Origin: Streptomyces sp. NBC_00457
GTDB taxonomy: Bacteria > Actinomycetota > Actinomycetes > Streptomycetales > Streptomycetaceae
DNA length: 64,000 nt
NCBI RefSeq assembly: GCF_036014015.1
Contig: NZ_CP107905.1
Coordinates: forward strand, 744,001-808,000
Reading direction: 5' to 3'
Part shown: positions 1 to 64,000 of the stretch, piece by piece
Position numbering within the stretch: position 1 is the stretch's first letter
Layout of the letters: every line of letters starts with the position of its first letter
The notes under the pieces: generated by a model
Told to the model about the DNA's origin: nothing
Databases searched by the model: none
Seen by the model: the letters and a program-made list of their open reading frames with translations, nothing else
Position numbers and translations under genes: made by a program

Positions 1-262
1 GGGAAAGGGACTTCGGTCAGGGCGGCCGGTCAGCGGCTCAGGCCGATGCGGGGACGGGGCGGCCAATCCGGGATGGCGGGGGCGCGGAACGTGCAGTGCG
101 GGAACGGGACTTCGGTGAGGGCGGCCGGTCAGCAACTCAGGCCGATGCGGGGACAGGATGGCCCGTCCGGGATGGCGTGGGCGCGCGGAACGGAACGCGC
201 AACGCGGGAAAGGGACTTCGGTCAGCGCGGCCGGTCAGCAGGTCAGGCCGGTGCGGGGACGG
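1..262. repeat. Three direct repeats of about 100 bp at the left edge
   Basis: Units begin at 1, 100 and 206 (spacings 99 and 106 bp). Each starts GGGAA(A/C)GGGACTTCGGT, continues with a GCGGCCGGTCAGC block and ends near GCGGGGAC. The middle of each unit is also related (GGCC..TCCGGGATGGCG, then GCGCGGAACG) but varies in length. The array may continue left of the window. The stop codon of the minus-strand gene at 235 lies inside the third unit. Frames that stay open across it are a by-product of GC-rich repetition. Confidence 0.8.
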
Positions 263-1767
263 GATCGGGTGCTCCGCTTGCGGCGCGTCGCGGGTGGCGT
301 ACGGCGGTCGATCCGGGGACGGTGGCCCGCGTGCCGCACGTCCGGGGCGGTCTCTTCTCCGGCGGCGCCCACACCGGCCAGTCCCGAGCGGAAGAGCCCG
401 TGGTCGATGCGGCGGGCCGCGGCCGACTCCAGTGCCTCCCGGAGCGGTCCGTCGCGCAGGACCGCAGCGGGACCGAGCAGCCCCTCGACCACGGCCAGCG
501 CCCCGGCGACGTCACCGTGGCCGAGCCGCTCCCGGACCGCGGGCAGTGCCTCCGGGTTGCGGTGCACCGCGTCGATCGCCCGCAGGCAGGGCAGCGGCGG
601 TCCGCCGAGGGCCACCAGCAGCTCTTCCCGGCGTAGTTGAGCCGGATCGTGATCGATCGCCGTCAGCACCCCGTCCCGCAGCGCGATCCGGTGGACCTCG
701 CCCCGGCACCGCACCCGGTGCGGATCGCGGGGATCGGGTCCCGGTGCCGGGCCTGGCACCGGGACCGTCACCGTCACCGTCACCGAGCCGGATGCCTCCA
801 ACGCCGAGGCGACGAGCGGGTGCAACCGCTCGGCCGTGACCAGCATGGCCCGCAGCAGTTCCAGATCCGGCAGGACCCGGGCCGCGACCTCCGGCAGCAC
901 CGGAAGCGCCGCGACCTCCTGCGCCGTCACCGCCTCATGCAGCGGCCGGAGCGTCGGGGCATGGCTGTCGTCGGGGGCGACGAGTTCGAGCACGGCGTGT
1001 CTGCGCGCACCGAGCCGCACGGTGAAGGCCCCGCGTGGGAGCCCTTCGGCCCGCAACAGCGACTCCGCCTCGGCAGCCCAGCGGGCCACCGCCCACGGGC
1101 CGTCGTGAACGGCGGGCCGGTCCGGCAGCTCTGCCCAGCCGAGCGGGTGCAGCCGGTCGGGCGGCTCTGCCCGGCCGGGAGGACGCAGCCGCTCCGGCAG
1201 CACCGTGAAAGGCGCGCCGTCCGCACCGCACCGACGCGCCAGTTCGCCGCTCAGCCCGGCGTCCCAGAGATGCCGGTGCAGGTCGAGCCGGAAACGCCGG
1301 TCGGGATGCGGATGGGGATGGGAATGGCGCCCTGGGCTGCCGGTCCCGGACCCTTCCCACAGGGCCAGCGACATCCGCTGTCCGGCGTCCGCCCAGGCCG
1401 GCGGTGTACGCACCACCAGCTGGACCGGTGTGGCGCCCGAACTCCGGTAACGGGCCAGACAGATGGTGAGGCCGGGCCGGAGCCGTCCGTCGGGGGCGAT
1501 CCGGGGCATGTGCCAGCGGAGCAGATCCGGTGCCAGTCGGCGCAGATCCGCTCGGAGGCGGGTGACGAGATCGATGCCGTGGCGGGCTCGCACGGCGTGC
1601 AGATCGAGATCGACGTCGATACGGGCGGCGGCGCAGGCCCCCGCCCAGTCGCCGACGGCACGCCGTGCGGTCGCGGTCTCGATCATGGACGGTGGCACGG
1701 CGTACTCGCGCACGCGCTGCCACATCAACAGGCGGGACGGAATCTCATTCGCGAAGTGATGTGCCAT
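235..1767 (-). CDS. Hypothetical protein, about 510 residues, family not recognised
   Basis: This long minus-strand frame has typical Streptomyces codon use. I do not recognise a family, catalytic motif, signal peptide or membrane segment. It begins MAHHFANEIPSRLLMWQRVR and looks soluble and Arg/Leu-rich, with a proline/histidine-rich stretch near residue 160 and a low-complexity Val/Thr/Pro stretch near residue 330 that suggests a linker between two domains. ATG at 1767 is preferred: AAGG lies about 9 bases upstream, whereas the in-frame GTG at 1773 overlaps that ribosome site. The neighbour at 1944 is divergent. The C-terminus runs into the direct repeats at the left edge, so the last few residues may not be conserved in relatives. 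Confidence 0.75.
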   Translation of the reverse strand: MAHHFANEIPSRLLMWQRVREYAVPPSMIETATARRAVGDWAGACAAARIDVDLDLHAVRARHGIDLVTRLRADLRRLAPDLLRWHMPRIAPDGRLRPGLTICLARYRSSGATPVQLVVRTPPAWADAGQRMSLALWEGSGTGSPGRHSHPHPHPDRRFRLDLHRHLWDAGLSGELARRCGADGAPFTVLPERLRPPGRAEPPDRLHPLGWAELPDRPAVHDGPWAVARWAAEAESLLRAEGLPRGAFTVRLGARRHAVLELVAPDDSHAPTLRPLHEAVTAQEVAALPVLPEVAARVLPDLELLRAMLVTAERLHPLVASALEASGSVTVTVTVPVPGPAPGPDPRDPHRVRCRGEVHRIALRDGVLTAIDHDPAQLRREELLVALGGPPLPCLRAIDAVHRNPEALPAVRERLGHGDVAGALAVVEGLLGPAAVLRDGPLREALESAAARRIDHGLFRSGLAGVGAAGEETAPDVRHAGHRPRIDRRTPPATRRKRSTRSRPRTGLTC

Positions 1768-1877
1768 CAGCACTCACCTTGCGCGAATGATTCCCCCAAT
1801 CCGTACGAGGAGAAGGTCTTCATCCCCGACACCGTAACCGCCGCGACGTCGATCTGTCAGCCCACGTTTTTCCAGCG

Positions 1878-1911
1878 CACTCAGTTCCCCCTCCGCAGCG
1901 CACTGAGTGCC
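1878..1911. promoter_or_regulatory. Twin operator upstream of the TetR gene at 1944
   Basis: CACTCAGT (1878-1885) is followed 23 bp later, start to start, by CACTGAGTGCC (1901-1911), itself close to the palindrome GGCACTGAGTGCC. The same pair recurs at 2673-2705 on the other side of the TetR gene. This is expected for an autoregulated TetR repressor. Binding is inferred. Confidence 0.65.
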
Positions 1912-1943
1912 ACACCCTCGTCTCGGGTGCTACGTTCCCGACC

Positions 1944-2645
1944 ATGAGCTCCACCGTGAAACCGCCCATGCGGGACGCCCTGGTCGCGGCGGCCTTCCAG
2001 CTGTTCCTGGAGCGGGGCTACGAGCAGACCACCGTCGACGACATCGTGGCGCTGGCGGGGGTGGGGCGGCGCTCGTTCTTCCGTTACTTCCCCTCGAAGG
2101 AGGACGTGGTCTTCCCCGACCACGAACGGTGCCTGGCGGACATGACGGCCTTCCTCGCCGCCGGCGACGAGGACGACGAGCCGGTGCGCCGGGTCTGCGA
2201 CGCGGCCCGGCTGGTGCTGCGCATGTATGCCGAGAACCCGACCTTCTCGGTGCAGCGCTACCGCCTCACCAAGAAGGTGCCGGGGCTGAGGGCGTACGAG
2301 CTGTCGGTGGTGTGGCGCTACGAGCGCGCCCTCGCCGAGTATCTGCGCGGACGGTTCGCCGGCCGGCGGGACGGGACGCTGCAGGCCGACGTGATCGCGG
2401 CGGCCGTGGTCGCGGCGCACAACAACGCCCTGCGCTCCTGGCTGCGTTCGGACGGACAGGACGACGCGGACTCGGCCGTGGACCACGCGCTCGGGTACGT
2501 ACAGTCCGCGTTCGGCGCGTCCCCGACTCCCTCCGCCCCGCTCGCGGGCGAGCAGCCGGAGGACGTCGTGGTCGTCGTCTCCCGCCGGGGAGCGCCCCTG
2601 TGGCGGGTCGTCCAGGAGATCGAGTCCACGCTCGGACGCGACTGA
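1944..2645 (+). CDS. TetR/AcrR family transcriptional regulator
   Basis: The 233-residue protein has an N-terminal helix-turn-helix at about residues 10-58, including the characteristic TTVDDIVALAGVGRRSFFRY segment. An all-helical ligand domain follows, and then an acidic, proline-rich tail. It probably represses its own gene and the DUF35 gene just downstream, since the same CACTCAGT/CACTGAGTGCC pair precedes both. The type of ligand cannot be read from the sequence. Association with a DUF35 protein suggests an acyl-CoA or related thioester, which is inference. The start is the first ATG after the operator. Confidence 0.9.
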   Translation: MSSTVKPPMRDALVAAAFQLFLERGYEQTTVDDIVALAGVGRRSFFRYFPSKEDVVFPDHERCLADMTAFLAAGDEDDEPVRRVCDAARLVLRMYAENPTFSVQRYRLTKKVPGLRAYELSVVWRYERALAEYLRGRFAGRRDGTLQADVIAAAVVAAHNNALRSWLRSDGQDDADSAVDHALGYVQSAFGASPTPSAPLAGEQPEDVVVVVSRRGAPLWRVVQEIESTLGRD

Positions 2646-2672
2646 TCCCCACAGCCCTTCCACATCCGGGGG

Positions 2673-2705
2673 CACTCAGTACCTTTACGAGTGGCACTGA
2701 GTGCC
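2673..2705. promoter_or_regulatory. Second copy of the twin operator, upstream of the DUF35 gene
   Basis: CACTCAGT (2673-2680) and CACTGAGTGCC (2695-2705) have starts 22 bp apart, repeating the layout at 1878-1911. The palindrome GGCACTGAGTGCC spans 2693-2705. It lies between the TetR stop and the GTG start at 2806, so it probably controls the downstream gene. Confidence 0.65.
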
Positions 2706-2805
2706 ATACGCTGAGGCTGTGCACGGTGGCACGGTGAACCGGGCACGTGCGTGCACGGGCGACCCGCGCACGCGGGATTCCGGCCGAGTGCAGGGAGTTG
2801 ACAGC

Positions 2806-3219
2806 GTGTACCACCACTCAGGAAGCGTTGCCCGTCCGACAGCCGGCTCCGCGGCGGGCCTTCTCGACCCCGCGCCCCGGGACGCGGATGCCCTCCTCTA
2901 CCAGCGCTGCACCTGGTGCGGCACCGCCATGTACCACCGACTGCTCTGTCCGGTCTGCCAGGGCAGCGACCTGCGCACAGAGCGCAGCGAGGGCGTCGGC
3001 ACGGTCCGCCACTCGTCCGTGGTGCACCGCAACACCCCCGCCGCGCGCAATGTGTCCCTGGTCGAGATGGCCGAGGGGTTCGTGGTGCGCGGCCGGGTCA
3101 TCGGCCCACCGATCGGCATCCACAGCGGCGACCGGGTCCGGCTGTCGACGGCCAAGGACCCCGTCCGCGGCGAGCCGGTGTTCCAGCTGGTCGACGAGCC
3201 GTACCGGGCCTGGAGCTGA
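2806..3219 (+). CDS. DUF35 zinc-ribbon/OB-fold protein
   Basis: The 137-residue protein contains a zinc ribbon with Cys35, Cys38, Cys48 and Cys51 (CTWCGT...CPVC), followed by a beta-rich OB-fold segment. That is the DUF35 arrangement found in partners of thiolase-like and HMG-CoA-synthase-like enzymes. GTG at 2806 is chosen because AGGGAG at 2792-2797 sits 8 bases upstream; an open frame also extends back to 2701 but would run through the operator. No thiolase gene is adjacent, so its enzymatic partner is not obvious here. A second DUF35 gene with a thiolase neighbour lies at 52.5 kb. The operator suggests control by the preceding TetR. Confidence 0.85.
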   Translation: MYHHSGSVARPTAGSAAGLLDPAPRDADALLYQRCTWCGTAMYHRLLCPVCQGSDLRTERSEGVGTVRHSSVVHRNTPAARNVSLVEMAEGFVVRGRVIGPPIGIHSGDRVRLSTAKDPVRGEPVFQLVDEPYRAWS

Positions 3220-3220
3220 C

Positions 3221-3366
3221 GCGAAGCGCTCCGCTGGAAGGCCGGTGTGTCGCTGCGGGTCCGTTGTGGCTGGTCGCTCCCCCACTCTCGAATGCGCTCG
3301 AGCGGGGGGATCCCCATCGCGGCGGAGCCGCAAATTGATACAGCCCCGCGCCCCTTTGGGGCGCTG
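3221..3366. repeat. Intergenic repeat copy A, with terminator-like end, in a convergent junction
   Basis: This fills the gap between two convergent stops (3219 and 3397). Read on the minus strand, it has the hairpin GCGCCCC/GGGGCGC (3348-3364), then GGGGCTGTATC, a GCGGCTCCGCCGC block, GCGACCAGCCACAACG and finally a CCAGCGGAGCGCTTCG tail. The same modules recur at 7702, 20333 and 21245. This copy carries an inserted second element (3277-3315). Confidence 0.75.
3277..3315. repeat. Second palindromic element nested inside repeat copy A
   Basis: A stem-loop with arms CTCCCCC and GGGGGGATCCCC around an ACTCTCGAATGCGCTCGAGC core replaces the GCCCACGCG segment seen in copies C and D. From memory, similar CTCCCCCACTCTCG elements are common between Streptomyces genes. 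Confidence 0.6.
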
Positions 3367-3396
3367 CCGAACCGCGGCGGACTTCGCCGGAGCCGC

Positions 3397-4749
3397 TCAG
3401 GGCTCGCCGTACAGACCGGGTATCAGATCCCGCACCGCCACCGGACGCCCCGACTCGAAGCATGAGTTGGCGGCGAGCCCGACCGCCAGAGCCAGCGCCC
3501 CGTCCCGTTCCGTGGCCGGCCGTGCCGCCGCCACGCCGCCGGTCACCGGATCCCCGGGGCGGACCGGCCCGAAGAGCGCGGCGAGCATGCGCGGGTCTCC
3601 CCCGCCGTGGGCCTCGTGCGCGGTCTCCACGTCGATCTCCTTCGGCGGCTGCCACAACGGACGCAGGGTGAGCCGTACGCCGCCCGCGTGTTCGGCTGCC
3701 GTGTCCCCGTGCAGGGCGCCGGTGTGGGAGGCGATCCGGGTCACCGGCGGCTGCCAGTTGCTCTCCTCGACCTCGAGTTCCAGGCGGCCGGCGCTGCCGT
3801 TGAACATGACCCGGTAGCCCTCCCACGGGGAGTAGGCCGTCAGGTGGTACGTCATCGTGGCGCCCCGCAGGTAGCGGACGAGGACGGCCATGTCGTCCTC
3901 GATGGTGATCGGCCCGCCGAAGACGTTGCGGTCGCGGAGGTAGCCGTCGTCCTGTTCCGCGTCGAGATAGAGCGCGCGCAGGGTGTCGTTGGCCGCGAGG
4001 TCCAGGGCGAAGGGGTCGTCGGCGGCTGCCGTGGCGCCGTGGGCGCGCTCGTACTCCCGGCGCAGTCCGTGACGGGCGCCCGCCTCATGGCCGTAGAAGC
4101 CGAGCCTGCCGTAGCCGAAGACCTCGGCGGGCTCGTCGGCGAGCCACCAGTTGACCAGGTCGAAGTGGTGCGAGGACTTGTGCACCATGAGTCCGCCGCT
4201 GTGCCGCTTCTCCCGGTGCCAGCGACGGAAGTAGTCGGCGCCGTGGCGTACGTCGAGCAGCCACTCGAAGTGGACGGACAGGATCTCGCCGATCGCGCCG
4301 TCCGCGAGCAGGGTGCGCACCTTCTCGTGCACGGGGTTGAAGCGGTAGTTGAAGGCGACGGTGAGGGAGTTGCCCGTCTCCCGGACGGTGTCCAGGATGC
4401 GGGCGCAGCGCTGGGTGTCGACGGTCATTGGCTTCTCGGTGACGACCCGGCAGCCCGCCTTCAGTGCGGGGACGATGTAGCGGTCGTGCTCGGCGTCGAC
4501 GGTGGTGACGACGACCTCATCGATGTCCTCCTTGACCAGCAGGTCGGTGAACTGCTCGGGTTCCCACTGGTTGGCGGGCGGTTCGCCGGCGGCGGTCAGC
4601 AGCCGGTTGTGGAAGGCCATCCGGGTGGGGTTGGGGTCACAGAGGGCGACGATCCGGTGGCCGGGGCGTTCGGCGAGGGCGCGGGTGAAGGTCTGGGCGC
4701 GGTGGCCGGTACCGACGACGGCCGCGCGCAGGGGAGTTGATCGGCTCAT
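3397..4749 (-). CDS. Gfo/Idh/MocA family oxidoreductase
   Basis: This 450-residue protein starts MSRSTPLRAAVVGTGHRAQ, with a Rossmann nucleotide-binding loop (VVGTGHRAQT), a CDPNP segment and a TEKPM motif near residue 105. Those are typical of NAD(P)-dependent sugar, cyclitol or sugar-acid dehydrogenases of this superfamily. A conserved His-rich stretch (MVHKSSHHFDLVNWW) matches the catalytic region. The start at 4749 is supported by GGAAGGG about 7 bases upstream; the frame stays open much further upstream but has no start as good. It is divergent from the secreted hydrolase at 4923. The substrate is unknown, presumably a carbohydrate. Confidence 0.88.
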   Translation of the reverse strand: MSRSTPLRAAVVGTGHRAQTFTRALAERPGHRIVALCDPNPTRMAFHNRLLTAAGEPPANQWEPEQFTDLLVKEDIDEVVVTTVDAEHDRYIVPALKAGCRVVTEKPMTVDTQRCARILDTVRETGNSLTVAFNYRFNPVHEKVRTLLADGAIGEILSVHFEWLLDVRHGADYFRRWHREKRHSGGLMVHKSSHHFDLVNWWLADEPAEVFGYGRLGFYGHEAGARHGLRREYERAHGATAAADDPFALDLAANDTLRALYLDAEQDDGYLRDRNVFGGPITIEDDMAVLVRYLRGATMTYHLTAYSPWEGYRVMFNGSAGRLELEVEESNWQPPVTRIASHTGALHGDTAAEHAGGVRLTLRPLWQPPKEIDVETAHEAHGGGDPRMLAALFGPVRPGDPVTGGVAAARPATERDGALALAVGLAANSCFESGRPVAVRDLIPGLYGEP

Positions 4750-4922
4750 GATCAAGCCCTTCCCGCTGACCGTCCCGGCCAGTCCTGGGCCAACTCCTGC
4801 TGTCCCACCCCCGCTTGTCCCCTCTTCACAGGCAACCCACAGACCACACACGCCGTCCTCCGTGGCGTGAGGGCCGTCCGGAGCAGCCGGAGGGCCCGAG
4901 CCCAGCGCGGAGGAGGACAACG

Positions 4923-7697
4923 GTGTTACGTGCCCGGCGAATATGGGTGACCGCTGCGGCGGTGCTCGCAGTGGTGGGGGCAACACCAGGACTGGCGCAG
5001 GCGCAGCCGGCCGGACCGGCCCCGCTCTCGGTGTCGGCGGACCTTCCACCGGGCTGGCAGGTCACCGGTGAGGGCCTGGACCGGCAGTTGGTGTGGAGGT
5101 CGGCCGAGCCGGTGCCCATGGGTGACGCGCGGGTCGAGTTCTACGACGGCGACCGGCTGCTGGGCATACCGGTGCCCGGCCGGGACGGCCGTACGTTCCG
5201 CCTTGACCTCGACGCCGCACCGCTGAACTCCGCGAAGGACCTTCAAGTCCTGTCCGGCGGGCGGCGGTTGGACGCGGCCGGGGTCGCCGAGGAGGAGCGG
5301 CAGGACCGGCGCTCTCCCGCGCTGGCGAACCCGCCTGCCGCACTGCCGGCCAACTCCGTCGACCCGGGCAAGCCGGGCTCGTACCGGACGGTCTCCGGCG
5401 AGTACAAGCTCGACTCCGTGAAGCTGCCCGACTTCCCGCACCCCGTGGAGATGCAGGCCGTGGTGGTGGCACCGACCGGCGCCACCGGCAAGCGCCCGCT
5501 CGCGCTCTTCCTGCACGGCCGTCATGGCACCTGCTACAAGGGCAACGAGGACGTGACCGGCGACTGGCCCTGCCCGGCCGGCATGAAGTCGATCCCGAGC
5601 CATCGCGGCTATCTGCGCGACCAGAAGCTGCTGGCCTCGCAGGGCTATGTGACGGTGTCGATCTCGGCCAACGGCGTCAACGGCCAGGACTTCGCGGCCG
5701 AGGACGGCGGCGCGCAGGCCCGTTCGTCGCTGGTGCGGCAGCATCTCGCCCGCTGGGCCGACTGGGCCGGGCACCCGGACGCGGCCCCGGCGATCGTACG
5801 CAAGGCGCCGAAGACGGACCTCTCGCGGGTCCTCCTGGTCGGCCACTCCCGCGGCGGCGAGGGCGTCAACCGGGCCGCGATGGACAGTCTCTACCCGCCG
5901 CCCGCCCAGCAGGACGGCTACCACGGCCGGGTGCGCTGGCACATCCGTGGCACCGTGCTCATCGGCCCGACGATCTTCGGCCAGAACCCGGTCCCCGATG
6001 TGCCGTCCCTGACGATCCTGCCGGGCTGTGACGGCGATGTCTCCGATCTCCAGGGCGAGGTGTACGTCGACGGCACCCGCGGCGTCAGCCGGGGCAGCGC
6101 CCTGCACAGCGCCGTCTACATGGTCGGCGCCAACCACAACTTCTTCAACAGCGAGTGGACGCCGGGCCAGGCCCAGGCGCCCGCGGACGACGACTTCTAC
6201 GACGACGAGGAGCAGCCGGACCCGGTGTGCTCGCCGGGCACCCGGACCCGGCTGACGGCCGACCAGCAGCACAAGGCGGGCGCCACGTACATCGCGGCGG
6301 CGGCCAGGCTGTTCGTCGCCGGCGACGACCGGGTACGGCCGCTGCTGGACGGCTCGGGCAAGCGGGCACCCTCGGCGGACCCCGCGCGCGTCCTCACACA
6401 CGCGGTCGGCGCGAACCGCCGTGCCGGGTTCCTGCCGGACAGCGGCAAGGTCTCCGTCACGGGCGCGAAGCTGTGCTCCGTCACCGACCCCGACCCGGCC
6501 GTGACCTGCCTGGACCGTGAAACCCCGGGCTCCTCCCCGCACTTCGTGCCCTGGTGGGGGGCCGGACCGGAGTCCGGGCGCCGTGCGGTGGCGCTGCGCT
6601 GGTCCGAGCCGGGGTCCGCGGCCCGGGTGCGGACCGACAAGCCGCTGTCCCTCGGCGGGGCGAAGGGGCTGACGCTGCGTGTGATCGTGCCGCCCAACAC
6701 CACCGGCACCCAGCTGGACGTGGCCATCGCCGACGCCTCCGGGCGACGGGCCACCCTGGGCCGGGTCCGCGTGGACGGGCTGCCCGGCAGTGAGCGGACC
6801 GCCTCGTACTGGGCCCGCGAGGTCCGCGTATCCCTGGCGGCGGCCGCCCGCGCCGGTCTCGATCTGCGGCACATCAACTCCCTGCAGCTGACGCCGCGTT
6901 CCGGGTCCGGGAAGGCCTGGCTGATGGACGCCTGGGGCTGGCGCCCCGGCACACCCGCGGTCCGCGAGGCCACGCTGCCGCGCGTCGACATCGGCCGCCT
7001 CACCGTGGACGAGGGCGACTCGGGCGTGCGGACCTACCGGGTTCCCGTGCGGGTGTCCGGACAGGGCAGCGGCCAGGTCCGGGTGTACGTCGTGAACCCG
7101 GACACCGGGAACAGCGAGGAACGGCTCGTCACGGTACGGCCCGGCGGCAACGACATCGACGTACCGGTGAAGGTCGAGGGGAACACCCGCTTCTCGTACG
7201 ACATGACGCACGACGTGCTGGTGAAGGCGGTCCGGAACTCGGTGATCGGCTCGTACGTGGGCGGTGTGACCGCGGTGAACGACGACCCCGTGCCGACGAT
7301 CGGTGTCACGCCGGTCGCCGACCGGGTGACCGAGGGCCGGCCGCTGACGTGGCAGGTGACCCTGTCCGAGCCCGCCGACACGGAGATCTCGCCCCTGTTC
7401 CGCGTGGAGCCGGTGACCGGTGGCGCCGAGCTGTCCACGAAGGACGTCGACCCGCGGTGGATCGAGGAGTACTCGGGTGAGTCGCCGGACCCGGAGCGCC
7501 CGCTCTCCCAGCTGGAGGGCCTGTACTTCTGGATGAGCGTCCCGGCGGGCCAGACCTCCGTAGACGTGTCCCTGCCCACACTCAAGGACACGGCCACCGA
7601 GCCCGAGGAGTCGGTCCGCTTCCGGCAGGCCGACGACTCCGGCGAGCCGCAGCCCGACGGGGCGGTGATCAGCGGGACGGTACTGGACGCGTCCTAA
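4923..7697 (+). CDS. Secreted alpha/beta hydrolase with C-terminal Calx-beta-like domain
   Basis: The 924-residue protein begins with a secretion signal (VLRARRIWVTAAAVLAVVG, cleavage probably after LAQAQ). An alpha/beta-hydrolase domain follows, with the nucleophile elbow GHSRGGEG (Ser309), probable acid Asp369 (GCDGDVSD) and base His405 (ANHNFF). The C-terminal third is beta-rich and contains a VNDDP motif near residue 785, as in Calx-beta repeats. Enzymes of this layout are extracellular esterases or lipases. GTG at 4923 is chosen for GGAGGAGG 6-13 bases upstream and because it places the signal peptide at the N-terminus. The substrate is not evident. It ends in repeat copy B, which provides a terminator. 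Confidence 0.85.
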   Translation: MLRARRIWVTAAAVLAVVGATPGLAQAQPAGPAPLSVSADLPPGWQVTGEGLDRQLVWRSAEPVPMGDARVEFYDGDRLLGIPVPGRDGRTFRLDLDAAPLNSAKDLQVLSGGRRLDAAGVAEEERQDRRSPALANPPAALPANSVDPGKPGSYRTVSGEYKLDSVKLPDFPHPVEMQAVVVAPTGATGKRPLALFLHGRHGTCYKGNEDVTGDWPCPAGMKSIPSHRGYLRDQKLLASQGYVTVSISANGVNGQDFAAEDGGAQARSSLVRQHLARWADWAGHPDAAPAIVRKAPKTDLSRVLLVGHSRGGEGVNRAAMDSLYPPPAQQDGYHGRVRWHIRGTVLIGPTIFGQNPVPDVPSLTILPGCDGDVSDLQGEVYVDGTRGVSRGSALHSAVYMVGANHNFFNSEWTPGQAQAPADDDFYDDEEQPDPVCSPGTRTRLTADQQHKAGATYIAAAARLFVAGDDRVRPLLDGSGKRAPSADPARVLTHAVGANRRAGFLPDSGKVSVTGAKLCSVTDPDPAVTCLDRETPGSSPHFVPWWGAGPESGRRAVALRWSEPGSAARVRTDKPLSLGGAKGLTLRVIVPPNTTGTQLDVAIADASGRRATLGRVRVDGLPGSERTASYWAREVRVSLAAAARAGLDLRHINSLQLTPRSGSGKAWLMDAWGWRPGTPAVREATLPRVDIGRLTVDEGDSGVRTYRVPVRVSGQGSGQVRVYVVNPDTGNSEERLVTVRPGGNDIDVPVKVEGNTRFSYDMTHDVLVKAVRNSVIGSYVGGVTAVNDDPVPTIGVTPVADRVTEGRPLTWQVTLSEPADTEISPLFRVEPVTGGAELSTKDVDPRWIEEYSGESPDPERPLSQLEGLYFWMSVPAGQTSVDVSLPTLKDTATEPEESVRFRQADDSGEPQPDGAVISGTVLDAS

Positions 7698-7701
7698 GCA
7701 G

Positions 7702-7798
7702 AAGCGCCCCGAAAGGGGCGCGGGGAACTGCGCGACCAGCCACGACGGTGCCGCACCCAACCGACGGCACATCGCGGCACTACCCAGCGGAGCGCTTG
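7702..7798. repeat. Intergenic repeat copy B, with terminator hairpin
   Basis: It starts with the hairpin GCGCCCC-GAAA-GGGGCGC (7704-7721), then GGGGAACTGCGCGACCAGCC and ends ACCCAGCGGAGCGCTTGG. It lies between the convergent stops of the genes ending at 7697 and 7780, and its distal end encodes the last residues (KRSAG and stop) of the PPOX protein. It lacks the GCGGCTCCGCCGC module present in copies A, C and D. Confidence 0.75.
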
Positions 7799-8178
7799 GT
7801 CGGCGTCACACGGATGCCGACAGTCCCTTTCAGGCCGCGCCTCACCCTGCTGCCGAGCAGGGTGAGGCGCCCGACGATGGGGTACTTGCGGGCGAGGAGT
7901 GCGCGGTAACGCGCCGTGGTGGCCTCGTCGCAGATCTCGGCGGTGGCCGGGATCTGGTCGCCGGTCGGGTTGCCGCGCGCGTCGCAGGGGCCGACGAGGA
8001 CATCGCCGCGTGCCCGGATCCGCTTGACCTTCCAGGAGTCGGCGACGGACCAGACGCCGAGTGTGTCCCCGTCGCGCACCACCCACACCGGGGTGGCGAC
8101 CGGAGTGCCGTTCCTGCGATAGCTGGTGATCAGCAGGTACTTGCCCGCACCGAGCCGCTCCAACGCCGTGTCGTCCAT
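7780..8178 (-). CDS. PPOX-class F420-dependent oxidoreductase
   Basis: The 132-residue protein is the size and fold expected for the small split-barrel PPOX family that uses F420 or flavin. The recognisable core is GKYLLITSYRRNGTPVATPV, followed by WVVRDGDTLGVWSVADSWKVKRIRARGDV, which covers the cofactor-binding strands. The physiological substrate is unknown. The C-terminus (KRSAG) is encoded by the end of repeat copy B. The coding sequence also holds a perfect 15-bp inverted repeat with a 4-base loop at 7837-7870, which encodes RLTLLGSRVRRG. It is divided from the gene at 8203 by 24 bases. Confidence 0.88.
   Translation of the reverse strand: MDDTALERLGAGKYLLITSYRRNGTPVATPVWVVRDGDTLGVWSVADSWKVKRIRARGDVLVGPCDARGNPTGDQIPATAEICDEATTARYRALLARKYPIVGRLTLLGSRVRRGLKGTVGIRVTPTKRSAG
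7837..7870. repeat. Perfect 15-bp inverted repeat inside the PPOX coding sequence
   Basis: GCGCCTCACCCTGCT (7837-7851), loop GCCG, AGCAGGGTGAGGCGC (7856-7870). All 15 pairs match. It is 66-99 bases from the 3' end of the gene and would form a very stable hairpin in the mRNA or in single-stranded DNA. Confidence 0.9.
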
Positions 8179-8202
8179 GACGGCGAGTCTAGGCCGGTCA
8201 CC

Positions 8203-9381
8203 TCACCCCGACACCGCCGCGATCCGTCGTATCGCCTCCTCCAGTACCTCCGGCGACGTCCCCAGATTCAGGCGTACGTGTCCCGCCCCGCCCGTGCCGA
8301 ACGGGATCCCCGAGTTCAGCGCCACGCGCCCGCGCTCCAGGAAGACCTGCGCCGGGTCGTCCCCGAGGCCGAGCGGGCGGCAGTCGAACCAGGCGAGATA
8401 GGTGGCCTCGCCCGGGCGGTAGCGGATCGCGGGGAGGTGCTCGGCCAGCAGGTCGGCGAGCAGGCGCCGGTTGTCGTCGAGGCCGGCGAGCAGCGCGTCC
8501 AGCCAGGCGGTGCCGTCGCGCAGGGCGGCGGTGTGGGCGATGACGCCGAGGTGGCTCGGGCCGTGGCTGACCTCCTCGGGAAGCCGGGCGAGGTCGGCGG
8601 CGGCAGCGGGGCCCGCGATCGCGAGCGCGGCCTTGAGCCCGGCCAGGTTCCACGCCTTCGAGGCCGACATCAGCGACAGGCCGTACTCGCTGCCAGGCAC
8701 GCTGAGATACGGCACGAAGTCGACGCCGCCGGCGACGAGCGGCGCGTGGATCTCGTCGGCGACGACACGCACGCCGTACCGGTCGGCGAGAGCGGCGATC
8801 GCGGCCAGCTCGTCGGCGGTGTGCACCGTGCCCGTCGGGTTGTGCGGGCTGCACAGCAGGTAGGCGGCGCGTCCACCGTCCGTGACCGCCTGCCGGAAGA
8901 CCTCCTCCAGCGTCCCGAGGTCGATCCGCAGGTCCGCACCCAGCGGGGCCTGAAGCACCCGCCGGTCCATGTGCTCCACGAACTGGAAGAACGGCGGATA
9001 CACGGGTGAATTCACCACCACCGGATCCCCGGGACCGGTGACCAGTTTGATCATCTCGACGACACCCAGCATCACATCGGGCACGATCGCGGTGCGCTCC
9101 ACCCCGAGCCTGTCCCAGGCCCACCGCTTGCCGGCGAAGTCGGCCAGCGCCTCGGCGTAGGCGGTGCCCGCGGGATACCCGGTGTCCCCCAGCGTGAGCG
9201 CGTCGGTGATCGCGCGGACGACGGGTTCGGCGAGCGGCACGTCCATCTCGGCCACCCACAGCGGCAGCACGTCGTCGGGGTAGGTGCGCCATTTCATGCT
9301 CGTACGGCGTCGGAGACGGTCGAGAGTGAGGGCTTGCAGCGGATTCGGTTCGCCGGACGTTTCGTGCGGGATCCTGGTCAT
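8203..9381 (-). CDS. MalY/PatB-like PLP-dependent C-S lyase or aminotransferase
   Basis: The protein of about 392 residues has fold-type-I PLP enzyme motifs: [23 protein letters not shown] and the lysine motif [12 protein letters not shown] that forms the Schiff base. N-terminal [20 protein letters not shown] and AEMDVP are typical of the MalY/PatB cystathionine beta-lyase subgroup, which cleaves C-S bonds or transaminates. ATG at 9381 is chosen; an in-frame TTG lies three codons upstream. Its start region faces the divergent DUF3800 gene, so a shared promoter region of only about 25 bases is left between starts. Confidence 0.88.
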
Positions 9382-9406
9382 GGAGCACAAGATAGGGGGC
9401 TGTGGC

Positions 9407-10438
9407 GTGACGTGGAATCACGGGGGACGGACGGTGGCGGTCGACGGGATTCCCGAGGTGGCCTGCGACGAGTCGGGTTCGGACGGGGAGAATCTCACCG
9501 GCGGGAACACCGATGTCTTCGCACACGGCAGCGTGCTGCTGCCCATGGACTCCGCGGCCGGATTCGTGCAGGAGATAAGAGACCGGATCCGTTCGCCCGC
9601 GGAGGAGTACAAGGCGAACCATCTCCTGCGGGAGAAACACCGCGCGGTACTGGAATGGCTGCTCGCGCCCTCAGGCCCGATCCATGGGCACGCGCATGTG
9701 CATCTCACCGAGAAGGCGTTCTTCGTGGTGGACCGGGCCGTCGACCTGCTGCTCGGCGACAGATCCTCGGCCGTGGTGCTGTTCCGGCAGGGGCCTCGGA
9801 CTTTCGGGGCGGACGGCTGGCGGAAATTCCTCGAGGCGGCGAACCAATTGCTGCGGGTCAGGAACGACGGAGAGCCACAGCTGCCGGTCGAGACGTTCTT
9901 CCGAACGGTCCACGGACTGCTGCGAACACATTCCGGTACGGAACTGGCGGGAACCCTGGAGCGGCTCGCGGCGGCACGCTCCCGTGCGGATTCCTATCGG
10001 GCGGGAATTCTCAACGGTCCGACCCTCATTCCCCTTCTCAATCCGCTGCTGCCCGCGATCGTCCACACCGCCGCGTACTGGAGCGCGGGCGGCCGGCTGG
10101 TGCGGTTGGTCCACGACCGGCAGAACATGCTCACGTCGGACCGCATCGCCTGGATCGAGGAGTCGGCGCGGCAGGCCGGGTTCGGGCTCGGCGGGCTGCG
10201 GCTCGTCCAGGCGGGGCTGGATCCGCGCGTGCAGCTGGCCGACTTCCTCGCCGGAATCGCCCGCAAGATCGCCTCCGACGAGCTGAACGGACACGGCGAC
10301 CCCGTCCTCACGGCGCTGGTACGCCCTTACGTGGACGCGGCGTCCATCTGGGGCGACGAGCGCAGCTGGGAGCGGCTCGGACCGGTGGACGACAGCATGG
10401 ACGAGCCGCGCGCCCTGAAAGGATCACCGATCCTCTGA
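9407..10438 (+). CDS. DUF3800-domain protein, predicted RNase H-like nuclease fold
   Basis: The 343-residue protein carries the family signature [19 protein letters not shown] near residue 25 (acidic Asp and Glu), followed by an [12 protein letters not shown] segment and a later [10 protein letters not shown]...WIEES region. It ends with an acidic stretch ([13 protein letters not shown]) that fits the last catalytic acid. DUF3800 proteins are predicted nucleases, and some sit in defence or mobile loci. No defence partner is visible here. GTG at 9407 is preferred for the AGGGGG 7 bases upstream; an ATG at 9380 would overlap the divergent gene. It looks slightly less GC-rich than its neighbours. 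Confidence 0.7.
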
Positions 10439-10534
10439 ACGCCCCGGGGCCGAGCCACGTACCTAGGGAGGGCGCTCAACTAACGGAGTGCCTCGTGGTG
10501 TTGACACCGCGTTGTTCTGGTTCGGGAGCCATGC

Positions 10535-11920
10535 ATGAGGCACGCACGACGACGAGTCGTCCGGCGAGTGGCACGTCTGGCGGCGGTCGGCGGACTCCTC
10601 CTGGGAGGCACGATGGTGACGCGGGCGGTGGCGAGTGAGCCGTCCGACGGCGCCGAACTGCCCCGTACGTTGGCGCAGGCCGCGGGCGACACGGGCGCCG
10701 GGCTGGTGTCCCGGCTCGGTACGTCCCGTACGGCGGGCAGCTGGGTCGACGCCCAGGGCCGGTCGGTCGTCGCGGTCACCGACGAGGAGGCCGCCGCCGA
10801 GGTCAAGCGGGCGGGGGCCGAGGCCAAGATGGTGCGCTACAGCATGCGCGACCTCAAGTCGGCCACATCGACGCTGGGTTCGACGCCCAAGGTGCCCGGT
10901 ACGGCGTGGGCCGTGGACTACCGGTCCAACGAGGTCGTGGTGCGCGCCGACCGCACCGTCTCCACCGCCGAGTGGAACGAGCTGAACGAGATCGCCGACG
11001 CCATCGGCGGCTCGGTGCGCATGGAGCGCACCGAGGGCACCTTCACGACCCGCATCAACGGGGCGCAGCCGATCCTGTCCACCGCGGGCCGCTGCTCCGC
11101 GGGCTTCAACGTGACCGACGGCCAGCGCGACTTCATCCTCACCGCCGGGCACTGCGGGCCCACCGGTTCCGTCTGGTTCTCCGACAACGGGGGCAGGGAG
11201 CAGGTGGGCAGGACGACCACACAGAGCTTCCCCGGCGACGACTACTCGCTGGTCCAGTACGCGAACGGCCGCGCGGGCGACGGCGCCGACGTCGTCTCCA
11301 TCGGCGAGGGGCGGGGCGTACGGATCACGGGCCTGGGCGAGGCGTCCGTCGGGCAGAAGGTGTTCCGCAGCGGCAGCACGACCGGGCTCCAGGACGGTGA
11401 GGTGACGGCGGTCAACGCCACCGTCAACTACCCCGAGGGCACGGTCAGCGGCCTGATCGAGACGAACGTGTGCGCCGAAGCCGGTGACAGCGGCGGGCCG
11501 ATGTTCTCCGAGGGGGTCGCCCTGGGCGTGACCTCGGGCGGCAGCGGCGACTGCACGTCGGGCGGTACGACGTTCTTCCAGCCGGTGACGAAGGCGCTGG
11601 GCGAGCTTGGTCTGAAACTGCTGGTGGCCGCTCCGGCGGGCGGCGGGCAGAGCGCTTCGCCGTCGGCGGAGCCGTCCGCCGGTGCCGGTGGCACGCAGGG
11701 CGCGGCCGCTCCCGGCGATGCGTCGCCCGGGTCGTCGGCTCCGGTGGAGGGCATCGTGGACGCGTCGACGCTGCTGTCGCGGCTCGCGAATCCCCGGAAC
11801 ATCGGCCCGGGTCTGCTGGTCATGGGCGGCAGCCTGATCGCGCTGGTGGCCACGCGGTTCATCCGCGCGGAACAGGACCGCAAGGCCTACCAGCGCTATT
11901 ACTCGGCTACGTGGAGCTGA
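10535..11920 (+). CDS. Membrane-anchored S1 family serine protease
   Basis: The 461-residue protein has a twin-arginine-rich N-terminus and hydrophobic signal (VARLAAVGGLLLGG), a pro-region to about residue 170, and a streptogrisin/alpha-lytic type protease domain. His206 (TAGHC), Asp236 (DYSLVQY) and Ser319 (GDSGGP) form the triad. A Ser/Ala/Pro/Gly-rich linker (about 375-410) leads to a C-terminal hydrophobic helix (GLLVMGGSLIALVATRFI) with a basic tail, so the protease is probably tethered to the outer face of the membrane. GGGAG precedes the ATG. A strong hairpin follows the stop. Confidence 0.9.
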   Translation: MRHARRRVVRRVARLAAVGGLLLGGTMVTRAVASEPSDGAELPRTLAQAAGDTGAGLVSRLGTSRTAGSWVDAQGRSVVAVTDEEAAAEVKRAGAEAKMVRYSMRDLKSATSTLGSTPKVPGTAWAVDYRSNEVVVRADRTVSTAEWNELNEIADAIGGSVRMERTEGTFTTRINGAQPILSTAGRCSAGFNVTDGQRDFILTAGHCGPTGSVWFSDNGGREQVGRTTTQSFPGDDYSLVQYANGRAGDGADVVSIGEGRGVRITGLGEASVGQKVFRSGSTTGLQDGEVTAVNATVNYPEGTVSGLIETNVCAEAGDSGGPMFSEGVALGVTSGGSGDCTSGGTTFFQPVTKALGELGLKLLVAAPAGGGQSASPSAEPSAGAGGTQGAAAPGDASPGSSAPVEGIVDASTLLSRLANPRNIGPGLLVMGGSLIALVATRFIRAEQDRKAYQRYYSATWS

Positions 11921-11935
11921 CGAGGGGGGAATCCG

Positions 11936-11959
11936 GGCCGCCGCTGACGCGCGGCGGCC
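11936..11959 (+). terminator. Hairpin downstream of the S1 protease
   Basis: GGCCGCCGC (11936-11944), loop TGACGC, GCGGCGGCC (11951-11959), then TT. The perfect 9-bp stem sits between two convergent stops (11920 and 11978), so it may serve both strands. Confidence 0.65.
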
Positions 11960-11977
11960 TTCAGCGGATGGGGATGC

Positions 11978-12151
11978 TCAGGCCGCCCTCGCCGGCTGCG
12001 GGGCCGCGGCGGCCCACTCCAGGACGAGCAACTGGTACTTCTCGCGCTGCTCGCCGCTCAGTGTCCCGCCCGACCGGCGCCACAGGGCCCGGATCTCCTC
12101 GTTGACCTCGTCAGCCGTCCGTGCGGAGGCGGGTTCAACAGTGGTGGACAT
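11978..12151 (-). CDS. Small conserved hypothetical protein, about 57 residues
   Basis: The product starts MSTTVEPASARTADEVNEEI and ends WAAAAPQPARAA. It is helical and charged (IRALWRRSGGTLSGEQREKY) with no Cys, signal or membrane segment, and I do not recognise a function. It resembles the short DNA-independent helical proteins annotated as hypothetical throughout Streptomyces. The start is uncertain: ATG at 12151 gives the cleanest N-terminus, while ATG at 12163 has a GGAG four bases upstream. It lies directly downstream of the ROK regulator gene on the same strand. Confidence 0.6.
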   Translation of the reverse strand: MSTTVEPASARTADEVNEEIRALWRRSGGTLSGEQREKYQLLVLEWAAAAPQPARAA

Positions 12152-12236
12152 GCTGTGAAGCATACGGCTCCAGAGGTGAAGGCCCCGTGAGTCACCATGG
12201 GCATTCCGGACATACCGGACCGTGTTGCTGATCACG

Positions 12237-13397
12237 TCATCTTTCAACCGCCCCTAGAACCAGCACCTGGATCGCCAGTACGGCGGCCCCGCGCGCCCAG
12301 TCGTGAAAGTCGGACACCTTGGTCTCCAGGTCGACGGGCGCGGCCAGCGGATGCCGGTTGGCCCTGATCGCCTCGTCGACGGTCTTCCCGGCGACGTCCA
12401 TCAGGCCGACCCCCTCCCCGGCGAGCACGATCTTCTGCGGCATCGCGAAGTTGGAGATCTGGGCGACGATCGTGCCGAGGGCGCGCGCGGCCTCGTCGAT
12501 GACGCGGGCGGGCATGGGTTCGCCTGCGGCGGCGAGGGCGAGGATCTCCTCGTACGTCCGGTCCTCACCCGTGGCGGCCCGCACCTGGTAGCGGATGTTG
12601 GGGATGGTGAGCAGCGAGACCGCGCTGCCGCGTGCGCCGTCGGGGGTGAGCGGCCCGTTGGGGTTGATGATCCAGTGGCGGCCGAAGCCGCGGTCCTCCT
12701 CGGCGTAGGGCACCCGCTTGCCGCCCAGGACGAGCCCGTACCCGATGCCGGCGCCGATGGTGAGGACGACGAACCGGTCGAGTCCGCGGCCTGCGCCGAA
12801 CCAGGTCTCGGCCTCGACGAGGGCGGCGACGTCGTTCTCGACGACGACCGGCAGCCCGGTGCGCTCCTCGACGAGCTCGGCCAGGGGCACGTCCCGCCAC
12901 TGCAGGAACGGCGACTCCCCCACCATGGTCCGGTCCTGGACGAGCCCGCCGACACCGATGCCGATCCCGGCGAGCCGGGGGTGGGTGCGGGCCAGTTCCC
13001 CGGTCATCTCCCGCAGCAGGTCGGCGACCCCGGCGGGGTCGTGCGTGGTGAGCGGGCGGTCATGGCGGGCGACGATCTCGCTTCTGAGGGTGGTGACGAC
13101 GCCGTAGACCATGTCTTCGGTGATCTTGAAGCCGATGAAGGAGCGGGACTCGGCGACGACGTCGAGGGGCTGCGAGGGGCGCCCCTGGCGGACCTCGGGC
13201 AGGGCGGCCGTCTCGGGGGCCTCGATCAGCAGGCCGGACTCCAGCAGCGGCTTGGTCAGCCGGGTGAGGCTGCCCGCCGACAGGTCCAGCCGCCGGGCGA
13301 GTTCGGTGCGCGACAGCGGGCCGTGGACGAGCACCTCGATCGCCACCGAGCGCTCGCCCGGACTCAGCGGAAGCCAGCTGGCGGCTGCTGCGGTCAT
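12237..13397 (-). CDS. ROK family transcriptional regulator
   Basis: The 386-residue protein has an N-terminal winged helix (about residues 10-65; SRTELARRLDLSAGSLTRLT) fused to a ROK kinase-like domain with GIGIGVGGLV and a glycine-rich ATP-like loop (VLTIGAGIGYGLVLGG). The usual ROK zinc motif is not obvious. It is divergent from the sugar ABC operon starting at 13557 and very probably represses it until a sugar binds. The frame stays open far upstream into the ABC genes, but ATG at 13397 gives the right N-terminus and the expected length. Confidence 0.9.
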   Translation of the reverse strand: MTAAAASWLPLSPGERSVAIEVLVHGPLSRTELARRLDLSAGSLTRLTKPLLESGLLIEAPETAALPEVRQGRPSQPLDVVAESRSFIGFKITEDMVYGVVTTLRSEIVARHDRPLTTHDPAGVADLLREMTGELARTHPRLAGIGIGVGGLVQDRTMVGESPFLQWRDVPLAELVEERTGLPVVVENDVAALVEAETWFGAGRGLDRFVVLTIGAGIGYGLVLGGKRVPYAEEDRGFGRHWIINPNGPLTPDGARGSAVSLLTIPNIRYQVRAATGEDRTYEEILALAAAGEPMPARVIDEAARALGTIVAQISNFAMPQKIVLAGEGVGLMDVAGKTVDEAIRANRHPLAAPVDLETKVSDFHDWARGAAVLAIQVLVLGAVER

Positions 13398-13556
13398 GAG
13401 GTCGCCCCCCGGAGATTCTTTTGCAGCGAAATCAACATGGCCAACTCTATGGTGTCGCGCCGCCCTGGAAAAGATGTTTGCACGCCTCTTGACGCCAGGA
13501 TTCTTCCGCCACAAAAGTAAGTGGCCGAGGACGAGCCGCAGACGAGGGAGTCTCCG

Positions 13557-14522
13557 ATGACCATCGCCTCCAGCAGCCCACCGTCGCGTCTGCCACCGGG
13601 CGCCGCGGAGGGGGCACGGACCAGGCCGAGCACGAACCGGGCGAAAGCCAGTGAGAAACCAGGTGACGGACGGCTGGCCGCGGTGTTCCTCGCCCCGGCC
13701 ATGCTGGGTTTCCTGGTCTTCCTGCTCTGGCCCACCTTGCGCGGCATCTACCTGAGCTTCACCGACTTCAACCTGCTGACACCGGCGGAGTGGGTGGGCC
13801 TGGACAACTACGTCCGGATGGTCAACGACCCGATCTTCTGGAACTCGCTCTGGGTCACCGTCGAGTACGTGATCCTCAACATCGGCGTGCAGACGGTGGC
13901 GGCGCTCGCCATCGCCGTGCTGCTCCAGCGGCTGACGCAGTCGTCGGTGCTGCGCGGGATCGTGCTGGCGCCGTATCTGATGTCGAACGTCGTCGCGGGC
14001 ATCGTCTGGCTCTGGATCCTGGACACCCAGCTCGGCATCGGCAACGAGATCATCGTGGGCCTCGGTTTCGACCGCATCCCGTTCCTGGCCGACGAGACCT
14101 GGGCGATCCCGACGATCGCCATGATCAACGTCTGGCGGCACGTCGGCTACACCGCGCTGCTGCTGTTCGCGGGGCTCATGGCCATCCCGAACGACATGTA
14201 CGAGGCCGCGAAGGTGGACGGCGCCAGCGAGTGGCGGATGTTCTGGCGGATCACGATGCCGCTGCTGCGTCCGGTTCTGGCGGTCGTGCTGATCATGACG
14301 GTGATCGGTTCGTTCCAGGTGTTCGACACGGTCGCGGTGACGACCGACGGCGGACCGGCCAACGCCACCAACGTGCTCCAGCTCTACATCTACGACTCCG
14401 CCTTCGGCCGCTTCCAGTTCGGCTACGCCTCCGCGATGTCGGTAGCCCTGCTCGTGGTGCTGAGCGCGATCACCATCCTCCAGTACCGGCTCACCCGGGC
14501 CGGCCAGACCGACCTCGGCTGA
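13557..14522 (+). CDS. Sugar ABC transporter permease (MalF-like)
   Basis: The 321-residue inner-membrane protein has about six transmembrane helices after a 40-residue cytoplasmic N-terminus; the first is AVFLAPAMLGFLVFLLWP. The EAA loop (MYEAAKVDGASEWRMFWRIT) near residue 220 contacts the ATPase. It is the first gene of a four-gene operon with the second permease, the binding lipoprotein and an oxidoreductase. The start at 13557 has GAGGGAG 5 bases upstream. No ATPase gene is present, so a shared MsiK-type ATPase probably powers it, as is usual in Streptomyces. Confidence 0.93.
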   Translation: MTIASSSPPSRLPPGAAEGARTRPSTNRAKASEKPGDGRLAAVFLAPAMLGFLVFLLWPTLRGIYLSFTDFNLLTPAEWVGLDNYVRMVNDPIFWNSLWVTVEYVILNIGVQTVAALAIAVLLQRLTQSSVLRGIVLAPYLMSNVVAGIVWLWILDTQLGIGNEIIVGLGFDRIPFLADETWAIPTIAMINVWRHVGYTALLLFAGLMAIPNDMYEAAKVDGASEWRMFWRITMPLLRPVLAVVLIMTVIGSFQVFDTVAVTTDGGPANATNVLQLYIYDSAFGRFQFGYASAMSVALLVVLSAITILQYRLTRAGQTDLG

Positions 14523-14540
14523 CGGAAGGGAGACGCCGAC

Positions 14541-15461
14541 ATGGCTGCCGTGGCAGAAACGACGACGACCGTACGGCCCGCACGGCGCAGGCCCTCCTTC
14601 GGGCGGGTCGCGGCCTGGACGGTGATGGTCGCGATCGTGCTCATCACCCTGGTGCCGTTCTACTGGATCCTGCGCACCGCCCTCTCCTCCAACCCGGGGC
14701 TGAACGCCCAACCGGCCGATCCGCTGCCGGTCGACCTGACCCTCGGCGGTTTCGAGCGGGCGCTCGGCCTGCAGTCCACCGAGGAGGCGGTCGCGCAGGG
14801 CGGCGCCGGCGGCGGGCTGAAGTTCTGGCGCTATCTGCTCAACTCCGTGCTCGTCTCGACGCTGATCACCACCTGCCAGATCTTCTTCTCCGCGATGGCC
14901 GCCTACGCCTTCGCGCGGCTGCGCTGGCGGGGCCGGGACACGGTCTTCGCCCTGTTCCTGGCCGGGTTGATGGTGCCGACCATCTTCACGCTGCTGCCGA
15001 ACTTCGTGCTCATCAAGGAACTCGGCCTGGTGGACAACCTGTTGGGCATCGCGCTGCCGACGATGTTCATGACGCCGTTCGCGGTGTTCTTCCTGCGCCA
15101 GTTCTTCATGAACGTCCCCAAGGAGGTCGAGGAGGCGGCGCTCCTCGACGGTGCAGGCAAGGTGCGCGTCTTCTTCCGGGTGCTGTTGCCGATGGCGTCC
15201 ACACCGGTCATGACCCTGGCCGTGCTGACGTACATCACCTCGTGGAACGACTACTTCTGGCCGCTGATGGTCTCCTACAGCGACAGCTCGCGCGTGCTGA
15301 CCGTGGCGCTGGCCATGTTCCGGGCGCAGACCCCGCAGTCCGGCATCGACTGGTCGGGGCTCATGGCGGCGACGCTCATCGCGGCCCTGCCGATGCTCGT
15401 GCTGTTCGGCTTCTTCGCACGCCGCATCGTCAGCTCCATCAGCTTCACCGGGCTCAAGTGA
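14541..15461 (+). CDS. Carbohydrate ABC transporter permease (MalG-like)
   Basis: The 306-residue protein has six predicted transmembrane helices (first AWTVMVAIVLITLVPFYWIL) and an EAA loop (VEEAALLDGAGKVRVFFRVL) near residue 200. It pairs with the permease ending 18 bases upstream. A periplasmic-side insertion of about 50 residues between helices 1 and 2 (LSSNPGLNAQ onwards) is typical of this subfamily. The stop is closely followed by the binding-protein gene. Confidence 0.93.
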   Translation: MAAVAETTTTVRPARRRPSFGRVAAWTVMVAIVLITLVPFYWILRTALSSNPGLNAQPADPLPVDLTLGGFERALGLQSTEEAVAQGGAGGGLKFWRYLLNSVLVSTLITTCQIFFSAMAAYAFARLRWRGRDTVFALFLAGLMVPTIFTLLPNFVLIKELGLVDNLLGIALPTMFMTPFAVFFLRQFFMNVPKEVEEAALLDGAGKVRVFFRVLLPMASTPVMTLAVLTYITSWNDYFWPLMVSYSDSSRVLTVALAMFRAQTPQSGIDWSGLMAATLIAALPMLVLFGFFARRIVSSISFTGLK

Positions 15462-15471
15462 GGGAATGGTC

Positions 15472-16821
15472 ATGCGATTTCGATTCCGTACGGTCGGGGC
15501 GCTGGCCGTGGCCCTGGCGCTGTCCCTGACGGCCGGGTGTGCCCAGGACGGCGGCACCGGCTCGTCCTCGAACACGGTGACGTACTGGCTGTGGGACGCC
15601 AACCAGCTGCCCGCCTACGAGGCCTGCGCCAAGGACTTCGAGAAGCAGAACCCGGGTCTGAACGTCCAGATCACCCAGATGGGCTGGGACGACTACTGGA
15701 CCAAGCTCACCGCGAGCTTCATCGCGGGCACCCAGCCCGACGTCTTCACCGACCACATCCAGAAGTTCGGCCAGTTCGCCGACCTTCAGGTGCTGGAGCC
15801 GCTCGACGACCTCGGCATCAAGGACTCCGACTACCAGCCAGGCCTGGCCGCCAACTGGATCGGCCAGGACGGCCACCGCTACGGCGCCCCGAAGGACTGG
15901 GACACCGTCGCCCTCTTCTACAACGAGAAGATGGCGCAGGACGCCGGTCTCACCGGCGAGCAGCTGGGCAACCTGTCCTGGAACCCGAAGGACGGCGGTT
16001 CCTTCGAGAAAGCCATCGCCCATCTCACGGTCGACAAGAACGGCAAACGCGGCGACGAGCCCGGCTTCGACAAGAACAACGTCAAGGTGTACGGCCTGGC
16101 GTCCAAGGGCGGTGGCTACGCCGACGGCCAGACCCAGTGGAGCAGCTTCGCCGCCTCCGCGGGCTGGAGCTACACCGACAAGAAGCGGTGGGGCACCGAG
16201 TACCAGTACGACGACAAGACCTTCCAGTCAGTCATCAAGTGGTTCTTCGGCCTGGCGAAGAAGGGCTACATGGCACCGCTCTCCGACTACAACTCCCAGT
16301 CCAACGAGGGCAACGTCCAGGTGGCCGCGGGCAAGGCGGCGTCCTCGCTGGACGGGGCGTGGATGATCTCGACGTACGCCGGCTTCAAGGGCATGAAGAT
16401 CCGCACCGCCCTCACGCCCGAGGGCCCCACCGGCAAGCGCGCCACGATGATGAACGGCCTCGCCGACTCCATCACCAAGAACGCCCGCAACAAGGCCGGC
16501 GCCAAGAAGTGGGTGAAGTACCTGGCGTCGAACGAGTGCCAGACGACGGTGGGCCGTTCCGGCATTGTCTTCCCGGCCACGCCCGACGGCACGGACGCCG
16601 CGGTGGCGGCGTACGAGAAGAAGGGCATCGACGTCTCGGCGTTCACCGAACCGGTGGCCGACAAGAAGGACTTCACCACCTTCTCCTACCCAATCACCGG
16701 CTATGCGGCGGACGTACAGGCGCTGATGGAGCCCGCGATGGAGGACATCTACGGCAACGGCAAGCCCGTGAGCAGCCTCGACCAGACCAACGACCAGATC
16801 AACCTGATCCTCTCCCAGTGA
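15472..16821 (+). CDS. Sugar ABC transporter substrate-binding lipoprotein
   Basis: The protein of about 449 residues has a lipoprotein signal (FRTVGALAVALALSLTAGC) with lipobox LTAGC, so it should be anchored to the outer face of the membrane. The remainder is a family-1 sugar-binding fold (YWLWDANQLPAYEACAKDFE). ATG at 15472 is preferred over ATG at 15466 because GAGGGA sits about 6 bases before it. It delivers substrate to the two permeases upstream. The sugar is unknown; the ROK regulator and the oxidoreductase suggest a modified sugar, glycoside or cyclitol. Confidence 0.93.
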   Translation: MRFRFRTVGALAVALALSLTAGCAQDGGTGSSSNTVTYWLWDANQLPAYEACAKDFEKQNPGLNVQITQMGWDDYWTKLTASFIAGTQPDVFTDHIQKFGQFADLQVLEPLDDLGIKDSDYQPGLAANWIGQDGHRYGAPKDWDTVALFYNEKMAQDAGLTGEQLGNLSWNPKDGGSFEKAIAHLTVDKNGKRGDEPGFDKNNVKVYGLASKGGGYADGQTQWSSFAASAGWSYTDKKRWGTEYQYDDKTFQSVIKWFFGLAKKGYMAPLSDYNSQSNEGNVQVAAGKAASSLDGAWMISTYAGFKGMKIRTALTPEGPTGKRATMMNGLADSITKNARNKAGAKKWVKYLASNECQTTVGRSGIVFPATPDGTDAAVAAYEKKGIDVSAFTEPVADKKDFTTFSYPITGYAADVQALMEPAMEDIYGNGKPVSSLDQTNDQINLILSQ

Positions 16822-16835
16822 AGGGCACGCATTTC

Positions 16836-18038
16836 ATGACGTTCTCCCTCGGCATCGTCGGCGCCGGCCAGTTCTCCGGCCAGTTCGCCACGCTGTTCCA
16901 CGCCCACCCCGGTGTCGGCGACGTCTACGTCACCGATCTGCTGCCCGAGCGGGCCGAGCAACTCGCCGCCGCGCAGGGACTGGCCGGGACCTTCCCCTCG
17001 TACGAAGCCATGCTCGAGTCGAACGCGGTCGACGCGGTCGCGATCTTCACCCAGCGCTGGACCCACGGCCCGCTGGTCCTCCAGGGCCTGAACGCCGGCA
17101 AGCATGTCTACTCCGCCGTCCCCATGGCGATCACCACGGAGGAGATAGCGGCGATCATCGACGCGGTCAAGGCGACCGGACTGACGTACATGATGGGCGA
17201 GACCAGCCAGTACAACCCGGCCACGGTCCACGCCCGCAACCAGATCGCCGAGGGCGCCTTCGGACGGATCTTCTACGCCGAGGGCGACTACGTCCACGAC
17301 ATGGATCTGGGGTTCTACGAGGCGTACCAGTACAGCGGCGGCGAGAACTGGAAGGCGACCGCGTCCTATCCCCCGCTGCTGTATCCGACGCACTCGGTGG
17401 GCGGGGTACTGGGCGCCTGGCAGACGCATGCGGTGAGCGTGTCGGCGATCGGGGTGCGCGACGAGCGCGCGGACGGTGTCTTCGACCAGCAGGTCAGCCA
17501 GTTCGGCAACGACGTCTCCAACGCGACCGCGCTGTTCGAGGTGGCGGGCGGCGGTTCGTTCCGTACGAACGAGTTCCGGCGGGTCGGTTATCCGTCCCAC
17601 ATCCGGGAGTCGCGTTTCCGTTTCTTCGGGACGGAGGCGAGCATGGAACAGCTGGCGACGGTGGCCTTCTGGCAGGACAAGAAGGGCGTCAAGGACATCA
17701 GCGAGCTACTGGAACCCAAGCCCACACTGTCTCCTGACGATCCGTCACTGCAGCACATCGCCCCCGACCTGCGGGCCGCCTTCACCTCCGGTTCGGCTCC
17801 GGTGCACGACCGGTCGCGGCTGCCCCGGGAGTTCGACCATCTGCACAACGGCCATGAGGGCAGCCACCACTTCCTGGTCGACGACTTCGTGACCGCGGTC
17901 AACACGCGGAGCCTGCCGTCGGTGAACGCGTGGGTCGCCGCCCGCTACACCCTGCCGGGCATCGTCGCGCACGAGTCGGCGCGGCAGGGCGGGGCCAGGC
18001 TGGAGATCCCGGACTTCGGGGACGCGCCCGCTCAGTGA
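16836..18038 (+). CDS. Gfo/Idh/MocA family oxidoreductase of the sugar operon
   Basis: The 400-residue protein has a Rossmann N-terminus (MTFSLGIVGAGQFSGQF) and a C-terminal catalytic alpha/beta domain. The usual EKP motif is replaced by AVPMA at about residue 95, which departs from the catalytic lysine of classical members. The His-rich region also differs (YPTHSVGGVLGAWQTHAVSV). It begins 15 bases after the binding-protein stop and is almost certainly co-transcribed. It probably acts on the imported carbohydrate, perhaps as an oxidative glycoside-cleaving partner, which is inference. Confidence 0.88.
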   Translation: MTFSLGIVGAGQFSGQFATLFHAHPGVGDVYVTDLLPERAEQLAAAQGLAGTFPSYEAMLESNAVDAVAIFTQRWTHGPLVLQGLNAGKHVYSAVPMAITTEEIAAIIDAVKATGLTYMMGETSQYNPATVHARNQIAEGAFGRIFYAEGDYVHDMDLGFYEAYQYSGGENWKATASYPPLLYPTHSVGGVLGAWQTHAVSVSAIGVRDERADGVFDQQVSQFGNDVSNATALFEVAGGGSFRTNEFRRVGYPSHIRESRFRFFGTEASMEQLATVAFWQDKKGVKDISELLEPKPTLSPDDPSLQHIAPDLRAAFTSGSAPVHDRSRLPREFDHLHNGHEGSHHFLVDDFVTAVNTRSLPSVNAWVAARYTLPGIVAHESARQGGARLEIPDFGDAPAQ

Positions 18039-18051
18039 CGCGTCCCGGCGG

Positions 18052-18079
18052 GCCGGGCACCGTGCGTCAGGTGCCCGGC
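18052..18079. terminator. Bidirectional hairpin between convergent genes
   Basis: GCCGGGCACC (18052-18061), 8-base loop, GGTGCCCGGC (18070-18079): a perfect 10-bp stem overlapping the stop codon of the L,D-transpeptidase gene and 14 bases after the stop of the oxidoreductase gene. Confidence 0.7.
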
Positions 18080-18762
18080 TTGCGGCCGTACACGAAGACG
18101 TCGTCGCCCTTCTTCAGCAGCGACCAGTACTTCTTGGCGACGGTCTTGGTCATGTTGACGCAGCCGTGCGAGCCGGGCGGGTTCCACATGCTGACGCCGG
18201 CGGAGTGGAAGGCCTGGCCGCCGTCGAAGAACTGGGCGTAGGGCATGGGGACGTCGTAGATGGTCGACACGTGGTCGATGTTCCGCCAGTAGATCTTCTT
18301 CAGGCCGGTGCGGGTCTCGTAGCCGTTGCGACCGGTGCGGACCGGCACCGGACCGTAGACGAGCTTCTTGCCGTCCTGGATCCAGCTCAGCTGGAGGGAG
18401 AGGTTCACACAGGCGATGCGGCCCTTGTTCACCGGGCACTTGCCGGCCTTGTTGGGGTTGTTGCCGACGGCCTTCTGCTTGTTCATCAAGTCCATCACGC
18501 CCCAGGTGACGGGACCCGCGTAGCCGATGTTCGGCGTGATGCCGTGCTTGGTCTGGAAGTTCTGGATGGCCTTGCAGTCGGCGGCGGACTGCTTGCCGTC
18601 GACCGGGCGGCCGAGGAACTTCTCCACCTGCTTCTGATACGGGCCGGTCTGTGTGGTGCAGCTCGCGGCCTGCGCGGGCGTGGCGCCCAGCGCGATCGTG
18701 AGCGGTGCCACCAGTCCGGTGATCCCGAGTGCGACGGCTCCCCGTCTGCGTATGTCCCCCAT
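18067..18762 (-). CDS. Secreted L,D-transpeptidase (YkuD family)
   Basis: The 231-residue protein has a signal peptide (AVALGITGLVAPLTIALGA, cleavage near TPAQAA), a peptidoglycan-binding-like segment (VEKFLGRPVDGKQSA ... ITPNIGYAGPVTWGVMD), and a YkuD catalytic domain with HSAG and SHGCVNM (Cys201 nucleophile). It should cross-link or modify peptidoglycan outside the cell. ATG at 18762 follows AAGGG by about 9 bases; the frame extends 13 codons further with no better start. It overlaps the terminator hairpin at its 3' end. Confidence 0.9.
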   Translation of the reverse strand: MGDIRRRGAVALGITGLVAPLTIALGATPAQAASCTTQTGPYQKQVEKFLGRPVDGKQSAADCKAIQNFQTKHGITPNIGYAGPVTWGVMDLMNKQKAVGNNPNKAGKCPVNKGRIACVNLSLQLSWIQDGKKLVYGPVPVRTGRNGYETRTGLKKIYWRNIDHVSTIYDVPMPYAQFFDGGQAFHSAGVSMWNPPGSHGCVNMTKTVAKKYWSLLKKGDDVFVYGRKPGT

Positions 18763-18945
18763 GGCCTGGCCCTTCATACGAATGTGCGTGTCGTTTGCCA
18801 CCAGCTAGACCGGCGTCGGGCGGATTCGGTTGTGGTGGGCCACGCACCGCGACAAAACGGTGACATTCCGCGTGTGGGCGGATTCGGGGCCAGTCACCCC
18901 GGATTGGACCGCGCCCTGCTGTCCTGCCCCGCCTACGCTGCGTTC

Positions 18946-20343
18946 ATGCAGCGCGCACTCGCCGAGGACCTCGCCCGGCTTCCCGAACTCCTGCAGTCCG
19001 TCCGTGACCTGGCCGCCCGGGAGCTGGCGGGGATGGCCGAGCGTCCGGTCGTACGCCTGGGCAAGGCACCCGACCGCGCGCACCTCCCGGCCGACGGGGT
19101 CGGCGCCCAGGCGGCTCTTACGCGGTTCGCCGAGCGGTGGGCGCCGGGTATGTCCGGTTCGGCGGGCCCGCGCTATCTCGGGTTCGTGACGGGCGGGGCG
19201 ACGCCGGCCGCGCTCGCCGGGGACTGGCTGACGAGCACGTACGACCAGAACGCGATCAATGCCGCCGACTCGTGGGCGACCGCCCTGGAACGGGAGACGG
19301 TGAGCTGGCTCAGGGAGCTGTTCGGGCTGAGCCAGGCGCACAGCGGCGCGTTCGTGACCGGTGCGACCGCGTCCAACCTGGTGGGACTCGCCGTCGCGAG
19401 GGAATGGCTCGGCGAGCGTGCCGGTGTCTCCGTGGCCCGGGACGGCGTCGGGGCGCTCGGCCCCGTCGAGGTGCTGTCCGGCAGCGCGCACTCCACCGTC
19501 CTCAAGGCGCTGTCCGTCCTCGGCATCGGCCGGGACCGGCTGCGTCCGGTGCCGCTCCTGCCCGGCAACCGCGAGGCCGTGGACGTCGACCGGCTCGCCG
19601 ACGCGCTCGAAGCACTGGACGGGCGTCCGGCGATCGTCGTGGCCAACGCCGGCACCGTGAACACCGTCGACTTCGACGACCTGCGGGCCGTCGCCGCGCT
19701 CAAGGAGCGGTACGACTTCTGGCTCCACGTCGATGCCGCGTTCGGCGGTTTCGCCGCCCTCTCCCCCGCGTACGCCCATCTCGTCGACGGTCTCGACGCC
19801 GCCGACTCGGTCTGCGTCGACCTGCACAAGTGGCTCAACGTGCCCTACGACGCGGCCGTCCAGTTCACCCGCCGCCAGGACCTCCAGGTCAGGGTCTTCC
19901 ACAACGCGTCCCAGTACATCGGACTGCCCACCCAGGACCCCGACTTCCTCCATCTCACCCCGGAGAGCTCACGCCGGCTGCGCGCCCTGCCGGCGTGGTT
20001 CTCCCTGATGGCATACGGCCGTGAGGGGCACCGCGAGATCGTCGAGCGCACCGTCGCCCTCGCCCGCGACCTCGGTGACCGCCTCGCCGACCTGGACGGC
20101 CTCCAACTCCTCGCGCCCGTCCGCCTCAACGTCGTCTGCTTCACCCTGACCGACGAGCCGACCCGCGAGCGGGTGAACGCCCTGGCGCAGGCGGTCACCG
20201 AGTCGGGCGAGGCATTCCTGACGCCGACCGTGTACAGGGGAACTCCCGGCCTGCGGGCCGCGTTCTCCAACTGGCGCACGTCCGAGGCGGATGTGGACAG
20301 GATCGTGGACGCGATTAGCTCGGCGTTCAGCAGCGCCCCGTAA
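18946..20343 (+). CDS. Group II PLP-dependent amino-acid decarboxylase-like protein
   Basis: The 465-residue protein has the group II decarboxylase fold: an N-terminal AERWAPGMSGSAGPRYLGFV segment, GAFVTGATASNLVGLAVARE, HVDAAFGG (Asp263) and the Schiff-base motif DLHKWLNVP (Lys295). It resembles aromatic-L-amino-acid or glutamate decarboxylases, but the substrate cannot be read. The ATG at 18946 is the first in a stretch with normal codon use and matches the family length. Its TAA stop lies in the loop of the repeat-C hairpin. Upstream is the divergent L,D-transpeptidase with 183 bases between. Confidence 0.88.
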   Translation: MQRALAEDLARLPELLQSVRDLAARELAGMAERPVVRLGKAPDRAHLPADGVGAQAALTRFAERWAPGMSGSAGPRYLGFVTGGATPAALAGDWLTSTYDQNAINAADSWATALERETVSWLRELFGLSQAHSGAFVTGATASNLVGLAVAREWLGERAGVSVARDGVGALGPVEVLSGSAHSTVLKALSVLGIGRDRLRPVPLLPGNREAVDVDRLADALEALDGRPAIVVANAGTVNTVDFDDLRAVAALKERYDFWLHVDAAFGGFAALSPAYAHLVDGLDAADSVCVDLHKWLNVPYDAAVQFTRRQDLQVRVFHNASQYIGLPTQDPDFLHLTPESSRRLRALPAWFSLMAYGREGHREIVERTVALARDLGDRLADLDGLQLLAPVRLNVVCFTLTDEPTRERVNALAQAVTESGEAFLTPTVYRGTPGLRAAFSNWRTSEADVDRIVDAISSAFSSAP

Positions 20344-20433
20344 GGGGCGCGGGGCTGTATCGATGTGCGGCTCCGCCGCGTGGGCGCGACCAGCCACGAC
20401 GGCGCCGCAGACGACAAACAACCCAGCGCAGCG
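20333..20433. repeat. Intergenic repeat copy C, with terminator hairpin
   Basis: This is the most complete copy: hairpin GCGCCCC-GTAA-GGGGCGC (20333-20350, whose loop contains the TAA stop), GGGGCTGTATCGATG, GCGGCTCCGCCGC, GCGCGACCAGCCACGACGGC and the tail CAACCCAGCGCAGCGCTCAC ending at the stop of the SDR gene. It exactly fills the gap between convergent stops (20343 and 20435). Confidence 0.8.
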
Positions 20434-20434
20434 C

Positions 20435-21232
20435 TCACACGTCTCCGGGTCGCCGAATCACCGTACGGAACCCGGTGTTGACAGCCGTGATCCCCCCGTC
20501 GACGGCCAGAGTCGTACCGGTGATCCACGCCGCGTCGCGGGACGCGAGAAAGGCGACGGCCGCAGCGATGTCCTCCGGTTCGCCGACACGACCCAGGGGA
20601 TACAGCGGCCGCACCGCGTCGAGTTCGTCGTCCCGGCCCTCCCAGGCGGACGTACGCACCGTGCCCGGCATCACCAGGTTGACGCGGACTCCGCGCGGCG
20701 CGGCGTGCCCGGCGAGCGTGCGGGTCAGAGAGGCGAGGCCCGCCTTGGCGGCGCTGTAGGCGTGGTTGCCGAAGTCGTAGGCGCCGTTGACCGAGCCGAT
20801 GCTGACGATCGCGCCGCGCCCGGAGGCGGCCAGGTGAGGCAGGGCGGCGCGGCAGCAGCGGTAGGCGCCGGTCAGGGTGATGTCGATGTCGCGGTCCCAC
20901 GCCTCGTCCGGGCCGTCCTCGAAGAGGGTGGTGTCGGCGGTGCAGCAGGCGGCGCTGTTGACCAGGACATCGAGGGACTCGAAGGACTCGACGGCGTGCG
21001 CGACGGCCGCCTCCACCGAGGCGCGGTCCGCGACATCGCACACCAACGCCTCGGCGGTCAGGCCCACTTCACGCAGCGCCGACGCCGTCTTGTCCGCTTC
21101 CGGCCCGTCCCTGTCGGTGACGAGTACGCGTGCGCCCTCCTCGGCGAGCCTCCGGGAGACGGCCGCACCGATACCCCGGGCCGCGCCGGTGACGAGGACT
21201 CCGTAGCCTTGGAAGCGTGTTGTGTGCGTCAT
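20435..21232 (-). CDS. Short-chain dehydrogenase/reductase
   Basis: The 265-residue classical SDR has the cofactor loop TGAARGIG, a variant NSAACC in place of NNAG, a Ser at IGSVNG and the YSAAK catalytic motif. The C-terminal DGG (AVDGGITAVNTG) is the usual signature. It oxidises or reduces an unknown hydroxyl/keto substrate. ATG at 21232 fits the family length. The stop codon abuts repeat copy C and the upstream region holds truncated copy D, so the promoter probably lies between 21233 and 21511. Confidence 0.88.
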   Translation of the reverse strand: MTHTTRFQGYGVLVTGAARGIGAAVSRRLAEEGARVLVTDRDGPEADKTASALREVGLTAEALVCDVADRASVEAAVAHAVESFESLDVLVNSAACCTADTTLFEDGPDEAWDRDIDITLTGAYRCCRAALPHLAASGRGAIVSIGSVNGAYDFGNHAYSAAKAGLASLTRTLAGHAAPRGVRVNLVMPGTVRTSAWEGRDDELDAVRPLYPLGRVGEPEDIAAAVAFLASRDAAWITGTTLAVDGGITAVNTGFRTVIRRPGDV

Positions 21233-21244
21233 GAACCAGAACCT

Positions 21245-21347
21245 AAGCGCTTCGGTGGAGTTGCGCGGGTCATTTACCGCCAGGCCGGTGGGGACTGGTC
21301 GCGCCCACGCGGCGGAGCCGCATATCGATACAGCCCCGCGCCCCTTT
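21245..21347. repeat. Truncated intergenic repeat copy D
   Basis: In minus orientation it has the modules AAGCGCTTCGGTGG, GACTGGTCGCGCCCACGC, GGCGGAGCCGCATATCG and ATACAGCCCCGCGCCCCTTT, then breaks off into TGAACCTG without the GGGGCGC arm. The hairpin is therefore lost. The break at about 21347 coincides with the start of less GC-rich sequence that carries the crotonase/HxlR pair. The rest of the gap up to 21511 holds no gene I can see. Confidence 0.7.
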
Positions 21348-21511
21348 GAACCTGTTTGCGAACGGCGGATCTCTCGCTGGAAATTGCTGCGCGAGTTCGT
21401 TGAGACCGCCCAGCGGGCCGAGCAGCACACACCGAGCTCGCCCAACAGGCATCTGACGCGAGCCACGTTCGTCCGCGCCCGCGTGCGATGTGGCATGTGC
21501 CCGTCCGGCAG

Positions 21512-22345
21512 TCAGCGCGCGACGCTGCGCATCAGTCCCTCAAGGTCGCGTTCGCCGGCCGGTGTTTGTGCCCCGTCCCGCAGGCCCCCGCTGATCAGAT
21601 GCTGAGCGGCCGGCAGACTGAACGTAGAAGCCCAAGCGTCGTTCTCACGGAGGAGTCCTTCCGTGAAGTCATCGGCGGGCAGCGAGTGCTTGGCTGCTTC
21701 GATGACACCGTCGGGCAGCGCGGCGATGTTACGGGCGATACGGTCGACGTACTCGTCGAGTTCGTCGACCGGCAGGGCCCGGTTGATCCATCCGTAGGAC
21801 GCCGCGGTCTCGGCATCGAACAAGTCGGCGGTGAGGATCACTTCCAGTGCGCGGTTGCGGCCCATGCGGTCCCGGAGGTACTGCGTTCCGCCTCCGCCGG
21901 GGATGATGCCCATGAGTGCTTCGATCTGACCGAGTCCAGCGGTCTCGGTGGCGGCGAATGCCATGTCCGCTGCGGCCACGAATTCCGCTCCGCCTCCGCG
22001 GGCCTTCCCGGCGAGCTTCACGATGGTCACCTGGGGCTGGTGGCGGATCAGTTCACCGATCGCCTGGAACACGTTGACGTCCGCCGGCGCGGATGCGGCG
22101 AGTTCCTGGAGGACGTCCATCTCTTCCCCGACGTGCATGTCCACGTGAGCAATGAAGAATTCCGGGTCGGCGCTCGAGAAGACGATCACGCGGACGGAAG
22201 GATCGTCCTTGAGGCCCGTCAGCACCGTCCGCAGCTCACGCATCATCGTCGTTCCGAGCGCGTTCACCGGGGGATTGTCGAGGACGATCCGGGCGACGCC
22301 GTGTTCGCTGCTCAGGCGCAGGGTCGAGTAGGCATCGTTCGTCAT
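21512..22345 (-). CDS. Enoyl-CoA hydratase/isomerase family protein
   Basis: The 277-residue crotonase-fold protein has oxyanion loops AGKARGGGAEFV and IIPGGGGTQYL. Both glutamates of true hydratases appear present: the Glu in GGGAEF and the Glu in IEALMGIIP. It starts MTNDAYSTL, with GGAGAACCTC upstream. It is divergent from an HxlR-family regulator with a shared operator between them, so it is probably induced by an acyl-CoA or aldehyde signal. The gene and its neighbour look less GC-rich than their surroundings, consistent with lateral transfer. Confidence 0.88.
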   Translation of the reverse strand: MTNDAYSTLRLSSEHGVARIVLDNPPVNALGTTMMRELRTVLTGLKDDPSVRVIVFSSADPEFFIAHVDMHVGEEMDVLQELAASAPADVNVFQAIGELIRHQPQVTIVKLAGKARGGGAEFVAAADMAFAATETAGLGQIEALMGIIPGGGGTQYLRDRMGRNRALEVILTADLFDAETAASYGWINRALPVDELDEYVDRIARNIAALPDGVIEAAKHSLPADDFTEGLLRENDAWASTFSLPAAQHLISGGLRDGAQTPAGERDLEGLMRSVAR

Positions 22346-22374
22346 GAGGTTCTCCATTGGTTACCGCTAGGCAT

Positions 22375-22397
22375 GTAGGTTTGCAATGCATACCTAC
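22375..22397. promoter_or_regulatory. Inverted repeat between the crotonase and HxlR genes
   Basis: GTAGGT (22375-22380) and ACCTAC (22392-22397) flank an 11-base centre TTGCAATGCAT that is also partly symmetric. It lies 30 bases before the crotonase start and 54 before the HxlR start, as expected for an HxlR operator controlling both. Binding is inferred. Confidence 0.6.
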
Positions 22398-22451
22398 CGT
22401 CAGCGACGGCGCCCAGCTGGTCAAGAACGCACTTTGGGAGCACCTAGGATC

Positions 22452-22844
22452 ATGAAGGACACCGATCTGCACAGCGTTGACGCCGAAACACGGACGGTTT
22501 TCCGGGCGGACTGCCCCAGCCGACCGATCCTCGACCAGATAGCGGACAAGTGGTCGATGATGGTGATGGCGCTGCTGGAGCGGCCCACCCGGTTCAATGA
22601 ACTGAAGCGAGGTCTGGAGGGCATCACGCAACGTGTCCTCACCCAGACACTGCGCCGTCTCGAGCGCAACGGCATGATTCAGCGCACAGTGCTGGCGACC
22701 TCACCGGTCGGCGTCGAGTACTCGCTCACACCCCTGGGCGAGTCCCTGCGCAAGCCGTTCGGCCAGCTCTACGACTGGACCGTCGAGCACAGCGGAGAGA
22801 TCCAGAACTGCCAGCGAGCGTACGACACCAGGGCTGGCGCTTAA
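22452..22844 (+). CDS. HxlR family winged-helix regulator
   Basis: The 130-residue protein has the HxlR core: FRADCPSRPILDQIADKWSM (Cys at the N-terminal helix), LLERPTRFNELKRGLEGITQ (recognition region) and RVLTQTLRRLERNGMIQRTV. The conserved N-terminal Cys is a redox or aldehyde sensor in several family members, such as HypR-type proteins. It is divergent from the crotonase gene and probably regulates it and itself through the inverted repeat between them. ATG at 22452 is preferred over the earlier ATG because the shorter form matches the family. Confidence 0.9.
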   Translation: MKDTDLHSVDAETRTVFRADCPSRPILDQIADKWSMMVMALLERPTRFNELKRGLEGITQRVLTQTLRRLERNGMIQRTVLATSPVGVEYSLTPLGESLRKPFGQLYDWTVEHSGEIQNCQRAYDTRAGA

Positions 22845-22966
22845 CCGCGGCACATCGGCCTGGCCCGGCGAGTCCCGCCGCAGCGCCTCCCATCTTGTTT
22901 TGGGGTAACGCCCTCCTGCCCTTCTCACTCTCCGCGCGCGGATCATGGGTGAGCTAACCTGCCCGC

Positions 22967-23599
22967 ATGCGTGGACAGTTCACCGGCTGGCCGGAGCAGG
23001 CCATGGACGTGTTGTGGCAGCTCCAGGGCGAACCGGCCCACGCGACCCGCGAGCGCTGCCGCACGGACCGCGAACGCCTGGTCCGGCAGCCAATGATCGC
23101 CCTGCTCAACGAGGTCGCGGACACCGACCCCCGGTACGAGGACTTCTCGGTCTGGCACTACCGCACCGACTCCTGGTGGTGGCAGAACCAGGTCGCGGTG
23201 ATCCGGCTCGGCCGCAAGATCGAGATCGGTCTTCGGTTCTCCCTGGACGGCCTGCGGATCTCGGGCGCCTGGTGGTACCCCGATCCCGGCCAGGTGGACA
23301 CGTTCCGCAAAGCCGTGGCCTCCGAGAGGAGCGGCCGTGAACTGTCCGCCATCGTCGAGGACGTGCGAAAGAAGGGGTACGACATCTCCGGGGACGTGAT
23401 GAAACGCCCCCCGCGCGGCTATCCGACGGACCACTCCCGTACGGACCTGCTGCGCCACCGTTCGCTGATCGCCGCCCGCCCCCTCGGCTGCGGGGAGTGG
23501 CTGCACACCCCCGAGGCGGTCGACCGGGTCCTCGCGGCCGCCGCCGACCTGGACGCCCTGCTGATGTGGCTGGTCCGCCACGTGAAGCGTGCCGCCTGA
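22967..23599 (+). CDS. DUF2461 family protein
   Basis: The 210-residue protein starts MRGQFTGWPEQAMDVLWQLQ and contains the family's WHYRTDSWWWQ and GAWWYPDPGQVDTFRKAV segments. DUF2461 proteins (TIGR02453 group) have no established activity. There is no signal peptide or membrane segment. It stands alone: the upstream HxlR gene is 122 bases away and the downstream SDR is convergent. Confidence 0.8.
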   Translation: MRGQFTGWPEQAMDVLWQLQGEPAHATRERCRTDRERLVRQPMIALLNEVADTDPRYEDFSVWHYRTDSWWWQNQVAVIRLGRKIEIGLRFSLDGLRISGAWWYPDPGQVDTFRKAVASERSGRELSAIVEDVRKKGYDISGDVMKRPPRGYPTDHSRTDLLRHRSLIAARPLGCGEWLHTPEAVDRVLAAAADLDALLMWLVRHVKRAA

Positions 23600-23657
23600 A
23601 GGGGCGCAGCCGTACCGAGCGGCGAGCAGCGCCTGATCTCACCCGCAGCCGGTGCCC

Positions 23658-24572
23658 TCACCGATAACCGGTCACGTCCGCCGGTTTCCCCGCGTCCTGG
23701 ACCTCGACCAGGTACCGCCACGCGTCCGGGCGGCTGCCGTCGAGGTCGGTGAAGCCGTAGACCTGGGCGAGGCCGCCGCTGGAGAGGGACTCGCCGTTGA
23801 AGCGGGCGACGTCGGGGTCGTCGGCGAGGGCGGCGACGGCGCGGCCGACGTAGCGCGGGGTCTCCGAGATGGCGAAGTGGGGCACAATCTCGAGGGCGTC
23901 GCGCCAGTTCTCCTCGCGTACCTCGAAGTTGTCGAGCATCATCTCCGAGCGCAGCCAGCCCGGGGTGAGGGCCACCGCGGTGGCGCCGCGCGGGCCGAGT
24001 TCGTGGCCGAGGGCGAAGGCCATGCGCAGGACGGACGACTTGGCGAGGTCGTAGAAGAAGCTGACGCGGTAGTTGTCGCGGTTGTACTCGGCGGTGCCGT
24101 CGGTCATCTCGACCACCAGGCCGCCGGGGTGGCGCAGCAGCAGCGGCAGGGCGTGGTGGCTGGTGATCGCGTGTGTCTCGACGGCGAGCCTGAGCAGCCT
24201 GAGACCGTTGTCGAGGTCGTGCTCCCAGAGCGGGCTGTCCCACGCGAAGAGCTTCTCGCCGCCCCAGATATCGTTGACCAGGATGTCGAGGCGGCCCTGC
24301 TCGTCGGCGATACGGTCCACGAGGGTGCGGACCTGTGCCGGGTCGAGGTGATCGGTGGGTACGGCGATGCCGTGGCCGCCGACCTCGGTGACCAGGTCGG
24401 CGGTGTCCTCGATGGTCTCCGGGCGGTCGTACTCCGAGCGCTTTTCGCGGGTCGTGCGGCCGGTGACGTAGACGGTCGCGCCGGCCGCCCCGAGTTCCAC
24501 GGCGATACCGCGTCCGGCTCCCCGTGACGCTCCGGCGACCAGCGCGACCTTGCCCTGCAGTGGCTGTGACAT
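23658..24572 (-). CDS. Atypical short-chain dehydrogenase/reductase
   Basis: The 304-residue SDR has the loop AGASRGAGRGIAVELG and an NAD(P)-type TGRTTREKRSEYDRPET segment longer than in classical members. The active-site region is unusual: VEMTDGTAEYNRDNYRVSFF followed by YDLAKSSV, so the Y..K pair is kept. ALTPGWLRSEMM follows. It belongs with longer bacterial SDRs of unknown substrate. It starts MSQPLQGKVALV and is separated from its neighbours, so probably monocistronic. Confidence 0.85.
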   Translation of the reverse strand: MSQPLQGKVALVAGASRGAGRGIAVELGAAGATVYVTGRTTREKRSEYDRPETIEDTADLVTEVGGHGIAVPTDHLDPAQVRTLVDRIADEQGRLDILVNDIWGGEKLFAWDSPLWEHDLDNGLRLLRLAVETHAITSHHALPLLLRHPGGLVVEMTDGTAEYNRDNYRVSFFYDLAKSSVLRMAFALGHELGPRGATAVALTPGWLRSEMMLDNFEVREENWRDALEIVPHFAISETPRYVGRAVAALADDPDVARFNGESLSSGGLAQVYGFTDLDGSRPDAWRYLVEVQDAGKPADVTGYR

Positions 24573-24674
24573 GTCCGACCTCCCGTGTGACCGTCTCTGA
24601 TACGAGGGTGACGGGTAAGCCGGACATCTTCTGTCGTGTTTTTCAGGCTCTCATCCGGCCGGGTTGTCAGACGC

Positions 24675-25067
24675 TCAGCCAGTCGGGCGCAGCCGCTCGT
24701 CCAACTCGTCGTAGCCGGGCAGGAACCAGAGCTGGTGGCCCTGATTGCTCTCGTACACGAAGTCCCGCAGGGCCTGACTGTCGGCGACGTGCTGTGAGAT
24801 GTCCCCGACGACGGCCAGGCGCAGCCGGTACTGGGCGAACTTCTGCACGATCGCGCCCGCGATCCCCGAGCGCAGCTGGAAGAATTCGTCCGATACACGC
24901 TCCGCGGGGACCGCGACCAGTTGAGCCTCGCGCCACCCGGCGTCGCCGATGAGGTCCAGCGCCGCGCGCTCGCCGTCGAGCGGCGGGCCGTCGGGGGCGC
25001 AGCGCAGGAGGGTGACGCCGTGCAGGGTCACGATCTCGTCGGCGGGCGATACGGCGTCAGTGGCCAC
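24675..25067 (-). CDS. DUF4180 domain protein
   Basis: The 130-residue protein carries the DUF4180 pattern GVTLLRCAPDGPPLDGERAA, AVPAERVSDEFFQLRSGIAG and VGDISQHVADSQALRDFVYE. The family has no established function. The GTG start at 25067 lies inside the MBL gene's 3' end (11-base overlap), which implies translational coupling and places the protein last in the mycothiol dehydrogenase operon. A role in formaldehyde or aldehyde stress is only contextual. Confidence 0.8.
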   Translation of the reverse strand: MATDAVSPADEIVTLHGVTLLRCAPDGPPLDGERAALDLIGDAGWREAQLVAVPAERVSDEFFQLRSGIAGAIVQKFAQYRLRLAVVGDISQHVADSQALRDFVYESNQGHQLWFLPGYDELDERLRPTG

Positions 25068-25686
25068 GGGCGATCCATTCCTCCAGGTGGGGGGATTCCG
25101 CCCCGATGGTCGTCGAGTCGCCGTGTCCGGTGAGGACTTTGGTGTCCGGCGGCAGGGTGAGCAGGCGGTCCCTGATCGAGGTGACGATCGTCGGGAAGTG
25201 GGAGTAGGAGCGGCCGGTGGCACCCGGGCCGCCCTGGAAGAGGGTGTCGCCGGTGAAGACGGTGCCGAGGCCCCGGTCGTAGAGGCAGACCGCGCCGGGC
25301 GCGTGCCCGGGGGTGTGCAGCACGGTCAGGTCGGCGCCCGCGGCCTCGATCACCTGCCCGTCGGTGAGATGGGCGTCGGGGTCGCGGTCGGGGTGGGTGA
25401 GCTTCCACAGCGGCAGGTCGTCGGGGTGCAGCCAGATGGTGGCTCCGGTGCGGTCGGCGAGGGCGGGAGCGGCGTCGATGTGGTCGTTGTGGGCGTGGGT
25501 GCAGACGATCGCGGTCAGCCGGCGGTCGCCGACGGCTTCGGCGATGGCGTCGGCGTCATGGGCGGCGTCGATGACGATGGCTTCGTGGTCGTCGCCGATG
25601 ATCCACACGTTGTTGTCGACGTCCCAGGTGCCGCCGTCGAGGGTGAACTGCCCTGAGGTGACGAGGCGTTCGATGCGGGCGGCCAT
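25057..25686 (-). CDS. MBL-fold hydrolase, probable thioester hydrolase of the mycothiol pathway
   Basis: The 209-residue metallo-beta-lactamase protein has the metal motif CTHAHNDHID, TPGHAPGAVCL and FTGDTLFQGGPG. It resembles glyoxalase II-type enzymes that hydrolyse thioesters. Its start overlaps the stop of the mycothiol dehydrogenase gene as TGATG, so it should be translated from the same mRNA. The established pairing of such hydrolases with MscR/AdhE2 in actinobacteria suggests that it hydrolyses S-formylmycothiol to formate. The substrate assignment is inference. Confidence 0.88.
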   Translation of the reverse strand: MAARIERLVTSGQFTLDGGTWDVDNNVWIIGDDHEAIVIDAAHDADAIAEAVGDRRLTAIVCTHAHNDHIDAAPALADRTGATIWLHPDDLPLWKLTHPDRDPDAHLTDGQVIEAAGADLTVLHTPGHAPGAVCLYDRGLGTVFTGDTLFQGGPGATGRSYSHFPTIVTSIRDRLLTLPPDTKVLTGHGDSTTIGAESPHLEEWIARGH

Positions 25687-26774
25687 CAGAGCACCACCAC
25701 CGAGCGCAGGACGTCGCCGTGGTGCATCCGCTCGAAGGCCTTCTCCACCTCGTCGAGTTGGATCGTCTCGGTCACGAACGCCTCCAGGTCCAGGCGGCCC
25801 TGCAGATGCAGGTCGATCAGCATGGGGAAGTCGCGGGAAGGCAGGCAGTCGCCGTACCAGGAGGATTTGAGCGCGCCGCCGCGTCCGAAGACGTCCAGCA
25901 GCGGCAGTTCGAGCTTCATCTCGGGGGTGGGGACGCCGACGAGGACGACCGTGCCGGCGAGGTCGCGGGCGTAGAAGGCCTGCTGGTACGTCTCCGGGCG
26001 GCCGACCGCCTCGATGACGACGTCGGCGCCGAAGCCGCCGGTCAGCTCGCGGATCGCCTCGACGGGGTCGGTCTCCTTGGAGTTGACCGTGTGGGTGGCG
26101 CCCATCGAGCGGGCCTTCTCCAGCTTCCGCTGGTCGATGTCCACGGCGATGATCTTCGCGGCGCCTGCCAGGTTCGACCCGGCGATCGCCGCGTCCCCGA
26201 CGCCGCCGCAGCCGATGACCGCGACCGTGTCGCCGCGCCCGACGTTGCCGGTGTTGATGGCGGCACCGATGCCCGCCATCACCCCGCAGCCGAGCAGCCC
26301 GGCCACGGCCGCCGAGACCGCCGGGTCGACCTTGGTGCACTGTCCGGCGGCGACGAGCGTCTTCTCGGCGAAGGCGCCGATGCCGAGAGCCGGGGACAGC
26401 TCCTGTCCGGTCGAGGCGAGGGTCATCTTCTGGCCGGCGTTGTGGGTGTCGAAGCAGTACCAGGGCCGGCCGCGCAGACAGGCCCGGCACTGGCCGCACA
26501 CCGCACGCCAGTTGAGGATGACGAAGTCGCCGGGGGCGACGTCCGTGACGCCCGCGCCGACCGCCTCCACGACGCCCGCGGCCTCATGGCCGAGCAGGAA
26601 GGGGAACTCGTCGTTGATGCCGCCCTGCTTGTAGTGCAGGTCGGTGTGGCAGACCCCGCAGGCCTGGACCTGGACGACGGCCTCTCCCGGACCCGGGTCG
26701 GGTACGACGATCGTCTCCACCCTGACGGGCTCGTCCTTGCCCGGTGCGATCACGCCGCGCACTTCCTGCGCCAT
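25686..26774 (-). CDS. mscR: S-(hydroxymethyl)mycothiol dehydrogenase (MscR/AdhE2-type)
   Basis: The 362-residue zinc alcohol dehydrogenase has catalytic zinc ligands at Cys42 ([10 protein letters not shown]) and GHEAAGVV, a structural zinc loop [15 protein letters not shown] and the NAD-binding loop [12 protein letters not shown]. These match actinobacterial mycothiol-dependent formaldehyde dehydrogenase, which oxidises the formaldehyde-mycothiol adduct and can also reduce S-nitrosomycothiol. It is followed by an MBL hydrolase and a DUF4180 protein, and preceded on the same strand by a CsoR/FrmR-family regulator gene. ATG at 26774 is followed by [12 protein letters not shown]. Confidence 0.9.
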
Positions 26775-26791
26775 GGTGGGCCCCTTTCACC

Positions 26792-26843
26792 AACGATGTC
26801 CTGGCCGAACGATGTCCTGACCAGTCGACACTACGTGCGACTG
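26792..26843. promoter_or_regulatory. Direct and inverted repeats upstream of the mycothiol dehydrogenase gene
   Basis: AACGATGTCCTGGCC (26792-26806) is repeated with one change at 26808-26822 (period 16), and CAGTCG (26822-26827) faces CGACTG (26838-26843) across 10 bases. The whole block sits in the 108-base gap between the regulator and the dehydrogenase gene. It could be an operator or a transcript processing site; no promoter is clear. Confidence 0.4.
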
Positions 26844-26882
26844 ATCAGTAACGTCACCCGCCGGATCAAGTCACAGGTGCCT

Positions 26883-27201
<319 letters not shown>

Positions 27202-27294
27202 TTTACCTCAGGGTCCGCGCCGCCCCGGAAACCCGTTCGGATCCGGTCGTCCGGGCCGTAGCCTGAAGACTCCGCCCGACTCCCAAGGAGCGCC

Positions 27295-29049
27295 GTGAGC
27301 ATCGCAGCGACGAAGAGCAGTACGCCCACGTGGCGGCTCCTTCTCGGTTACGTCAGACCCCACCGCTGGGCCCTGCTGGCGGGCGCCGTGCTCTCTCTCG
27401 TCACCGGCGCCACCGGACTGCTGCTGCCGCTGGTGGCACGGGAGTTGATCGACGACCTCTCGCACGACCGGACCATCACCGGCGCGCTCCTCGTCATGTC
27501 GGGTCTGGTGGTCGCCAACGCGGCGGTGGGCGCGCTGGGCGGGTATGTGCTGCGGCGCACCGCCGAGTCGGTGGTGCTCGGCGCGCGGCGCGCGCTGTCG
27601 TCGTATCTGCTGCGGCTGCGGATCGCGGCCGTGGACCGCAGCGAGCCGGGCGACCTGATGGCCCGGATCACCTCCGACACCACCCTGCTGCGTGAGGTCA
27701 CCACCGACTCGCTGGTGGGCATCGGCACGGGAGGGCTCACGCTCGTCGCGACGATCGTGATGATGGGCCTGGTCGATCCGGTCCTGCTCGGCGTCACCGT
27801 GGCCGTGATCTTCGGCGCGGGCACGATCCTCGGCGTGATCGTGCCGCGCATCAACCGGGCGAGCAAGCAGGCGCAGGACGCGGTCGGCGTCATGGGCGCC
27901 TCGCTGGAGCGAATCCTCGGCGCGCTGCGCACGGTGAAGGCGTCCGGCGCGGAGCACCGCGAGGAGCAGACACTGCACTCGGCGGCCGAGGAGTCCTGGC
28001 GGCAGAGCGTGCGGGCCGCCAAGTGGTCGGCGGCGGCGGGCAATACGGCCGGTCTCGCGATGCAGATCGCGTTCATCACCGTCCTCGCGGTGGGCGGGGC
28101 ACGGGTCGCGACCGGCGCGGTCGACGTCGGCACCCTGGTGGCGTTTCTGCTGTACGTCTTCTATCTGATGTCGCCGATCCAGCAGGTCGTCGGCGCGATC
28201 ACCCAGTACCAGACGGGCGCCGCGGCCCTCGCCCGTATCCAGGAGGCGCTGGCGCTGCCCGCCGAACCGGCGGCCCTGCCCGCCCCCCTGCCCTCGCCCG
28301 GCTCACAGCCGGCCGCGCTCGCCTTCACCGACGTCCGTTTCCGGTACGCCGACGACCTGCCGTACGTCCATCACGGAGTGACGTTCGAGGTGCCCGCGCA
28401 GGGCATGACGGCGTTCGTCGGGCCGTCCGGCGCCGGCAAGACCACCGTCTTCTCGCTCATCGAGCGGTTCTACGACCCCGAGTCCGGCGTGATCACCGTC
28501 GACGGCCGGGATCTGGCGGACTGGGAGCTGGCCCAGCTGCGGTCCGCGATCGGCTACGTCGAGCAGGACGCGCCGGTCCTGTCGGGCTCGCTGCGGGAGA
28601 ACCTGCTGCTGGGGAACCCGGACGCGGACGAGGCGGCCCTGGCGCGGGTGCTGAAGACGACCCGTCTGGACGGCATGGTGGACAGGCTGCCGGGCGGCCT
28701 GGAGACGCTCGTCGGGCATCGCGGCACCAAGCTGTCCGGCGGTGAACGTCAACGGGTCGCCATCGCCCGTGCCCTGCTGCGCCGCCCCCGGTTGCTGCTC
28801 CTGGACGAGGCGACGTCGCAGCTGGACGCGGTGAACGAAGCGGCGCTGCGGGACACCGTCGCCGATGTCGCCCGTACGACGACGGTGCTCGTGGTCGCCC
28901 ACCGGCTGTCGACGGTGACGATGGCCGACCGGATCGTCGTCATGGACGCGGGCAAGGTGCGCGCGGTGGGCACGCACCGCGAACTCGTGGCCGCCGACCC
29001 GCTGTACGCGGAGCTGGCGGCCACGCAGTTCCTGGCGACGGCCGGCTGA
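27295..29049 (+). CDS. ABC exporter, fused permease and ATPase (half-transporter)
   Basis: The 584-residue protein has about six transmembrane helices in residues 20-310 and an ATPase domain with Walker [10 protein letters not shown] (from Gly376), signature [15 protein letters not shown] (from Leu480) and Walker [10 protein letters not shown]. It should act as a homodimeric drug, lipid or peptide exporter. GTG at 27295 follows AAGGAG (27285-27290). It is divergent from the CsoR-family regulator with that operator in between, so it may be induced by the same signal. The substrate is unknown. Confidence 0.9.
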
Positions 29050-29058
29050 CCGGTCCGG

Positions 29059-30519
29059 TCAGAAGGGGTAGTGGGCCTGCTGGGTGGCGATGGTCACCCA
29101 GCGGGTGTTGGAGAAGGCCTCGATGCCCCAGCGACCGCCGAACCGCCCGTATCCGGAGGCCTTGGCACCGCCGAAGGGAGCGTGCGGTTCGTCGGCCACC
29201 GACTGGTCGTTGACGTGCACGATCCCGGTCCGGATCCGGCGGGCGACGGCCAGCCCGTGAGTGGCGTTCTCGGTGATGATGCCGCAGGTCAGGCCGTTCT
29301 CCGTGTCGTTGGCGAGAGTGACGGCGGTGGCGTCGTCGGCGAACGACTCGACCACGCACACCGGCCCGAACGCCTCGGCGTGGTAGAGGTCGGCTTCCTT
29401 CGGCACCTCGGTGAGGACGGTCGCCGGGTGCACCGCCCCCTCCGGCTCCCCGCCGCCGACGAGGACCTTGGCTCCCTTGGCCACGGCGTCCCGTACCAGT
29501 CCGGCCACGCGCTGCGCGGACGACGCGGCCACCAGCGGGCCGACCACGGTGTGCGGGTCGCCCGGGTCACCGGACTGCAGGGAGGCGACCTTCGTGGTGA
29601 AGCGCTCGGTGAACTCCTCGGCGAGCGACTCGTGGACGAGGATGCGGTCGCCGGACATGCAGATCTGGCCGGCGTTCATGAACACGCTGAAGACGGCCGC
29701 GTTGACGGCGTAGTCCACGTCCGCGTCGTCCAGCACGATCACCGCGTTCTTGCCGCCCAACTCCAGGACAGCGGGCTTGAGATGGCGGGCCGCGTGCTCG
29801 CCGATGATCCGGCCCACGGGGGTCGAGCCGGTGAAGTTCACGCCTCGCACCCGCGCGTCCGCGACCAGCGCCTCGGCGACCTCGGCGGCGTCCTCACGGG
29901 CGTTGGTGACGACGTTCAGCACACCGTCCGGGAGTCCCGCCTCGCGCAGGACGTCGGCGATCAGCAGTCCGCAGGCGATCGGCGCGTCCTCGCTCGGCTT
30001 GACCACCACGGTGTTGCCCGCCGCGAGCGGCGCCGCGACGGCCCGTACGCCAAGGATGACAGGCGCGTTCCACGGCGCGAACGCGGCGACCACGCCCAGC
30101 GGTTCACGCACCGCCAGCCCCAGCGCGCCCTGCGCCTGGGCGTTCAGCACCTCACCGCGCGGCGCGGTGACGGCGGCCGCCGCCTCGCGCAGCATGTTCG
30201 CCGCGAGGGCCACGTTGAAGTACGCCCACGGGCGGGTGCCGCCGGCCTCGTTCGCCATCAGCTCGGCGACCTGATCGCCCCGGGCGTCCAGCAGGTCGGC
30301 CGCCTTCAGGAAGATCGCCCGGCGCGCGAAGGGCGCGAGGGCCGCCCATTCCTCGAACGCCGCGTCGGCGGCGTCCACGGCCCGGCGCACGTCCTCGGGT
30401 CCGGCCGCGGCGACCGTCGCGTACACCTCCCCCGTATACGGATTGACGTCCTCCGTGGTGCGGCCGGAGGCGGCGGGCACGTCCTTGCCGCCGATGAACA
30501 GTTCACGCGTGATGGGCAT
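29059..30519 (-). CDS. Aldehyde dehydrogenase (vanillin/salicylaldehyde-type)
   Basis: The 486-residue NAD(P)-dependent aldehyde dehydrogenase contains FAPWNAPVILGVRAV, ELGGKNAVIVLDDADVDYAV and the nucleophile Cys287 in NAGQICMSGDR. The closest resemblance in pattern is the benzaldehyde/vanillin dehydrogenase group, but the substrate is not proven. It starts MPITRELFIGG and ends 10 bases from the convergent exporter gene. The gene upstream (30712) is divergent. Confidence 0.9.
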   Translation of the reverse strand: MPITRELFIGGKDVPAASGRTTEDVNPYTGEVYATVAAAGPEDVRRAVDAADAAFEEWAALAPFARRAIFLKAADLLDARGDQVAELMANEAGGTRPWAYFNVALAANMLREAAAAVTAPRGEVLNAQAQGALGLAVREPLGVVAAFAPWNAPVILGVRAVAAPLAAGNTVVVKPSEDAPIACGLLIADVLREAGLPDGVLNVVTNAREDAAEVAEALVADARVRGVNFTGSTPVGRIIGEHAARHLKPAVLELGGKNAVIVLDDADVDYAVNAAVFSVFMNAGQICMSGDRILVHESLAEEFTERFTTKVASLQSGDPGDPHTVVGPLVAASSAQRVAGLVRDAVAKGAKVLVGGGEPEGAVHPATVLTEVPKEADLYHAEAFGPVCVVESFADDATAVTLANDTENGLTCGIITENATHGLAVARRIRTGIVHVNDQSVADEPHAPFGGAKASGYGRFGGRWGIEAFSNTRWVTIATQQAHYPF

Positions 30520-30711
30520 GGCGCCGACCTTTGTGTTCGCCGTGTGAAAGTTGATCCACTCTACCGCGCATGCTGCGAGCCGACTGCGGCTATGTCAAGG
30601 GTCTCAGGCCGCGGCTGCGCTTGCCGGGCCCGGCGGGGCGGAGGAGCCTCGGAGGTGAGGGCTCGCACGGCCCGCTCCTCGTCGGGCCGCCGCCTTCGAA
30701 GGAGGTCGATG

Positions 30712-31065
30712 ATGGGCACGTTCGACAGCAACACACTGCGCCAGGCCATAGAAGGACACTCCGAGCAGCCGCTCCTCTCGCTCTACGCGGACGACGCGGA
30801 GCTGCGGATCGTGGACCGCAACACCCAGCCCAGCCACCCCAAGGTCCTGCACGGTCGGGACGAGATCGCCGAGATGCTCGCCGACGTCTACAGCCGCGAC
30901 ATCAAGTCGCACAAGCTGGAGCGATGCGTCGTCCAGGGCGACGACCTCGCGTTCAGCGAGTCCTGCGAGTACTCGGACGGCGTCCGGGTCCTCTCCGAGT
31001 CGATGGTGTCGCTGCGCGACGGCAAGATCGCCGAGCAGACCATGATCCAGGCGTGGGACGAGTAG
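30712..31065 (+). CDS. SnoaL/NTF2-like protein
   Basis: The 117-residue protein starts MGTFDSNTLRQAIEGHSEQP and matches the small NTF2-like fold (polyketide-cyclase/ester-hydrolase type): LLSLYADDAELRIVDRNTQP then HGRDEIAEMLADVYSRDI and a beta-rich tail. Function unknown. Of two adjacent ATGs, 30712 is chosen because GGAGG (30701-30705) is 6 bases upstream. It is divergent from the aldehyde dehydrogenase across 192 bases with no other feature I can identify. Confidence 0.82.
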   Translation: MGTFDSNTLRQAIEGHSEQPLLSLYADDAELRIVDRNTQPSHPKVLHGRDEIAEMLADVYSRDIKSHKLERCVVQGDDLAFSESCEYSDGVRVLSESMVSLRDGKIAEQTMIQAWDE

Positions 31066-31072
31066 CCGTCCG

Positions 31073-31099
31073 CCGCCCCGGCCACGGCGGCCGGGGCGG
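31073..31099. terminator. Bidirectional terminator hairpin
   Basis: CCGCCCCGGCC (31073-31083), loop ACGGC, GGCCGGGGCGG (31089-31099): a perfect 11-bp stem between the convergent stops at 31065 and 31111. Confidence 0.8.
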
Positions 31100-31110
31100 T
31101 GACGTCGCCC

Positions 31111-33057
31111 CTAGGTGAGCGTCCACTTCTGGTTGGCGCCCGTGCCGCAGGACCAGAGCACCAGCGGGGTGCGGTTGGCCGTGCCCGCGTTGGAGGCGTC
31201 GAGACACAGACCGGCGTGGACGTTGGTGATCGTCCCGTCGCCGTTGACGTTCCACTGCTGATTCGCCTGGCCGTTGCAGTCCCAGATCACGACCTTGGTG
31301 CCGTTGGTCGTGCCCAGGTTGTAGGCGTCGAGGCACTTGTTGCCGTACACCACGAGTTCCTTGCGGGAGGTGTACGTCCAGGACTGGTTGCGGCCTCCGT
31401 TGCAGTCCCACAGCTCGGCCTGGATGCCGTTGGTGATGGTGTTGTCGTGGACGTCCAGGCAGCGGGACGACTGGGCGCCGACGACGAGGGAGCCGTTGGT
31501 GCCGGGCAGGGGGCGGACCGCGATGCCCTCGACGGCGGGGCCGCCGGTGAACGTGAGGGTGTTGGCGGAGCCCTTGGAGAGGGAGACCTGGACGGAGACG
31601 GTGCCCGCGGCGGATCCGGTCGGCGGGAAGGCGACCGTGGTGCTGGTCTGGCCGTTGACCTGGAGGGTCGCCGTGCGGGTCGCGGAGGTGTTGTTGGTGT
31701 AGGAGACGTCCACGACCTTCACGCCCGTGTTCGCCGCCGTCACGCCGGTGAAGCGTCCCGTGGAGGCAGGCTCGTACGTGCTGCCCGCCGCCTCCGTGCC
31801 GCCGGTGACCCTGAGCATCACCGAGCCGCCCGCCGGGACACTGGCCGTGTAGCCGGTGGCATGCGACCCCACGTTCTGCCGCGCCCACAGGTCCCGGACG
31901 GTCGCGGAGGCGTTCGTCAGGCCGAGGTCGGCCCAGCGGACGGTGATGTTCTTCGCGGCCGAGGTGCGGTTGAGGAGGACGACGGCGCGGTTGCCGGTGC
32001 CGGACAGGACCTTGCCGTAGACCTGCGCTCCCGTGGTGTCCTCGGCGACCTCGACGCCCTGGAGGCCGCGCGGGTCCTGGTCCACGGCGATGACCTCGGG
32101 GTTCTTGAGGATGTTCGCGGTCTCGGCGGTCATGGTCGCGAGGTTGTTCCCGGCGAGGAGCGGGGCGCCGGAGATCGCCCAGAGGTTCATGTGGGTGCGG
32201 TTCTGGGCGGCGGTGAAGCCGTCCATGCCGACCATCAGCATGTCGGGGTCGTTGTAGTAGCCGGTGTGCTGGGCGGTGGGGTGCAGGTTGGTGTCGTAGT
32301 TGGCCAGCAGGCTCGGCATGGAGGGCTGGTTGCCCCAGTAGATGATGTCGGTGTTGGTCCGCCACATCGCGCCCTGGCCCGGGGCCCAGTTCCAGGGGTT
32401 CTGCTTGCCCCAGTTGCAGATCGAGAGCGTGAGCGGGCGGCCCGTGGTCGCCGTGGCCTTGGCGATCGCGTCGCTGATGGCCTGGTACGTCGACTTCGCG
32501 TCGAGGCCCTCGGCGTCGCCGCCGCACCAGTCAACCTTGACGAAGTCGAAGCCCCACTTGGAGAACTGGAGCATGTCCTGCTCGTAGTGGCCCTCACTGC
32601 CCGAACCCGGCGCGGCGGGGCGGCCCGTCGGGAAGTAGTAGCCGCAGCCGTCCTTGCCGGCGTCGGTGTAGATGCCCGCCTTCAAGCCCTTGCTGTGGAT
32701 GTAGTCGGCGATGGCCTTCATGCCGCCCGGCCACTCGGCCTCGTCGACGGTGATGTTGCCGGCGCTGTCGCGGGTGCCCTGCCACCAGCCTTCGTCGATG
32801 TTGATGTACTTGTATCCGGCGGCCGGCAGACCGGCGGCGACGAACGCGTCGACCTGCTGCTTGATGACGTTGTAGTCGATCTTCGCGGCGAAGCTGTTCC
32901 AGGAGGCCCAGCCCATCGGGGCGGTGGGGACCGGTACCTGACGGGTCGCCACGGCGGCCGGGGCCGCCTTGAAGGGTGCGCTCGGGTTGGCGACGAGGAG
33001 TACGGCTGCCACGGCCGCCAGTAAGGCGACGGTGCGCAGGACGAGGGTGCGGAACAT
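31111..33057 (-). CDS. Secreted GH27 alpha-galactosidase with C-terminal ricin-type CBM13
   Basis: The 648-residue extracellular enzyme has a signal peptide (VALLAAVAAVLLVANP), a GH27 catalytic barrel beginning PMGWASWNSF with nucleophile Asp176 (VKVDWCGGD) and an Asp pair at 270/272 (NDPDMLMVG) supplying the acid/base. A C-terminal beta-sandwich of roughly residues 400-515 follows, then a beta-trefoil CBM13 with repeated QxW signatures (NQSWTYT, NQQWNVNGDGT, NQKWTLT). It should release galactose from plant galactosides. The gene stands alone and ends at the strong hairpin at 31073. Confidence 0.93.
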   Translation of the reverse strand: MFRTLVLRTVALLAAVAAVLLVANPSAPFKAAPAAVATRQVPVPTAPMGWASWNSFAAKIDYNVIKQQVDAFVAAGLPAAGYKYINIDEGWWQGTRDSAGNITVDEAEWPGGMKAIADYIHSKGLKAGIYTDAGKDGCGYYFPTGRPAAPGSGSEGHYEQDMLQFSKWGFDFVKVDWCGGDAEGLDAKSTYQAISDAIAKATATTGRPLTLSICNWGKQNPWNWAPGQGAMWRTNTDIIYWGNQPSMPSLLANYDTNLHPTAQHTGYYNDPDMLMVGMDGFTAAQNRTHMNLWAISGAPLLAGNNLATMTAETANILKNPEVIAVDQDPRGLQGVEVAEDTTGAQVYGKVLSGTGNRAVVLLNRTSAAKNITVRWADLGLTNASATVRDLWARQNVGSHATGYTASVPAGGSVMLRVTGGTEAAGSTYEPASTGRFTGVTAANTGVKVVDVSYTNNTSATRTATLQVNGQTSTTVAFPPTGSAAGTVSVQVSLSKGSANTLTFTGGPAVEGIAVRPLPGTNGSLVVGAQSSRCLDVHDNTITNGIQAELWDCNGGRNQSWTYTSRKELVVYGNKCLDAYNLGTTNGTKVVIWDCNGQANQQWNVNGDGTITNVHAGLCLDASNAGTANRTPLVLWSCGTGANQKWTLT

Positions 33058-33199
33058 ACGGCTCCTTTGCCGATAGCCATAGCCGAGATGGCCGAAATAT
33101 CGAACGAGGATCGGTTATCCGAACGGTGCGGCGCGCTGAAAGTAGAGCCGCGAGGGGTGCAAGTCAACGGATGTGACGCGTGCGGGTGCGGGATTGCAT

Positions 33200-33404
33200 G
33201 CGGTCTTGCGCCGACGGAACACTGACGCCCGGGTACCGGCAGCGGGCGCGGGCGTTGGGGATGCGGATCCCCTGATGTCCGGCATCGGGCTGCTCGGCAT
33301 GCGTGAACGCGTCACCGCCCTCGGCGGCTGGCTGCGCACCGAACCGCGCGGCGAGCACAGCTTCACCGTCCCAGGCCGAACTCCCCGTGGACCAGACGTC
33401 ATGA
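33200..33404 (+). pseudogene. Remnant of a sensor histidine kinase (C-terminal ATPase end)
   Basis: The only intact part is the last 70 or so residues of a NarL-associated kinase: the HATPase tail IGLLGMRERVTALGGWLRTE followed by GEHSFTV. A one-base shift then leads into a frame reading AELPVDQTS and a stop at 33402-33404, which overlaps the first ATG of the regulator remnant. The N-terminal sensor and dimerisation parts are gone. The DNA from 33058 up to here contains no other gene I recognise. Confidence 0.65.
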
Positions 33405-33840
33405 TCCGCGTACATCGAGGTGGTGGCCGAGGCCGCCGACGGGAAGGCGGGCCTGGAGCTCGCCAGGGAACACCTTCGCGACATCGTGCTCATCGACATC
33501 CAGATGCCGGTCGTCGACGGCATCGAGGCGACCCGGCGCATCGCCGCCGACCCGGCCCTGGCCCAGGTGCACGTCGTCATCCTGACCAACTACGGCTTGG
33601 ACGAATACGTCTTCAACGCGCTGCGCGCCGGCACCGCCGGATTCCTCGTGAAGGACATCGTGCCGGAAGACCTCCTGCACACGGTACGCGTCGCCGCGCG
33701 GGGAGACGCCCACGTGAGGCCGTCGCCCTGGTCGCGCAGGGACTGTCCAACGACCAGATCGCCGACCGCATGGTGATCAGCCCGATGACCGACGAAAACC
33801 CATATCAACCGGGCCATGGCCAAGCTCCACGCCAACTCCT
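33401..33840 (+). pseudogene. Degenerate NarL-type response regulator
   Basis: An ATG at 33401 reads MIRV and then loses about 24 residues of the receiver N-terminus. The frame recovers at VVAEAADGKAGLELAREH and reads a good receiver core (VLIDIQMPVVDGIEATRRIA; ILTNYGLDEYVFNALRAG; VKDIVPEDLLHTVRVAARGD). After that the roughly 45-residue linker is deleted, and the DNA-binding helix-turn-helix (EAVALVAQGLSNDQIADRMV) continues in another frame. A further one-base shift precedes KTHINRAMAKLHAN. At least three lesions make it nonfunctional. Confidence 0.75.
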
Positions 33841-33900
33841 GACATCCACGGGCGGGCTTCGCAGAGGTGTCGGGCGGCGATCCCGGGCTACCGGTCGGGC

Positions 33901-34770
33901 ATGGGCAGGATTCTGGTCGGCACATGTTCCTGGACGGATCCGGCACTGGTGTCCAGTGGCTGGTACCCGCCCGGGCGGCGGGACGCGGCGGGGCGGCTGC
34001 AGTACTACGCGGAGCAGTTCCCCCTGGTGGAGGTGGACGCCACTTACTACGGCCTGCCCAGAGAGCGCAACAGCGGTCTGTGGGTTGAGCGGACACCGAA
34101 CGGCTTCCGGTTCGACGTAAAGGCCTTCTCGCTGCTCACGGGGCATCGGACACGCGCCGCAGCCCTGCCCGCCGATCTGCGGGACGCCCACGCCCGAAAC
34201 GCCACGGAGCCCGGGCTGCTCGACGAGGTGTGGCAGCGGTTCGCCACGGCACTCGAACCGCTGCGGCGGGCGGGACGGCTGGGCACCGTACTGTTCCAGT
34301 TTCCGCCCTGGTTCACGCCCGGTGCCCGCGCCGAAGCAGTCCTGCAACAGTGCGCTCAGCGCACGGAAGGGTGGCCGGTCGCCGTGGAGTTCCGGCATCC
34401 CGAGTGGTGGCGGGCGGAACGGCGGGCCGCGTCCTCACAGTTGCTCGCACGACTGGGCATGAGCGCTGTGGCTGTGGACATGGCGCAGTCGGTGCCCGAC
34501 GCGGTCCCTCCGGTCACCACCGTCACCACGCCCCGGCTGGCGGTCGCACGCTTTCATGGGCGGAGCAGGTCGTGGGGAACCGGCAGCAAGGAGGACCGGT
34601 TCCGGCACACGTACACGACCGATGAACTGGCGGAGTGGTTACCACGGCTGCACTCGATGGCCGGCCGTTGCGACGAACTCCACGTCCTGTTCAACAACTG
34701 CTGCGCGGACGCCGCCGTACGCGCCGCACAGTCGATGCGCCAATTGCTCACGCCTCGGCCCGGGCCGTGA
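33901..34770 (+). CDS. DUF72 family protein (YecE-like)
   Basis: The 289-residue protein starts MGRILVGTCSWTDPALVSSG and has the DUF72 landmarks: WYPPGRRD, YYAEQFPLVEVDATYYGLP, GTVLFQFPPWF, WPVAVEFRHPEWW, YARFHG-like LAVARFHGRS, and the closing VLFNNCCADAAVRAA. The fold is a TIM-barrel of unresolved function. ATG at 33901 follows the broken two-component remnant; the ribosome site is weak. Confidence 0.88.
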   Translation: MGRILVGTCSWTDPALVSSGWYPPGRRDAAGRLQYYAEQFPLVEVDATYYGLPRERNSGLWVERTPNGFRFDVKAFSLLTGHRTRAAALPADLRDAHARNATEPGLLDEVWQRFATALEPLRRAGRLGTVLFQFPPWFTPGARAEAVLQQCAQRTEGWPVAVEFRHPEWWRAERRAASSQLLARLGMSAVAVDMAQSVPDAVPPVTTVTTPRLAVARFHGRSRSWGTGSKEDRFRHTYTTDELAEWLPRLHSMAGRCDELHVLFNNCCADAAVRAAQSMRQLLTPRPGP

Positions 34771-34804
34771 CCTCCCACGTCCGGTGGTCGGCACAGCGCT
34801 CGGT

Positions 34805-35572
34805 TCAGCGGGCGGTGTAGCCGCCGTCGACGAGGTGGTAGCTGCCGTGGATGAAGGACGCCCGGTCGGAGAGGAGGAAGGCGACCAGGTCGGCGACCTC
34901 CTCGGGGCGGCCCAGGCGGCCGGTGGCGTGCAGGGCGGTGAGGCCGTTGTAGGCGTCCTGGTCCATGGCCTGCAGGGCGGGGGTCTCGATGAAGCCGGGG
35001 CCGACGGCGTTGATACGGATGCCCTTGTCGGCGTACTCGAGCGCGGCAGCCTTGGTCAGGCCGAGGACGCCGTGCTTGGCGGCGACGTAGGCCGAGGAGC
35101 CCGCCCAGCCGACGGAGCCGAGGATGGACGCGACGTTGACGATGGCGCCCGCTCCGGCGGTCTGCATGGCGGGGATCTCGTAGCGCATCGAGTAGAAGAC
35201 GCCGTCGAGGTCGGTGCGCACGACACGGTTCCAGACGTCGATGTCGTACTCGCCGACGGGCGTGCCGTCGGCGCCGATGCCCGCGTTGTTCACGGCCAGG
35301 TGCAGGGCGCCGAAGGTGTCGACGGTGAAGCGTACGGCGGCCTCGACCGAGGCGGCGTCGGAGACGTCCACGCGTACGGCGGCCGCCTTGATGCCCTCCG
35401 ACTTCAGCTGCTCCGCGGCCTCTTCGGCGCCTTCGAGGTTGTAGTCGGCGATGACGACCGCCGCGCCGCTCTGGCCCAGTCGGCGGGCGACGGCGAGGCC
35501 GATGCCGGAGGCGGAGCCGGTGACGAAGGCTGTCCTGCCGTCGAACTCGGTGGCGTATTCGGTGGTGCTCAT
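34805..35572 (-). CDS. Short-chain dehydrogenase, regulated by adjacent TetR
   Basis: The 255-residue classical SDR has [12 protein letters not shown] ([11 protein letters not shown]), Ser in [10 protein letters not shown] and YVAAK catalytic motifs. An Asp (VIADYN) after strand beta-2 suggests NAD use. ATG at 35572 is preceded by AAGGAAAGAG. The gene starts 3 bases after the TetR stop on the same strand, so the two are an operon. The substrate is unknown. Confidence 0.9.
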
Positions 35573-35574
35573 GG

Positions 35575-36291
35575 TCACTCTTTCCTTGCGCTGGTGGGGT
35601 GGGAGGGGTGGAGGGAAGCTGCGGCCACATCGCGGCCCAAGGCTCCGGCCGCCTGTTCGGTGAGGGTGTCGTAGGCGCGGTTCACCCAGGCCGGAAGTCC
35701 TGCCGCGTCCTGGTGCTCCTGGCGCGCCCACGTGCGCAGGGCTGCGCTCAGCACCCCGGCGGCGGCCCCGACGACGACGGCGGGGCGTATGTCCTGGCCG
35801 GGGTCGGTGCCGAGCCGGTCGGCGATGACCGCGATCGACTCGTCCTGGGCGTCGACGCGGATCCGCTCGTACGCGGCGAACAGCGTCGGTTCGGCGTCCA
35901 CGAGCCGCAGCAGTTCACGCCACCGCACGTAGGCGCGCCTGCCCAGCGATTCCCGGGCGGCGAGCCACTCCCCCACGGCGTTGCGGTAGGCGATCAGCGG
36001 TGGCTCGTCGACGGGGCGTCCCCGCAGAGCGGCGTTGATGCGAGTCCCGTCGGCGCGGGTGAAGTCCAGCGCCGCGTCCTCCTTGCCCTGGAAGTGACGG
36101 CTGAAGGTGCGGCGCGTGACATCGGCGCGCTCGGCGATCGCCTCGACGGTGACTGCCGAAACGCCGTGTTCGAGGATCAGGTCGACGGCCGCGGCGGCCA
36201 TCGCCTCCCGTGTCTGCCGGGCCTTGCGCTGCCTGCGGTCCTCGGCCGGTGCACCGGCTGGTGTGCCGGTGTCCGGCTCCTTCGCCTTCAT
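35575..36291 (-). CDS. TetR/AcrR family transcriptional regulator
   Basis: The 238-residue protein starts [20 protein letters not shown]. Its helix-turn-helix is residues 38-75 ([20 protein letters not shown], then [14 protein letters not shown]), and the C-terminal ligand domain is all-helical. It heads the operon with the SDR. Two TGTCCC...GAGAC boxes lie 23-54 bases upstream, so it is probably autoregulated. The ATG at 36291 is chosen over an earlier in-frame start because the operator sits between them. Confidence 0.88.
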
Positions 36292-36313
36292 GAGTTTCAC
36301 CGTACACCCATCA

Positions 36314-36345
36314 TGTCCCGTCGAGACTTCTGTCCCATTGAGACA
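36314..36345. promoter_or_regulatory. Tandem TGTCCC(N3)GAGAC operators
   Basis: TGTCCCGTCGAGAC (36314-36327) and TGTCCCATTGAGACA (36331-36345) are 17 bp apart, start to start. The latter is a TGTC...GACA palindrome. Both precede the TetR start by less than 55 bases, which suits autoregulation. Confidence 0.6.
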
Positions 36346-36431
36346 TGAGCCCCTCCCGACAGGGAGTCTATGTGAGCTACCTCCAATTAGCCACAGCCAG
36401 CCCCTCAATCGCCAAGTTTCCAGCAGCACTA

Positions 36432-36480
36432 TTGACACACTCACCCATCTACCTCTGTGATGGCTAATGCTCAGTAGCCA
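36432..36480 (+). promoter_or_regulatory. Possible promoter and palindrome upstream of the first ACAD gene
   Basis: TTGACA (36432-36437) has TGTGAT 18 bases downstream, a weak -10. The palindrome TGGCTA (36461-36466) N8 TAGCCA (36475-36480) follows, and another TTAGCCAC lies at about 36387. It looks like an operator overlapping a start site. This differs from the TGAACTGAATTCA family found further right. Confidence 0.4.
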
Positions 36481-36495
36481 AAGTCAGGGGTCAAG

Positions 36496-37698
36496 GTGTC
36501 CATCGGGTTCTCGATCGACGAGAGGGTCGCCGACATCGCACGGCGCACCGGCGAATTCGTACGGGAGGTCGTGCTGCCCGAGGAGCAGGCGTGCGACGGG
36601 AACGTCCATGACGGACCGGAGCCGCTGCGGCGCAGGCTGCAGGAGGCGGCCAGGGCGGCGGAGGTGTTCGCTCCGCACGTGGGCGCGGAGTGGGGCGGGC
36701 TCGGCCTTGATCTCTGCGGTCAGGCCGTGGTGTTCGAAGCGGCCGGGTACTCGCTCCTTGGCCCGCTCGCACTCAACTGCGCGGCGCCCGACGAGGGCAA
36801 CATGCACCTGCTCGAAGTGGTCGCCACCGAGGGGCAGAAGGAGCGGTATCTGCACCCGCTGGCGTCCGGTGAGGTGCGTTCCTGCTTCGCGATGACCGAG
36901 CCGGCGCCGGGCGCCGGATCCGATCCCCGTGCGCTGGCCACCACCGCGACGAGGACCGGGGGCGGCTGGCGGATCGACGGCCGCAAGTGGTTCATCAGCG
37001 GCGCCGACGGGGCCGCCTTCGCCATCTGCATGGCCCGCACCAGCGGCGTCCCCGGAGACGCGGGCGGCGCGACGATGTTCCTCGTCGACGCCGACAACCC
37101 CGGCATGAAGATCGTCCGGAACATCGACACCCTGGATCAGGGCCTGTTCGGCGGGCACAGCGAGGTCGTCCTCGACGGCTGCGAGGTCGGCGACGACGCC
37201 GTGCTGGGCGAGGTGGACCAGGGCTTCACACAGGCGCAGGTGCGTCTCGGGCCCGCCCGTATGACGCACTGCATGCGCTGGCTGGGGGTGGCGCGCCGGG
37301 CACAGGACATCGCCCTGGAGCGCGCGGCGGACCGCTCGGCCTTCGGCCGGCCGCTGGCCGAACTGGGCATGGTGCAGCAGCTGCTGGCCGACTCCGAGAT
37401 CGACATCGAGACCAGCCGCGCGGTGCTGTGGCGGGCCTGCTGGGAACTGGACCAGGGCCGCTCGGCCGCCCAGCACACCTCGATCGCCAAGACGTACGTC
37501 TCCGAGGCGGTGAACCGGGTCGTCGACCGGGCCGTGCAGGTGTGCGGTGCGCTCGGCATCTCGGGGGACGCGCCGCTGTCGCGGCTGTACCGCGAGGTGC
37601 GCCCGTTCCGTATCTACGACGGCCCGTCCGAGACCCACCGCTGGGCCATCGCCAAGCGCGCGGTGCGGGCGGCGCGCGAGCGGAGGGCCGGACGATGA
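36496..37698 (+). CDS. Acyl-CoA dehydrogenase, ACAD11-like, paired with an APH-like kinase
   Basis: The 400-residue FAD-dependent dehydrogenase starts MSIGFSIDERVADIARRTGE. Landmarks are FAMTEPAPGAGSDPRALATT, the FAD loop WRIDGRKWFISGADG, and a C-terminal DGPSETHRW. The catalytic-base position (the usual EGT) reads DGP, so the base may be Asp or lie elsewhere. It belongs to the ACAD10/11-like group, whose members occur next to or fused with aminoglycoside-phosphotransferase-like domains. An ATGA overlap couples it to the kinase gene. GTG at 36496 begins the conserved N-terminus. Confidence 0.9.
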   Translation: MSIGFSIDERVADIARRTGEFVREVVLPEEQACDGNVHDGPEPLRRRLQEAARAAEVFAPHVGAEWGGLGLDLCGQAVVFEAAGYSLLGPLALNCAAPDEGNMHLLEVVATEGQKERYLHPLASGEVRSCFAMTEPAPGAGSDPRALATTATRTGGGWRIDGRKWFISGADGAAFAICMARTSGVPGDAGGATMFLVDADNPGMKIVRNIDTLDQGLFGGHSEVVLDGCEVGDDAVLGEVDQGFTQAQVRLGPARMTHCMRWLGVARRAQDIALERAADRSAFGRPLAELGMVQQLLADSEIDIETSRAVLWRACWELDQGRSAAQHTSIAKTYVSEAVNRVVDRAVQVCGALGISGDAPLSRLYREVRPFRIYDGPSETHRWAIAKRAVRAARERRAGR

Positions 37699-38744
37699 CC
37701 GCACCCGAGACAGCGACAACTGCCCCCGACACGACCGTCATCGGCATCGACGGTCCTGGCCTGCAGCGCTACTTCGAGCGCCACGTACCGGAATGCGCGG
37801 GCCCGTTGAGGGTGAAGCCGCTGCACGGCGGGCGCTCCAATCTCACCTACGACGTGACCGACGGGACGCACCGGTGGGTGCTGCGCCGTCCGCCGCTGGG
37901 CGTGCTCACGCCGACCGCGCACGACATGGACCGTGAGTACCGCGTCGTCGCGGCGCTCGACGGCACCGGGGTGCCGGTGGCGCGAGCCGTGCTGTCGTGC
38001 ACCGACCCGGCGGTGATCGGGGCGCCGTTCTGCGTCGTCGACTTCGTCGAGGGCGCCGTGCTGCGCGACGGCGACGAGGCCGCCGAGCTGCCGCCGGCCG
38101 ACGCACGGCGCAGCGCCGAGGCACTCGTGGACGCCCTGGTGGCACTGCACTCCGTCGACCCCGCCGAGGTCGGACTCGGCGACTTCGGCCGTCCCGACGG
38201 CTATCTCGAACGCCAGGTGCGGCGGTGGCGCAGCCAGTGGGACAAGGTCGCCACCCGTACGCTGCCCGACCTCGACGCGCTGCACCGCCGGCTCGCCCGC
38301 TCCCTGCCCGTCAGCGGTACCCCGGCGATCGTGCACGGCGACTACCGCCTCGACAACACCATCCTGGCGCCCGGCGACTTCGGGCGGATCGCCGCGATCG
38401 TCGACTGGGAGATGGCCACGCTCGGCGATCCTCTCGCCGACCTCGGGATGCTGCTCATGTACTGGGACCCGACCTGTGAGCCGGTGCTCGGGGCGCGCCA
38501 CGTCCCGACGGCCAACCCCGGTTTCCCCTCGGGCCGTGAGCTGGCCGAGCGGTATGCCGCGCGATCCGGCCGGGACATCGCGGACCTGGCCTTCTTCCAG
38601 GCGCTTGGCTGCTTCAAACTCGCCGTCATCGCGGAGGGCATCCACGCCCGCTTCTCGGCGGGGCAGACCGTCGGCACCGGCTTCGACCGGGTCGGCTCCG
38701 CGGTCCCGGCGCTGCTGCGCTCGGGCCTTGAACTGCTGCCGTGA
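37695..38744 (+). CDS. APH-like phosphotransferase, ACAD10/11 kinase type
   Basis: The 349-residue kinase has the Brenner motif [10 protein letters not shown] and the metal motif [17 protein letters not shown]. The N-terminus [20 protein letters not shown] matches the P-loop region. In mammals ACAD10/11 and in Pseudomonas LvaA such kinases phosphorylate 4-hydroxyacyl-CoAs so that a partner dehydrogenase-like enzyme can remove the phosphate. The ATGA overlap with the ACAD supports a joint function here. The actual substrate is not known. Confidence 0.88.
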
Positions 38745-38779
38745 CCACTGGCACGTACGCACTGAACGAAGGAGGGCCC

Positions 38780-39538
38780 GTGCGAGACCGACTGTCCGGA
38801 ATGATCGCCCTGGTCACCGGCGCGACCGGCGGCATAGGCGACGCCGTCGTGCGCCGGCTGGCCGCCGAGGGTGCCGCGGTGGCGGTGACCGACGTGGACG
38901 CCGGGCGCTGCGAGGCGCTGGCGAAGGAGCTGACGGACGGCGGGGCGCGGGCGCTCGGCCTGGCGCTCGACGTCAGCGACGAGGAGGCGTGGCGCGCCGC
39001 GGTCGATCGTGTCGTCGCCGAGCTGGGCGGCCTGTCGGTGCTCGTCAACAACGCGGGCATCGCCGAGCTGCGGACCGTCGAGACGGAGACCCAGGAGTCC
39101 TGGGACAAGGTCATCGCGGTCACCCAGACCGGTGTCTGGCTGGGCATGAAGTACGCGGGGCCCGCGATCGAACGCTCCGGTGGCGGCTCGATCGTCAACA
39201 TCGCCTCGATCTTCGGTACGGTCGGCGGCTTCGGCAGCCAGTTCTCGTACCACGCGGCCAAGGGCGCGGTCCGGCTGATGACGAAGAACGCCGCACTGCA
39301 CTGGGCCACGCGCGGCGTGCGCGTCAACTCCATCCACCCCGGCTTCATCGAGACACCCCGCTCCCGCGAACTGTGGCGGGGCACGCCCCGGCACACCGCG
39401 ATGCTGGAGGGCACCCCGATGGGACGCCTCGGCCGGCCCGACGAGGTCGCGGGGACGGTGGCGTTCCTCGCTTCGAGCGACGCGAGTTTCGTCACCGGCT
39501 CCGAGCTGTACGTGGACGGGGGCTGGACGGCGCGCTGA
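38780..39538 (+). CDS. Short-chain dehydrogenase in the ACAD/kinase operon
   Basis: The 252-residue classical SDR has [16 protein letters not shown], Ser in IASIFG and YHAAK motifs, with DVDAG after the second strand pointing to NAD. GTG at 38780 is preferred, with GAAGGAGGG 5 bases upstream; another GTG at 38741 overlaps the kinase stop. It probably oxidises a hydroxyacyl-CoA produced by the preceding enzymes. Only 35 bases separate it from the kinase gene. Confidence 0.88.
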
Positions 39539-39599
39539 CCGACAGACCGGCAGCGGACGGGGCGGCGAGGCACCCGCCGTACCCCCCCTTCGTGCGATA

Positions 39600-40640
39600 T
39601 CAGCGCACGCGCGTGTACTGATTCACGCCGCCGACGAACGCCACCGTCGCCTTCTCCTGCAGTACGAGGACATCCAGGTGCGCCGCCGTCTCGTTGACCG
39701 CGAGCATCTGGTTGAAGGCGCTGAGGTCGCCGAACGGCACCTCCCGGCGCGTCCACGCGAGCCCCCGCGCCACCGCGTGGGCGTCGAGCGTGTCCTCACC
39801 CAGCGCCGCCAGGCTCTTGGCCAGCCGGTCGTCGTGGTGGGCCAGCAGCTCGGCGACCCGGGTGTGCGCGCTGTCGGCGACCGGCCCGTGCGCGGGCAGC
39901 AGGCGGGCGTCGGCGTACCGGCTCATCAGCCGCAGCGAGTCCAGGTAGTCGGCGAGCGGACGGCCGCCCGGCTCGGCCAGTTCGAAGCCGATGGACGGCG
40001 TGATGTGCGGCAGCACATGGTCCCCGGAGAACAGCAGCCCCCGCTGCTCGTCCAGGAAGACCACATGTCCCTTGGTGTGTCCGGGAGTTGGCACGACATG
40101 CAGTTCTCGGTCACCGAAGCGAAGCGTCTCCGCGGCGAGCCAGCGGTCGGGAGCCTCCCACACGCTCGGGTCGTAGCCGCCGTGGTCCATCGCCCGGATA
40201 CGGTCGGCCAGTTCGCCCGCTCCGGCCCTGCGCAGGGTCTCCAGTGAGCCGGCGGGTTCGTCGCTGCGCAGCCGGTCGAGCATCTCCAGGCCCGGGCGTT
40301 CCCCCGCGCCGAGATAGACGCGCGAGCCCAGCAGCCGGCGCAGTTCCACCGCATTCGTGTAGTGGTCGCGGTGGATGTGGGTGACCAGGATGTGGCTGAT
40401 GTCGCCGAGGTCGCGGCCGATGGCGGCCATGGCCTCCTCGAGCGCCTTGCGCGCCTCGGGGATCGCCCAGCCGCCGTCGATCATGACGATGCCGTCGTCG
40501 TCGGCCAGGCCCTCCAGCAGGTAGACGTTGACGGCGTGAAGGCCGTCGTTGGGCAGTGGCAGGGGAACGCGGTGCACTCCGGGCTGTACGGTCTGGACTC
40601 CGGCGGCGGCCCACGGGCCCTGGTCGAACCGCGCTGTCAT
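39600..40640 (-). CDS. MBL-fold metallo-hydrolase
   Basis: The 346-residue protein has the MBL metal motif THIHRDHYTNA, PGHTKGHVVFLDEQ and FSGDHVLP, and an additional C-terminal helical domain of about 100 residues as in larger MBL hydrolases. AAGGAG precedes the ATG. It ends 62 bases before the SDR gene's convergent stop, and a long hairpin separates it from the ligase upstream. A thioester or lactone hydrolase role in the cluster is possible but unproven. Confidence 0.87.
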   Translation of the reverse strand: MTARFDQGPWAAAGVQTVQPGVHRVPLPLPNDGLHAVNVYLLEGLADDDGIVMIDGGWAIPEARKALEEAMAAIGRDLGDISHILVTHIHRDHYTNAVELRRLLGSRVYLGAGERPGLEMLDRLRSDEPAGSLETLRRAGAGELADRIRAMDHGGYDPSVWEAPDRWLAAETLRFGDRELHVVPTPGHTKGHVVFLDEQRGLLFSGDHVLPHITPSIGFELAEPGGRPLADYLDSLRLMSRYADARLLPAHGPVADSAHTRVAELLAHHDDRLAKSLAALGEDTLDAHAVARGLAWTRREVPFGDLSAFNQMLAVNETAAHLDVLVLQEKATVAFVGGVNQYTRVR

Positions 40641-40656
40641 GACTCTCCTTACCGAT

Positions 40657-40697
40657 GCACCGCCGCGGATCATGCCCGAGGGCATGCGCGGCGGTGC
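40657..40697 (-). terminator. Long composite hairpin after the acyl-CoA ligase gene
   Basis: Outer arms GCACCGCCGCG (40657-40667) and CGCGGCGGTGC (40687-40697), inner arms CATGCCC (40671-40677) and GGGCATG (40680-40686), with a GAT bulge. The total is 18 paired bases. It follows the ligase stop at 40720 and precedes the MBL start at 40640. Confidence 0.6.
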
Positions 40698-40719
40698 GGT
40701 CCGTGAATGTGTGGCCTCG

Positions 40720-42228
40720 TCAGGCCTGGTCGGGGGTACGGGTATGCAGTCGGACGGCCAGGTTCCGGGCCCCGCTCCGGTCGAGCTTGCCCACCTTGGT
40801 CTGGGGCAATTCCTCGATGCCGTACACGAATTCGGGCCACTTGGTCTTGGACAGGCCGACACTCTCCAGGTGCCCGGTCACCTCGGCCAGTTCGATGCCG
40901 TCGCCGTCCTCGGTGACGACGAGCAGTGCCACGCGTTCGCCCAGCACGTCGTCGGGAACCGCCGCGACACAGGCCCTGGCCACGCGCGGGTAGCTCGCCA
41001 CCGCACGCTCGATCTCGGTGATGTCGATATTGCGGCCGCCGCGGATGATGATGTCCTTCTCGCGGCCCATGATGCTGACGGTGCCGTCCTCATGAGTCAT
41101 CACCAGGTCGCCGGTGGGCAGATAGCCGTCCTCCGTCAGCGCCGGCGGCTCGACCCTGCCGTCGCGGGCGTAACCGAGGAAGAGGGAGGGGCCGCGCACC
41201 TGCGCGCGGCCGGTCACGCCGGGTCCGGCCACCTGCCCGTCGGGAGTGAGCGCGCGCACATGCGTACCCGGGAAGGGGCGGCCGTCCCTGCCGAGCCGGA
41301 TCTCCTCGGGTTCGTCGGGGCTCGGCGAGGTGTGGCCGAGGCACTCGGACATGCCGAAGACGCGGAGGATCTTTGTGCCCAGGGACTGTTCGGCGCGGGC
41401 CAGGGCGCCGCGGTCCATCGGCCCGCCGCCGACGGTGATCGACCGGACGCCGCTGAGGATGCCGGAGCCGGCCGCCTCGGTGCCCATCTGCAGCGCCATC
41501 GTCGGTACGCACATGGTCCAGCGGACGTCGGCGTCGGCCATCCGCCGCAGCACGGCGGCCCTGTCCCACTTCCCTGTCATCACGAGCGGCCCGCGCAGCA
41601 GGAGGGAGAGGTAGACGCCGAAGCAGTACGCCGCCGTCGACGACAGCGGCACGATCGCGGCGACGGCATCGCCGGGCGACAGGCCGTTCACGGCGATGGT
41701 GCTCTCGGCGGCATAGCGCAAGGCCGGTTCGGACTGTACGACGCCCTTGGGCCGTCCGGTCGACCCGGAGGTGAGGCCGATCAGGGCACCGCCCGACCAG
41801 CGCGACACCTCACGCCTGCTGGGTGCGGACAGGCACCTCCAGCCGTCGAGCACGCTCTGCTCTGGGCCCGGCAGCCGTTCGGGCACCGCCCACTCGTCGA
41901 TCGCCGAGGGCTCGGCGACGACGGCGTCCGGGCGGATGTCCTCCCAGGCCGCGGCGAACTCGGCCTGTGTGGTGTGCCGATTGACCACCGCGATCACTCC
42001 TCCGCTCAGGCCCACGGCAAGAGTGGCGGCGACGGTACGCCATGAGTTGTCGGCCTGGACCATGACGGTGCCGCCCGCTCCGCCTGCCGTGCCGATGGCC
42101 GGCGCTCCGGCCATCCGCGTGGCCTCGCCGAGCAGCTCCCGTGCCGTATGGACACCCGTGTCGTCGATGACCGCAACGAAGTCGGCCAGATCCGCCTTCT
42201 GTTGGAACTCCCGCACTACCTGTCGCAT
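40720..42228 (-). CDS. Fatty-acid/aryl-CoA ligase (AMP-forming)
   Basis: The 502-residue adenylate-forming enzyme has the P-loop LTSGSTGRPKGVVQ, the A5 motif GMSECLGHTSP, TGDLVM, the hinge GREKDIIIRGGRN and the catalytic lysine in PQTKVGKLDR. It should activate a carboxylic acid as its CoA thioester, the entry point to the cluster's beta-oxidation steps. It begins MRQVVREFQQKADLADFVAV at 42228. It is transcribed with the EthD and NTF2-like genes upstream and ends at a long hairpin. Confidence 0.9.
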   Translation of the reverse strand: MRQVVREFQQKADLADFVAVIDDTGVHTARELLGEATRMAGAPAIGTAGGAGGTVMVQADNSWRTVAATLAVGLSGGVIAVVNRHTTQAEFAAAWEDIRPDAVVAEPSAIDEWAVPERLPGPEQSVLDGWRCLSAPSRREVSRWSGGALIGLTSGSTGRPKGVVQSEPALRYAAESTIAVNGLSPGDAVAAIVPLSSTAAYCFGVYLSLLLRGPLVMTGKWDRAAVLRRMADADVRWTMCVPTMALQMGTEAAGSGILSGVRSITVGGGPMDRGALARAEQSLGTKILRVFGMSECLGHTSPSPDEPEEIRLGRDGRPFPGTHVRALTPDGQVAGPGVTGRAQVRGPSLFLGYARDGRVEPPALTEDGYLPTGDLVMTHEDGTVSIMGREKDIIIRGGRNIDITEIERAVASYPRVARACVAAVPDDVLGERVALLVVTEDGDGIELAEVTGHLESVGLSKTKWPEFVYGIEELPQTKVGKLDRSGARNLAVRLHTRTPDQA

Positions 42229-42259
42229 CTTGTCCCTCGCTGCGCGTGCCGAACTCCGT

Positions 42260-42586
42260 CTACTGAACGCCGCCGAACATCTCCGCCTCGTGCCCCATCA
42301 CCGCGATGCGGCGGCCCTTCATGTCGCCGACCTGTGCCACGGCATCGGCCCATTCCCGGCTCGCGAGGGCCTTCTTGAGGTCGTCCGGGGAGTCGAAGCC
42401 GAGCACGGAGATTCCGTCCCAGCCTTCGGAGCGCGGCTCCAGGGCGGCGTCGATCTCGGTGTGCCGCCAGGAACGCAGTCCGGGCAGGCGGTAGGTCAGC
42501 TCCGCGTGGTCGCCGCGCCACCACTCGATGAACTGCTCGTGCGTCCATTCCGGAGGACGGGCTGCCAGCAGGACGAGGTTGTACAT
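42260..42586 (-). CDS. EthD domain protein
   Basis: The 108-residue protein starts MYNLVLLAARPPEWTHEQFI and has the dimeric alpha/beta-barrel EthD pattern (EWWRGDHAELTYRLPGLRSW). EthD proteins accompany ether, lactone and other catabolic enzymes and may act as small decyclising, dehydrating or helper proteins. It sits between the NTF2-like genes (50 bases up) and the ligase, in one unit. A catalytic residue cannot be picked with confidence. Confidence 0.85.
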   Translation of the reverse strand: MYNLVLLAARPPEWTHEQFIEWWRGDHAELTYRLPGLRSWRHTEIDAALEPRSEGWDGISVLGFDSPDDLKKALASREWADAVAQVGDMKGRRIAVMGHEAEMFGGVQ

Positions 42587-42636
42587 GACGGTCCTCCGTA
42601 CGCGATCGGATCACAGTGTTCGGGTCACAGGGGTGG

Positions 42637-43014
42637 TCAGTCGAAGCGAATCTCGGACGAGCGGCCGATCAGCAGGCGCTGCAGCCGGCCTTCGCCGTTC
42701 ACCCGCCCCGCGGCGACGAAGCTCGCCTCGGGGACACCGGCGCGTCGTACCTCCCCGAGGAACAGCTCGTCCTGGCCGAGCGTGGTCGCCGACAGCCGAT
42801 GGTGAGTGCGGGTGCCCTTCTCGCGCTGTTCGAGGTAGCCGACGAGGGCGGCGCGGTCGCCGGCGAAGTCGGTGGCGTTGCCGTCACCGGTGGAGAACAG
42901 GATGGAGAGCGAGAAGTCGTCGCTGATCAGGTCGAGGATCTTGGACGGCTCGTCCCCGTCGAGGATCTCGAACCATGCGGTGAGGAAGGGGGCGGCGGTC
43001 GAGGTGTCGGTCAT
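42637..43014 (-). CDS. NTF2-like (SnoaL) protein
   Basis: The 125-residue protein has the cone-shaped NTF2-like sequence pattern (FEILDGDEPSKILDLISDDF ... TGDGNATDFAGDRAAL). Such proteins include ketosteroid isomerases, limonene-epoxide hydrolases and dehydratases, so a hydratase or isomerase role in the cluster is possible. Its ATG overlaps the stop of the preceding NTF2-like gene as ATGA. The C-terminal segment (LQRLLIGRSSEIRFD) is basic. No catalytic Asp/His set can be assigned. Confidence 0.82.
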   Translation of the reverse strand: MTDTSTAAPFLTAWFEILDGDEPSKILDLISDDFSLSILFSTGDGNATDFAGDRAALVGYLEQREKGTRTHHRLSATTLGQDELFLGEVRRAGVPEASFVAAGRVNGEGRLQRLLIGRSSEIRFD

Positions 43015-43391
43015 GTCCGGCTCCTGTCGTTCGTGGCCTGCCCGGACCAGTCGACGAGCTCGAAGGAGGTGGTGAAGAATGACTGGTAGCGCGCCAGGAG
43101 TCCGGCGGGCGATACGACCGCTGCCGACAGGAAGGAACCGGTGTACCGCCCGCCCTCCGTGACCACTCCGTAGACGGTTTCGACGTCGCCGTCCCGGCTG
43201 TAGCGCAGGATCTCGTGCGCCCGGTCCACGGGATTGCGGCCGGCGATGTATGCGGCGAAGTCCTCCTTCGACTTGCCGATGACCTCCTTGCCCGGCAGGG
43301 CGATGAGGAAGCGGAAGTCGGGTTCGAGCAAGTCCAGTGTCCGCTCGGGACGCCCGCTGTCCATGCTGGCCATGTATGCACGCAACGCCAT
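43011..43391 (-). CDS. NTF2-like protein, first gene of the ligase operon
   Basis: The 126-residue protein starts MALRAYMASMDSGRPERTLD and is another NTF2-like fold (LEPDFRFLIALPGKEVIG; PVDRAHEILRYSRDGDVETV). It is distantly similar to its downstream partner, suggesting an old duplication or heterodimer. Operon order is NTF2, NTF2, EthD, ligase. A -35/-10 pair and two overlapping TGAACTGAATTCA-type sites lie 21-75 bases upstream. Confidence 0.82.
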   Translation of the reverse strand: MALRAYMASMDSGRPERTLDLLEPDFRFLIALPGKEVIGKSKEDFAAYIAGRNPVDRAHEILRYSRDGDVETVYGVVTEGGRYTGSFLSAAVVSPAGLLARYQSFFTTSFELVDWSGQATNDRSRT

Positions 43392-43411
43392 AGGAGCCCC
43401 TTCAGATCAAC

Positions 43412-43466
43412 CTGATTCAAATTCAATTCAGTTTGGATGGTAATCCCGTGGAAACAGACCTGGCAA
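43412..43466 (-). promoter_or_regulatory. Promoter and operator for the NTF2/EthD/ligase operon
   Basis: On the minus strand, -35 TTGCCA (43466-43461), an 18-base spacer and -10 TACCAT (43442-43437) are followed at the expected start by two overlapping sites: TGATTCAAATTCA (43413-43425) and CAAACTGAATTGA (reverse of 43424-43436). These resemble the TGAACTGAATTCA family. A repressor bound here would block transcription. Confidence 0.6.
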
Positions 43467-43523
43467 TAGTGCGTCACGAAGCTTCCGCGGCGGTAGCGCG
43501 GCGTCGGAAGGGGGAACGACGAA

Positions 43524-43551
43524 GCCCCCTGACGGATGTCCGGCAGGGGGC
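43524..43551 (-). terminator. Hairpin after the TetR gene
   Basis: GCCCCCTG (43524-43531), 12-base loop, CAGGGGGC (43544-43551), located 33 bases after the TetR stop and before the next operon's promoter region. Confidence 0.6.
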
Positions 43552-43583
43552 AAGGAGGAGAGCGGGGCGGGCCGCTCAGGGCG

Positions 43584-44207
43584 TCACGTGGCGACCATCC
43601 GTACGCAGGCGCCCTCGATCAGTTCGCTGACCTCCGACAGCGGTGTCGGCCCCGACGGCCGGTACCACCGCCAGACGCTCACGATCAGGCCGAGCAAGCT
43701 CGAGCCCAGCAGTTGCGCGTCCCGCAGCGGGAACGCGCCCTGCGACATGCCCCGTACGAGAAGGTTGGTCCAGTCCCGCTCGACGAGTTGGACCAGCTGA
43801 CGGGCCGCGACGCGCTCGGCCTCCTCACGCTTGGACTTCCGGGCGCCGGAGAGCAGGTCCATGTGGTTCTGCAGGATGCGCATCTGCAGGACCTCCTGGT
43901 CGGAGACGTCGTACGCCGCGCGTACGGCCGCCCGCAGCGCCTCGACCGGGTCGGCGACGTCCGCGGTCGCCTCCGTGAACTTGTCGTGGGAGCGCTGGAG
44001 CTCCAGCCGCATGATGGTGAGCAGGCAGTGGGTCTTCGACTCGAAGTAGTGATACAGCGCCGTCTGCCCGATGCCGACCCGCTCCGCCACGGTGGACCAC
44101 TTGGTGGCCTCGAACCCTGTCTCGCCGAAGCAGTCGACGGCAGCCGCCAGAATGGCGGCACGCTTGGACCTCGGTCCCGCTTCCGGTTCAACGATCCTTG
44201 TCGCCAT
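43584..44207 (-). CDS. TetR family regulator, probable master repressor of the catabolic cluster
   Basis: The 207-residue protein starts MATRIVEPEAGPRSKRAAIL. Its DNA-binding domain at residues 14-60 includes KWSTVAERVGIGQTALYHYF. The C-terminal ligand domain has the pattern of actinobacterial acyl-CoA-responsive TetRs. A promoter (-35 TTGACC, -10 TGAGTT, spacer 17) at 44296-44268 overlaps a TGAACTCAGTTGC site, so it is probably autoregulated. Sites of the same sequence precede five other operons within 20 kb, which is why I propose it as the common repressor. The inducer is likely a CoA thioester, unproven. Confidence 0.88.
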   Translation of the reverse strand: MATRIVEPEAGPRSKRAAILAAAVDCFGETGFEATKWSTVAERVGIGQTALYHYFESKTHCLLTIMRLELQRSHDKFTEATADVADPVEALRAAVRAAYDVSDQEVLQMRILQNHMDLLSGARKSKREEAERVAARQLVQLVERDWTNLLVRGMSQGAFPLRDAQLLGSSLLGLIVSVWRWYRPSGPTPLSEVSELIEGACVRMVAT

Positions 44208-44265
44208 GACCTACCTGTCTCCTGGCTGCCGCCCACCTCGTAGGTACCCGAGAGTAGCCCCAAGC

Positions 44266-44296
44266 TGAACTCAGTTGCCAATCGACTTCAGGTCAA
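44266..44296 (-). promoter_or_regulatory. Promoter and operator of the TetR gene
   Basis: Minus-strand -35 TTGACC (44296-44291), 17-base spacer and -10 TGAGTT (44273-44268). The operator half-palindrome TGAACTCAGTTGC (44266-44278) overlaps the -10, matching the TGAACTGAATTCA family at 10 of 13 positions. Confidence 0.6.
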
Positions 44297-45459
44297 AGGC
44301 GCTCGAGCACCGTCGCATTGGCCATGCCACCGCCCTCGCACATCGTCTGCAGCCCATAGCGCGAGCCGGTCCTGCGCAGCTGGTGGACGAGCGTGGTCAT
44401 CAGCCGGGCGCCGGTGGCGCCGAGCGGATGTCCGAGCGCGATGGCGCCGCCGAAGGCGTTGACCCGTTCCTCGGCGGCGCCGATCTCCTTCTGCCAGGCC
44501 AGCACCACGGAGGCGAAGGCCTCGTTGATCTCGACCAGGTCGATCTCGTCGATCGACAGTCCGGCCCTGTCCAGGACCTTCTCGGTGGCGGGGATCGGGC
44601 CGGTCAGCATGTGGATCGGGTCGGAGCCGACCACGGCCATGGTGTGCACGCGTGCGAGCGGGGTCAGACCGTGGCGGCGTACCGCCTCCCCGGATGCGAT
44701 CAGCAGGGCGGCGGCACCGTCGGAGATCTGGCTGGCGACGGCGGCAGTCAGCCGGCCGTCCTCGGTGAGGGTCTTCAGTCCCGCCATCTTCTCGAGCGTG
44801 GTGTCGGCGCGCGGGCCCTCGTCGGCGGCGAGCCCGAACGCCGGGGTGATCTCGTCGTCGAAGACGCCGTCGGCCTGGGCGGCGAGGGCCCGCTGGTGGC
44901 TGGTGAGCGCGAACCGCTCCATGTCCGTACGGGAGATGCCCCACTTCTCGGCGATCAGCTCGGCCCCGCGGAACTGCGACACCTCCTGGTCCCCGAAGTG
45001 CTCGCGCCAGCCGTCCCCCGCAAACGGACTGCCCATGCCGGCCTGTTCGCCGACGAACATCGGGCTGGCGATGGGCACCAGGCTCATCACCTCCACACCA
45101 CCGGCGACCACCAGGTCGGCGGCGCCCGAGCCGACCGCCTGGGCGGCGAAGTGCACGGCCTGCTGGGAGGAGCCGCACTGGCGGTCGATGGTGGTGCCGG
45201 GAACGTGCTGCGGCAGTCCCGCCGACAGCCAGGCGGTGCGGGCGATGTTCCCGGTCTGTGCGCCGATCTGGCTGACGCACCCGAAGTACACGTCGTCGAC
45301 GGCGCCCGGGTCGGCGCCGGTGCGTTCCAGCAGGGCGCGCAGCACATGGGCGCCGAGGTCGGCGGGGTGCACGCCGCTCAGCGCGCCCTTGCGGCGGCCG
45401 ACGGGGGTGCGGACGGCTCCGACGATGAATGCTTCCGACACGGTGGGCAGGCTGGGCAC
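44293..45459 (-). CDS. Thiolase (acetyl-CoA C-acyltransferase)
   Basis: The protein of about 388 residues is a complete thiolase: nucleophile Cys95 (TIDRQCGSSQQA), NEAFASVV, GHPLGATGARL with the catalytic His, and CEGGGMANAT with the second Cys. It would release acetyl-CoA or propionyl-CoA at the end of beta-oxidation. GTG at 45459 is preferred because GGAG lies 6 bases upstream; an in-frame ATG at 45471 gives four more residues. It is the last gene of the ten-gene operon, 29 bases after the PaaG-like crotonase. Confidence 0.9.
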   Translation of the reverse strand: MPSLPTVSEAFIVGAVRTPVGRRKGALSGVHPADLGAHVLRALLERTGADPGAVDDVYFGCVSQIGAQTGNIARTAWLSAGLPQHVPGTTIDRQCGSSQQAVHFAAQAVGSGAADLVVAGGVEVMSLVPIASPMFVGEQAGMGSPFAGDGWREHFGDQEVSQFRGAELIAEKWGISRTDMERFALTSHQRALAAQADGVFDDEITPAFGLAADEGPRADTTLEKMAGLKTLTEDGRLTAAVASQISDGAAALLIASGEAVRRHGLTPLARVHTMAVVGSDPIHMLTGPIPATEKVLDRAGLSIDEIDLVEINEAFASVVLAWQKEIGAAEERVNAFGGAIALGHPLGATGARLMTTLVHQLRRTGSRYGLQTMCEGGGMANATVLERL

Positions 45460-45488
45460 GGTGGGCTCCATGGGTTTCGGGGACGGGA

Positions 45489-46292
45489 TCAGGTTCCGGA
45501 GATCCTGGGCGGTACGCGCGTGAAGTCCGGCGTCCGCTTGTCGAGGAAGGCGGCGACGCCCTCGCGGCCCGCGTCGGAGGCGGCCGCGGCGGCGAGCGCA
45601 CGTGCCTCGCGGTCCAGGTGCGGGCCCAGGTCCTCGGTCAGCCCGGAGGCGACGAGTCGGCGGGTGGTGCCGAGGGCGGCGGTGGGTCCGCGGCGCAGGG
45701 CCTCGGCCGTGCGCGCGGCCTCGGCGGCCAGTTGGTCGGTGGCGACGACCCGGCTCACCAGTCCGATCGCCGCGGCTTCCGCCGCCGGTATGCGGCGGTT
45801 GGTCAGCAGCAGATCCAGCGCTCGCTTGGGTCCGACGAGCCGGGGCAGGAACCAGCTGACTCCGGCGTCCGGTGAGTAACCGATACCGGTGTACGCGGCG
45901 GTGAACGAGGCGTTGTCGGCGGCGAGGGTGATGTCGGCGGCCGCGGCCAGGCCGATGCCCGCGCCGGCGACCGCGCCCCGCACGGCGGCCACCATCGGCG
46001 CGTCGATCGCGGCGAACGTACGCAGAGCCTCGTGCAGCGCGTCGGTCACCGCGGTGAGGTGCTTCTCCAGTGCCTCGCCGGAGAGCCGGGAGAACTCCCT
46101 GAGATCGCCGCCGACGCAGAAGGACTTCCCCTCGCCGGTGAGCAGCACGGCCCGTACGGTCCCGCGCTCGCAGGCTCGTGCCGCGTCGAGGAGTCCGTGC
46201 GCCATGTCGAGGCCGATGGCGTTGCCCGCCTCGCCCCGGCGCAGGGTGATGTGGGCCAGACCGTCGCCGTGGATGTCGATGCCGACGCTCAT
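45489..46292 (-). CDS. Crotonase-fold isomerase (PaaG-like)
   Basis: The 267-residue crotonase-fold protein matches the PaaG isomerase pattern rather than a hydratase: GAVAGAGIGLAAAADITLAA lacks the first catalytic Glu, and AAYTGIGYSPDAGVSWFLPR has an Asp in place of the second. PaaG-type enzymes isomerise enoyl-CoA or epoxy-CoA thioesters. Its start overlaps the SDR stop (ATGA), so it is coupled. It is followed by the thiolase gene. Confidence 0.87.
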   Translation of the reverse strand: MSVGIDIHGDGLAHITLRRGEAGNAIGLDMAHGLLDAARACERGTVRAVLLTGEGKSFCVGGDLREFSRLSGEALEKHLTAVTDALHEALRTFAAIDAPMVAAVRGAVAGAGIGLAAAADITLAADNASFTAAYTGIGYSPDAGVSWFLPRLVGPKRALDLLLTNRRIPAAEAAAIGLVSRVVATDQLAAEAARTAEALRRGPTAALGTTRRLVASGLTEDLGPHLDREARALAAAAASDAGREGVAAFLDKRTPDFTRVPPRISGT

Positions 46293-47062
46293 CGCGCCGT
46301 CCAGCCGCCGTCGACGGTCAGGACCTGCCCGGTGCAGTACGAGGAGGCGTCCGAGGCGAGGTACAGCAGCGCGCCGTCGAGTTCATGACCGTCGCCGCCG
46401 CGCCGCAGCAGGGTGTTGCGCTCGACCCAGCGGCTGGAGCGCTCGTCGCCGAAGAGGTCCGCGGTCATCTCGGTGCGGAACCAGCCCGGGGCGAGGGCGT
46501 TGACGCGGATGCCGCTCGCGCCCCACTGTCCGGCCAGCTCCCGGGTCAGCCCTATCAGTCCGGCCTTGGACGCCGAGTAGCTCGCGCCGCCGAGGGGGGC
46601 GGCGGTCACCAGGCCGAGGATGGAGGAGACGTTGATGATGCTCCTGCCGCCCGCTTGACCGGGCCCTTCGGCGATGAGCCGGGCGAGGTGAAAGGGAGCG
46701 GTGAGGTTGACGCCCAGGACGTCGGCGAAGGCGTCGGAGGACTCGTCCTCGGCGCGCGTCTCGCCGGACGTCGCCGCGTTGTTGACCAGGACGTCGATGC
46801 GGCCGGTGGCGGCCAGTGCCGTCTCCGTCAGCCGCGTACGGTCGGCTTCGAGCGATACGTCGCAGGCGACGGGGTGGATGCGCGCGTCGGAGTCGGCGAG
46901 TTCCTTCAGCCGGTCGATGCGGCGGGCGGCGGCGAACACGATGGCGCCGGCCTGCGCGAGGACGGCGGCGAAGCGGGCGCCGAGCCCGGCGGAAGCGCCG
47001 GTGACGATCGCTGTCCTGCCCTCCAGCGAGAAAAGCTCGGCGGCGGATCGCGGCGCGCTCAC
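46289..47062 (-). CDS. Short-chain dehydrogenase
   Basis: The 257-residue classical SDR has TGASAGLG, a NNAATSG loop, Ser in NVSSILG and YSASK. It is one of two SDRs in tandem that share 4-bp overlaps (GTGA) with each other and with the next genes, so translation is coupled. An Ala-Ala-Arg (FAAARRID) after strand 2 suggests NADP. The substrate, probably a hydroxyacyl-CoA or sterol-like alcohol, is not determined. Confidence 0.88.
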   Translation of the reverse strand: MSAPRSAAELFSLEGRTAIVTGASAGLGARFAAVLAQAGAIVFAAARRIDRLKELADSDARIHPVACDVSLEADRTRLTETALAATGRIDVLVNNAATSGETRAEDESSDAFADVLGVNLTAPFHLARLIAEGPGQAGGRSIINVSSILGLVTAAPLGGASYSASKAGLIGLTRELAGQWGASGIRVNALAPGWFRTEMTADLFGDERSSRWVERNTLLRRGGDGHELDGALLYLASDASSYCTGQVLTVDGGWTAR

Positions 47063-47831
47063 TCGTCCACCCCGATCGGCAGGGCGGTCGCGCCGCCGTC
47101 GAGCACCAGGGTCTGGCCGGTCATCCATGAGGAGGCGTCGGAGGCCAGGAACAGCGCCGCGTTCGCCACGTCCTCCACCGTGCCGAGGCGCCGCAGCGGC
47201 AGCTTGGCGGTGAGGATGGGCTCGCGCACCTCCCACACCGCCCGCGCCAGCTCCGTCTTGATCAGCCCGGGGGCGATGGCGTTCACCCGTGCCCGCGGCC
47301 CGAGTTCGTAGGCGAGCTGCCGGGTCATGTGCAGCATGGCGGCCTTGGTGGCGTTGTAGTAGCCGATGTGCGGATCGACGATCAGCCCGCCGACGGAGGC
47401 GATGTTGACCACCGCTCCCCCGTGCTCGGCCATCCAGGCCCGCCAGGCGTACCGGGTCCAGGCGATCATGCCGTACTGGTTGACGCGTACGGTCTTCTCG
47501 GCACGCGACACGTCCAGGTCGAGCAGATCGCCGTGGTACGGGTTGGTCGCCGCGTTGTTGACGAGGATGTCGACCCTGCCGAAGCGGATCATGGTCTCGT
47601 CGACGCAGGCCTCGGCCTGGTCGGGCTCACCGGCGTTGGCCACCACCGTGTGGACGTCGCCGTCGCCCTTCACCCGCAGCAACTCCTCGCGCGCCTCGGC
47701 GAGTCCGGCCGCCTTGCGGGCCGCGATCACCACGTGTGCTCCGGCCGCCCGGTAGGCGGTGGCGATGCCCAGGCCGATGCCGCGGGATCCGCCGGTGATG
47801 ACGGCGACCTTGCCCTCCAGGGTGTCGGTGC

Positions 47832-47835
<4 letters not shown>
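47059..47835 (-). CDS. Short-chain dehydrogenase
   Basis: The 258-residue classical SDR has TGGSRGIG, NNAATNP, the Ser in NIASVGG and YNATK motifs, with AARKA after the second strand (NADP-like). The GTG start overlaps the preceding ACAD stop as GTGA, and its own stop overlaps the next SDR's GTG. The two SDRs are divergent enough to act on different intermediates. Confidence 0.88.
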
Positions 47836-49076
<1,241 letters not shown>

Positions 49077-49122
49077 GATTGCTCCTGTCCGGGGGTGCCG
49101 GGGTTCGTGTGGTCGGTCCGGA

Positions 49123-50097
49123 TCAGCCGAGGATGTCGCGTGCCGTGCGGATCATCGCGGCGATGGTGGGCGGCAGTCGCTCCTGGTCCGGGTCGTGGTG
49201 CTTGCCCTCGCGGTGCCGGCGCAGGTTGTGGCCCATGATCGCGGCCATCTTCATGCGGCCGAGCGCCCGGAACCAGTCCATCGCGGGCAGCGCGGGCCGG
49301 CCGTCGAGGTAGGCGACCAGCAGTTCGGCCTCGGTGGGCAGGCCAGGTACGGCACGCCCCAGCTGGGGGAAGTTGCGGTGGTCGGCGAAGAGCAGGAACC
49401 AGCCGAGGTCGATGCGCGGGTCGCCGACGCTCCAGATCTCCCAGTCGACGACGGCCACTGCACGCTGGCCGGCGCACAGCACGTTGCCGAGCCGGAAGTC
49501 GCCGTGCAGCAGTACCGGTGGCAGGCCCCCGGGCACGTCGGCGGTGAGGCGAGCCAGCAACTCCTCTCCGCCCGGGCGGAGTTCTGCCGGTACGGCGTGC
49601 AGGGTGCGGGTCCACCGCTCCAACTCCCCGGCCGCATCGAGCGGTTCGGGCGGATCGAGCCCGGGTGTGTGGGTGTCGGTGGCGTGCAGTCGCCGCAGCA
49701 CGGCGGCGATCTCCAGCATTCGGGCGCGGGCCGTCGCGGCGGGCACCTCGGGCTCGTCGAGTACGGGCTCGACGGCCTCCCCGGCCGCGAAGTCCATGGC
49801 GAACCAGGCTGGTTGTGTCTCGTCGACCGCTGCGATGCCCGGCACGGGCACCGCGGACCCGGCCAGCGCGCCCAGCACCCGCGCCTGGCGCAGCACGTCG
49901 TTGCGGCCGACGGGCCGCTGCCCCGGAGGCACCGCCTTGATGACGTACCTGGCCTCCCCCGCGGTGACGGAGTACGTCAGCCCCGAATGGCCACCGGGCA
50001 ACACCCTCAACTCGCCGATCGGGGCGCCCGGATGGCGGCGGGCGAGCCGGTCCCGGACCCGGACGGCCAGCTCCGACGTTTGCGTGACCGTGCTCAT
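49123..50097 (-). CDS. APH-like phosphotransferase, ACAD10/11 kinase type
   Basis: The 324-residue kinase has LRVLPGGHSGLTYSVT, the catalytic HGDFRLGNVL and VVDWEIWSVGDPRIDLGW motifs. The conserved catalytic and metal Asp residues are all present. It overlaps the upstream ACAD stop as ATGA and precedes the ACAD11-like gene, so it likely phosphorylates a hydroxyacyl-CoA. Together with the pair at 36.5-38.7 kb it is the second such kinase in the window, and the two are only distantly similar. Confidence 0.88.
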   Translation of the reverse strand: MSTVTQTSELAVRVRDRLARRHPGAPIGELRVLPGGHSGLTYSVTAGEARYVIKAVPPGQRPVGRNDVLRQARVLGALAGSAVPVPGIAAVDETQPAWFAMDFAAGEAVEPVLDEPEVPAATARARMLEIAAVLRRLHATDTHTPGLDPPEPLDAAGELERWTRTLHAVPAELRPGGEELLARLTADVPGGLPPVLLHGDFRLGNVLCAGQRAVAVVDWEIWSVGDPRIDLGWFLLFADHRNFPQLGRAVPGLPTEAELLVAYLDGRPALPAMDWFRALGRMKMAAIMGHNLRRHREGKHHDPDQERLPPTIAAMIRTARDILG

Positions 50098-51326
50098 CGG
50101 GCGGGCTCCTTGGGCAGGCGGTCTTTGGGCGGGCCCTCTTTGGGCAGGCCGAGCACGCGTTCGGCGAGGATGTTGTGCTGGATCTCGTCGGTGCCGCCCG
50201 CGATGCTGTACCCGGGCGCGCCGAGCAGGTGCTCCGTCCAGGCGTACGTGCCCCATGCCCCCGTGTCCGCGACGAGGCTCGGCCCCAGCAGCTCGGACAC
50301 CAGATCGCTGGTGCGCCGCATGGTCTCGGTGGCGTAGAGCTTGCCGACCGAGGCTTCCGCCCCGGGCTCGCGTCCGGCCACGAGGGCGGCGGTCACGCGC
50401 AGTCCGACGATCCGCTGGACGAGGGTGCGGATGTGCAGATCGGCGGCCCGCTGCTGTTCGCTGCCGGTGAGCGGGCGGGGCAGGTTGCCGGCCAGTTCCA
50501 GCGCCCGGTCGGCGTTGTCCAGGCCGAGGTTGCCGGAGTCGAGCCGCTCGGCGGCCAGCACGCTGAGCGTGACCCGCCAGCCCCCGCCGACCGGCCCGAG
50601 CCGGTCCGTGTCGGGCACCACCACGCCGTCGAGGTAGACCTCGTTGAAGCTGGTGCCGCCGGTCATCTGCTGGATGGGCCGTACAGTCACGCCGGGCGCG
50701 TCCATGCGCACCAGGAAGACGGTGATACCGGCGTGCTTGCGTACGTCCGGATCGGTACGGCACACCGCGACGCCCCAGGTCGCGACGCGAGCCCCGGAGG
50801 TCCACACCTTGTGCCCGTTCAGCACCCAGTTGTCGCCGTCGCGCACCGCCCTGGTCCGCACCGCGGCGAGGTCGGATCCGGCCTCTGTCTCCGAGAACAG
50901 CTGGCAGGCCAGCTCGTCGGTGCGGAGCATGGGCCGCAGCCAGCGCTGCTTCTGCTCCTCGGTGCCCCAGATGCCGATCGCGGGGGCGACGAGCTGCTGC
51001 GTCACCGGGAAGACCTCGGTGCGGTGCGGCACGTCGAAGGCCGCCTCTTCGGTGCGGTAGAGCTGCTCGTAGTACGCGGGCAGGCCCCGGCCTCCGTACG
51101 CCTGCTGCCAGTTGAGCGCGCCCCAGCCGTGGTGGTAGCGGGTGCGTTCCCATTCCTGGATGCGGGCGGTGTACTCGTGTTCCTGTTCCTCGGTCCAGTT
51201 CTCGAAGACGGCGACGGAGTCGGAGCCGCTGCCCCACTCTCCGTCGGCGGCGCGCGGCCGGGCGACCGTGGCGAGCCACCGCCGGGCTTCGGCACGGAAC
51301 TCCTCGGGTTCCGGGATGGCGCTCAT
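50094..51326 (-). CDS. Acyl-CoA dehydrogenase, FadE26-like
   Basis: The protein of about 410 residues starts MSAIPEPEEFRAEARRWLAT and carries WEWERTRYHHG-type helices, LFSETEAGSDLAAVRTRAVR, WVLNGHKVWTSGARVATWG and a C-terminus YSIAGGTDEIQHNILAERVL. These are features of the FAD-binding subunit of the alpha2beta2 steroid and cholate-type dehydrogenases (FadE26 pattern). The missing glutamate at the GGT position suggests that the active-site base is elsewhere or supplied by a partner. ATG at 51326 is preceded by GGAGGTGGAGG. A possible partner subunit is the ACAD at 60392. Confidence 0.87.
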   Translation of the reverse strand: MSAIPEPEEFRAEARRWLATVARPRAADGEWGSGSDSVAVFENWTEEQEHEYTARIQEWERTRYHHGWGALNWQQAYGGRGLPAYYEQLYRTEEAAFDVPHRTEVFPVTQQLVAPAIGIWGTEEQKQRWLRPMLRTDELACQLFSETEAGSDLAAVRTRAVRDGDNWVLNGHKVWTSGARVATWGVAVCRTDPDVRKHAGITVFLVRMDAPGVTVRPIQQMTGGTSFNEVYLDGVVVPDTDRLGPVGGGWRVTLSVLAAERLDSGNLGLDNADRALELAGNLPRPLTGSEQQRAADLHIRTLVQRIVGLRVTAALVAGREPGAEASVGKLYATETMRRTSDLVSELLGPSLVADTGAWGTYAWTEHLLGAPGYSIAGGTDEIQHNILAERVLGLPKEGPPKDRLPKEPAR

Positions 51327-51344
51327 CTCGTCCTCCACCTCCAT

Positions 51345-52499
51345 TCAGCGGGACAGCACCGTGCAGGCGCTCACGCCGGGCGCGCCGTACACATGGGTGA
51401 AGCCGACCCTGGGTTCACCGGGGACCTGGCGTTCACCGGCCCGTCCGCGCAATTGCTGGACGACCTCGTAGACCTGGCGCAGTCCCGAGGCACCGATGGG
51501 TTCGCCGTTGGCGATGCAGCCGCCGTCGGTGTTGACCGGCAGGGCGCCGCCGATCTCCGTGGCGCCGGAGGCGACCAGCCGTTCCTGCTCGCCGTCCTCG
51601 CAGAACCCGCACTCGGCCATGTGCATGACCTCGGCGCCGCTCTCGGTGTCCTGCAACTGGCAGACGTCGATGTCGCCGGGCCCGATCCCCGCCTCCTCGA
51701 AGGCGGCAGCCGAGGCATCACGGCTGACGCTGGTCAGCTCGCCTCCGGGAATCCAGGGGCTGAACACCTCGAACGAGCCGAACCGCCGGGTACGTACGGC
51801 CGCCGAGCGCAAGGTGACCGGCGGACCGTCCGGCGTGTCCAAGCTGCGGGCAGCCTCGGGCGAGCAGAGCACCAACGCGGCCGCGCCCGCTCCCGGAGAG
51901 CAGAACATGTAGCGCGTCAGCGGATCGCTCACCATGCCGGAGTCGAGGATCTCCTCGGCGGACAGCGGTTTGCGGCGCCATGCCTCGGGAGTCAGGCCGC
52001 CGTTGCGGTATGCCTTCTCGGCCACCAGGGCGAGGGTCCGCGGGGTGATGCCGTGGTCGTGCATATAGCGCTGGATCTTCATGCCGAAGAACTGAGTGGT
52101 CACCATCAGCCCGTCGCTGCCGTACTCCGCTCCCAGCCCCCAGTCCTCGGGCCGCGGGTCGAAGGCGCCGCGCGGGTGTTTGTCGAAGCCGACGGCGAGG
52201 ACGACGTCCGCCATGCCGGAGCGGATCGCGTTCACGGCGGAGACCAGCGCGCTGCCGCCGGTGGCGCAGCCGTTCTTGACGTTGATGAACGGCAGCCCGG
52301 TCAGGCCGAGTTGGGCCACCAGCGTGTCGGCGAGGCCGGCGCTGTCGCTGCCGCCGAACGCGGCCCCCACCCGCGACCACTCGATCCCGGCGTCCGCCAG
52401 CGCGGCGTTCACCGCGCCGACAGCCAGCTGCCGGCCACTCGCCTCCGACCGGCCGAACGGGGTGCGTCCGGCGCCGCAGATCAGTACGTCGGTACTCAT
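51345..52499 (-). CDS. Thiolase-superfamily protein (Ltp-like), partner of DUF35
   Basis: The 384-residue protein has a thiolase fold with Cys78 in KNGCATGGSALV. The usual GHPxGATG catalytic His is replaced by Glu333 in NGEPIGASGLRQVYE, and the C-terminus ends YGAPGVSACTVLSR. Its start overlaps the DUF35 stop (ATGA). DUF35/Ltp pairs such as Ltp2/ChsH2 act as aldolases on steroid side-chain intermediates. A different, possibly aldol, reaction is likely for this protein, though this is inferred. Confidence 0.87.
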   Translation of the reverse strand: MSTDVLICGAGRTPFGRSEASGRQLAVGAVNAALADAGIEWSRVGAAFGGSDSAGLADTLVAQLGLTGLPFINVKNGCATGGSALVSAVNAIRSGMADVVLAVGFDKHPRGAFDPRPEDWGLGAEYGSDGLMVTTQFFGMKIQRYMHDHGITPRTLALVAEKAYRNGGLTPEAWRRKPLSAEEILDSGMVSDPLTRYMFCSPGAGAAALVLCSPEAARSLDTPDGPPVTLRSAAVRTRRFGSFEVFSPWIPGGELTSVSRDASAAAFEEAGIGPGDIDVCQLQDTESGAEVMHMAECGFCEDGEQERLVASGATEIGGALPVNTDGGCIANGEPIGASGLRQVYEVVQQLRGRAGERQVPGEPRVGFTHVYGAPGVSACTVLSR

Positions 52500-52891
52500 G
52501 AACCCTCCTCGCCGGGGGTCGTGGGCGTGGCCCGCGGGACGCCAGGGCCGGCGGTCACGGTGAGGGGCATGCCGATGCGGACGTCGTCGAAGTCGCCGAC
52601 CTCGAGCACGGCGGCCACCCGCACCCCTTCCGCCAGCTCGACGTAGCCGAGTGCGAACGGCTCGAAGCCGCCGGGCGGGGCCTGGTAGGGCGGGGACTTG
52701 GGGGCGTACCGCTGCACCGTCCAGGTCCACAGCGTGCCGGTGCCGTGGAGGACGACCGGATCGGCCGGTCCCCCGCAGCGCGGGCACGCGTCGTCCGCGG
52801 GGTAGACCGTCACCGCGCAGCCGTCGCCGGAGCAGCGTGAGCCCTGGAGCCCGACGGCGGTGGCGGTCGGACTCCGCGGATCCGTGGCCAT
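52496..52891 (-). CDS. DUF35 OB-fold/zinc-ribbon protein
   Basis: The 131-residue protein has cysteines C-x4-C and C-x2-C (CSGDGC ... CPRCG) forming an N-terminal zinc ribbon, followed by a beta-rich domain (GTLWTWTVQRYAPKSPPYQA; YVELAEGVRVAAVLEVGDF). This matches the partner subunit of thiolase-like lipid-transfer proteins. It overlaps the thiolase-like gene and is 5 bases after the crotonase stop. It probably modulates or contributes to the thiolase-fold enzyme. Confidence 0.87.
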   Translation of the reverse strand: MATDPRSPTATAVGLQGSRCSGDGCAVTVYPADDACPRCGGPADPVVLHGTGTLWTWTVQRYAPKSPPYQAPPGGFEPFALGYVELAEGVRVAAVLEVGDFDDVRIGMPLTVTAGPGVPRATPTTPGEEGS

Positions 52892-52896
52892 CCGGA

Positions 52897-53685
52897 TCAG
52901 CGCCCCGTCCACTTGGGTTCACGCTTCTCCAGGAACGCCGACACGCCTTCGTTCGCGTCCTCGGAGTTGAGCGCCACGCCCACGGCGAGGTGCTCCATCA
53001 CCATCAGCGACTGGGTGTCGGCGTCCAGGCTGCGGTCGATCGTCATCTTCGTGAGCCACATGGTGAAGGGGCTCTTGTCGACGAGGTCGCCGATGAAGTC
53101 CTCGACCGTCGCATCCAGCTTGTCGGCCGGGGCGGACTTGTTGATGAGCCCGAACTCCGCGGCCTCGACCCCGGAGAGCAGCTTGCCGGTGAGCATCAGC
53201 TCCTTGGTCTTGCGGATGCCGATCATGCGCGGCACCCGGTAGATCGGGCCGGCTCCGCCGAACAGCGCACGGCGGATGTGGAAGTCGCCGATCTTGGCGT
53301 CATCCGCGGAGATGGCGAAGTCGCAGGAGATCATGATCTCGAAGCCGCCGGCGGTGACGTGGCCCTCCAGGACGGCGACCGAGGGGGTCTTCATCGAGTA
53401 GAGGCGGTCGCAGACCTTCGCGGACTTCACCGCGACGTCGATCGCGTTCGACTTGCCGACGTACTCCGCCTTCAGGCTGTCGAGGTCGAAGCCCGAGCAG
53501 AAGGTGCCGCCGCGGCCGCGGAACACCAGAACGCGCAGCTCGGGGTCCTCGTCGACCTCGGTGATGATCTCGTCGAGCCGCTCCAGGATCGGCACGGTGA
53601 CGCAGTTCTTCTTCCACGGGCGGTTGAGCCAGACACGGGCGACGTGGCCGTCACGCTCGAACTGGATCTCGTCTTCCACTGCCAT
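52897..53685 (-). CDS. Crotonase-family protein with an altered second catalytic position
   Basis: The 262-residue enoyl-CoA hydratase/isomerase-like protein starts MAVEDEIQFERDGHVARVWL. Glu116 (TAGGFEIM) matches the first glutamate of enoyl-CoA hydratase, but the second glutamate position aligns with His136 in DFHIRRALFGGAGPIYRVPR, an unusual Arg-rich variant. A hydrolase, isomerase or aldolase function is possible. GGAGG precedes the ATG by 9 bases. It is the first gene of the ten-gene operon, with a good promoter and the TGAACTGAATTCA operator just upstream. Confidence 0.9.
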   Translation of the reverse strand: MAVEDEIQFERDGHVARVWLNRPWKKNCVTVPILERLDEIITEVDEDPELRVLVFRGRGGTFCSGFDLDSLKAEYVGKSNAIDVAVKSAKVCDRLYSMKTPSVAVLEGHVTAGGFEIMISCDFAISADDAKIGDFHIRRALFGGAGPIYRVPRMIGIRKTKELMLTGKLLSGVEAAEFGLINKSAPADKLDATVEDFIGDLVDKSPFTMWLTKMTIDRSLDADTQSLMVMEHLAVGVALNSEDANEGVSAFLEKREPKWTGR

Positions 53686-53701
53686 CTCTTCGCCTCCAGA
53701 T

Positions 53702-53748
53702 TGAACTGAATTCACTACGAGTCTGGGAGGCGGAAGATATCCTGTCAA
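53702..53748 (-). promoter_or_regulatory. Promoter and operator of the ten-gene catabolic operon
   Basis: Minus-strand -35 TTGACA (53748-53743), spacer 17, -10 CAGACT (53725-53720), then the palindrome TGAACTGAATTCA (53702-53714) just after the predicted start. It differs only at its centre from the site at 61641. Repression by blocking initiation is expected. Confidence 0.65.
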
Positions 53749-53830
53749 CCCTCTGATCGAGACGGATTCATCAGGTGAAGGGATCCTGCGATCCAAGCAA
53801 GAGAGATCCCGTCATTGATCGAACCGAACC

Positions 53831-53876
53831 TGATTCAAACTCACTCTTGAGGAGCATACCTACTTCGGTTCAATAT
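53831..53876 (+). promoter_or_regulatory. Promoter and operator for the 3-hydroxyacyl-CoA dehydrogenase gene
   Basis: TGATTCAAACTCA (53831-53843, 12 of 13 identical to the site at 43413) sits just before -35 TTGAGG (53847-53852), spacer 18, -10 CAATAT (53871-53876). The -10 region is part of a 13-bp motif shared with 62616-62628. Confidence 0.55.
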
Positions 53877-53925
53877 GACGGAGGGGTCCTCCCCCTCCCA
53901 ACGACTGCACCCCGGAAGGACCTTC

Positions 53926-54789
53926 ATGTCCGGCATCTCCCGTCTCGGCATCGTCGGCTGCGGCCTCATGGGCTCCGGCATCGCCGAGGTCGCCGCACTG
54001 CGCGGTCTCGATGTGACCGTCGCCGAATCGAGCCCCGAACTGGCCGCCGCCGGCCGCGACCGCGTCACCGCCTCCCTCGATCGCGGGCTGCGGCGCGGGA
54101 AGCTCACCGAGGCCGACCGCGACCAGGCCCTGGCCCGGCTCTCCTTCACCCACGACCTGGGCGACCTTGCCGACCGGCAGTTCGTCGTGGAGGCCGTCGC
54201 CGAGAACCGGGAGGTGAAGCTGGACGTCTTCCGTCAGCTGGACAAGGCGGTCACCGACCCGGAGGCCGTCCTCGCCACCAACACGTCCTCGATCCCCGTC
54301 GTCGATCTCGCCGTGGCCACCGGCCGGGCCTCCCATGTCGTGGGGCTGCACTTCTTCAATCCGGTACCGGTGCAGAAGCTGGTCGAGGTGATCCCCGCCC
54401 TCACCACCGGCGCCGACACCCTGGCCCGCGCCCGCGGCTTCGCCGCCGAACAGCTGGGCAGGACGGTCGTCCAGGCGCCGGACCGCTCGGGCTTCGTGGT
54501 CAACGCGCTGCTGGTGCCGTACCTGCTCTCCGCGATCCGCATGGTCGAGTCCGGAATGGCGCGCGTGGAGGACATCGACAGCGGCATGGAGCTCGGCTGC
54601 GCCCACCCGATGGGTCCGCTGCGGCTGCTCGATCTGATCGGCCTGGACACGGCGCAGGCCGTCGCCGAGTCGATGTACGAGGAGTACAAGGAACCGCTGT
54701 ACGCCGCTCCCCCGCTCCTGCGCCGCATGGTCGCCGCGGGCCACCTGGGCCGTAAGAGCGGCCGGGGCTTCTACGTGTATGACGCGTAA
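53926..54789 (+). CDS. 3-Hydroxyacyl-CoA (3-hydroxybutyryl-CoA) dehydrogenase
   Basis: The 287-residue protein has the NAD loop GIVGCGLMGSGIAEVAAL, the acidic AESSPELAAA segment, VVGLHFFNPVPVQKLVEVIP (active-site His-Phe-Phe-Asn-Pro) and a C-terminal helical domain ending GLDTAQAVAESMYEEYKE. It oxidises L-3-hydroxyacyl-CoA. ATG at 53926 has GGAAGGA 6 bases upstream; an earlier frame extension from 53875 lies in the leader. It is transcribed alone, divergent from the ten-gene operon, with its own promoter. Confidence 0.93.
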   Translation: MSGISRLGIVGCGLMGSGIAEVAALRGLDVTVAESSPELAAAGRDRVTASLDRGLRRGKLTEADRDQALARLSFTHDLGDLADRQFVVEAVAENREVKLDVFRQLDKAVTDPEAVLATNTSSIPVVDLAVATGRASHVVGLHFFNPVPVQKLVEVIPALTTGADTLARARGFAAEQLGRTVVQAPDRSGFVVNALLVPYLLSAIRMVESGMARVEDIDSGMELGCAHPMGPLRLLDLIGLDTAQAVAESMYEEYKEPLYAAPPLLRRMVAAGHLGRKSGRGFYVYDA

Positions 54790-54832
54790 ACCCTCCGCAC
54801 CCCGGTGAGGGCCGGGGACCGGCGTGCGTCGA

Positions 54833-54848
54833 GGCCGTCGTGACGGCC
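54833..54848. terminator. Short GC hairpin between convergent genes
   Basis: GGCCGTC-GT-GACGGCC (54833-54848) lies 44 bases after the dehydrogenase stop and before the GMC gene's stop at 54925. The tight 2-base nominal loop would open to 4, leaving six pairs. No other feature is visible in this gap. Confidence 0.35.
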
Positions 54849-54924
54849 AGGCGCCCGCCGTCCCCCTGCCCGCAACCGCGCGTTCTGGTTCGGGAAGACC
54901 GGCAGGCACCTGTGCCGCGGTCGG

Positions 54925-56454
54925 TCAGGCGTTCCGGCGCAGTTCGTCCGCGCAGCGCTCGGCCATCATCAGCACGGTGGTGTTGGTCGGCGTGGCCGGG
55001 ATGTCCGGCATGATCGAGGCGTCGACGACGTACAGCCCGTCGAGGCCGTGCACCTTGCCGCTCTGGTCGACCACGGCGTTCGGGGTGCCCTCGCCACCCA
55101 TCGCGCAGGTGCCCACGGCGTGGCAGTAGGTGTTCTTGCCCTGCAGGACGGCGCGGGTCAGGTCGGCGTCCGTGGTCGCCTCGGGTCCGGGCCACTGCTC
55201 CGCGCGTACGTACTTCTCCAGTGGGCCGGAGCCCATGATCTCCCGCATCTGGCGGATGCCGGCCACCATGCGCCGCAGGTCGTCGGGGTGGTCCAGCAGG
55301 CCGAGCCGGATCGACGGGTCGGCATCAGGGTCGCGTGAGGTGATCTCCACCCTGCCCAGCGAGTACGGGCGGACCACAGCGAGGGGCACCAGCATCACCC
55401 CTGGCTCCATGGTGAACGGCAGTGCGTGCAGGTCGACTTCACCCTGGCTGCCTGCCCCTGCCGAGGAGAACGCCAGGGCGGTCTGCAAGGGGGGCATGAG
55501 TTCGCCGACCGTCGCCTCGTCCACGGCGTAGGTGAGGTACACCATGGGGTGGTCGCGGAGGTTCCTGCCGACGCCTTCGAGGCACTGGGTCGTGGGGATG
55601 GACAGCCTGTCGAGCAGCCGCCGCGGGCCGATGCCGGAGCGCATCAGGATCGCCGGGCTGCCGATGGCTCCGGCCGACAGGACGACCAGGTCGGCTTCGA
55701 GCGCGGTGCCGTCGGCGAGGATCACGGCGCGGGCCGTCCCGTCCTCGGTGAACTCCACGCGGTCGACGGTCTGTCCGCCGAGCACGGTCAGGTTGTCGCG
55801 TCCGCGGGCCGGTCCGAGGTAGGCGAGGGCCGAGCTCTGGCGGATGCCGTCCTTGCGGTTGAAGGGGACCGGGCCCGCGCCGCGCCGGCCGGCGCCGTTC
55901 ATGTCCTGGTGAATGGTGTGGCCGGCCTGGGCGCAGGCCTCCAGGAAGGCGGACATGACCGGGCGCAGCCCGTTTCCCTCGGTGAAGCGTTCGATGTGTA
56001 CGGGGCCTTCGGTGCCGTGCAGTTCCCCGCCGACCGGGTCGTCCTCCAGCTTCTTCAGATACGGAAGGACCTCGTCCCAGGACCAGCGGTCGTTGCCGAG
56101 TCCGGTCCAGCGGGCGAAGTCCTCGGGGGTGGGCCGCAGGGCGTTGGCACCGTTGACGGACGAGGAGCCGCCGATGACCTTGCCGCGCAGGACGGGCACG
56201 ACGCCCTGCTCGACGATCCCGAACATCGGGATGCTGTCGCCCTCGACGACGTGATCGGCCGACTCGTAGCCCCAGTCATGGGTGGTGAACCCGAACTGGT
56301 CGGCGTCGAGCACCTCGGGTGCGGTCTCCTGCGCGGTGCGGTAGTCGGGACCCGCCTCGACCAGCGTGACAGTGTTCGCGGGATCCTCGCTCAGCCGTGC
56401 GGCCAGCACTCCACCGGCGGAACCTCCGCCACACACCACTATGCGACGCGCCAT
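54925..56454 (-). CDS. GMC-family FAD-dependent oxidoreductase (choline/alcohol dehydrogenase-like)
   Basis: The 509-residue flavoprotein has the N-terminal FAD loop VCGGGSAGGVLAARLSED, the GMC signature SSSVNGANALRPTPEDF, SAGAIGSPAILMRSG and the C-terminal active-site region NTYCHAVGTCAMGGEGTPN with DIPATPTNTTVLMM. It should oxidise an alcohol to an aldehyde. It starts MARRIVVCGG and is 87 bases downstream of the aldehyde dehydrogenase on the same strand, suggesting a two-step alcohol-to-acid conversion. Confidence 0.9.
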   Translation of the reverse strand: MARRIVVCGGGSAGGVLAARLSEDPANTVTLVEAGPDYRTAQETAPEVLDADQFGFTTHDWGYESADHVVEGDSIPMFGIVEQGVVPVLRGKVIGGSSSVNGANALRPTPEDFARWTGLGNDRWSWDEVLPYLKKLEDDPVGGELHGTEGPVHIERFTEGNGLRPVMSAFLEACAQAGHTIHQDMNGAGRRGAGPVPFNRKDGIRQSSALAYLGPARGRDNLTVLGGQTVDRVEFTEDGTARAVILADGTALEADLVVLSAGAIGSPAILMRSGIGPRRLLDRLSIPTTQCLEGVGRNLRDHPMVYLTYAVDEATVGELMPPLQTALAFSSAGAGSQGEVDLHALPFTMEPGVMLVPLAVVRPYSLGRVEITSRDPDADPSIRLGLLDHPDDLRRMVAGIRQMREIMGSGPLEKYVRAEQWPGPEATTDADLTRAVLQGKNTYCHAVGTCAMGGEGTPNAVVDQSGKVHGLDGLYVVDASIMPDIPATPTNTTVLMMAERCADELRRNA

Positions 56455-56541
56455 GGTTGCCTCTCTTCTCTTCTTTGAGACGAAGGGTTCGGAAGGAACG
56501 GGTTCGTGAAAGAGCGGGTTCGTGAGGGAGCAGGCGGTCTT

Positions 56542-57999
56542 TCAGCCGTTCAGGGGCGCGCCCGACAAGGCGATCGACTTGGGTTCGAGGTAGTCGTCGA
56601 GGCCTTCGGGGCCGTTCTCGCGGCCGATGCCCGACTTCTTGCTGCCGCCGAAGGGGGCGTTGATGTCGAGGGTGTAGCTGTTGATGCTGAACGTTCCGGT
56701 GCGTACGCGGCGGGCGATCCGGAGGGCGGCGTCCTCGTCCTGGGTCCAGACCGTTCCGGAGAGCCCGTACGGGGAGTCGTTGGCCAGCTCGACGGCATGG
56801 TCGGGACCGTCGTGCGGGATGGCGACGACGACCGGGCCGAAGATCTCCTCCTGTGCGATCCGCATGTCGTTCGTGACGTCGGTGAAGAGGGTGGGCTCGA
56901 GGTACCAGCCGGTCGTCAGGCCCTCGGGTCGGCCACCGCCGCAGGCGACGGTGGCGCCCTCCTTCCTGCCGAGGGCGATGTACTCCTCGACGCGCGCCCG
57001 GTGCGCCTCGGTGATCAGCGGTCCGATCACGGTCGCGGGGTCGGCCGGGTCACCGATGGGCAGGGTGCTCATGTGGCGGGCCAGGGCCTCGGTGAACTCC
57101 TCGTAGCGGGCGCGCGGCAGCAGGATGCGGGTCTGGGCGGTGCAGATCTCGCCCTGCATGAAGGCGGCGCCGCAGCCGACGAGAGCAGGGACGACGGTGT
57201 CGATGTCGGCGTCGTCAAGGACGATCGCCGCCGACTTGCCGCCGAGTTCCAGCGTCGTACGGCGGATGTCGCGGCCGCATACTTCGGCGATGCGGGCGCC
57301 GATCGCCGTACTGCCCGTGAAGCTGACCTTGTCCACACCGGGGTGGGCGACCAGGTACTCGCTCTCCGCGACATCGGCGGCGAACAGGCTGATGACGCCC
57401 TCGGGCACCTCCGATTCGGCGACGACATCGGCGAACACATGGCAGGCGAGCGGGTCCTGCACGGGCGCCTTGACGACGACCGTGCAGCCGGCCATGAGGG
57501 CGGCGGCGATCTTCTGGGCGGTCAGCGTGAGTGGGCCGTTCCAGGCGGGGATGGCCACGACGACGCCGACGGGCTCGCGCACGATGAGGGTGCGGGTCGG
57601 TCCGTTGACCCGCTCCTCCTCGAAGACGAACTCCTCGGCCAACGAGGCGTAGAAACGCAGGTAGTGGGAGGGAGCGACGGCGAAGTAGCCCTCGGCGAAG
57701 CCGCGCGGGCTGCCGGTCTCGGCCATCGCCAGCTCGGCCAGTTCCGCCGCCCGCGTGTCCAGGCGGTCGGCGAGGTCGCGCAGGGCCGCGGCGCGCCGGC
57801 TCACGGTCCAGCTCGGCCAGGGGCCGGCGTCGAAGGCCTGCCGGGCCGAGGCGACGGCGGCGTCGATGTCCTCTGTGGAGGCCAGCGGGACGTGGCCTAT
57901 GACCTCCTCGGTGCTGGGTGAGACGACCTGCGCGACGCGGTCGGTGGAGGGGGCGGTGAGCCGTCCTCCGATGAGGATGCGGTCGTAGTGGTGTGCCAT
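56542..57999 (-). CDS. Aldehyde dehydrogenase
   Basis: The 485-residue NAD(P)-dependent dehydrogenase has IPAWNGPLTLTAQKIA, ELGGKSAAIVLDDADIDTVV and the nucleophile Cys286 in GEICTAQTRIL. The N-terminus MAHHYDRILIGGRLTAPSTD is well placed at 57999. It precedes the GMC oxidoreductase gene on the same strand and probably oxidises that enzyme's aldehyde product to the carboxylic acid for CoA activation. Confidence 0.92.
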   Translation of the reverse strand: MAHHYDRILIGGRLTAPSTDRVAQVVSPSTEEVIGHVPLASTEDIDAAVASARQAFDAGPWPSWTVSRRAAALRDLADRLDTRAAELAELAMAETGSPRGFAEGYFAVAPSHYLRFYASLAEEFVFEEERVNGPTRTLIVREPVGVVVAIPAWNGPLTLTAQKIAAALMAGCTVVVKAPVQDPLACHVFADVVAESEVPEGVISLFAADVAESEYLVAHPGVDKVSFTGSTAIGARIAEVCGRDIRRTTLELGGKSAAIVLDDADIDTVVPALVGCGAAFMQGEICTAQTRILLPRARYEEFTEALARHMSTLPIGDPADPATVIGPLITEAHRARVEEYIALGRKEGATVACGGGRPEGLTTGWYLEPTLFTDVTNDMRIAQEEIFGPVVVAIPHDGPDHAVELANDSPYGLSGTVWTQDEDAALRIARRVRTGTFSINSYTLDINAPFGGSKKSGIGRENGPEGLDDYLEPKSIALSGAPLNG

Positions 58000-58380
58000 G
58001 AGGTGACTGCCTCTCTGCGGAAACACTGCGCGGAAGGTGCGGGGCGGAGGGTGCGGGGCGGAGGGTGCGGGGCAGGAGATGCAGGCTCGGTTTCCGGTCG
58101 CACGGCCGGCCGCAAGGCATCGCGCCGAGTGCACACGGTCGGAAGGGAGCGGAGGCCCGCCGGCCGGCCCCCGCGGTGCACGCCATCCGGTCTCCGGCGT
58201 CGTGAGGGCGTGGGCCGGCCCCCGGGCGGGGCGCCCCGGGTCGGCCCGGGGACGGATTCCTCACCCACGGCCGGACCGTCGCCCACGGTGCGCTGCGTCG
58301 CGGTGCCGGAGCCGGGCCCGGGCCAGGTCCTGCTACACCGGCCTCACCCGGCGGGGTGGCCGGCGCGTCGGGCCGGTTCG
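58000..58380. other. 381-bp non-coding gap with short tandem repeats and a GC hairpin
   Basis: This contains three 14-bp repeats GA(A/G)GGTGCGGGGCG at 58033, 58047 and 58061, the upstream region of the aldehyde dehydrogenase, and a very self-complementary GC tract around 58212-58253 (GGGCGGGGCGCCCCGGG) that may terminate the OYE transcript. No TGAACTGAATTCA site or convincing gene was seen. The open frames across it look like GC artefacts. Confidence 0.5.
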
Positions 58381-60327
58381 TCACAGCGGCCTCGCGGCGA
58401 CGGCCTCCGCGGCCGCGCGCCCCTCCGCGACCGCGTGCGCGATACGGCGCGGCACGACGCAGTCGCCGACCGCGCGGACCGTCTGGTGGGGGCCCGGGGT
58501 GAAGTGAGGGCGGCGCGGGCGGCGTTCGCCGACGGTGACCAGGACATCGGCGGTGAGATGTGTCTCCTGACCGTCCAGGACATGGCGCAGGCGTACACCC
58601 TCGGTGGTTGTCGAGGTCACGGTGCTCATCGCGACGACGCGCAAGGGCGCGCCGGTGAGCCGGTTCATCAACTGGGTGCGGTTCTCCGGCGAAAGACCCG
58701 TCGCGAACCCGGTGCCGGGGGTGATGACGGTGACCTCCCGGGCACCGGCCGCCAGCGCGCTCTCGACGGCGCTGATGCCCTGCCACCAGCCGAAGCCGTC
58801 GTCGAGGACGACGACGGCTGCCGCGTCGGGGACGACATCCGCATACCGGTGCAGGAACTCCGTGCTTGTGAGGGTCGGCAGCTCGCCCGGCACGGCGACG
58901 GACGCTTCCTCGGCGCCGGTGGCGAGCACGACCTGGGAGTACGCCGCCAGATAGTCCTCACCCAGGGAGGTACCGAGCGACACGCGCACCCCGAGGTCGG
59001 TGAGCTGGTCGCGCTGGTAGTCGACGAACTTCTGCCAGCCGGAGCGGTGCGGGGCGAGGGAGGCGAGGCGGGCCTGTCCGCCCGTGTGCCCGGCCGTGTC
59101 GAAGACGATCACCTCGGCGCCGGACCGGGCGAGGGCCATCGCGCACTCCATGCCGGCGGGGCCCGCCCCCACAACGGCGACGGGGCGGTTCCGGCTGCCC
59201 GGCCGGGTGAGCAGCAGCGGTACGGCCGGGCGGGTGGCCACTCCCGGCGGGCCCAGCTCGGGGTTCACCGCGCACGACCCCGTGGGCTCGAAGGTCCGGC
59301 AGCCCTCGTTGCAGCCCGTGCAGGGGCGTACGGATCGCTCGTCGCCTGCGATCACTTTGCGGGCGAAGTCCGGGTCGGCGATGAACGGCCGGGCCATGCC
59401 GACCAGATCGGCCCCGGAGTCCAGCGCGCGCTCGATGTCGGCGACCGTCCGGAAGCTCTGGCTGACCAGGAGTGGCAGTGCGACGGCCGGGCGGAGCCGG
59501 GCCACGGAGTCCAGCAGCGGTGGGCGGGTGGTGGCCATGCCGGGGACGTATGTGTTGCGGACACCGGTGGTGACGTTGACGTACGCGAACGGCGAGGCGG
59601 CGCACAGACGCGGAAGCAGCTCGGTCAGGTCGTCCAGGCCGAGTCCTGAGTCCTCGCCGGGCTCCACCGACACCCGTACGCCGATGGGGAGTTCACCGAT
59701 CTCGGTACGGATCGCGTCAATCACCTGGGCGAGCAGGGCGATCCGGTCGCCGTACTCGTCGTCGCGGGTGTTGTTGACCCGGGACAGGAACTGGGCGAGC
59801 AGATAGCCGTGGCCGGCATGCAGTTCCACGCCGTGAAAGCCGGCCTGCACGCTGTTCGCCGCCGAGATGCGGAAGGCGTCGACGACGCCGCGTACCTCTT
59901 CGGTGCTCAGCGGATGGGGCGCGGTCGCCTCGCGGGGCGAGCGGACGGCCGCGGCGGAGACCGGCGCGTAGTAGGTGCCGGCGCCCAGGGTCTCCCGGCC
60001 GAGGTGGACGAGCTGCGCGACGGCCACGGCTCCCCCGTCGGTGATGGCCTCGGCGCGGCGGCGCACGGCGTCCTTGATCTCGGGGCGCCACGCTTCGGTC
60101 AGATAGCGCTGCGGCAGAGTCGACTCGGAGGCCACGGCGGTACCTCCGGTGATCACCATCCCGGCGCCGCCCTGGGCCAGCCGTCTCCAGTAGGCCGCGT
60201 CGGTTTCGGTGGGGGCACCGTCGGCGACGGCTGCGGTGGCGTGGGCGGTGGCGACAAGACGGTTGCGGAGGGTGAGACCGCCGAGCGTGAAAGGCGCGGC
60301 GAGGGCGGGCGCGGTGCGTGACGTCAT
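58381..60327 (-). CDS. Old-yellow-enzyme-type flavoprotein, 2,4-dienoyl-CoA reductase-like
   Basis: The 648-residue protein joins an N-terminal OYE FMN barrel (FTLGGLTLRNRLVATAHATA; HAGHGYLLAQFLSRVNNTRD) with a 4Fe-4S cluster region CTGCNEGCRTFEPTGSC and a C-terminal FAD/NAD(P)-binding half (VAVVGAGPAGMECAMALARS). This matches the FadH/trimethylamine dehydrogenase layout that reduces 2,4-dienoyl-CoA or oxidises amines. Its context favours reduction of a conjugated acyl-CoA. It is downstream of an ACAD gene by 64 bases on the same strand. ATG at 60327. Confidence 0.92.
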   Translation of the reverse strand: MTSRTAPALAAPFTLGGLTLRNRLVATAHATAAVADGAPTETDAAYWRRLAQGGAGMVITGGTAVASESTLPQRYLTEAWRPEIKDAVRRRAEAITDGGAVAVAQLVHLGRETLGAGTYYAPVSAAAVRSPREATAPHPLSTEEVRGVVDAFRISAANSVQAGFHGVELHAGHGYLLAQFLSRVNNTRDDEYGDRIALLAQVIDAIRTEIGELPIGVRVSVEPGEDSGLGLDDLTELLPRLCAASPFAYVNVTTGVRNTYVPGMATTRPPLLDSVARLRPAVALPLLVSQSFRTVADIERALDSGADLVGMARPFIADPDFARKVIAGDERSVRPCTGCNEGCRTFEPTGSCAVNPELGPPGVATRPAVPLLLTRPGSRNRPVAVVGAGPAGMECAMALARSGAEVIVFDTAGHTGGQARLASLAPHRSGWQKFVDYQRDQLTDLGVRVSLGTSLGEDYLAAYSQVVLATGAEEASVAVPGELPTLTSTEFLHRYADVVPDAAAVVVLDDGFGWWQGISAVESALAAGAREVTVITPGTGFATGLSPENRTQLMNRLTGAPLRVVAMSTVTSTTTEGVRLRHVLDGQETHLTADVLVTVGERRPRRPHFTPGPHQTVRAVGDCVVPRRIAHAVAEGRAAAEAVAARPL

Positions 60328-60338
60328 GCGGCTCTCTT

Positions 60339-60378
60339 CGTCTGCTCTGACTGCCTGTCGTCTGCTCTGACTGCCTGC
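60339..60378. repeat. Two tandem 20-bp repeats in the ACAD/OYE intergenic gap
   Basis: CGTCTGCTCTGACTGCCTG(T/C) occurs at 60339-60358 and 60359-60378, adjacent and identical but for the last base. It lies between the ACAD stop at 60392 and the OYE start at 60327. Confidence 0.8.
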
Positions 60379-60391
60379 TCTCTTTGCCTGT

Positions 60392-61564
60392 TCAGGCGGC
60401 GGACCGTGTGGAGAGACCGATGAGTTCGGCGAGTCGGGTCCGATGCCGGTCCGCGGTGCCGAACAGCACCTCGCTGCCGCGTGCGCGGCGTACGTACAGA
60501 TGCGCCGGGTGCTCCCAGGTGAAGCCGATGCCGCCGTGCAGTTGGACGTACTCGGCCGTCGCCAGCCGGAAGGCCTCGGAGCAGACCACGGCGGCGGCGC
60601 TCGCTGCCACCGGCAGTTGCGGCGAGCCGACGGCGGCGCAGGCACTCGCGTACGCGGACGCCGAGCGCGCCGCCTCCAGCGCGACCAGTACATCGGCCAG
60701 CCGGTGCTTGACGGCCTGGAAGGAACCGATGGGGCGCCCGAACTGGTGGCGCTGTGCGGTGAATTCGACCGTGGCGTCCAGCGCGTGCCCGCTGCCGCCG
60801 ACCTGTTCGGCCCCCAGCGCGGCCCGCCCGATGTCGAGGGTCGCCGAGACCGTGTCGCCGGTGACTTCCGCCGTGCCGACGGCATCGGCCGGTGCTCCTC
60901 GGAACTCCACCAGTGCCTGGCGGCGCGTCTCGTCCAGGACGCGGTGCGCGGTCCGCGAGCAGGTGTCCGGGGTCGGTTCGCACGCGAACAGCCGGGCGCC
61001 GGCGGGCGTTTGGGCCCGTACCAGGATGAGGTCCGCTCCGGCCCCGTCGAGCACGAAGTCCGCCTGACCGCGCAGCACCCAGCCGGAGCCACCCTGCTCG
61101 GCGGTGACGGCGGGGTCGCCGGGCTCGTCGGGCTCTCCGGACTCTCCGGCGTCGAATCCGGCCACGGTCGCGGTGAGCGTGCCGTCCGCGATCCGCGGCA
61201 GGTAGCGCTCGCATGCGTCCCGGTCGCCGCTGTGCAGCAGGGCGTGGGCGGCGAGGGCCACCGTGGGCAACAGGGGCGCGCAGTACAGGGCGCGCCCGGC
61301 TTCCTCCAGGGCCACGGCCAGTTCGGCGAACGTGAAGCCCGACCCGCCGTACTCCTCCGGCACGGCCAGTCCGTGGACACCGATCTCGCCGGCGAGTCGT
61401 GTCCAGAGCACTTCGTCGTATCCACGCGGGGTGGCCAGATGCTTGCGGACGTCCTCGGGACCGCTCGCCTCCGTGTAGAAGTCCCGCAGAACGGTGCGGA
61501 GTTGCCGCTGTTCGTCGGTTTCGGACAGCAGCTGGGGGTCGATCTCGGGGTGGCGAGGGCGCAT
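60392..61564 (-). CDS. Acyl-CoA dehydrogenase, FadE27/FadE29-like subunit
   Basis: The 390-residue protein starts MRPRHPEIDPQLLSETDEQR and ends with the pattern LHGGIGFTWEHPAHLYVRRA typical of the smaller or non-FAD-contributing subunit of actinobacterial steroid-type alpha2beta2 dehydrogenases. The FAD-binding segment is degenerate. It may pair with the FadE26-like gene at 50094. It is the first gene of an operon with the OYE flavoprotein, and a TGAACTCAATTCA site lies 77-89 bases upstream. Confidence 0.87.
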   Translation of the reverse strand: MRPRHPEIDPQLLSETDEQRQLRTVLRDFYTEASGPEDVRKHLATPRGYDEVLWTRLAGEIGVHGLAVPEEYGGSGFTFAELAVALEEAGRALYCAPLLPTVALAAHALLHSGDRDACERYLPRIADGTLTATVAGFDAGESGEPDEPGDPAVTAEQGGSGWVLRGQADFVLDGAGADLILVRAQTPAGARLFACEPTPDTCSRTAHRVLDETRRQALVEFRGAPADAVGTAEVTGDTVSATLDIGRAALGAEQVGGSGHALDATVEFTAQRHQFGRPIGSFQAVKHRLADVLVALEAARSASAYASACAAVGSPQLPVAASAAAVVCSEAFRLATAEYVQLHGGIGFTWEHPAHLYVRRARGSEVLFGTADRHRTRLAELIGLSTRSAA

Positions 61565-61640
61565 GGGGTCTCCATCGTGCTCGTGTGCTGGAGAACGGCA
61601 TCAAGACAGGAACTCTGAGCCAACACTATGAACTAAGAAC

Positions 61641-61653
61641 TGAACTCAATTCA
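61641..61653. promoter_or_regulatory. TGAACTCAATTCA operator upstream of the ACAD/OYE operon
   Basis: TGAACTCAATTCA (61641-61653) is identical to the site at 53702 except for the central base. On the minus strand it lies inside a region that includes TTGAGT and TAGTGT, 15-16 bases apart, a possible -35/-10 pair. It probably controls the ACAD gene starting at 61564. Confidence 0.6.
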
Positions 61654-61762
61654 TGAACATAGGCACCGCCGTCCGGACCGGGCAAGACCCGTGCACGTGT
61701 CGATTCGGGCCCCGTCGGTTTCCCGACAACGCGGGACGGACCGGAAACCGCTCAGACAGTGA

Positions 61763-62563
61763 TCAGGCAGTGAACCGGCCGCCGTTGGCGAGCAGCACCG
61801 CGCCGACCAGGTTCGCCGCGGCATCACTGGCCAGGAAGAGTGCGATGTCGGCGATCTCCTCGGGTGTCGCGTACGGGCGCACCCGCGGGTCGGTGAATCC
61901 GGCACGCAGCGCCTCCGGGGTGCGCGCCGCCATCCCTGTCTCCGTCGGTCCCGGAGCCACCACGTTCACGCGGATCCCGGACGCGATGGCCTCCTTGGCC
62001 ACGGCCTGACTCAGGGCGTGCACACCCGCCTTGGAGGCGGCGTAATGGGGGTAGCCGACCGGGGTGTCGAAGGCCGACGACGAGCCGATCACCACGATCG
62101 CTCCGGCCCCGAAGGGCCGCATGGCCCGCACGCCGGCGCGCAGCACATGGAAGGTACCGTCCAGGTTCACCCGCATGACGCGCCGCCAGGACGCGTCGTC
62201 GAGGGAATCGGTCACTTCGACCGGCCGCCCCTCGACCACCGCGTCCGCGATGCGCCGCTTGGCCTCGGGGTCGTCGACGCCGGCCGCGTGCACCAGGACG
62301 TCGAGCTGCCCGTACCAGCTAAGTACGTCCTGGACGGCGCCGTCGACGCCCGCCGCGTCCGCCACGTCGAGGGTGACCGGCCGCGCGACGGGCAGTTCCT
62401 TGGCGACGGCCGCGGCGCCGTCGCCGTTCACATCCGCCAGGACGACGGCCCGTGCCCCTTCCGCGGACAACTGCCGGGCAACCGCCGCGCCCATGCCGGA
62501 GCCGGCGCCCGTCACCATCGCGACCTTGCCCGCGAACCTGTCCGCCTGACCGACTCCGCGCAT
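61763..62563 (-). CDS. Short-chain dehydrogenase
   Basis: The 266-residue SDR has TGAGSGMG, VHAAGVDDPEAKRRIADAV replacing the canonical NNAG with an inserted segment, Ser in VIGSSSA and YAASK. DVNGD after the second strand favours NAD. ATG at 62563 is preferred over the GTG at 62575 that abuts AAGGAG. It is divergent from the zinc alcohol dehydrogenase and shares its upstream operator-like site. Confidence 0.87.
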   Translation of the reverse strand: MRGVGQADRFAGKVAMVTGAGSGMGAAVARQLSAEGARAVVLADVNGDGAAAVAKELPVARPVTLDVADAAGVDGAVQDVLSWYGQLDVLVHAAGVDDPEAKRRIADAVVEGRPVEVTDSLDDASWRRVMRVNLDGTFHVLRAGVRAMRPFGAGAIVVIGSSSAFDTPVGYPHYAASKAGVHALSQAVAKEAIASGIRVNVVAPGPTETGMAARTPEALRAGFTDPRVRPYATPEEIADIALFLASDAAANLVGAVLLANGGRFTA

Positions 62564-62615
62564 CAAACCGATCACTCCTTCACTGAACGCCGCACATGAA
62601 CTTCACCGCACGCCG

Positions 62616-62633
62616 CATATTGAACCGACTTCA
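62616..62633. promoter_or_regulatory. Operator-like site between divergent SDR and alcohol dehydrogenase genes
   Basis: TGAACCGACTTCA (62621-62633) matches TGAACTGAATTCA at 11 of 13 positions. Overlapping it, CATATTGAACCGA (62616-62628) is the exact reverse complement of the -10 motif at 53865-53877. It probably serves both divergent genes. Confidence 0.55.
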
Positions 62634-62683
62634 CCTCTGTTACCGTGGCGGCCACGGGGCTGACAAGACGTGGGACGGTGAAG

Positions 62684-63724
62684 ATGAGGGCACTGCGGCT
62701 GACCGCCTGGGGGAAACCTCCGACGCCGACCGAGGTCGAGCAACCTGTCCCCCACGGCACCGAGGTGCTGGTGCGGGTGGATGCCGCCGGACTCTGCCAC
62801 TCCGATCTGCACGTCGTCGACGCGGCTCCGGGAGCGCTCCCCTACCGGCTTCCGTTCACCCTCGGCCATGAGGTCGCCGGGTGGGCCGCGGCCCTCGGGC
62901 CCGACGCCGACGGGGTGGCGGTCGGTGAACGGGTGGCGCTGTACGGACCGTGGGGCTGCGGCGCCTGCGACCGTTGCGCCACGGGCCGGGACAACTACTG
63001 CGACCGGCGTGACACCCTCGCCTGGCACGGGGTGGGACTGGGCCGGGACGGCGGCATGGCCGAGTACGTGCTCGTTCCGTCCGCCCGCCATCTGGTGCCG
63101 ATCGGCGACCTGCCGGCCGATCAGGCGGCGCCGCTCACCGACGCGGGCCTGACGTCGTACCACGCCGTGGCCGGCCTCCGGCCCGCACTCGAGGAGGGCA
63201 CCACCACCGCCGTCATCGGTATCGGCGGGCTCGGCCACCTGGCCGTACAGATCCTCCGCGCGACCACCGCGACCCGCGTGCTGGCGGTCGACACCCGGGA
63301 GGATGCGCTCGCTCTCGCGGACCGCTCGGGCGCGGACTTCGGCACGCTGGTACGGCCGGACACCGGGCGTGTTCTGAAGGCGCGGACCGGTGGCACGGGA
63401 GTGGACGCCGTGCTCGACTTCGTCGGCACCGCGCAGACGCTGGAACTCGCGACCGGCATCCTGCGCGCGGGTGGTGAAGTGGCCGTCGTGGGCAGCGGAG
63501 GCGGTCACCTCACCGTCTCCAAACCCGGCGTTCTCCCGCCGGGGTTCAGGCTCTCACTGCCCTTCTGGGGCACCCGCCCCGAACTCGCCGAGGTCGTGGC
63601 GCTGGCACGTTCGGGGGCGATCCACGTCGAGACGGAGCGGTTCCCGCTGGCCGCCGCACCGGAGGCGATCGACCGGCTCCGTCAGGGCCGGATGCGAGGG
63701 CGGGCCGTGCTCGTCCCCGACTGA
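62684..63724 (+). CDS. Zinc-dependent alcohol dehydrogenase
   Basis: The 346-residue medium-chain dehydrogenase has catalytic zinc motifs LCHSDLHVVD and GHEVAG, the structural zinc loop CGACDRCATGRDNYC, and the NAD-binding loop GIGGLGHLAVQIL followed by VDTRED (NAD preference). It should oxidise a primary or secondary alcohol. ATG at 62684 is preferred; a GTG lies two codons upstream. It is followed by another SDR on the same strand 56 bases later. Confidence 0.9.
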   Translation: MRALRLTAWGKPPTPTEVEQPVPHGTEVLVRVDAAGLCHSDLHVVDAAPGALPYRLPFTLGHEVAGWAAALGPDADGVAVGERVALYGPWGCGACDRCATGRDNYCDRRDTLAWHGVGLGRDGGMAEYVLVPSARHLVPIGDLPADQAAPLTDAGLTSYHAVAGLRPALEEGTTTAVIGIGGLGHLAVQILRATTATRVLAVDTREDALALADRSGADFGTLVRPDTGRVLKARTGGTGVDAVLDFVGTAQTLELATGILRAGGEVAVVGSGGGHLTVSKPGVLPPGFRLSLPFWGTRPELAEVVALARSGAIHVETERFPLAAAPEAIDRLRQGRMRGRAVLVPD

Positions 63725-63734
63725 CCGGCCATGG

Positions 63735-63764
63735 CAACGCCTGCAAACGCCTGCAAACGCCTGC
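63735..63764. repeat. Three 10-bp tandem repeats between the last two genes
   Basis: (C/A)AACGCCTGC occurs three times in a row at 63735, 63745 and 63755. The repeat is followed by AGAAGGGAAG and the SDR start, and it may set the ribosome-site spacing. Confidence 0.8.
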
Positions 63765-63780
63765 AGAAGGGAAGCTCGGG

Positions 63781-64000
63781 ATGCGCTTCGACGGAAAAGT
63801 CGCGATCGTCACCGGTGGTGCTCGGGGCATGGGTGTCTCACATGTACGCGGGCTGGCCGCGGAAGGCGCCCGGGTCGCCGTCTGCGACGTGCTGGACGAC
63901 GAGGGAAAGGCCCTGGCCGAGGAACTTCCCCACGCTCAGTACTGCCACCTCGATGTCACCAGCGAAGAGGACTGGCAGTCCGTCGTCCGCACCGTCGAGG
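63781..64000 (+). CDS. Short-chain dehydrogenase, truncated by the window edge
   Basis: The first 73 residues are visible: MRFDGKVAIVTGGARGMGVS, with the TGGARGMG cofactor loop and VAVCDVLDDEG, in which the Asp predicts NAD use. The catalytic Ser, Tyr and Lys lie beyond the window. A purine-rich AGAAGGGAAG is 8 bases or so upstream. It continues the operon with the zinc alcohol dehydrogenase, so the cluster extends right of the window. Confidence 0.85.
   Translation, partial: MRFDGKVAIVTGGARGMGVSHVRGLAAEGARVAVCDVLDDEGKALAEELPHAQYCHLDVTSEEDWQSVVRTVE

Follow-up and report, generated by a model that had tools for sequence, protein, structure and literature searches.

The window, a stretch of 64,000 nucleotides from Streptomyces sp. 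NBC_00457, contains a cluster of catabolic genes that includes a gene for a TetR-family regulator. The genes and units considered here are:

39600-40700, minus strand: MBL hydrolase (Lactamase_B), continuation of the 40720..43391 unit
within 40720..43391, minus strand: EthD protein and acyl-CoA ligase (Pfam EthD, AMP-binding; ligase at 40720-42228)
42637-43014, minus strand: small protein without a Pfam match, within the 40720..43391 unit
43011-43391, minus strand: NTF2-like protein (SnoaL_2), first in the 40720..43391 unit
43584..44207, minus strand: TetR-family regulator (TetR_N and TetR_C_24), proposed repressor of the regulon
44293..53685, minus strand: ten-gene operon, assigned by domain searches and PDB sequence matches
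53875..54789, plus strand: 3-hydroxyacyl-CoA dehydrogenase (3HCDH_N and 3HCDH; NF005875 above cut-off)
58381-60324, minus strand: OYE/2,4-dienoyl-CoA reductase-like flavoprotein (Oxidored_FMN and Pyr_redox_2; best PDB match 2,4-dienoyl-CoA reductase)
60392-61564, minus strand: ACAD (Acyl-CoA_dh domains)
61763-62575, minus strand: SDR (Pfam), divergent from the ADH gene
62645-63724, plus strand: zinc ADH (Pfam), divergent from the SDR gene

The ten-gene operon encodes, in listed order, an enoyl-CoA hydratase, a ChsH2-like OB protein, an SCP2-type thiolase, an ACAD, an APH kinase, an ACAD, two SDRs, an enoyl-CoA hydratase and a thiolase. Each of these genes is found near the TetR gene in 32 (thiolase 44293) to 61 of 66 ortholog loci.

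The regulator itself shows the N-terminal helix-turn-helix of its family (PF00440, 50.3 bits at a cut-off of 24) and the C-terminal domain PF17932 (54.8 bits, cut-off 26.4). Its structural model (pLDDT 92.9) consists of ten helices with no strand, the C-terminal domain being all-helical. Among 20 aligned orthologs, 52-93% identical to the window's TetR, the recognition helix VGIGQ-ALYHYFESK is invariant except for residue 49. A search of phage records for relatives of this TetR at E 1e-30 returned none.

An earlier note had described a 13-bp operator upstream of six units. All six sequence stretches are present where they had been placed, but the unit is an 18-bp palindrome, TGAACTGAATTCAGTTCA, of which the 13-mer is a part. 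The longer unit was adopted because many relatives have overlapping 13-mers, offset by 5, which together make up TGAACTGAATTCAGTTCA. Within the window, TGAACTSAATTCA with up to 3 mismatches gave 17 matches against 3.85 expected, a count in which a palindrome may appear once per strand; none of 100 shuffles reached 17. Genome-wide, the short and the full motif behaved differently. TGAAYTNARTTCA with up to 1 mismatch occurs at 6 places, 3 in the cluster and 3 elsewhere; its reversed control occurs at 3, and the short motif on its own is not specific. The 18-mer with up to 3 mismatches occurs in the 10.8-Mb genome at exactly 3 places, all within the cluster (53702, 61636 and 71442 in window numbering, the last beyond the window), and its control at none; this count is by mismatches and not by matrix, so that weaker sites elsewhere in the genome are possible. 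That the similar 13-mers are chance matches or A+T-rich promoter elements and no operator, as the short-motif count would allow, is hardly credible, given that the 18-mer is palindromic and confined to the cluster, lies beside the -35 and -10 elements rather than in them, and accompanies the TetR in other genomes (see below).

A scoring matrix was built from the 66 loci, which had been picked by TetR orthology, and scores in those loci are therefore partly circular; six loci, L073-L078, were left out of all ortholog-locus counts. In the 120 kb read around the cluster, scores of at least 16.5 occur at 13 positions in 43000-72000 (100 shuffles: mean 0.01, maximum 1) and at none in the remaining 91 kb, where the best score is 14.4 at 22598. 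The sites are as follows:

43413-43430 and 43418-43435: operator in two overlapping 18-bp registers (scores 25.0 and 24.3), preceding the NTF2/EthD/ligase/MBL unit
44261-44278 and 44278-44295: weak operator pair before the TetR gene, putatively autoregulatory (14.7 and 17.9)
53702-53719: operator of the ten-gene operon (15 of 18 positions match the palindrome; 24.2)
53820-53837: doubtful candidate operator of the 3-hydroxyacyl-CoA dehydrogenase gene (16.7), replacing the register at 53831
61636-61653: operator of the ACAD/OYE unit (28.5, the best of the region)
62621-62638: operator between the divergent SDR and ADH genes (16.9)
65628, 65797, 71442 and 71582: sites beyond the window, in window numbering, from the matrix scan

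Four of the six sites of the earlier note are good ones. That of the TetR gene is weak, and that of the dehydrogenase gene was mis-registered and is doubtful: the register at 53831 scores 10.0, those at 53820 (16.7) and 53855 (13.8) are better, none is convincing, and the 53820-53837 region is conserved only in part among 6 aligned relatives. Of 59 loci, 43 have the 43413..43435 site no more than 200 bases upstream of the ortholog and 9 more have it at a greater distance; it is absent from L069, and 6 loci were not resolved. A site scoring at least 20 precedes the ten-gene operon ortholog in 59 of 60 usable cases. The 61636-61653 site is found at the same location in G096 and G055 and precedes an ACAD-containing unit in G011. 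G096 and G055 have the 62621-62638 site unchanged, G011 has a similar one, and G022 and G079 have stronger variants. Upstream of the TetR ortholog, the best score is at least 12 in 64 of 66 loci, compared with about 4% of random 220-bp stretches, at least 16 in 18 and at least 20 in 9. An operator at the regulator's own promoter, a common though not universal trait of the TetR family, is hence seen here, mostly in the form of weak sites. Across the 66 loci there are 183 sites scoring at least 20, none of them within any gene mapped from the cluster.

The motif of the six units is thus real, while the predicted regulon is larger than had been proposed and extends past the window end. The sites from 65628 to 71582 precede an ABC-transporter operon, an MFS transporter and a flavoprotein dehydrogenase. 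The matrix scan found no site of their own before the GMC gene, the ALDH gene and the 36496-39538 unit.

The placement of the operator relative to the promoter is clearest at the ten-gene operon:

53743..53748, minus strand: -35 element TTGACA
53720..53725, minus strand: -10-like hexamer CAGACT, 17 nt from the -35 element and adjoining the operator

In 61 of 62 usable upstream regions, a -35 match of 5 or 6 out of 6 stands 18-41 bases ahead of a site, and in 55 of the 62 it is followed by a -10-like hexamer at 16-18 nt and then by the adjoining operator. TTGxxx/-10 pairs had been noted at several sites. A generic promoter scan of 43300-62750 lent them no support and was uninformative (1 promoter-like site, 0.6 expected); comparison does reveal a conserved promoter at the ten-gene operon. 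Because this promoter runs directly into the operator, the latter should cover the expected transcription start, a position that points to repression and not activation. Some TetR-family proteins activate, such as FasR (an activator by its NCBIfam name), and the -10 hexamer of the operon is far from consensus (CAGACT/CAGAAT), as might suit a promoter whose regulator activates or acts both ways. With an operator that adjoins the -10 and would cover +1, a placement fitting blocking, we consider such a role of the TetR very unlikely and retain that of a repressor.

The earlier note had named the TetR at 43584-44207 as the shared regulator, and the distribution of sites in other genomes argues for this. 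The 66 loci around its orthologs, all actinomycete and picked through the TetR, contain the 18-mer 76 times (complemented control 0), and each of the 66 has a site scoring at least 20. Among 121 same-genus genomes, the TetR is present in 6, which have 2-4 sites each; of the 17 sites in total, 15 lie within 28 kb of the TetR. None of the 115 genomes lacking it has two or more sites; 101 have none and 14 have one, against one match in 1 of the 115 for the reversed control. Over all 121 genomes, the reversed control matched at one place in 3, two of them TetR genomes. The stretches read from G011, G022, G055, G079 and G096 have thousands of 60-mers in common with the 66 loci; among the six same-genus genomes, several clearly belong to species that the 66 already contain, and the two tests are not independent. 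Of 296 genomes at class level, 6 encode the first enzyme of the ten-gene operon, and these are also the 6 that have the TetR. Five loci were picked through that enzyme, on a Rhodococcus plasmid and in four other genomes (L085, G274, G165, G394, G330; the sixth class-level genome, G336, was left out of the site count). Apart from one exact 60-mer in G274, they have none in common with the 66 loci. Sites scoring at least 18 number 11 in L085 and 8, 7, 5 and 9 in the others; 20 shuffles of each of the five loci average 0-0.25. All 11 sites of L085 lie in a stretch at 7.5-40 kb for which the annotation, itself incomplete, gives the TetR ortholog as sole regulator.

Another regulator could nevertheless bind this palindrome, such as the TetR encoded at 73031-73687, beside the sites at 71442 and 71582, or that at 35575-36444. 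Both sit at the cluster edges, and the former likewise ends in the Pfam domain TetR_C_24 (111.8 bits). In 13 of the 66 loci a relative of it is found no more than 10 kb from the TetR; in others it may be farther away, as is the case here. The single matches in 14 of 115 genomes likewise indicate that similar palindromes exist without the TetR at 43584-44207. However, the 73031 protein occurs in 3 of 121 whole genomes, only 2 of which are among the 6 with multiple sites, and G110 has the protein and no site at all; the 35575 protein is near 2 of the 66 orthologs. In the Rhodococcus locus, the 33 kb with sites have the ortholog of the TetR at 43584-44207 as their only annotated regulator. On this scarce co-occurrence both were rejected as the common regulator, and we regard binding by another protein as unlikely. 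The TetR at 43584-44207 is favoured by at least two sites in 6 of 6 genomes that have it versus 0 of 115 others, by the sites in the enzyme-picked loci, by the near-invariant recognition helix, by the site at its own gene and by the poor showing of the two rivals.

Sequence comparison establishes the operator, where it lies, that it is conserved and that it is linked to this TetR; from this we infer that the protein binds the operator. Highly probably, it is a local, autoregulated repressor acting on the 18-bp palindrome and released, probably, by a CoA-thioester of the pathway. Bound as a dimer to TGAACTGAATTCAGTTCA and its variants, the TetR would sit on the transcription start of the ten-gene operon and close to those of the other units, and in this way block initiation. 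After substrate uptake and activation by the acyl-CoA ligase, an intermediate in the form of a CoA-thioester would probably bind the TetR and free it from DNA. All units would then be turned on together, and with them a beta-oxidation-like pathway with ABC and MFS transporters; provided that each unit is an operon, as many as 28 genes would be involved.

The proposal of a CoA-thioester as the probable inducer derives from the fold. Among the matches listed by Foldseek, the TetR model is near PfmR, AibR with isovaleryl-CoA, KstR2 and FadR. DarR, a cyclic-nucleotide binder according to PDB titles, is about as near as the acyl-CoA sensors, which counts against this reading. PfmR of Thermus thermophilus (3vpr), whose host is not an actinomycete, gives the best sequence match among proteins of solved structure (66 bits, a one-way similarity) and is the top Foldseek match at 31% identity; its operator and genes differ from those of the present system. 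AibR (5k7z) and Bacillus FadR (3whb, 3whc) have the same fold at about 16-22% identity, with isovaleryl-CoA and stearoyl-CoA as ligands per PDB titles. Their regulons differ from this one as well. KstR2, the TetR-family repressor of the late cholesterol/HIP pathway in mycobacteria, matches the TetR by sequence with about 51 bits. It has a different enzyme set, and its operator, AnCAAGnnCTTGnT, is unlike the 18-mer of this cluster. The NCBIfam equivalog of the cholesterol regulator KstR, NF033703, gave 41.5 bits against a required 280.

To judge from the enzyme content, the substrate may be an acid of a terpenoid- or steroid-like kind, cyclic or branched; the enzymes that suggest it are the ACADs, the SCP2-type thiolase with its ChsH2-like partner, the ene-reductase and a flavoprotein with fumarate reductase and ketosteroid dehydrogenase among its relatives. 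Two of the scanned enzymes, and no others, pass curated NCBIfam cut-offs: the thiolase at 44293-45471 (NF005865, TIGR01930) and the dehydrogenase at 53875-54789 (NF005875). These names are generic and so name no substrate. The ACAD 60392-61564 falls below the cut-off of the IpdE2 model (205 against 450), and PDB sequence matches for four enzymes gave enzyme classes only.

In several actinomycete genera the regulator, the palindrome and the genes are found side by side, and they look like one shared on/off switch of a pathway. The proposed regulon occurs in Streptomyces, Lentzea, Kibdelosporangium, Saccharothrix, Nonomuraea, Sphaerisporangium, Actinoplanes, Pseudonocardia, Prauserella, Amycolatopsis, Nocardioides and Rhodococcus (plasmids). 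Parts of the enzyme set are also present on Novosphingobium and Terrarubrum plasmids, with 0 and 1 site, so that the operator is apparently a feature of the actinomycete version. A catabolic cluster of at least 12 actinomycete genera thereby gains a proposed regulator, operator and gene list. The operator delimits the pathway, which by this measure extends to two transporters and a flavoprotein encoded past the window end. The promoter of the ten-gene operon could serve as a reporter in the search for the substrate, that is, for a compound relieving repression.

With slightly less than even confidence, we suggest that TetR and operator constitute an undescribed, horizontally spread actinomycete regulon for a new cyclic/branched terpenoid- or steroid-like acid pathway, which would have kinase-assisted dehydration of a hydroxyacyl-CoA, aldol-type side-chain cleavage and its own CoA-thioester inducer. 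Kinase-dehydrogenase pairs of the LvaA/LvaC and ACAD11 types act on 4-hydroxyacyl-CoA. The cluster has two pairs of neighbouring APH-kinase and ACAD genes, at 36496-38744 and 49123-51344, which resemble these types and may have a corresponding activity.

The window spans bases 744001–808000 of a single-contig 10.8-Mb genome and has a G+C content of 70.5%. The earlier note had placed six operator-like stretches of 13 bp before six units of a catabolic cluster; all six were found in the window sequence, and that observation stands with two of the sites corrected. A protein search with the TetR regulator encoded at 43584–44207 (minus strand) returned 72 loci, 66 of them (L007–L072) from named actinomycete genera and one Streptomyces bin. 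The remaining six (L073–L078, at 26–42% identity; five belong to other phyla, the sixth is an actinomycete bin) held no 13-mer within one mismatch and were excluded from later counts. In the 66 loci, 13-mers overlapping at a 5-base spacing resolved into an 18-bp palindrome, TGAACTGAATTCAGTTCA, which replaces the shorter operator. It was matched 4 times at one mismatch, 36 times at two and 36 times at three; its complemented control gave no match up to three mismatches and, at four, 3 against 83.

A symmetrised matrix was built from these 66 TetR-chosen loci. In the 120 kb around the window, every score of at least 16.5 fell between 43413 and 71582 (numbering continued past the window end at 64000). 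The interval 43000–72000 held 13 such positions, as against a mean of 0.01 and a maximum of 1 in 100 shuffles, and the remaining 91 kb held none. On the recurrence of the motif genome-wide, a matter the earlier note had raised, the long form was confined to the cluster and the short form was not. The 18-mer at up to three mismatches occurred at three places (53702, 61636 and 71442), all in the cluster and less than 18 kb apart, with none for its control, while the short motif TGAAYTNARTTCA at one mismatch occurred at six, three of them beyond the cluster (control, three). The sites at 43413, 44261, 53820 and 62621 exceed three mismatches and hence lie outside the 18-mer count.

None of the 183 sites scoring at least 20 in the 66 loci lay within a gene mapped from the cluster. 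Such a site preceded the ten-gene operon (44293–53685, minus strand) in 59 of 60 usable cases, and in 55 of these its end lay 10–28 bases upstream of the start codon. Among 62 usable upstream regions of this operon, including the window and a plasmid locus (L085, below), TTGACA (5 or 6 of 6 bases) preceded the site in 61; in 55 a −10-like hexamer (CAGACT or CAGAAT in most) followed 16–18 bases past TTGACA with the operator adjoining (abutting directly in 48). In the window the elements are as follows.

53748–53743, minus strand, TTGACA
53725–53720, minus strand, CAGACT
53719–53702, operator
GGAGG, ribosome-binding sequence
53685, minus strand, start codon

Transcription of the operon would start within the operator, and a bound dimer should therefore block initiation. 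Sites also occur at the NTF2-like/EthD/ligase unit, the acyl-CoA dehydrogenase unit and the divergent SDR/ADH pair; past the window end, an ABC operon, an MFS gene and a flavoprotein gene have them as well. Of 59 loci, 43 had the site of the NTF2-like unit at most 200 bases from the ortholog, 9 had it farther upstream and L069 lacked it (6 not assignable). The site of the TetR gene itself is weak in the window and in most loci, which would suit a repressor that needs to sustain its own expression. The genes beyond the window (locus L080, 65831–73021) comprise an ABC transporter operon, an MFS transporter and an FAD_binding_2 flavoprotein, with operators ahead of them; we propose a regulon of about 33 kb (39600–73021).

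In named genomes, the nearest orthologs of the TetR belong to Streptomyces; two match it at 100% identity over residues 1–207. In a set of 121 same-genus genomes that includes the source, 6 had the TetR (E up to 1e-40) and 20 the 18-mer. The 6 with the TetR carried 2–4 18-mer places each, 17 in total, 15 of them within 28 kb of the TetR gene; of the genomes lacking the TetR, 14 had one place and 101 none. Two or more places thus mark exactly the 6 TetR genomes. With a reversed control, 3 genomes had a single place each; two of these carry the TetR and one lacks it. Palindromes like the operator do exist without this TetR, singly in 14 of 115 genomes versus 1 of 115 for the control. Four such genomes (G014, G023, G049, G117) have single near-perfect palindromes, e.g. 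TGGACTGAATTCAGTCCA and TGATCTGAACTCAGATCA, perhaps operators of related regulators. A rival TetR gene, at 73031, was found in 3 of the 121 genomes, two of which were multi-site. The same-genus and 66-locus tests overlap, since several genomes and loci are of the same species. Of 296 genomes at class level, the TetR (E up to 1e-35) was found in 6, and the enoyl-CoA hydratase encoded first in the ten-gene operon (52897–53685; E up to 1e-75) in those same 6. Twenty aligned TetR orthologs share 52–93% identity with the window protein and are invariant at P12–R16, K36–W37, V44–Q48 and A50–K58, covering the recognition helix except residue 49.

Loci chosen through neither the TetR nor the motif were obtained with the hydratase, which matched five plasmid records, three of which were examined for sites. 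The Rhodococcus qingshengii plasmid NZ_CP089607.1 (L085) had 11 sites scoring at least 18 in 33 kb, all 11 lying between genes of the annotation, and a TetR ortholog at 54% identity. The Novosphingobium and Terrarubrum plasmids had 0 and 1 site, and a good TetR ortholog was seen in neither. Four class-level loci found with the same hydratase (G274, G165, G394 and G330) contained 8, 7, 5 and 9 sites, with zero in 20 shuffles of each. Taken together, these four and L085 had at most one exact 60-mer in common with the matrix-training loci. The comparative evidence thus supports the earlier proposal that this TetR is the shared repressor; the system would fit a familiar pattern, in which a TetR repressor acts locally on a catabolic cluster through a palindromic operator.

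The L085 cluster is a plasmid-borne version with several solute-binding protein genes, and a Rhodococcus sp. BH4 plasmid (NZ_CP014942.1) was matched by both hydratase and TetR. The alphaproteobacterial plasmids (L086, L087; hydratase 54.6–55.5% identical) carry part of the enzyme set without the operator: acyl-CoA dehydrogenase and kinase, with EthD and ligase in Novosphingobium.

The units encode an acyl-CoA ligase, acyl-CoA dehydrogenases, two enoyl-CoA hydratases, thiolases, an ene-reductase, SDRs, ADHs, and NTF2-like and EthD proteins. An SCP2-type thiolase adjoins a ChsH2-like OB protein, and acyl-CoA dehydrogenases lie beside an APH-type kinase. The flavoprotein beyond the window has fumarate reductase and ketosteroid dehydrogenase among its relatives. 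This is a beta-oxidation-like gene set whose substrate may be a cyclic or branched acid; the evidence points to no particular compound. Two APH-type kinase genes, at 36496–38744 and 49123–51344, each lie next to an acyl-CoA dehydrogenase gene. These pairs recall the Lva and ACAD11 systems, in which a kinase assists dehydration of 4-hydroxyacyl-CoA.

The predicted TetR structure (pLDDT 92.9) has as fold neighbours PfmR, AibR with isovaleryl-CoA, KstR2 and FadR. DarR, which binds cyclic nucleotides, is a further neighbour, as is an unnamed protein from Rhodococcus (3him), which ranks first by Z. KstR2 senses acyl-CoA, as do AibR and FadR according to their PDB titles. Because several fold neighbours sense acyl-CoA and the regulon has its own acyl-CoA ligase, a CoA-thioester of the pathway is the likely inducer.

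Other regulators stand at the cluster edges. An inverted repeat, TGGCTAATGCTCAGTAGCCA, lies at 36461–36480 between a divergent TetR gene (35575–36444) and the acyl-CoA dehydrogenase/APH/SDR unit at 36496–39538; the 18-mer does not occur in this region, and the repeat may serve that second TetR as its operator. At the far edge, 73031–73687 (L080) encodes a further TetR with a TetR_C_24 domain (111.8 bits).
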